Shown here piece by piece: positions 1 to 28,207 of a DNA stretch of 28,207 nucleotides. Source of the stretch: Planoprotostelium fungivorum (Eukaryota; Evosea; Variosea; Cavosteliida; Cavosteliaceae); the NCBI GenBank assembly GCA_003024175.1, contig MDYQ01000305.1, positions 1 through 28,207 of the forward strand, written 5' to 3'. The position numbers and the translations under genes are program-made. Within the stretch, counting starts at the first letter, position 1. Each line of letters begins with the position of its first letter. A model generated the notes under the pieces. It did no database searches and was not told the origin of the DNA. It saw only the letters and a list, made by a program, of their open reading frames with translations.

Positions 1-297
1 CTCGAAGAAAACACGGTCCGCATGGTTTCGCGTTCTACACCACTTCATTGAAAAAGACTCAATAACAGGGTTAGTTTTACTCACAAATGCTGGAACTGTC
101 ACTTGGTTGCTGGTTTGATCAAATGGAATTAAATTGATTGACAACATGCAAACAGCGCATCCTGAAACTCTACATGAGATCGGACATACCCTCAGTACGG
201 AACCATAGCCTGCTGAGACAAAAAAGAAACCACTATGTTGAGCAGCGTGCACAAAGTCCAATATGATGTCAGTTAGGAAATATCAACATTACTCAAG
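1..297. other. Non-coding stretch, no gene seen
   Basis: No open frame with splice-compatible structure or recognisable protein signature is visible on either strand. The sequence is AT-rich and contains no copy of the intron motifs found elsewhere in the window. It leads directly into the hairpin-bearing repeat that starts near 298. Confidence 0.5.
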
Positions 298-945
298 CTG
301 GCACCCTCCCTAAACTATGACATAACCCCACGTGCATTATTTCAAAATAACGCACGCCATGTGACCACTACTTTTCTGACCTGTTTCTGACTCAGTAAAC
401 TGCGCTGATTCCAATGGTATATGTGCCGGTTCACAAAAATGATGCATATGGTTATGTGCGTTAAAAAAGTTAACGCACGCGGGCCTTTATCTCTGATGGT
501 AACGGTTGGACGGTGGTTTAGTCTACATTTTCTTGTAGTTCTTGTGTACATCTACCCATGGAAATGAGGAAACTGACCTGGCACCCTCCCTAAATGAGAT
601 ATGATCCCGGAGATTCTCACCTACGCTATTTTTCAGGCGCACATTGTCACTTTTCTCTGTTATGACAGTCCGGACGAAAAATCTGAAACCATTTTTGGGT
701 AGCCCATGTGTTTTTGTACCTGGGTGAAGTGTCATCAATGACCTGGCGCCCTCCCCAAGTTGTGATAAGTGCCCATGTGCGTTAAATTTTTTAACGCACG
801 TCATACCTTCTGACCTGATTCTGACTCTCTGAGATGCGCTGATTCCAATGGTATGTCACACGGGTCACAAAAACGATGCCCAACTTGAGAAAAGTTCATA
901 TTACGCTACTATTTAGCGTACGTACACTATTATTTAGTGTAATTC
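298..945. repeat. Degenerate dispersed repeat with short perfect hairpins
   Basis: Three copies of a core close to CTGGCACCCTCCCTAAA start near 298, 578 and 743. A block around TGCGCTGATTCCAATGGTAT occurs near 401 and 834, and TCCGGACGAAAAA near 668 and 968. Between them lie hairpins with 7-12 bp stems and about 5-nt loops: 331-356 (one mismatch), 456-478 and 777-799 (both GTGCGTTAA...TTAACGCAC), 902-920 (TACGCTA/TAGCGTA) and 923-941 (TACACTA/TAGTGTA). No transposase frame is visible. It looks like decayed copies of one or two short non-autonomous elements, but terminal repeats and target duplications could not be defined. Confidence 0.55.
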
Positions 946-2539
946 TCACTTTACTCTGACGCAAATGTCCGGACGAAAAAATGGATGGCACCAGCGTGTA
1001 GGCCATGTGTCTTTCTGTGATACAGTGAAGTTTACACCAGATTGTTTTCATCAACACTACTATCTTCAGGTCATAACTGTTTTGACTTTATGGAATCAGG
1101 GGCTGTGACTCTTTCTGCATCACATCATCTTGATGCAGTCTGCTGCACACTTCATACCTGATTCTGCCAAAATAGGAGAAGAGTCACACATTCCATTCCT
1201 AAGATGACTCATGTAGCACTGGCAAAATATCTTTGACAATGTCTTCTTATGCAAGAATATACTGCCTGTTGGTCATTATATGTCAATCATCATCTGGTGG
1301 CAAGGGACTTTTTTTTATCAATGGGTTTTTATGATGATGTGATATCAGCCACATCATGTTGGGGATATAGAAACACAACAAGAGCGTTCACCCTCAGCCT
1401 TATTCTATTGTGGTGAAGAATTGAATAAATGCCAGGCTCACTTGTCCTCTTTTTCAAAGAGATTGAGTGCACAAGCAAAATAGAAGGACGCTTCCTGGAC
1501 ATTGAATCCTAGAGCCTTTGGACCAGACACTCAAACAAGAGGCTGGGCTTCCAACTCTGTCATTGAAGTGCCCCAAAATGTCCCAAAGAGATCAACAATG
1601 ACAGTGATGATGAAAGGACACAGAGTAGGACAGTAGTATCTTTATTTCAGAAGAGAAGACCAGAGTGACAGCCAACACTGATTTTACAATACAAGTTTCC
1701 TCCTCGTCTCTGCCCTCAAACATACCACTCACTCATCCTCTCACCCAGCTCCTGCTGACTCTCAGAGATGAGTTTCCCTTAGCTTGCCAGGCTCACAAAT
1801 GCAGATGGAGATTTACATCCAACTTGGTGTTTGACATTGCCAACATGATCTTCCTGAGGAACATCAGACCGCATGCACAAGGCGTCTCTCACCTCAGGCC
1901 AATACTTGCAATGGTCCATTGCACAGTCGACCATCGAATTCTCTGCAAAGAGATGAGATGACTAGATCCAATAGACGCACTCCTACCTGTGTGATCAGCT
2001 ACATACGCATTGAGAAGAACGTCGCATCTTCACTTTGCAACAAGGGGGGTGAGTTCTCGCCCCCTTTGGAATCGACTGACAGTCGCTGCGTCTCTCGAAT
2101 CTTCAAGTGATTGACGTTGTGTGATGGCCTCTTTCTACAGTCCTACCTCCGATCAATCCAATCAATAGGCTTCTCTCTTACCTCGAGATCTCATTGCAAC
2201 CATTGCCCAGCCGACCTCTCGATCTTTGGCCACTAAGATGCAACTCTCCATTCTCGGCCATCCTTCTCGACAAGTGCAGGAGAGCTGGGGCTCCGAACAT
2301 ACTGCTGTCGTTGCCCCTCCCGAAAGAAAATGAACTCCAGATGTGTGCGCTGGTGATCTACACCTGTTGATGTTTTCGTAACGTCACGAATTCTGACGAC
2401 CCGGGTCGTCCCTAGCGCTAGGACGTTCCAATCAATTGGTCTTCTGAGAATCACGTTGCTATTTCTTCGCCTCGACAAACGATCGGGCCGGAGAAACCGG
2501 ATCATTCGTTATCATCCAGATCAGCGCCCGACAGACACC
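946..2539. other. Long spacer, no supported gene
   Basis: About 1.6 kb with only short unrelated frames; the longest (1665-1961 on the plus strand, 2233-2505 on the minus strand) show no domain, no splice-consistent extension and no similarity I recognise. The last few hundred bases presumably contain the promoter and 5' UTR of the dehydrogenase gene that starts at 2540. A small unrecognised gene cannot be excluded. Confidence 0.4.
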
Positions 2540-3770
2540 ATGCTGACCATCGTCTTGGTTCTCCTTGTGGTCGTAGTTGCCTTCTTCTTATCGAGCAAGT
2601 TCAATCGTCAGCAACCCAAGAGTTTTGTCGGAAAGACGGTCATCGTAACGGGTGCCAGCAGCGGTATGGGCAAAGAACTTGCCTTAAGATACGCTCGTCT
2701 TGGTTCAAAGTATATCCCACCATCTCACCGTCTTCATCTGATACTCCTCCAGGGTCGTATTGGCTGCGAGGCGTAAAGAAATGTTAGATGCAGTCGTTCA
2801 ACAGTGCATTCGAGCGGGAGCTGAGGCCATCGGGATCATTGCTGATGTTTCAAAAGAGGCCGATTGCAAGTGAGATCTACAGAAGATGATCCTCCAATTG
2901 ATACCTCAAAGGAAAATGGTCGAGGAATCCGTCAAGAAGTTTGGCTCTATTGACTTGCTGGTGATGCCTGAGACATACACATCTCATCTCATTTCCATCA
3001 GATCAACAACGCCGGAAGGAGCTCTCTGATGCCCATCCAATACTCTAAGCCAGACGATCTCGAATTCATGAAGACTTTGATGGAGGTCAACTACTACGGT
3101 TGTGTATACCCCACCCTCCATGCCCTACCTCATTTGAGGGCTGCAAAGGGAAGTGTAGCCGTCGTATCTTCTCTGTCTGGTGAACATGATCATCTCTTAC
3201 ATGTTCGTGAGTTCATCTCTGTAGGCAAGTTCTGCACGACTGGAAGGGCGTATTACGGTGCAACTAAATCTGCCGTCAACACATGGTTTGGATGCCTTCG
3301 AGTCGAGGAGCCCGACATCTCCGTCACCATCATCAATCCAGGTCTCTCATCTTCTCACCTTCTCCTTCTTTCCATCCTCCACCAACGTCACAACACATGA
3401 TCCATCATCCCACATCATCTCATCGTAAGACAGGTTTCGTCAGCACCGAATTGAACCAACACTCTTTCACTCCCAAAGGAATGAAGCGATTCATGTGAAT
3501 GTCCCACTCAAACGAGTCTAACCTCTCACAGGGAAGAATCAGATAAGATGCCCGCCTCCGTTGCCGCCGAACTCATGGAAGGTTACATCGCACGCGGTTC
3601 CATCGAGGAGAACATGACTGCTGTGTGAGTGTCGTTTAGACGTGGTGCTTGTTTATCTGACGCGTAGAAGGGGCAAGGTAGGTGCGTTCTTAGTTTGGGC
3701 CGCACCCGGTCTCTTGGACGTCCTCGTCAGAAAACAAGCCGAAAAGACGTCGAAATTAGTCCCCGAATAA
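2540..3770 (+). CDS. Membrane-anchored short-chain dehydrogenase/reductase
   Basis: Eight exons (2540-2709, 2753-2869, 2912-2960, 3002-3179, 3225-3341, 3434-3494, 3532-3624, 3668-3770) join in frame to 295 residues. An N-terminal hydrophobic helix (about residues 2-17) precedes a classical SDR Rossmann fold: TGASSGMG at 37-44 (NAD(P) binding), INNAG at 113-117, catalytic Ser region SSLSG, YYGATK with Tyr182 and Lys186, and INPGFVSTE after the active site. This set of motifs defines a classical SDR that reduces or oxidises a carbonyl/hydroxyl, probably on a lipid or steroid-like substrate at the ER membrane as in the DHRS7 and 11-beta-HSD groups; the substrate is inference. All seven introns are 37-92 nt GT-AG. 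The TAA stop lies inside AATAAA (3766-3771), implying a very short 3' UTR. It converges on LRR1 with a 61-nt gap. Confidence 0.9.
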
Positions 3771-3791
3771 ACGTTTCTCGTCCTCGACTTT

Positions 3792-3828
3792 ATCTACAAC
3801 CCGCCACGATTCCATCTACAACCCGCCA
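3792..3828. repeat. 22-bp-period direct repeat between convergent genes
   Basis: The 15-mer ATCTACAACCCGCCA occurs twice, at 3792-3806 and 3814-3828, in the 61-nt gap between the dehydrogenase and LRR1 stop codons. It begins with the TCTACAAC word otherwise concentrated in introns and continues into CCCGCC, part of the second intron word TTTCCCGCC. It is one of the few non-intronic occurrences. Confidence 0.7.
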
Positions 3829-3831
3829 TTT

Positions 3832-6800
3832 CTAATCCGAAGACCCCTCTGCAGATGGCATGACATAGCCACCGTCCAACAGCTCCCCCCCCTGTTCGTA
3901 CCTCTTTGACTTGGGTGGATCAATCGATTGGGCCTCGATGTACTGCTCGTCCGTGGAGTTCTTCTCTTCACTGCAGTCGTGATCGTACCCTTCTTGTTTC
4001 AACTGGGCGATGCAAAAGTCGTTGGCGTGAGCCACCTCTGCATCTCTCTGTCTCTGGTGGCTGAGGGTCTCGTTGATCTCCACGAAGTCGGGGCGTAAGG
4101 ATCGATCGGATCTCCAGCATCCTGGAATGTCTTCAATCACACGATGATGATGTTGGTGTGGATGATGACGATGATGTTGATGATGTGGATGAGGGTGAAA
4201 TGATGATGAGCTGGTGACGGTTCACTCACTCTCCATGAGATCGATCAATACGGTTGGACTATCATGGGAGATGGGAAGACGATCGTGCTTGTGAACCACA
4301 CCCAGAGCTGCTTCCACTGGTGTCTTCTCCTCCCACGGTTCACGCACTTCTAACACCTCCCATATCACCACTCTGTCTCTCGTCATGTCTCGTTGTAGAC
4401 GATCACACTCACCCGAAAGAGAAGACGTCAGACTTGATGGAATACTCTCGAGATGTGATGGCTTCCTGCGTTGTAGATCAGTACAAGTCACACAAGTCAT
4501 CGTTGTTACCGGTGCCATCCATTTCAGTGGTCCAACTGCAGTGATGTTAGAAATTTGGTTAAAAGATGAATGAAATCTCACTCTTGGATTCCGTCTGGGA
4601 GGCTTCTTCTGTATCTTCTTGTTCTCTGGACAGACCAAAGTCAGCCACCTTTGCTTCTAGATGTCTCGTCAACTGTCACATGTCAGATGTACATTCATGG
4701 TCACAGAGAGAGACATACCAGGATGTTACGAACAGCAAGATCTCTGTGTATGATCTACTATCAGTCAGTATGCATTGACACAGGGGAGTGTACAGATGGA
4801 TGTACATCACCTTCTCCTTGTGTAGATGGAGCATGCCGAGAGAGATCTCGTTGAGAAACTTGTACTTCTCTTCGATCGAGCAGTTGACTCTACGCAAGTG
4901 ACTGTACAGTGACCCTCCTGAACAGTATTCTGTGTACTCTCATCAGATCATATCTATACAGATCATATCTATACAGATCTATGTATGGATATAAATATAG
5001 ATATATAGATGTGTAGATGCAAAGAGAGATGTGTACCTGTGACAAGAGAGACTGGCTGTGGGGGCAGAGTGAGACCAATGACTGAGAGAGAGGTGAGAAG
5101 AAGATAGAGAGGAGTGTGTGTGACTCACATGTGACAATGTTGGGATGTGCCTTGAGTCCTTGCAAGATGGACACCTGCTCTCTGTCACTCTCTCTCCTTC
5201 TCTCTGTCACACTCACTTCGTGCAGAAAGTCTTCCAGCTGCTTCTGTGTCACATGCTCAGCTCTCATCTGCTTCACCTGTACACACATGAGTGAGAATGA
5301 ATGACACAGGATGATGTACACACCGCCACTTGTGTCTCTCTCCATTTTCCCTTGTACACGATACCGAACGCTCCCGATCCAATCTACAACGCTCAGCCTC
5401 TCGAATTTTCATCGAAATCTCTCACTCTCTCCATGTCTTTGAGCTCTTCGTGATCGATCATGGATTTCTTGACGGTGGCAGTGTTGAGTTGAGTGATATC
5501 CACCATGGCATATTGTTCCTTGTACGCTTCGTTCTTCAGATGGTTCCGATACACGGCGAATACGATGATCATCACTACGAGTAACAAGACAAATGCAGCT
5601 GTCATCGTCATCATCATGCGATGATGATCATGAAGACTCACCGATGACTCCTCCGACTATGGCTCCAACTGGAATGACCTCGTTGGGGCTCGCCCTCACA
5701 GTCTCGTTCCTCGTTTGTCCTGCAGGTGCCAACAAGGGCAGACCCGCTGACTCATACTCTTGTATCTCTATGGATTCCATCACTTGTACCGTGTCTTCCA
5801 CTGATCCTTCGTTTGATCCGCCAGATGATGGTGGATGCACGTCGACCGTTGCGATGACACTGCCCGGTCTGTCTCTCGTCAGTGTTTAGGTGGGAAGAAT
5901 GGGCGGGAAAGTAGATGTGTACCTCGTGTTGTTGATGCTCAGTCGACTCTGTGTCACGTTTGTAGCTGCGGACAGCTTGGACAAGAAGTCAGTGGCATCG
6001 AATGTCTCGTAGACTAGGTCCAAGTGATACACGACCGATCGAACGGTCTCATTGCCGATGGCCTGGCAGGTTGTAGAGCAGCGCTGTATGTAAGCCCAGT
6101 CCACTGGACATCTCAGCGGATTGTGACTGGTACTACAATGCGTGAAATTGGGGAACGATGCCTGAGAGAGATGAGCGTTGTAGATGAGATGACGTCATCC
6201 TCACTGTGCGAGCCAGGGAGATGTTGTTGTAAGAGATATCGAACTGGTGGAGCATGGGAGTGAGTTTGAAAGAGGGAACGAGGCCAGAGAAAGAGTTTGA
6301 GCTGGCGTTCAGATGCAACAGCACGGGGAGACTGGTGAAATCTGGCAGCTGTCCGCTCAATCGATTCGAACTGATGTCCACCTGCCTTCGTTGTAGATGA
6401 TGAATAAAACAGGTGACGTACCATCTCTAATTTTTGACGGTTGGCGAGTGAAGGCATGGATCCAGTGAATCGGTTACCCCTGGTGACCGTGTCGGAATTT
6501 CCGTCGAAATTTCGGACGAGGAGCCCACCTGACGTTCAGATCTACAATGGACAAGAGGCTATTGACAAAGTTGACGTCACCCGTGAACATATTGTTACTC
6601 AGATCGATGTACTATTCTCTCATCAGATGATTCATTCATCTACAACGCACCTTCGGATCACTTCGAAAGACATCCACGTCTCCACTCAATCGATTGTTAC
6701 TGAATCTCTTTCAACTTGATCTACATCGTTGTAGATCGTCACCTCAGGTTCAGTGTATCCAGATAACGGAGGTTAAATATAGAATCATCGATGGGTCCCC

Positions 6801-9800
6801 ACAGTGAGTTGTTGGACAGATCGATGAACGTCAGATATTCGCCTGTTGTAGATCGTCAGTCTCGGTTGTCCCATTCCACTCACCCAAATTATCGGGTAAT
6901 TTAGACACGATCTGATTGTGACTCAAATCTAACGTCTGCAGCTGTCGCATCGAGGAGATGAATTCCAGGGATTCGGCGTACAACTGTGATGACGTCATTG
7001 TGACGTCATCACTCGTCACTCACGTTGTTTCGGCTCAGTCCCAAATGAGTGAGACGAGTGAGATTACCCATCTCCGCCGGAATGGGTCCTGATGAATATC
7101 AATCTATTGGGATATGTCGATCTACAACGAGTCGATGGAATATACCTGAGAAATGATTGTTGTTCATCAATAGTGTCTGCATGTAAGGCCAGATGGCCAC
7201 AGCATTCGTCACTTCTCCTTTGAAGTCGTTGTTGCTGTGAGATGTCAATAAAATGAAATAAAACATCATCACCTGATGTCTAACACTTCCAATCTGGACA
7301 TGAAAGCCCAGGCGATGGCCAATTCAGTGAACTGTTCCTGTCAATCTACAACGCTCCTCTCTCCTCCTCACGTGATTGTTACTCATGTTCACGTTGATCA
7401 AGTTCCCACAGTATCCCAGGGAATAGGGTAGTTGTCTACAATTATCAAATGACGTCATACATCTCTGATCTTACCTTATGAAATTGTTGTTCGACAGATC
7501 GATCGTCTGCAAGTAAGGCATGGCCAACATAGAGTCAGATACCTCCACGATACCACTCAAGTTGCATCCCTTTACAAGGAATCAGATGTCTTGTCTGCCT
7601 CAGATGACTCACAGATAGCCTGAGGACTTCGATGTTGTCTAGATAGTCGAACGCATCGATCAGAAGTTCACCACCCAGTGGATTGTTGGACACGTCGAAC
7701 ATCTTTAGCTTCTGCAGAGACTGAAGGATAGCCAGCTGACGAGGTGTCAGTGATGACGTCATCACACGTCATGGACTCACGTTGTTGTCGTAGTAGTTGG
7801 GACCTGCACTGCCGATGTTGTTGTCGTTCAATTGGAGGACAGTGAGGTTCTTGTACTTGACCCATTCCTTCCTCAGATATCCACCCAAGTTATTATTACT
7901 ATTTAAATCAATCTACAACGAGACCATCATGACGTCTCACCTCAGATAGAGATATCGTAGGTCACGTCCGAAACTCTAAGAAGCGTTAGGGCGGGAAAAT
8001 AAAAATTGGGACTTGAAATTGGGACTTACGGCAGGAATGAGACCGGTCAGATTGTTCTCGAAGAGACCGATGGTAGAGATGTTGGCCAGTGGATGGAAGT
8101 CAGGAATGCTCCCAGTCAGCTGATTACCCATCGCATTGAAGATCTACAACCAGTCAGCGTCTAGCCTCGATATGTCACGGAAATCTCACGCTCAAGTGGG
8201 ACATCTGTCCCACGAAGGTGGGAATCTCTCCGTGGAAATTAGAGAAACCTCCTTGAAATTGTACGAGATTGGACAGGTTGTTGAGGAATTGTAGATCGCC
8301 ACCCAATAGAGGGCAGTTGTTGACGTTGAGTGTCTGTATGTTGACGAGCTTCTGAAAAGTGATGGGAACACCTCCAGTGATATTGAAGTTCTGTGAGAGG
8401 ATCAAGTCTGGGGGAAGTCAGTGGTGGCCGGTTGTAGACGGACGATCACATCGAATCTGTGTCAGATCTCCCAATTCGGGCGGGATGGTTCCGGAGAATT
8501 TGTTATCTGGAGACGTGAGATACAAACAGACACACTCTAATTACCCGAGATGTACAATAGAATCAATTTGGAAAGTCGACCGAAGGCGGCAGGGATGCTG
8601 AATGACGTCATCATTCGTCACGATGACGTCATCCACTCACCTCCCCGTGAATTTGTTCTGAAGCATCTTGACGTTCTGCAGATTCGACAGGCTCCCTATC
8701 TCGTCTGGAATCTGTCCATTGAATTGGTTCTGTGTGGTTATCGTCAGTGTCGTAAGAGTAGAAGAGATATCATACCGAATTGATCCACAGTACGGTCAAG
8801 TTGGTCATTCCCTTGATCTCTGGTGACAGAGGACCACTCATCAGATTGCTAGAAAGATCAGACGACCATCTACAACGATGTAGATCACCGATTGACTCGG
8901 AAATCGACGAGCGTGGTCCTGCTCATGATGGAGCTGGGGATGTTGCCTGTGATTTGATTGCCTGATGATGTCATGATGACGTCATCATACGTCACATTCT
9001 CACCTGCGAATCTCATGATGATGATCTGTGTGTAATTGTAAAATACATCGGGAATCGTTCCTTCGAAGAAATTCATTCTGTTGTAGATGGTCAGTACCCT
9101 CCCTCTCGTTCTACAACCAGACATACCCCACGTCCAAACGGATCAGTTGTGTCATGTTATCGAAGATCCCCGCCAGATTTCCACCCAATCTATAGTCAAT
9201 GTTACCACTACAACTCTCCTTTCATTCCTCACCGATTCGAACTCATCGTAAAGAACATCAGTTGTGTCATTGTAGAATAGCTGAGAGGTATGTTCCCCGT
9301 CAATCTGTCTCTGCGTCAGTCTCTATGCACTCTGTCCCTCTATAATGTCTCTCTCACTTGTTGTCATCCAGTCGAAGTGTAGTGATGTTGTTAGAGTTGT
9401 AGTTGGGCGGTAGTGGCCCATCGAGGATGTTCTGAGGGTGATGAGAGACAAGAAGAGAAGAGAAGGGAAGAAGAGGAGAGAAGAAGAGGAGAAAAGAAGA
9501 GAAGAGAAAGGCACCTGTCGTAAGTCGAGAGTGGTGAGAGAGGGAATAGTGAAGATGTAAGAGGGGATGTGACCCGTAAATCTACATCATGGTTGGTGAT
9601 TCTCAATGAGATAAGAGGGCTCGCTCACCGATTCCTCCATAAGGATATGGTTTCTATTTGATACATGTTTTTAAATAAAACTGGAGTGGAATCAGAAACG
9701 TCCATGTGAAGATGGAGAAGAACGAAAATGGATATCATACATGAGAAGCTTCCGTTCAATTGATTGTCGTTCAACATGAGAGATTGAAGTTGGACGAGTT

Positions 9801-10157
9801 GATCCCATGTTGAAGGAATCGGGCCTGTGATATTGTTCGTGGAGAGATCCAGATTGGTGAGGTAAGTGAGTTCTCCTAAACTATTCGATAGAATACCCGT
9901 CAGGTTGTTGTGTGATAGGTTGATCTGTGTAACATTGCCATCCAGATTGCAGTTGACACCATTGAAGGAACACACGTCCGATGTGTTCCAATTTGTATTG
10001 TTCTTCCAATAATCGCCTGGTTGTCTCAGTCTGCAAGCGAACCATTCCCCCTCTCACCATTTGTCGATGTGTATAGTTCTCTCAACACATCAATGTCCAG
10101 TGCCACACAGTATTGTAAAACTCCAATCAGAACCAACCATCTGTAGGCAACCGTCAT
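3832..10157 (-). CDS. LRR receptor kinase with non-canonical HLD catalytic loop (LRR1)
   Basis: Single-pass receptor, 1432 aa. Exons (minus, 43): 10157-10058, 10016-9741, 9680-9629, 9581-9515, 9431-9358, 9304-9233, 9189-9127, 9077-9004, 8961-8889, 8848-8776, 8729-8641, 8597-8545, 8506-8450, 8407-8190, 8143-8030, 7975-7941, 7898-7781, 7735-7613, 7569-7475, 7435-7372, 7337-7273, 7234-7146, 7088-7024, 6983-6884, 6842-6743, 6699-6651, 6611-6529, 6479-6422, 6381-6205, 6161-5923, 5868-5642, 5598-5426, 5383-5324, 5276-5217, 5174-5129, 5081-5037, 4929-4794, 4743-4719, 4672-4582, 4535-4510, 4465-4413, 4372-4230, 4130-3832. Phase is kept at every junction. Order: signal peptide (about 1-20), Cys-containing cap, plant-type LRRs (LDLSTNNITGPIP style) to about 880, Cys cap and N-glycosylated linker, membrane helix about 1042-1064, then kinase: IGSGAFG 1106-1112, Lys1127, HLDLAVRN with Leu1221 replacing Arg of HRD, DFG 1240-1242, PLKWMAPEA, SDVFSFG, CW..RP; Tyr-containing tail. 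Kinase is TK/TKL-like. Ligand unknown. Confidence 0.9.
4930..5036 (-). repeat. Kinase intron with tandem ATCTATACAGATCAT units
   Basis: This is the longest intron of LRR1 (107 nt). It contains a duplicated block close to CAGATCATATCTATA followed by alternating AT-rich sequence (TATAAATATAGATATATAGA). It lies between the exons encoding the kinase hinge and the region before the catalytic loop. It lacks the TCTACAAC word. Confidence 0.6.
5902..5910 (-). promoter_or_regulatory. TTTCCCGCC word in LRR1 intron
   Basis: TTTCCCGCC on the minus strand inside the 54-nt intron 5869-5922. The word matches the classical E2F/DP binding consensus (TTTSSCGC); binding here is inference. Other copies: 7990-7998 (LRR1 intron), 11790-11798 (GLE1 intron), 20905-20913 (intron of the 623-aa gene), 27328-27336 (LRR2 intron), and 23875-23883 in a RAD17 exon. 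Confidence 0.45.
6162..6204 (-). repeat. LRR1 intron carrying both palindrome words
   Basis: This 43-nt intron contains GATGACGTCATC followed at once by TCATCTACAACGCTC, so over half its length is the two recurrent intron words. It separates the last LRR exon from the Cys-rich cap exon of LRR1. Confidence 0.75.
6720..6735. repeat. 16-bp near-palindrome in LRR1 intron
   Basis: TCTACATCGTTGTAGA on the plus strand, one mismatch from the perfect palindrome TCTACAACGTTGTAGA, within the 43-nt intron 6700-6742 of LRR1. Confidence 0.8.
6984..7023 (-). repeat. LRR1 intron with two TGACGTCA palindromes
   Basis: This 40-nt intron contains TGACGTCA at 6990-6997 and 7001-7008. TGACGTCA is the full CRE palindrome bound by bZIP factors in other eukaryotes; whether it is bound here is unknown. 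Confidence 0.8.
7899..7940 (-). other. Motif-bearing intron present in LRR1, absent in LRR2
   Basis: This 42-nt phase-2 intron contains CGTTGTAGATTG and ACGTCAT. The paralogous LRR2 exon 27874-28026 runs straight through the same position (27908/27909), with flanking exon lengths conserved exactly (35 + 118 = 153 nt). It is a clean intron presence/absence difference between paralogues. Confidence 0.85.
8598..8640 (-). repeat. LRR1 intron with two TGACGTCA palindromes
   Basis: A 43-nt intron with TGACGTCA at 8603-8610 and 8624-8631, together occupying much of the intron. The homologous LRR2 intron (27221-27261) also has two copies, at 27230-27237 and 27251-27258, so the arrangement is conserved between the paralogues. 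Confidence 0.8.
8869..8884. repeat. 16-bp near-palindrome in LRR1 intron
   Basis: TCTACAACGATGTAGA, one mismatch from the perfect palindrome, central in the 40-nt intron 8849-8888. The homologous LRR2 intron carries a similar palindrome at 26977-26992 with a different surrounding sequence. Confidence 0.8.
9078..9126 (-). other. 49-nt intron identical in LRR1 and LRR2
   Basis: This intron matches 26734-26782 of LRR2 at 49 of 49 positions. The exon before it differs at about 6 of 63 sites and the exon after it at about 20 of 74. It contains GTTGTAGA near its start and TCTACAAC just before the acceptor, an inverted pair that could fold the intron ends together. Confidence 0.9.
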
Positions 10158-10527
10158 CTCATGCTCTGTGTGGGCAAACCACAAACTCCCGCTTCCAGTT
10201 TCGGAGCTGTTGCCTGGCAGCCCCACCCTACTTGTCATCTCAATCGGGTGAAACACATCCGCAGTCAAATATATGAGAGTTCGCAGTCTATCAATTGTTC
10301 CTGTAACCTGTACGTAAATGGAAAGTGGTGTCTTGAATCTATGATATGTTGACTTCCATAGCATGCTACCCAGAGACTTCATTCGCGTGTCTGGCGGTCG
10401 AACATCAGATGGCACCATCCGATCGTTTCATGTGATGGAGAAGGGGAGAAGGTTTTCGGACGTGCAGAAACCGACGACATCACGAGCATCCTTGAACTCG
10501 ATGAACGATGTTGACGCGATGAACTCT
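10158..10527. promoter_or_regulatory. Spacer between GLE1 stop and LRR1 start
   Basis: 370 nt between two same-strand genes. It must contain the GLE1 3' end and the LRR1 promoter and 5' UTR. No TATA-like box, intron palindrome or extra gene is evident; the frames crossing it are readthrough of flanking exons. Confidence 0.4.
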
Positions 10528-12904
10528 TTAATGTAGATTGAAACCATCCAAGGGAGCGATCTTTCCATTCTTGATCTGTTTGTCCACGAGAGTCTGCAGC
10601 CGCACCTGATCGCGACGTCAGCTTCCCCCTCTCACTTCTCCCACCTTGGCCGGACCATCTGTGATGTTTGGCATCATCACCTCGCTGATGTACAGGGCGA
10701 TCTAGCATTCTCAGTGGAATCTCGATGAGTTTTCTCACCTTGTGGAACTGCTTCCCGTAAGACTTTCCCATCTTGTACCCCGTCACGTTCAAGAATGTTC
10801 CCAAGATCTGAATTCCATAAATACTCCATCTACAATGTTGTATACGCTCACCTCCGCCGTGTGTGGATGGATGGGGGCATTCAGAATACGAGCGATCCAC
10901 TTCCAGGCCAAATCGATGCCAAAAATAGATCTCACATTGGGTAGTTCTGTCTGTAGGACTGCCGAAAATAGAGCCAGGTGGCCTCTCATCCTCTTCAAGT
11001 AAGTCTCTTCCGTTTCATACGGAGATTCCGCGGAAGTTCCGAGCCTCTTGTACCCCGCAGCATCGTAGGAGGCTGGTGACACCTCAGTCGGGAAATTTCA
11101 TCCAGATCTCACCAGGATCCGTCAGAACAGGGTACCGCGGTATCGTGTAGGGGCAAGATGCGTAGCAGTAAGCTGAAAATAGCTCCGAGAGTTCGCTAAA
11201 TTTAGAGCAGAGGATGCTGACTACTGCGGCGAAACCGAAGCAAGATTGAATGTGGGAGGAGATTTGGAAATTAGCTTGTTCCTGAAGAGATGTCAGAGAG
11301 AAGTGAGGGAAAACTGGTGGGAATCTCACGAGAATCTTCGTGCAGATGAGATCTTGACAGTAGATGGTGGCCGCACGTGTCTTTGCCCCTTGTAGAACGG
11401 TCTCCAATTGGGCTGCCTGTTTCCATATTTCAACTCTTTTTTCTCATCATCAAGGAGATGATCATGTGATGTATTGATGAGATGATGGTGTGATGATAAT
11501 GTGTGACAAAGTGATGACGATCATCATCACATCATCGTCTTACCTTTTGTTTCACTTGCTCTAATGTATTCGATATCTGTGATATAGGCATGTTGATCTT
11601 GGGGAAGAAGGTCTTCTTTAGATCTGGGTTCGATAGTGCAGCTGCGACGGCTGCCTCTCTCGTCGTGTGATACAATTGAAGTAATCTCTCCGGATCATCC
11701 GTTGATTTCGGCGTTGTAGATGGAGAATTCATCGCGGGAGGGGGTGTCGTCTTCTTGACTGAGACGTTTCAATTTCAAATTTCGAAAGTGGCGGGAAACT
11801 CACCGGGTGCTGGCTGGGCCGTCACGGGTGTCTTTGGTGTTGCAATCGGTGTCGCCTAGATATTTCTCAGAAAAATCCGTCATACGTCTCACCTCTTTCT
11901 TTCCTTCTTCCTTCTTCTTCTCCTCTTCTGCTTTCTTCTTCTCATTGTTCACCCTCTCTTCTTCTCTCTTCTTCTCCTCACTCTTCCTCTCTTCCTCTCT
12001 TTCCATGTCTCTCAGTCTGCGCTGGAAATTCGCGTGGAACTGTCACGTTCAGCCGTGTACAAGAAGGGGTCATCACATCGTCTCTCTCCCGGAATAATTC
12101 GTCCACCTCTCGATCGATTTTTCCGGTCTCCTCTTTCCTTATGCACGTCAGAGAAAAAATTCTGAGAATATTCTGCGTCGACGAATGTACATACCGAGGC
12201 TCGGGCCTGAAAGCGTCCAAATAGATCCTCTGATCGTTCATGATGTCCAGTCTGACGTCCTCCATCAGTCTTGTGATGCGATCTTCGACAGCTCGACTCA
12301 GCCTCTTTGTGGGTTCAGCGTCTACAACGTTGTAGATGGACTCACCCCGGCCTTCTCTTCTCGCTCTTGTTCTCTCTGTGCGAGTTCTGTGGTGGCTCGA
12401 TCGGTGATGGCGACTCCCTCTCGGTCTCGATTCATTTCCTGAGTTGAAGATGAGAAGATGGAGATGAATTGGGAGGCATCACCGCCAGACGACTTTGATC
12501 TAAGAATGAGCCGTATGTGTCGATCTCATCGTCATCGGAGTCACTGTTGGGAGCGGTGAAGACATTACTTCGCTGCATTCGAGTTTAATGATGAAACGAA
12601 ATGCACATGTGATGTTCGTGACACCACGTCACATATTGAAAGGAAGAAATAAACACGTACGGTACTGGCTGGTGTTCTCGCTGGTGAATCTGATTTCTGT
12701 GAGGATGATGTTGGGTGTCGCAGTGATGTAAAGAACATGATTGAGCGGATCATTCTATTTGATATAATGTTTGTATTCACCTGTGTCAACTACTCTGAAT
12801 GGAGAGGCCAATACGGACGGATCAGGAGTAGATAATGTGATTGTCTCTCCCTCAGGAGAAGCCCATCCTCTATAAGGGGTCCGAAACGGAGAATACCGAT
12901 TCAT
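10528..12904 (-). CDS. GLE1: GLE1-like mRNA export factor
   Basis: Fifteen exons (12904-12781, 12689-12661, 12572-12483, 12438-12346, 12304-12195, 12137-12077, 12021-11893, 11855-11804, 11758-11544, 11416-11330, 11281-11113, 11072-10852, 10807-10739, 10680-10645, 10605-10528) give 520 aa in frame. A low-complexity N-terminus is followed by a highly charged Lys/Glu coiled coil (about residues 140-212), a Pro/Thr linker, and a C-terminal GLE1 domain recognisable from the pattern YLKRMRGHLALFSAVLQT, IDLAWKWIARILN and GKSYGKQFHK. GLE1 sits at the cytoplasmic face of the nuclear pore and, with IP6, activates the DEAD-box ATPase DBP5 during mRNA export. The protein is shorter than human GLE1 (about 700 aa), mainly at the N-terminus. 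Start chosen as the only ATG giving correct phase into exon 2. Its 41-nt intron 12305-12345 holds a perfect TCTACAACGTTGTAGA palindrome. Confidence 0.88.
12321..12336. repeat. Perfect 16-bp palindrome in GLE1 intron
   Basis: TCTACAACGTTGTAGA, inside the 41-nt intron 12305-12345. On the coding strand the first 25 nt of this intron, donor included, are identical to the first 25 nt of RAD17 intron 24497-24534 although the genes are unrelated. Confidence 0.9.
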
Positions 12905-13168
12905 AATGGGAGTGTTCTGTGTATGCGTGTTCGTGTGATGATGTGCAACCGAAGCATCCGTTGTAGAGCTTCGCAAGAGTGGTGGTGACAACCTCCACGG
13001 ATGCACTTGGCAACTTGTTAACGATCGCAGGAGTTTTAGAAGATGGATTCATATAGCTAAGAACATATTTATTTGCCGAGTTGAGGAACAGGCGATGTCT
13101 GTCCCTTCTTCTCAGCGAGTGGGATCTGGTTCGTCTCACTGATGTGCTGAATTCTACATCAGTTTCGT

Positions 13169-13393
13169 TCACAGGTGATTTGCGTAAAGGTCGTACATCT
13201 ATCATGATGCTGTGTGATGACATTACAATGAGAAAAGATTCACCTTGCTGACGTCTGCGTTGTGAACTCCAGCGGCTTTCTTAGCCTCTAAGTTGTTTCC
13301 GTAACCCAGACCAGTGCCAAATCTCGAGTTGAGGAGGAAGGCGGCCATGCCGACGGCACCTACGGCGAGGAGGGGGAATCTGAGAGCGACCAT
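13169..13393 (-). CDS. Small 59-aa hypothetical protein
   Basis: Two exons (13393-13244 and 13198-13169) joined by a 45-nt GT-AG intron encode 59 residues. The N-terminus reads MVALRFPLLAVGAVGMAAFL, an amphipathic/hydrophobic stretch with few acidic residues, followed by a Gly/Asn-rich turn and a short polar tail ending YDLYANHL. This resembles small mitochondrial inner-membrane or signal-anchored proteins in general form only; I do not recognise the family. It lies 295 nt from the divergently transcribed metallophosphoesterase and 264 nt upstream of GLE1 on the same strand. The second exon is only ten codons, so an alternative 3' end is possible. Confidence 0.6.
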
Positions 13394-13688
13394 GATGTCT
13401 AAAGCGTGTTGTGTGTGTGTTGATTTGCGTATTGTGATTCACGTTGTGGTCTTTCTTTCCCAAATTTCCTTGACATCGCAGAGTCACGTGTGACCGATTC
13501 TACAATGCCTTGTCACATTTGCGGCCATAGCTAAGGCCACAAGGAAACAAGACGCATCAATGAAGTCTGAGGTCGTCATCCTCTGGGCTGCTGGCAGTCG
13601 TAGTCTCTCTTTCTGAGATGACGTACACAAAATATAGCACTTTTCTTGAGGCAATTGTTTGACATTTCGTGCCACACGGGATCAGATC
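13394..13688. promoter_or_regulatory. Divergent promoter region
   Basis: 295 nt separate the start codons of the 59-aa gene (minus) and the metallophosphoesterase (plus). A 63-codon minus-strand frame (13484-13675) and an upstream in-frame ATG for the plus gene (13659) lie inside it; neither is convincing. It probably holds a shared bidirectional promoter. No canonical box is visible. Confidence 0.45.
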
Positions 13689-15020
13689 ATGCCAAACACC
13701 CCAGATGGCGATCAGACGCAAGAAGACATGCGACAACCCAGGTTGGTCGTCAGGATCGCCTTTGCATTAGCGGGAATCCTAATGCTACCTCTGTCCCTCC
13801 TCTTCCCATCCAGATTATCCACTGAATCAATCACGATCCATTTCATCCAGAAGGAGACGGGTGACTACCAGGTGGCAGGACCCACTCCCAGTCAAGTGAT
13901 TGACATTCCAATCGTCCTCTCTGACTTGATAAAGGAACCACACAGGAGCATCAAGATCGTCCAACTTTCTGACATCCACTGGGACCATCGATCTTCTCGC
14001 ATCGATCGAGAGCTCTTGTCCAACGTGAGTCATTCATTTGTGGGTGTCATATCTGATCACACACTCAGGCCATTAACGTGGCCAACTCTTTCCAACCCGA
14101 TCTGGTGCTTCTGACCGGCGACTTTGTAGATTACGAACCTCATTCTGCCGAGGCCAATGCGTCACAGCTGATGCGCCTCGAATCGAAAAACGGTGTGTTT
14201 GCCGTCCTTGGTAATCACGATTACAAGTGGTCCTCTCGGATTGATGAGGATTTTCACCGCGACAAAGAGGTGATTTGTCATCGCATTCTCATGATCTGAC
14301 CGAGATCGAGATGCCGAAGGGGCACCTAGGCAGTCGAGTCGTGAAGGCCGCCTTAGAATCGGCAGGAGTGAAAGTGAGTCTCACACATCGATCCCACGCT
14401 GACGATGACGAAAAGGTTCTCATCAACCAGACCGAATTTCCCTTTGGTGACGACCAAGTGGCCCTCGTTGGCCTGGGTGACTTCTTCTCCCCCGAATACG
14501 ATCCATCGAAAGTCATGAGAGAAGACCACCCACCGATCGCCCCTCTCACTTTGGTCATGTCCCACAATCCTGACACCGCCGTCACCCTCGCCGAGTTCTC
14601 CTTCGCTCTACAGTTGTCAGGCCACACGCACGGTAAAGAGATGAAAGAGGCTAGCGTTGAGTGAAATAGGTGGACAGATCAGGATTCCATACGTGAAGAC
14701 ACCCGTGGTGGGATTGTTGGGAAAGGTGATCACCGCCCTGCCGATCTTCTTGCAGAACTGCTTACCTTACGCGATAAGACGTTTCAACAGGGTCTGTTTG
14801 AATTGGGACTGGTCTCAAGGTCTTCACGAGGTGATTTGGGACATGACGACGATTGGATGAGGGTGTGAGGGTGTGATGATTGACTGTGTTTCAGGTGAAA
14901 AGATGGAACGTCAATGGTAACAATTTGTTATACACGAACCGAGGACTGGCTTCACATCCGCCGGGCAGGTTGTTCTGTGACCCTGAAGTGTCTCTCATTC
15001 ACATACACTTGTATAAATAA
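13689..15020 (+). CDS. Membrane metallophosphoesterase (YkuE/YaeI-like)
   Basis: Six exons (13689-14024, 14069-14269, 14311-14373, 14416-14632, 14670-14830, 14895-15020) give 367 aa. A hydrophobic helix (about residues 20-40, LVVRIAFALAGILMLPLSLL) anchors a calcineurin-like phosphoesterase domain with the full metal-ligand set: SDIHWD (Asp95, His97), LTGDFVD (Asp130), GNHD, MSHNPD and GHTHG. The order and the C-terminal YTNRGL...PE block match the family of bacterial YkuE/YaeI and their eukaryotic relatives, which hydrolyse phosphoester or pyrophosphate bonds of lipid-type substrates at a membrane; the substrate here is inferred only. Start taken at 13689; an in-frame ATG at 13659 would add ten residues. 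The GHTHG codons are split by a 37-nt intron. The TAA stop is embedded in AATAAA (15016-15021). Confidence 0.9.
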
Positions 15021-15260
15021 ATGCCTCCTGGATGAGCACACACATCGAAACGCTCACAGACACACCGCGATGATCATTCGGGGCGTTGACGGTGATACGC
15101 CTGTCGTGTTGTGGAGGGAGACGCAGTTTTAGGTGTGTTGTGGAACCGTGCTGTCTATGACTCGCATTCTACCGGCCCTTCAGCGGTTAAAGATTTAGGT
15201 CTCGCAGTATCTGTCTTCCTCTATAACGAGTTCATTCCTTATTTCAAAAACGGCACCACG

Positions 15261-16040
15261 ATGGCGATCAGAAACCTATTCCTCGTTTCCATCCTGTTCG
15301 CCGTTGTTCTCGCTAGAAACCGCCCCACCTCAGCACCTGCACCTGCCTTCGTGTCTAAAGTTTACGTTGGGGACATCGACGATGGATATACCGTCGAATG
15401 GCAGGTCAGTGTCTGCATTAACGAAGGTCATTGAAGGATTCAGGGCGTCCTCTATAATGATGGTGTGTCTCGCCAATTCTTCACGGGTGTGTCGAAGCTG
15501 GCCCACGGAGTTGATTATTTCCATCAGACCTGGTGGTTGAAGCAGGAAAATGGATCAGTACTCAGATACAGCAACTCGTCTTTAGGGTGCACTTACATCA
15601 AGCTCTATGGGAGCGACTTTGATTGGTGAGCGGAGGTCGAAGCATGTGGATCACTGAACGTGATAGGTTCTCCTGGGTTCTGGACACACCCAACTCTTTC
15701 TTTGTGCCTGGCGGAGCGAAGGATGCAGGCGGCAACCCTGCTGATCTCTGGAAGGTAAAGAACGGCATCACGTAGACAGTTAGAAGTGATAGCTGATCTG
15801 ATCTGTTAGTCGAGGAAGGAGTATGGAAAGCCTTGGAAGAGGCTCGTCGTGAAGAATCAAGATGCGACTGTGCCCGTCTCTTATCAACAAAAGGTGAGGA
15901 ATAATAGAAGATGATGGTCTCATTGCGAGTAGAATGAGTACAAATACGAATTCTTTGATTTCAAGCCAAGCCCCACATTTGACAACAACATTTTCGTGCC
16001 TCCAGCCTACTGCAGAAAGCCTGATCCTCCACCTCTTTAA
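15261..16040 (+). CDS. Small secreted protein, possibly ependymin-like
   Basis: Five exons (15261-15404, 15444-15625, 15667-15754, 15810-15893, 15933-16040) give 201 aa. A clear signal peptide (MAIRNLFLVSILFAVVLA) precedes a soluble, aromatic-rich domain with three Cys (two internal, one near the end in FVPPAYC) and no membrane helix, so it should be secreted. The pattern of a Tyr-rich beta domain ending in a motif like F..P..C recalls ependymin-related proteins, but this is a weak resemblance and the family is not established. The ATG is the only one that places the signal peptide at the terminus. The TAA stop overlaps AATAAA (16039-16044), and the convergent GPI-type gene ends only 59 nt away. 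Confidence 0.75.
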
Positions 16041-16099
16041 TAAATCGACACATTGTCTCATCTGAGATGAAGATCGAGTATCATCGAGTGTCTTCTTTA

Positions 16100-16898
16100 T
16101 CAGAACAAGAGCATGGCAGCGAGTGAGATGAAGATGAAGGGGGTGATCAGCATGCCAGAGCTTGGTGTCTCAAATGAACCTCCACATGTGGCGGTAGTGT
16201 ATGCGGCTTGATCGTTGACGAAACAATTCTCTCCTCTCGTGATGACTGAATTCGTTTCGCATGCTCCACATCCTCCATTGCATTGACGAAAGGTAGACTG
16301 TCCGTTGGCACATGAGATCAACTCTGCGGGAGAATGAACATGAAGATGATTCGAAATGAGTTCTCACCATTGTTGCCCTCTTGACAGGTGTTCTGTGGAT
16401 CTTGGATGAGGTAAGAGGCGTTCGCCGATCCACAACTGTTCGAGAAGGTATAGACGACGGAGTCAGAGGGATAACGAGGGAAAGGCTCTGTGCAATCGAT
16501 GCGAAGGTAAGCACCAGCGATGTTGGGGTACGAGTTGGCAACGCATTGTCCATACGTGACCGCGACTGCAGTGCATCCATTGAGATCTCGATGAGTCAGC
16601 GAAAGAAGAGACCTGTCATTCACTCACTGCACGTTGCGTCTGCTCCACAGAGGAAAACGTAATTGGGCGCTGTCGAGTTGACGGCACAAAAACCGACTGC
16701 ATATTGATTACCACCTCCTGAGCACAAGTCCACTCGGACTACGCGGGCAGACAGTCGGTTCTGGCAGTTAGAGTCGGAGAAGCTTGATAATGTTGTCCAA
16801 TCGAATGGATGATCTTTGATGTAGATGTTTGGATCAGGTTGATATTGAGCGAATGCGAGGCTGAGGACGAAGAGAAGAGTATAAAAAACGTAAGACAT
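16100..16898 (-). CDS. Cys-rich surface protein, probable GPI anchor
   Basis: Three exons (16898-16628, 16586-16368, 16323-16100) give 237 aa. It begins with a signal peptide (MSYVFYTLLFVLSLAFA), continues with a Cys-rich, N-glycosylation-rich ectodomain containing many regularly spaced Cys (for example CNGGCGAC), and ends with a small-residue site (SSG) followed by a hydrophobic tail (LITPFIFISLAAMLLF) with no cytoplasmic residues. That arrangement is typical of a GPI-anchored surface protein. I do not recognise the domain; short Cys-rich surface proteins of this kind are common in amoebozoans. Both introns are 41-44 nt. A likely 38-nt intron lies in the 5' UTR. Confidence 0.8.
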
Positions 16899-16907
16899 GA
16901 TTGGCTG

Positions 16908-16945
16908 CTGTGGTTAGTCCATCGATCACCAACAGTAGATCTTAC
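16908..16945 (-). other. Probable 5' UTR intron of GPI-type gene
   Basis: On the minus strand a GTAAGA donor at 16945 and an ACCACAG acceptor ending at 16908 enclose 38 nt with a GACTAAC branch-point-like element 7 nt before the acceptor. The acceptor lies 9 nt upstream of the ATG at 16898. Size and signals match the coding introns. Confidence 0.55.
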
Positions 16946-17273
16946 CGTGAGTTCGTGGCGTGTTGTGATGAGATGTTGCTGAGCGTGTCCTCCGTGAGAA
17001 GTTATAATCAACCTCCGATGAACTCGTGGACTGCCTCGGAATGTGTCGAAATCTCATGTGAAATCCTAAGCTTTCCGGAAAGAAGAGATAGTTCTTCGGA
17101 CTTTCAGCTCCCACAACATCTGTACCACCGACTGTACAGTCACGTGATACTTGCTGTTGAAGGCATAATTGTACATCTGTTCAGCTGATGAGTGTTTGTA
17201 AGCTGGGGCAGTGGACTAGTGTTCACAATTCTCTTTTATTATTTACATCTGCGGAAAAACAGTCTCTGTGGAT
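16946..17273. other. Spacer between two minus-strand genes
   Basis: About 330 nt between the 5' end of the GPI-type gene and the stop of the coiled-coil gene. The frames crossing it have no protein character. It must include the GPI-gene promoter and the 3' UTR of the coiled-coil gene (TTTATTATTTACATCTGC region). No other feature seen. Confidence 0.4.
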
Positions 17274-17665
17274 TCAATTCTGGTGACTCTGTGTTCGGTG
17301 GCGGATGGTCTCAAGTTCATCCAAAGCACCTTTCATTCGGATCTTCAATTGTGCGGTATAAGCCACCCTCTTTCCACTGGACGTAGAATGCTTGAGAATC
17401 TGTTCTTGATCGTCGCGAGCGATGGAAGATTCCAATTGGACCAAATCTTGATGCAGCGCGGCCCATTCATCATCCAATTCTGTCTTCGTTCAGGCTCGAT
17501 ATGATCCTCATGGATTATACCTTGTTGAAGGACTCGCATCTTCCTGTTGAGTTGGTCCACTCGGGCCACATCTTTCAGAGCTACATCTTTTAGAGATCTC
17601 GGAGGTCTGTGAGAGATAGGGTGGTTTAGTGTGACCACGGTCGATACATCAGGAGACAGAGGCAT
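17274..17665 (-). CDS. Short coiled-coil protein, unknown family
   Basis: Two exons (17665-17521, 17479-17274) separated by a 41-nt GT-AG intron give 116 aa. After a polar N-terminus the sequence becomes a continuous charged helix (VDQLNRKMRVLQQELDDEWA, then further heptad-like Leu/Ile spacing) up to the C-terminus, with no Cys and no membrane segment. It is probably a subunit of a small helical complex, but I do not recognise which. The start is uncertain: an overlapping minus-strand frame (17861-17649) runs into this region and could belong to an upstream exon or a separate gene. Confidence 0.6.
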
Positions 17666-18196
17666 CCTCCCAGATGATGCGGGTGAAATAAAAAATAAAG
17701 ATCCGCGGAGCATTTATAATAGTTCCTTTTCTATAATGGAAATATGTCACCCAGACCATCTTCATCTGGCCCAAGATATGAACCATGGATCTCATTCTTG
17801 ATGATGTATGCTTTGGTCGATACAAAAGCATGTGGGTGGTCGTAGCGAGAGGAAAGCTCACGATGAAGAGATCTGCAGCGTCTCTCGGCTGATGAGCTGA
17901 AAAAGAAGCTTTCAGGAGGTCGATCGATGTTTACGGAGATCGTTCGTGTTACCCGTTCGCTGCCGATGACTTTAAGTATTGAGTGATCAAGACGGATGTC
18001 ATGAAGTACAACAATATTTGTACAACGCCTATTGCTGGATTTGGTCGATCACCCTCTCTTCTATTGCAGTCGAGCCTTGATGAATACACATTCTACGACC
18101 AGTCAACGGGTAAATTTCAACTGGATAATCTTCAAGGAATAATCCTCGAGAATAGCCGTTGTTGTTTGATCTCATTTCTCGGAGGACCAGATCGTC
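17666..18196. other. Ambiguous region with overlapping frames on both strands
   Basis: About 530 nt between the coiled-coil gene and the zinc-knuckle gene. The minus strand has several unusually open frames with hydrophobic stretches (for example VVQILLYFMTSVLITQYL near 17990-18050 and GTIINAPRIFIFYFTRIIW near 17665-17725), and a 48-codon frame from ATG at 18175. The plus strand has an open frame 17983-18228. No single chain of GT-AG introns joins these into one consistent gene in my hands, so none is called. A short spliced membrane-protein gene on the minus strand remains possible. Confidence 0.35.
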
Positions 18197-20481
18197 ATGT
18201 TACAGACCGAGACCATCAGAGGGGGTGACCTCTCGACACTTCGGTCCATCGCTCAAGAGTTGGGGGTGGAAGATGAACAACATTCGAAAGAAGATCTGGA
18301 GACATTTCGACGTCGTCTGCTCTACGTGTGGCGTCAGAAACTGGAGAGAGAATTGAAATCGATCGATAATCAAGAAATCAAAAAGATGACACCTCTCGTG
18401 CAACCAGACGAACCATTCATCTCAGTTTGCTTCCACAACATACCTTATCATCTTCAGTGGAAAGTGGAGGATGAATCACTTCGTCTGATCGATAAGGTGA
18501 TGGATGATGTCCTCGATAGGAGAGCACGAGACGCCAGAAGAAGAGCTTCTGACGGAGACACAAAGTGAGTCCAATTCTTTCATCTTATCACAACGACATC
18601 CTCATCTTCAAACAGAAAAATTGAAGAATTTCGACCGGCCAAGCGACCGAGAGGAACAGATTTTCACACCGATTTCGCGGTTGACTGTACGCCGTACGAG
18701 GACCTCAAGATGCTGGCTGATCCATCGACTCGTAATCGATCAGAAGAAGGCATATACGACGAATATCTAGACCTCGTTCCTTCGTGAGTCTGACACTCTC
18801 CATCTCATGAGAAACTCGTGACCACCATCGTGAAAGAGACGATGAGAAGATTGATCGTTGTAGATACGATAAGATACCAACGACCCTGAAACCGATTGGC
18901 TCGACCGAGCAGGCCAGCATCATGATGAGCCGGAACAAGTGTTGGAATTGTGAATCAACCGATCATAACTTGAGAGAGTGCAGGGAGGTGAGAGGCATTC
19001 GTGGAGAGTTTCATCTACAACGCGGATTCATTCTTTCAGCCCAGAAACCAGGCGGCCATCGCTCGAAACCGTTTGGAATTCCTGGAATCGAAATTAGCAG
19101 AGGAGAGGTGCGTTGTAGATCGAAAATTTGGCGAAAAGTCACACGTGGGACAGATATTACGAAGAGAAGAAGGGACAACAGACTGATATCCTTTCTATGT
19201 ACGTGTTTGTTTAGAATTTTCCTTGACTTTTCTAACGTACGAGGGATGCTCCATCCGGGTATAACAGGGATCAAGGGCAAGTCTTTTTCGCATTCGCATA
19301 TTTCAGACCTCACAACGAGATAACATCATCACTCATACATCTACAATCGATAACAGAGATGACATCGATATTTATCTATCCTCTGTAGAGATCTTGATTC
19401 ATCAAAAGAGATGCCATTCACTGACACCCATCAGACCCAGGTTGACACGAGGTGAAATTTCGCGGAAATATCACCACCCGTACGAACCACCTCATGCGGA
19501 CGATGTGTACAGATGAACAAGTGAAGAAGGGTGCCGCTGGATTAGACATATTAGAAGAGGAGAAGGACTACAAAGAGCAGGAGGAACGTCTAGAGAGAGA
19601 AGAGAAGGTGAATCTCTTCTTCAAATCTTCGTGACATCAATAGGAGAGAGCCAGACTGATGGAGGAACTACCTTATGCCAACGGTAATCGATGGGAGGGT
19701 GAGAAAATTCGAAGAGATATCGAGGAAAAATCTGAGAAAGGTAGACGAACGGAATCGGTCGCGAAATTTCGACTCGTACTCGCGTAGAGAAGGAGAGAAT
19801 CTTCCAGTACTTTTCTCTGGAAATTCCGAGAGGAATCGGGAAGAGAGGAGAGACTACCCTCCTCGTAACGATACACGTGAAATCTCCTTCGTATTTCACA
19901 TCTGACGCGTTGTAGACGGTCTGTCTTACGGTCAGTACCAGCAGCAACCTCAAGAGATGAATTATCCGATGCAATATCCTCTTAGCCAGTATTCAGCGCA
20001 AGAGACGGTGCAATACCAATCGTGGCTGGGGAATCCACAGTATTACGGAGGCTCTTATGCCAACGTCCAAGCCAGTGCACCTGTTCTGTATCCTCCCACC
20101 TATCAACAAGTGCAAGCCGAACGGACGAACAACACTGTAAGAGATGACAGAAGGGATGATACAAGAGACAACAGAAGGGATGATAGAAGAAACGATAGCA
20201 GAAGAGATGATAGAAGAGACGATAGAAGAGACGACAGTAGAAGAGATGATGGACGAGAAGACATTAGAAGAGATGATAGAAGAAACGATAGCAGAAGGGA
20301 TGATAGAAGAGACGACAGCAGAAGGGATGATCGAAGAGACGATAGAAGAAACGACAGCAGAAGAGAAGACATTAGAAGAGAAGACATTAGAAGAGACGAC
20401 AGCAGAAAGGATTACAGAAGAGACGAGAGGAGAGAGATCGATGACGTAGAGATGCAAGTAGAGGAAGGGGAGATAAAGTAG
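18197..20481 (+). CDS. ZCCHC8-like zinc-knuckle protein with Arg/Asp-rich tail
   Basis: Secure exons are 18197-18564, 18616-18783, 18864-18987, 19040-19107, 19139 to about 19195, and the last exon 19936-20481. A helical N-terminal region leads to a CCHC knuckle (CWNCESTDHNLREC) followed by PRNQAAIARNRLEFL and DRYYEEKKG, the same order as the knuckle and flank of ZCCHC8 in the nuclear exosome targeting (NEXT) complex and related PSP-domain splicing proteins. The expected PSP domain should follow, but exon structure between about 19195 and 19935 could not be fixed; acidic helical exon sequence (DEQVKKGAAGLDILEEEKDY) is visible at 19512-19609. The tail is Tyr/Gln-rich, then Arg/Asp repeats, then an acidic end. 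Introns include a 31-nt one (19108-19138) and one whose acceptor is GTTGTAG/AT (18784-18863). Role in nuclear RNA surveillance is inference. Confidence 0.7.
20130..20445 (+). repeat. Arg/Asp repeat-coding purine tract
   Basis: Imperfect reiteration of AGAAGAGATGAT / AGAAGAGACGAC-type units encoding RRDD/RRND repeats in the last exon of the zinc-knuckle gene. The tract is open in several frames on both strands (including a 169-codon minus frame), a by-product of the repeat. RD-rich low-complexity tails are known from RNA-processing proteins. Confidence 0.85.
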
Positions 20482-20498
20482 AATGTATTGTACAAGAA

Positions 20499-22945
20499 TC
20501 AAGATGGGGGTGCAAAGGAGACCTGCTCGTATAACGAAAAGTTGTTGTAGAGGTTCACGGCCGCATTCGTGTTCATAGTGGATACAAAGTTGGACTGGAC
20601 TGTAGAGGCTCCCCTCGCCTGTAACGATGTCAATGCTATGCTCTCTCTATCTCATGCTTCATCAGGTTGATCGTGATGTGATGATGATCTGATGATGATG
20701 TTGGACATGGTCAAATGAACTCACGAGATAGTATTGAGTTATCGTTGAGTTGATGGTGACAAACTGCTGGATTCGAGTTCCAGAGAAATCTCTGAGGGTG
20801 AGAGTACAGTTGTAATAGTTGGTCATCGCAGAGGGGTAGGGTGTGTTACTACCCGGACTTCCCGCCATGACTCGTTGTAGAGTGAAAGTCGACGGAAAAT
20901 TCTGGGCGGGAAAACAGAATACGGTAGAAGAGCTGGCACAGAACCCTTATTACGTCATTATACGTCACGGTATGATATCTCACATTTGGATGTCACAGAC
21001 GATTGAAAGTTATTGTTAAAGAAGCCGTAATCCTTGGAATTACAATTGAGGAAATAAGTCGTGTTCAAGAAAGGTGTGCTCGTTGTAGTCTGTCGAGGTG
21101 AGTGCCGGCTCAAACATTCGTGCCACCGGCCTCACCTGGGATGTCAACAAAAAGGTAGAATTCGTTGGAATTCCGGTGGTGTTGATGTACATGTACTGAT
21201 TGCTCATGTTCACAGCGATGAGCCCGGAAGGGTCGATGAAATTTCCATTTTGAAGGTAGTACAGACTGACAGGAGGTGTCAATTTTGACAGATCGATCAC
21301 GATGATCAACGGTGCCGCGGCTGTCGACGTCAGATTTTCTCGGAAATTTCTACTTTTTTTCACCGGCCACGTTACCCAGGTTCAAGAGAGTGTTCTCGTT
21401 GCTCGAACTGTCTTGAGGTCCAACGGAAAACTGGTAGGTTTTCTGTGGAAAACTCGTGGAGGGTGTGTAACCGGGTACCTGGTGGACGGTTGGTTCCCGC
21501 CAAAACGGACGATTCGAAATTCGAACACGCACCGATAACGTCTTCTGATCGTTAGCGGACCACTGCCACACGTTCCAAGAACTCGTCACGTAGGCCGGAT
21601 AATTCACGGAAGAATTCGTCGTGTTCGCTGTCACGTGTCATCTACAACGAGCGATGTCCTCCTCTCACCCTGCCTAGGTATGTACAACGCGATAGTCCCG
21701 TTGTAGATGGTCACCGGTGATGAGAAAGGATTAAAAGAGACGTTACACTGCACGCCACCCTGGTTATGATCGTCCGAATCGAAGCAAAAGGTGTCTGCGA
21801 TACGTCAGATACTCCACGGAATCTCCACTCACTGCTGGGACAGCCTCCGTTTCCCACGGTACACTCATCGTACGTACACACCACCGTCTTCAAGTCGAAA
21901 TTGGTTTCGAGAGGATTCGGATCTAAGCAAGCGTATCGAGCGGGGCAAGATGACGTGTTCACCACGCACAAGTTGTAGACACACCTCCACTCGAACATAC
22001 CACTGATGAAATCAACTTGGCGAGTTGTAGACGGACTTCACCTCGTATTCGTGTCGTTGCAGAAGAAGGGAGCGGTACAGTTGGCACCAGCACACTCGTC
22101 CACGGTGTATGTGACGTCCAGGGAGAGCTGAGGAGCTCTCGCTGAGATTTCGGTCTGACCATCTTGCACACTGCTGACCGAGACGATGAGTACGATGGAG
22201 TTGTTTTTACGCCACGAAGAGAGTCCAACGATCTGTTAGGATTCAGATCGATGAGATGAGATGGATGAGACCTCTTGAAGGATGGGGGTGAGATCGGATA
22301 GAGGGGAGCCGGCGTAAGATGAGAGGTCGAGGGTGAACGGAACAGAAGCGTCGGTGAGGGGGAGGGTGCTGACACAAAATGAAGACGATTGCAATGCGGG
22401 GGCATTTCCTGCTTTCTCTCCGGAGACGGAGAAAGAGATGAGACCTCCTCCGGAGATGATGGAAGAGAAGTTCAGGGCGGCGGACTGTTTCAGGATGATG
22501 AGAATCTGAGAATTCGCGCTTCTAATGTCTGACGAGATCGAGATGTTTGAGAGCAGAAGAGGGTCGGAGATGAAGGTTCTATCGGTGTGATTGACGCTCT
22601 CACCGTTATGGTGGCATTGAAAGGGATGGTGATTCCTGAGAAGCGAACAGCCGCCCAGCCGTTATAGCTGGAGATAGTCTGTGTCCCAGCGGTGATGGTG
22701 TCGGTTCCAACGATGAAGTTTCCATTGGCGCCGAAGCATGCGCTCGTGACCGAATAGGCTTGTGTCGATGGAGATGTGACATTATATGAACTCTCGAAGA
22801 TACTGTCAGTCGCGCTAAAGACGGCAGTATATTCGTCCACTGCGATGGTAGCTGATTCAAATGAGTGATTTGAATGGAGAGGACGAGGAGAGGTCAATTA
22901 CACACAGTGTATGAACAGGAGGAGACAGAGGTAAGATAACCTCAT
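20499..22945 (-). CDS. Secreted Cys-repeat and beta-domain protein, 623 aa
   Basis: Eleven exons (22945-22906, 22851-22604, 22505-22272, 22232-22042, 22002-21833, 21794-21669, 21627-21364, 21320-21136, 21089-20997, 20901-20725, 20642-20499) keep phase throughout. Signal peptide MRLSYLCLLLFIH; then a beta-rich domain (about 30-235) whose SYNGWAAVRFSGITIPFNAT and WRKNNSIVLIV elements resemble carbohydrate-binding beta-sandwich modules of the choice-of-anchor/DNRLRE kind (weak); then Cys repeats (DECAGANC, CVYNLCVVNTSSC, CTYDECTVGNGGC) close to the CTxDxC repeats of Dictyostelium surface proteins; then a long Asn/Ser/Thr-rich, N-glycosylated beta region. No membrane or GPI tail, so probably extracellular matrix or secreted adhesin; function unknown. 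Exon 21794-21669 contains a 45-nt exitron candidate. It converges on the zinc-knuckle gene with a 17-nt gap. Confidence 0.8.
21670..21714 (-). other. Exitron candidate: in-frame intron-like segment in an exon
   Basis: On the coding strand this 45-nt block starts GTGACC, ends CTAGGCAG, contains TCTACAAC and a facing GTTGTA, is a multiple of three and has no stop. It looks like the neighbouring introns but must be translated in my model, because splicing it would leave a single-base exon before the next intron. It could be an exonised former intron or an alternatively spliced segment coupled to another acceptor. Confidence 0.5.
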
Positions 22946-23246
22946 GCTGCTCGTGCGGATGGACAGCGGGCGATTCTTAGGACAGGGATTTGAGATACGA
23001 GAAAATTCAAATTGAATCGAATCTTCTGGGCGAACAACCCGCCCTCTTCTTTCATTGATTGTATGAATTGAAACAGTCTCTTCACGTCCACAACCCTCAT
23101 GAACATCCAAAGCAGCCTGCGTTTATGAACTGCCGGGTTGGATGTGATGAAACTGAACAATTATAATTCTTCTATTTTATTGTTGGATTCTCGGAAAACG
23201 CTTGCATATGATCTCATCGGATCCCATACAAGACTGACACAACAAC
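22946..23246. promoter_or_regulatory. Divergent promoter between secreted-protein gene and RAD17
   Basis: 301 nt between the start codons of two divergent genes. It contains an AT-rich block (TATAATTCTTCTATTTTATT near 23161) that may serve as a core promoter element. No intron motif occurs here. Minus-strand frames in it have no protein character. Confidence 0.45.
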
Positions 23247-25260
23247 ATGGACGATGACGATGATTTCTTGGACGTTCCACTCAGCTTTGTCAAGACTCCA
23301 GACCGACCGAAGAAGAGGAGAGCTGAAACTGAGGTACAGACGAATCGAAATGGAAAGGTCCAACGCAAGAAGCCTGCAACTCTCTCTTCGATTACTGCAG
23401 TAAGAGATAAGAAACAGAAAAAGTCCACAGAGGTAGATCTTTGGACGCTGAAACATGAACCCAGAGAAATAGTGAGTATATATCTGTAGGATTCGACAAA
23501 AAAAATAGAAGTGGATGTATAATCACCTTGAATCATTCTTCAACTCACCGATTGCAGTCACAATGCGTAGTTCAACCCGACAAAATCAACGAATTAAGAG
23601 ACTGGATGCAGAAGCATCTCCGGAGAGAACCAGCTCGAAGAGTTTTACTCGTCCATGGTCCCAGCGGAACAGGTGATGTAATCAATCATCCACATCAATT
23701 ACACATCTGCAACCATTTCATCTCATCCATCCACAGGCAAAACCGTCATGATCAAGCTCTTGGCCAAAGAACTGAACTTCTCTCTGTCAGAGTGGACCGA
23801 ACCAGTCAACGTCGAGTGGAAGAACGCACGAGGAGATTACCTGGGAAGCGATGGTTCCGCCCAGATGTACAGCGTTTCCCGCCAAAAACAATTCCGAGAA
23901 TTTCTGTACCAGTCGAGAGCCTACGTAGACCTGTGCAGTCCAGATCGAACGCGGCTCGTTGTAGTGAGAGAATGTCCCGAGGGTATGACCACCGAGGTCA
24001 GGAGAAGATTCTGGGAAATTATAGAAGAATATTCCAGGAAAGCTGCCAACCCCATGATTCTCATCATGACGACGGAGAACGAGAAGAAAGAGATCAGAAT
24101 GCCTGATCACGTGACCCCCTACCTCCAAACACTGGCGTGAGTGCGTTGTAGATGGAAATATCACTGAAATATCCAGCATCAATCAGGTCATCAAGACGAA
24201 GATGAAGAAATGTCTGACGGACATTCTATCGACCGAGTCGATGAGTGTCCCAGATGATGTCTTTGAAGATATAATACAGTCAGCCGAGGGGGACGTAAGA
24301 TCGGCCATCAACAATTTACAGATGTACATAATCGGAAAACCGGTGAAAACTCGACGAAAAGAGAAAACTGAATGAAAACAGCTGCGTACAGTGGGTGCAA
24401 AGAAACCGAAACAGAAGAAGAGCAAGAAGGAAGAACCAGAAAAAACACACAATCTGAACATATTTCACGCCGTAGGGAAAGTCCTACACAACAAACGTGA
24501 GTCCATCTACAACGTTGTAGATTGACCCTCCCAGGCATCGAAGACGGAGGAGGGAACAACATCCCTCGAACCAACGTGGAGAAGCTCATGGAGAATCTTC
24601 CCATAGACCCGCAGCTGTACCTCTACTGGGTTCATCAGAGCTACCTCTCCTTCTGTGATGACGTCACTGTCTTATCCAACATCGCAGAGGACTTCAGCGC
24701 CGCCGAGGCCTTCACTTCTACCTCTGGCTATCACGGTTTCGAGCCAGATCGGGTGACTCTTCTTCTCATCTTGCATGTCTAAACGTCTTTCAGTCGGGCA
24801 ACACACCCTCTTCGATATGGACATCGGCTGCATGTCGTTCTTTCATGCTGCACAACGTGGACACGCAGGTGAAGGGGAGGATGATGACCTTCCATCGTCC
24901 GGAGCTGCTCACCTGCCGTGCATCGGCCGTCCAAAACAGGAGGAAGATGATGGACTATGTAGAAAACTGGCGGCCTTCAGACTATGCATCGGCCGGGGGC
25001 GAGATGGTGGACTCTCTGCCGTATCGAAGTCGAGTCGAGAGGAGGAACAATGTGTTGAAGAATCTCGTGCAGATGTCCAGAAACAGACGCAGAGAAGAAG
25101 GAAAGGTGGAAGATGATGTCGGTGGTGAGATGGAGGTGAGACTGATATGATCTCGTGTGAAACTGAGAGAAGACAGATTCTGGAACAGCTACCCGGGCAA
25201 CTTCCTTTCAGTTGGGAGAAGGTCAACAGTGTCTTGGACGAAGACGACATCGAAGAATAA
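23247..25260 (+). CDS. RAD17: RAD17-like checkpoint clamp loader
   Basis: Eight exons (23247-23471, 23558-23672, 23737-24136, 24177-24342, 24382-24496, 24535-24752, 24794-25135, 25177-25260) give 554 aa. An acidic, then basic N-terminus is followed by an AAA+ clamp-loader ATPase: Walker A GPSGTGKT at 109-116 (split by an intron), a Walker-B-like strand RLVVVRECPEG where most RAD17 proteins carry ED, a sensor strand NPMILIMTT, and a helical lid (DDVFEDIIQSAEGDVRSAINNLQ). The C-terminal half has the RAD17 arrangement (IFHAVGKVLHNK, then a long helical region) and ends in an acidic peptide. RAD17 with RFC2-5 loads the 9-1-1 clamp at DNA damage and activates ATR signalling. The intron 24497-24534 is nearly half palindrome. 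The TAA stop is embedded in AATAAA (25256-25261). Confidence 0.9.
24506..24521. repeat. Perfect 16-bp palindrome in RAD17 intron
   Basis: TCTACAACGTTGTAGA within the 38-nt intron 24497-24534, extended by flanking A and T to an 18-bp perfect palindrome. It occupies nearly half of the intron. Confidence 0.9.
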
Positions 25261-25684
25261 ACCTCATGTTCTTCGTGTGTATCGCATGCACAGGAGACAC
25301 CTGCGGCGCCATTGTTCGCAACGTGATGCGAAGGTCGCACAAACGAGTATGCATGTCGTTCTCATAAAGATGGCATAAGGCTTTGTCACCACACGTTCGC
25401 CCGATGAAGAGAGAAAATATGCCGTGAGAAATGGAAGGCTTCACGAGAAAGGAAAGAGAGAGCGGTGCATCGAACCTTTAGAGGATGAATAAGGTGGAAG
25501 TAGGTGTGTAAAAGCCACCCGCGATCTTGGTGTGGGCAGAGTGAAGTGGACTGGTCGCAGTTCGAATCGATAAATCGGTTGTTCACCTCCCAACGGAGAA
25601 TGCGAGAGAGGAATCTCCATGACAACTGAATGTTCGAGAGAATGTGGAAGCATTGATTTGTGTGCGCCAGCGGATAGAAGAAGC
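25261..25684. promoter_or_regulatory. Spacer and LRR2 promoter region
   Basis: 424 nt between the RAD17 stop and the LRR2 signal-peptide ATG. Frames in it lack protein character. An upstream in-frame ATG at 25619 would extend LRR2 by 22 residues ahead of the signal peptide and is therefore less likely as the start. Confidence 0.45.
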
Positions 25685-28207
25685 ATGAGGCTGACGCTGT
25701 CTCACTGGGTGGTTCTTCTGGCCCTATGCCAGTGCTGTGTGGGATTGGACATCGACGTGTTGAGGGATCTGTACAACTCGACTAATGGTGAGATAGATGG
25801 ATGGACGGAGAGGGAAGGGAGGTGTCTGACGTTGATAGGTGACTTCTGGAGGAATAATACCAACTGGAACACCAGTGATGTGTGTTCCTTTAATGGTGTG
25901 ATCTGCAATCTGGACGGCTACGTTACACAGATCAAACTACCACACAACAACTTGACTGGTGTTTTATCGAGCAGACTTGGAGATCTTTCTAATCTCACAA
26001 ATCTGGATCTTTCCACGAACAATATCACAGGCCCGATTCCTTCAACATGGAGTCAACTCTTTCAACTCAAATCTCTCATGTTGAACGATAATCAACTGAT
26101 CGGGTCATTCTCCTGTGAGTTCCAGCGACTGTCATATGACCCATTTCTGATTCCATCCCAGTTTTATTCAGTAACATGTATCAAATACAAACCATATCCT
26201 TATGGAGGAATCGGTGAGCGAGTTCTCGCCTCTCACACGGTACATCCATGGGATCTATTAATTCTGAGCAGATTTACGGGTCACATCCCCTCTTACATCT
26301 TCACTATTCCCTCTCTCACCACTCTCGACTTACGACAGGTGCCTTTCTCTTCTCTTCTTTTCTCCTCTTCTTCTCTCCTCTTCTTCCCTTCTCTTCTCTT
26401 CTTGTCCCTCATCACCCTCAGAACATCCTCGATGGGCCACTACCGCCCAACTACAACTCTAACAATATCACTACACTTCGACTGGATGACAACAAGTGAG
26501 AGACAAGATAGACATTGTAGAGGGACAGAGTGCATAGAAGCTGACACAGAGACAGATTGACGGGGAACATACCTCTCAGCTATTCTACAATGACACAACT
26601 GATGTTCTTTACGATGAGTTCGAATCGGTGAGGAATGAAAGGAGAGTTGTAGTGGTAACATTGACTATAGATTGGGTGGAAATCTGGCGGGGATCTTCGA
26701 TAACATGACGAATCTGATCCAGCTGGACGTGGGGTATGTCTGGTTGTAGAACGAGAGGGAGGGTACTGACCATCTACAACAGAATGAATTTCTTCAACGG
26801 AAGCATCCCCGATGCATTCTACCACTTCACTCGCATCGCAGTAATGAGATTCACCGGTGAGACCGTGACGTATGATGACGTCATCATAACTTGATCAGGT
26901 AATCAGTTCACGGGAAATATTCCCAGATCCATCATGAGCAGGGCCACACTGCAAGATTTTCGAATCAATCGGTCAGTCTACATCGTTGTAGACGGCCACC
27001 TGACTCTTTCAGTAATCGCATGAGCGGTCAGTTGTCCCCAGACATCACAGGAATGAAGAACCTCGTTCTGTTCTGGATTTACGGGGTGAAACTCACGTGA
27101 AATTTCACACTCAGGACTGATCGTTCTACAGAACCAGTTCAGTGGACAGATTCCATACGAGATCGGGAACATGACAACTCTGCAGTACCTCATGGTGATG
27201 CAGAACAAATTCACCGGAGTGTGAGTCGATGACGTCATCGTGATGACTGATGACGTCACAGTATACCTTACACCCTGGGTAGACTTATCAATCTAAAATT
27301 ACTGTACCTGTCAGGTAGGTCTTACGGTTTCCCGCCAAAACTGATCCGTTTAGATAACAAATTCACCGGTGTCATCCCCCCCGATCTCGGTAACCTCACG
27401 AACCTCACAGGTCAGTCCATCTACAACGAGCCACTCCTGACCTCACCAGATCTCATCTTGTCCCAAAACTACAACCTCGTCGGTGGTGTTCCCAGAACAT
27501 TCCAGAATCTAGGCAAGATCCAGACACTCAACGTCAACAATTGTCCCAAATTGGGAGGCGATCTGTACTTCCTAGACAATCTCACCACCGTCGTACAATT
27601 TCAAGGAGGTTTCTCTAATTTCACCGGACAGATCCCAGCCAGCGTGGGACAGATGTCCCACTTGAGCGTGAGATTTCCGTGACATTTCGAGGCTAGACGC
27701 TGACTGGTTGTAGATCTTCAATGCGATGGGTAATCAGCTGACTGGGAGCATTCCTGACTTCCATCCACTGGCCAACATCTCTACCATCGGTCTCTTCGAG
27801 AACAATCTGACCGGTCTCATTCCTGCCGTAAGTCCCAATTTTCAAAATTTCGACGGAATGTAACGCTTCCCAGAATTTCGGAGTCGACTTGAGGAATCTG
27901 GACGTCAGCAGTAATCAATTGGGAGGTTATCTTAGAAGAGAATGGACTCGTTACAAGAACCTCACCGTACTCAAATTGAACGACAACAACATCGGCAGCG
28001 CAGGTCCCAACTACTACGACAACAACGTGAGTCCATGACGTGTGATGACGTCATCACTCACACCTCGTCAGCTGGCTATCCTTCAGTCTCTGCAGAAGCT
28101 AAAGATGTTCGACGTGTCCAACAATCCACTCGGTGGTGAACTTCTGATCGATGCGTTCGACTATCTAGACAACATCGAAGTCCTCAGGCTATCTGTGAGT
28201 CATCTGA
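25685..28207 (+). CDS. LRR receptor ectodomain, paralogue of LRR1, cut by window end (LRR2)
   Basis: Seventeen exons are visible: 25685-25787, 25839-26114, 26162-26213, 26272-26338, 26422-26495, 26556-26627, 26671-26733, 26783-26856, 26899-26971, 27013-27085, 27132-27220, 27262-27314, 27354-27410, 27450-27667, 27714-27827, 27874-28026, 28072-28194, then an intron entered at 28195. All exons except the first have the same length as their LRR1 counterparts, apart from 27874-28026, which equals two LRR1 exons fused because one intron is absent. A signal peptide (MRLTLSHWVVLLALCQCCVG) is followed by the same Cys cap (FNGVICNLDG) and plant-type LRRs as in LRR1. Whether LRR2 also ends in a kinase lies outside the window. 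It is head-to-head with LRR1 across about 15.5 kb. Confidence 0.9.
26734..26782 (+). other. 49-nt intron identical to LRR1 intron 9078-9126
   Basis: Identical at all 49 positions to the homologous LRR1 intron, although the following exons (26783-26856 against 9077-9004) differ at about a quarter of positions. Contains GTTGTAGA and TCTACAAC in inverted arrangement. Confidence 0.9.
26857..26898 (+). repeat. LRR2 intron with TGACGTCA palindrome
   Basis: A 42-nt intron containing TATGATGACGTCATCATA, a palindrome extended well beyond the CRE core. The LRR1 counterpart (8962-9003) has the same core and the same length. Confidence 0.8.
26977..26992. repeat. 16-bp near-palindrome in LRR2 intron
   Basis: TCTACATCGTTGTAGA, one mismatch from the perfect palindrome, within the 41-nt intron 26972-27012. 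It is in the same relative intron as the LRR1 palindrome at 8869-8884. Confidence 0.8.

Follow-up and report, generated by a model that had tools for sequence, protein, structure and literature searches.

A recurrent word in the tiny introns of Planoprotostelium fungivorum genes as a candidate DNA-binding site within gene bodies

Why does one eight-letter word recur in the introns of unrelated neighbouring genes of Planoprotostelium fungivorum? Apart from splicing signals, introns as short as about 40 nt are generally considered to contain very little. In the window, the whole 28,207-nt stretch analysed here, the word is the most frequent 8-mer, with 41 exact copies (16 TCTACAAC and 25 GTTGTAGA) as a preliminary description had counted by eye, compared with a mean of 0.81 and a maximum of 4 in 100 dinucleotide shuffles of the window. 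By the predicted gene models, 32 of the 41 copies lie in introns, again as claimed, and the remainder in coding exons (6) and spacers (3); all introns were predicted by a purpose-made gene finder trained on the same loci. A genome-wide count and a shuffled-intron control had been proposed, and both agreed with the excess. Across 36.86 Mb there were 17,887 copies compared to 4,005 of the reversed control, the window (41 per 28.2 kb) having roughly three times the mean density of the genome, and shuffling of the intron interiors left 0.5 words compared to 42 observed (introns up to 70 nt, identical introns counted once). In the window and 17 other loci, 48 copies fell in 34.0 kb of introns, 30 in 109.7 kb of exons and 11 in 45.7 kb of spacers, corresponding to 1.41, 0.27 and 0.24 per kb in introns, coding sequence and spacers, and the excess was smaller in the 17 loci without the window (16 per 26.7 kb of introns versus 32 per 134.6 kb of the rest, p=0.003). 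Matches to 5.8S and U2, together with the introns, mark the genome as eukaryotic. Any N was treated as A, which concerns the single N of locus L007 and a long stretch of L061 that enters no count. The observation is confirmed as real.

The word sites mapped in the window are given below; introns are gene-finder predictions, orientation is relative to transcription, and abundance was judged against shuffles.

3793-3822, plus strand: two copies, flanked by a convergent pair of predicted stop codons; may be 3' UTR
4392-4399, minus strand: single site, sense; LRR1 intron 4373-4412; kept in LRR2
4470-4477, minus strand: single site, sense, adjoins acceptor; LRR1 intron 4466-4509
5383-5390, plus strand: single site, antisense, forms acceptor GTTGTAG|A; LRR1 intron 5384-5425; kept in LRR2
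6177-6184, minus strand: single site, sense, adjoins TGACGTCA palindrome 6190-6197; LRR1 intron 6162-6204
6390-6397, minus strand: single site, sense; LRR1 intron 6382-6421
6639-6646, plus strand: single site, antisense, adjoins donor; LRR1 intron 6612-6650; kept in LRR2
6720-6735, unstranded: dyad, one central mismatch; LRR1 intron 6700-6742; perfect dyad in LRR2
6845-6852, minus strand: single site, sense, adjoins acceptor; LRR1 intron 6843-6883
7121-7128, plus strand: single site, antisense; LRR1 intron 7089-7145; kept in LRR2 despite a 50% identical intron pair
7345-7352, plus strand: single site, antisense; LRR1 intron 7332-7371; retained in LRR2 at 67% intron identity
7912-7919, plus strand: single site, antisense; LRR1 intron 7899-7940; intron absent in LRR2, LRR3 intron at same position
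8143-8150, plus strand: single site, antisense, acceptor; LRR1 intron 8144-8189
8431-8438, minus strand: single site, sense; LRR1 intron 8408-8449; retained in LRR2 at 74% intron identity
8869-8884, unstranded: dyad, one central mismatch; LRR1 intron 8849-8888; kept in LRR2
9080-9117, unstranded: two outward-facing sites, 9080-9087 and 9110-9117; one LRR1 intron, 9078-9126
12321-12336, unstranded: perfect dyad; GLE1 (by Pfam) intron 12305-12345
18857-18864, minus strand: single site, antisense, acceptor; gene 18197-20183, intron 18784-18863
19014-19021, plus strand: single site, sense; intron 18988-19039
19112-19119, minus strand: single site, antisense, near donor; intron 19108-19153
19909-19916, minus strand: single site, antisense, acceptor; intron 19877-19915
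21641-21648, plus strand: single site, antisense; gene 20499-22945, intron 21628-21668
22024-22031, minus strand: single site, sense; intron 22003-22041
24145-24152, minus strand: single site, antisense; RAD17 (Rad17 by Pfam) intron 24137-24176
24506-24521, unstranded: perfect dyad; RAD17 intron 24497-24534
26743-26780, unstranded: two outward-facing sites; LRR2 intron 26734-26782
26977-26992, unstranded: dyad, one central mismatch; LRR2 intron 26972-27012
27420-27427, plus strand: single site, sense; LRR2 intron 27411-27449
27707-27714, minus strand: single site, antisense, acceptor; LRR2 intron 27668-27713

Of five centred 16-bp palindromes reported earlier, 12321-12336 and 24506-24521 are perfect, and in those starting at 6720, 8869 and 26977 a single central pair is mismatched. 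Genome-wide, the dyad TCTACAACGTTGTAGA was found at 681 places and its control at none. In a non-random sample, the first contigs listed, 19 of 20 dyads fell within predicted introns, 17 of the 19 beginning 4-16 nt after the intron start and the other two at 26 and 30 nt. Among introns up to 90 nt, identical ones counted once, TCTAC-N6-GTAGA was present in 10 of 654; other spacings up to 40 were absent from those introns, and the N6 spacing was absent from exons and spacers in the same scan. Single sites comprised 21 sense and 28 antisense copies, and 13 further antisense sites are themselves the acceptor. The flank profiles of sense and antisense sites, identical introns counted once and 3 of the 49 single-site rows being dyads with a broken outer arm, agreed at r=0.80, a value reached in 0 of 2000 permutations, with a common profile of roughly TCCATCTACAACGAGCCA. 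Since the same extended motif thus stands in both orientations to transcription, the word is most likely recognised as double-stranded DNA.

Could composition, codon use or repeats have produced the pattern, or an assembly that mixes two organisms? Word-rich and word-poor regions do differ ("rich" and "poor" are our own labels), and the word rate correlates with the exon CpG ratio over 24 loci (rho 0.44, p=0.03). Against this stand the shuffled intron interiors, reversed controls far below the counts of the word, the dyad and GATGACGTCATC, a codon usage correlation of 0.95 and agreeing splice signals between rich and poor loci, and a density change that falls inside one contig, C1. GLE1, the one gene tested, was found once only, and a two-species assembly was rejected on that gene. 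Such an origin is very improbable.

In the coding exons of word-rich loci an excess was not clear (6 per 15.7 kb in the window compared to 24 per 94.0 kb elsewhere), and codon use seems to account for the copies of the 7-mer core in exons, of which 62 are sense and 7 antisense, as codons would give. In the spacers of word-rich loci enrichment was not clear either (6 core copies per 17.0 kb compared to 9 per 34.0 kb in poor loci); four of these six follow a predicted stop codon at no more than 110 nt, one lies 12 nt before a predicted start codon and one 314 nt from a gene. This scarcity counts against a DNA-level reading, because a purely DNA-level site would be expected in the spacers of word-rich loci too, and an intron bias without clear spacer or exon excess is easier to explain by RNA.

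Intronic splicing enhancers are known, such as the Mer1-dependent enhancers of yeast, and by analogy the motif might act in the pre-mRNA as an intronic enhancer or a signal for regulated splicing. Beyond the scarcity outside introns, 13 antisense sites form the acceptor, 9 of them directly preceded by the branch-point-like TTGAC or CTGAC, and a branch-like signal occurs in 58% of word introns compared to 35% of other introns in rich loci. Nevertheless, non-palindromic single sites stand in both orientations with the same flanks, donor scores are not weaker (4.32 versus 4.5, p=0.49), for which reason aid to weak splice sites was rejected, and in poor loci the word was found in just 4 of 466 introns, so splicing does not need it. 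The earlier claim of the word or its core at the acceptor in 15 of 42 LRR1 introns held for the core, present in 16 of 43, and not for the position, only 5 of the 16 being within 4 nt of the intron end. An RNA hairpin, also suggested before, fails for most sites: lone sites occupy 43 of 54 word introns, and no partner beyond the shuffled level was found for them (length 3.09 versus 3.29 shuffled; introns up to 90 nt, identical ones counted once). A hairpin is possible at the dyads, where the spacing was 6 in 10 of 10, although a hairpin would leave loop length free. Overall, a splicing element is unlikely, albeit the least unlikely of the alternatives considered here.

The paralogues LRR1, LRR2 and LRR3 allow the sites to be followed in time. 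The introns of LRR1 and LRR2 share a common descent, and the LRR proteins read through cleanly across the predicted introns. In diverged introns of this one pair (up to 90 nt, with a 92% identity cut of our choice), 7 of 7 words were kept, whereas of the background 7-mers in those introns 17 of 128 were; the reverse comparison gave 7 of 8 compared to 17 of 117, and 2 of 8 TGACGTC/GACGTCA 7-mers were lost. From this comparison, the words seem to be kept by selection within introns. Two paralogues share 36 intron positions, and at the 21 common to all three the word was present in LRR1 and LRR2 only at 9 and in LRR3 only at 2.

This turnover bears on a possible mobile origin, in which tiny transposon-like units would insert into genes and turn into introns, or land in them, with the palindrome as their terminal repeats. 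The copies do number thousands and cluster, and an 18-mer, GTGAGTCCATCTACAACG, recurs at 78 places compared to none for its control. Introners, as treated by Gozashti et al. 2022 (PMC9860276), create introns and are recognised because both intron ends are similar; 72 of the 177 families in that study show terminal inverted repeats. The likeness is many introns with a common sequence, and the difference is that here the motif alone is common and the introns are older than the words. In this one gene family, 11 of the 21 common positions differ in the word yet keep the intron, LRR3 introns at the same codon and phase lacking the word where a paralogue has it, and the reverse. Because words come and go inside shared intron positions, the word introns are not an introner family. 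Likewise, the dyad offset within the intron is not fixed, the words are retained under divergence, and with the motif masked only 2 of 1,540 word-intron pairs score at least 20 (0 in shuffles) and none 24 (introns up to 70 nt, identical ones counted once). The lone variable intron, LRR1 7899-7940, is best read as a loss in LRR2, because LRR3 has an intron at that position. An empty site at which target-site duplications could be compared was not found. Word introns are not longer (median 42 versus 44), on which ground insertion into pre-existing introns was rejected. Mobile origin is thus improbable, and the introner-like introns of the preliminary description did not survive the comparison of matched positions.

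A second palindrome, TGACGTCA, accompanies the word, with 32 of 36 copies in introns, 4 in exons and 0 in spacers; its exact core occurs 14 times in the window compared to 1.01 expected. As for the two motifs together, the composite TCTACAACGATGACGTCA was found at 27 places (control 0) and GATGACGTCATC at 993 (control 4), and the word and TGACGTCA rates correlate over 58 gene models (rho 0.38, p=0.003). Further copies in the window, all unstranded, are as follows.

6990-7008: TGACGTCA twice; LRR1 intron 6984-7023
7450-7457: TGACGTCA; LRR1 intron 7436-7474
7754-7761: TGACGTCA; LRR1 intron 7736-7780
8603-8631: TGACGTCA twice; LRR1 intron 8598-8640; both kept in LRR2
8977-8984: TGACGTCA; LRR1 intron 8962-9003; kept in LRR2
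26876-26883: TGACGTCA; LRR2 intron 26857-26898
27230-27258: TGACGTCA twice; LRR2 intron 27221-27261
28046-28053: TGACGTCA; LRR2 intron 28027-28071

In fission yeast the M26 heptamer ATGACGT is bound by Atf1-Pcr1, and 18 intron copies of the partner palindrome read ATGACGTCAT, which contains this heptamer. Sites of meiotic recombination or gene conversion, bound by bZIP-like and other proteins, would also be consistent with the near-identical tracts that LRR1 and LRR2 share amid diverged sequence. Nothing tied the tract ends to words on inspection without statistics, and the intron bias is left unexplained; we consider this origin a poor prospect.

Word counts per gene were more uneven than in all 5000 simulations, GLE1 and LRR1, which the gene finder had merged, being kept merged here and split by hand for locus clustering and the LRR1 intron count. 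Because about 1.1 kb at the end of the window is also part of locus L058, LRR2 entered as two models, and a few introns were counted twice, in the per-gene clustering, splice-feature and CpG and poor-locus counts. On contig C1, word introns amounted to 0 of 73 at 20-28 and 100-108 kb compared to 15 of 35 at 184-192 kb, the highest share in one sampled locus (43%). Locus-level clustering beyond genes was weak (word p=0.136 with the window and 0.026 without; TGACGTCA 0.17 and 0.12), with L016 and models with few introns set aside. The sites are clustered by gene and probably by chromosome region. Adjacent word introns formed 21 pairs compared to 18.7 expected (p=0.26). Promoter enrichment was not found in the 250 nt upstream of 51 genes (12.75 kb; one core copy, no TGACGTCA). 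A first-intron or promoter-proximal element was rejected, the 77 word introns dividing 20/30/27 by gene thirds, as were a promoter motif common to the word genes (the strongest 6-mer had p=3e-5 among up to about 2080 tested, not significant) and a CpG methylation domain (strong CpG depletion absent, ratios 0.79-0.94).

Taken together, strand-symmetric flanks, fixed dyad spacing, paralogue retention and the composite with a second palindrome favour an intronic DNA-binding site, the one reading of the preliminary description that stands as a whole. Its best form, binding sites in gene bodies that are not promoter-enriched, has in our judgement about an even chance of being correct. On this view the binding site would span about 17-19 bp, approximate TCCATCTACAACGAGCCA and have the word at its core; it would have a second form, the 16-bp dyad, in which two inverted copies have the central CG in common. 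A putative protein probably binds double-stranded DNA, one copy per single site and two per dyad, and a second factor on TGACGTCA may sometimes bind jointly. The sites probably act from inside transcribed gene bodies and would mark a gene subset grouped along chromosomes, rather than serve as a promoter element; they would collect in 40-nt introns because coding exons offer little free room. From these patterns we infer that a protein is bound, that it influences the chromatin or the transcription of the gene in which it sits (it might, for example, permit expression in an unfavourable region) and that the gene sets correspond to chromosomal domains. More tentatively, and with the chances rather against it, the two palindromic motifs may form a gene-body address code, kept by selection in the 40-nt introns of neighbouring unrelated genes, absent at promoters, and recruiting a dimeric DNA-binding complex that marks a chromosomal domain. 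If true, tiny introns would be a place for DNA-level regulation, which would be one reason for a compact genome to keep so many of them. The dyad offers a ready bait with which to look for the putative protein.

Among known systems, TGACGTCA is exactly the palindrome of the CRE, or ATF-CREB (bZIP), site; here it is intronic, with 0 copies in the 12.75 kb upstream of 51 genes. The Drosophila MSL recognition elements are sequence-specific sites on the X, alike in lying within a chromosome region and different in sequence; nothing in the present data points to a sex chromosome or to a role in dosage. Among the matches listed for the word or the intron palindromes, no title concerned this motif, as judged from titles and the starts of abstracts. 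The Periodic An/Tn Clusters (PATCs) of C. elegans (PMC7725773), for which protection of a gene from silencing is a defining trait, are also sites in introns, many per gene; they are periodic A/T runs with a period of about 10 bp, whereas here two specific palindromic motifs, without a run of four A or T in either, take their place.

The 8-mer TCTACAAC/GTTGTAGA (the word) occurred 41 times in the window, the number estimated by eye in the preliminary description, compared to a mean of 0.81 and a maximum of 4 copies in shuffled sequence, and its excess is a real finding. In the eukaryotic assembly (36.86 Mb, 471 contigs) in which the window forms a single contig, C265, 8,938 + 8,949 copies were counted, compared to 2,020 + 1,985 for the control, the same sequence read backwards. 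The 16-bp dyad of head-to-head words, TCTACAACGTTGTAGA, was present at 681 places and its control at 0, the reverse arrangement of half-sites, GTTGTAGATCTACAAC, was found at 0 places in the genome, and the 18-mer GTGAGTCCATCTACAACG had 78 copies. The single copy of GLE1, the one gene examined, speaks against a mixture of two species.

Gene models were predicted by a small spliced gene finder, whose training set comprised the window together with 17 further loci, 16 measuring 10 kb and the last 1.3 kb. Predicted introns had a median length of 43 nt and mostly GTGAG-like donors, and the models yielded clean proteins, namely, LRR receptor kinases, GLE1, RAD17, short-chain dehydrogenase, and phosphoesterase. 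Predicted introns contained 32 of the 41 words of the window, as had been claimed; exons accounted for 6 and spacers for 3. Across all 18 sequences, 48 words lay in introns (34.0 kb), 30 in exons (109.7 kb), and 11 in spacers (45.7 kb); the intron excess was smaller, yet present, once the window was left out (16 words in 26.7 kb of introns versus 32 in the remaining 134.6 kb, p = 0.003). Among 20 of the 681 dyads, each sampled with 400 bp on either side, 19 were inside predicted introns and the remaining one had no gene call. Of these 19 introns, 17 were 35 to 48 nt long; in 17 cases the dyad began 4 to 16 nt from the intron start, while the other two had offsets of 26 and 30 nt (offsets by eye). 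Called introns also held 18 of 20 copies fetched from the 78 of GTGAGTCCATCTACAACG. In exons, the 7-mer core of the word was found in 62 sense and 7 antisense copies, a strand bias such as Tyr-Asn codons would give, for example in the beta-helix-like protein of locus L065. The word showed no preference for early introns, word introns were not associated with weak donors, no strong CpG depletion was observed, and the 12.75 kb upstream of genes, holding 1 core copy and 0 TGACGTCA, showed no enrichment. Matches to U2 snRNA over the family cut-off numbered 14 (locus L062 and 13 further places).

An unbiased 8-mer count over intron interiors of the sampled loci, run against a shuffled-intron control, revealed two outstanding groups, the word (42 observed, 0.5 expected) and the CRE-like palindrome TGACGTCA (26 observed, 1.6 expected). 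The intron bias of the latter was the stronger, with 32 intronic copies, 4 exonic ones, and 0 in spacers, and the rates of both motifs correlated at rho 0.38 (p = 0.003) over 58 gene models. In the genome, GATGACGTCATC was present at 993 places (control 4) and the joined form TCTACAACGATGACGTCA at 27 (control 0). A third, weaker palindrome, GAAATTTC, was seen in several loci when introns (0.31/kb) were set against exons (0.03) and spacers (0.04). TCTACAACCCGCCA, the word followed by CCGCCA, was seen at 3793-3822 and in one L065 intron (three occurrences) and is possibly another composite.

The core was present in 54 of the 654 distinct introns no longer than 90 nt, as a dyad in 10, two outward sites in 1, sense only in 15, and antisense only in 28; the half-sites of all 10 dyads were spaced by 6 nt. 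The proposed RNA hairpin was not borne out for single sites, whose pairing partners did not exceed the level in shuffled introns (3.09 versus 3.29). Both orientations relative to transcription did occur as described: when single sites (21 in sense and 28 in antisense orientation) were aligned on the word, both groups shared their flanks, with TCCAT preceding and GAGCCA following it, and the two flank profiles correlated at r = 0.80, a value reached by 0 of 2,000 permutations. A further 13 antisense sites formed the acceptor itself, with TTGAC or CTGAC just before it in 9 by our count. Since a non-palindromic motif is used in both orientations, double-stranded DNA is the easiest reading. The best argument for a role at the RNA level, in splicing, is the intron bias without clear spacer enrichment in loci rich in word introns (6 core copies in 17.0 kb of spacer, versus 9 in 34.0 kb in poor loci); in our judgement it is outweighed by the strand symmetry, and we consider such a role rather unlikely. 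Four of the 6 spacer copies lay no more than 110 nt downstream of a predicted stop codon, and the others 12 nt before a predicted start codon and 314 nt from a gene, positions which, though few, fit a gene-body element. Of the options initially offered, the strand symmetry thus favours a DNA-binding site in introns.

The alternative of introner-like introns fared worse. In pairwise comparison of 56 word introns, with motif and splice ends masked and LRR2 excluded, similarity barely exceeded that of shuffled introns (mean pair score of 7.25 versus 6.64); only 2 of 1,540 pairs scored at least 20 and none reached 24. The paralogues LRR1 and LRR2, the latter continuing past the window end into contig C244, share 36 intron positions. 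In this single paralogue pair, among introns no more than 92% identical, LRR1 words were retained in LRR2 in 7/7 cases (other 7-mers of the same introns, 17/128), LRR2 words in LRR1 in 7/8 (17/117), and TGACGTC/GACGTCA 7-mers in 6/8; one pair kept the word at only 50% overall identity. At the 21 positions also common to the more distant LRR3, the word was present in LRR1 and LRR2 only at 9, in LRR3 only at 2, and in none at 10, so words arise and disappear within old introns. The LRR1 intron 7899-7940 was absent in LRR2 and present at the same place in LRR3, which makes loss in LRR2 the simplest reading.

The inverted LRR1/LRR2 pair 8887-9583 and 26270-26973 combined near-identical tracts (234 nt at 99%) with diverged ones, a mix resembling what gene conversion would leave. 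Contig C244 overlaps the window's contig within LRR2 (window end; L058:1-1100), and the predicted protein of L058 has one LRR stretch repeated, perhaps an assembly artefact. Within the open frame 19906-20481, repeats with 12- and 15-nt steps (20115-20405) encode an Arg/Asp-rich stretch. The left end of the window carried the following repeats.

374-445 and 808-879: repeated 72-nt unit
456-491 and 764-799: 36-nt inverted repeats

Word introns were distributed across gene models more unevenly than in every one of 5,000 simulations. None was found among 306 introns of ten of the 17 other loci (L004, L006-L011, L014, L015, and L017) or the 3 of the short locus L016, and within the window 3 genes (29 introns) had no word. 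On contig C1, word introns were 0/73 at 20-28 and 100-108 kb versus 15/35 at 184-192 kb. Of the 20 dyads and 34 GATGACGTCATC sites on this contig, 0 and 2, respectively, lay before 144 kb, and word density changes near 140 kb. The 49 dyads of ten contigs (C10 excluded) showed overdispersion, with variance/mean ratios of 1.42 to 2.47 at scales between 10 and 100 kb. In whole-gene permutation between loci, the excess gave p = 0.136 with the window and p = 0.026 without it for the word, and 0.17 and 0.12 for TGACGTCA. The between-locus excess was thus not significant with the window included; clustering by gene is firm, and word-rich chromosomal domains are only likely.

Judged from sequence, the word is best read as a putative strand-symmetric DNA-binding site in gene bodies, kept in introns, with a CRE-like partner. 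Such sites might license expression, determine the state of chromatin, or act in recombination. Although the sequences of the word sites are unlike those of the PATC class of Caenorhabditis elegans, this class, described as non-coding DNA able to prevent transgene silencing (PMC7725773), is by analogy their nearest functional parallel.
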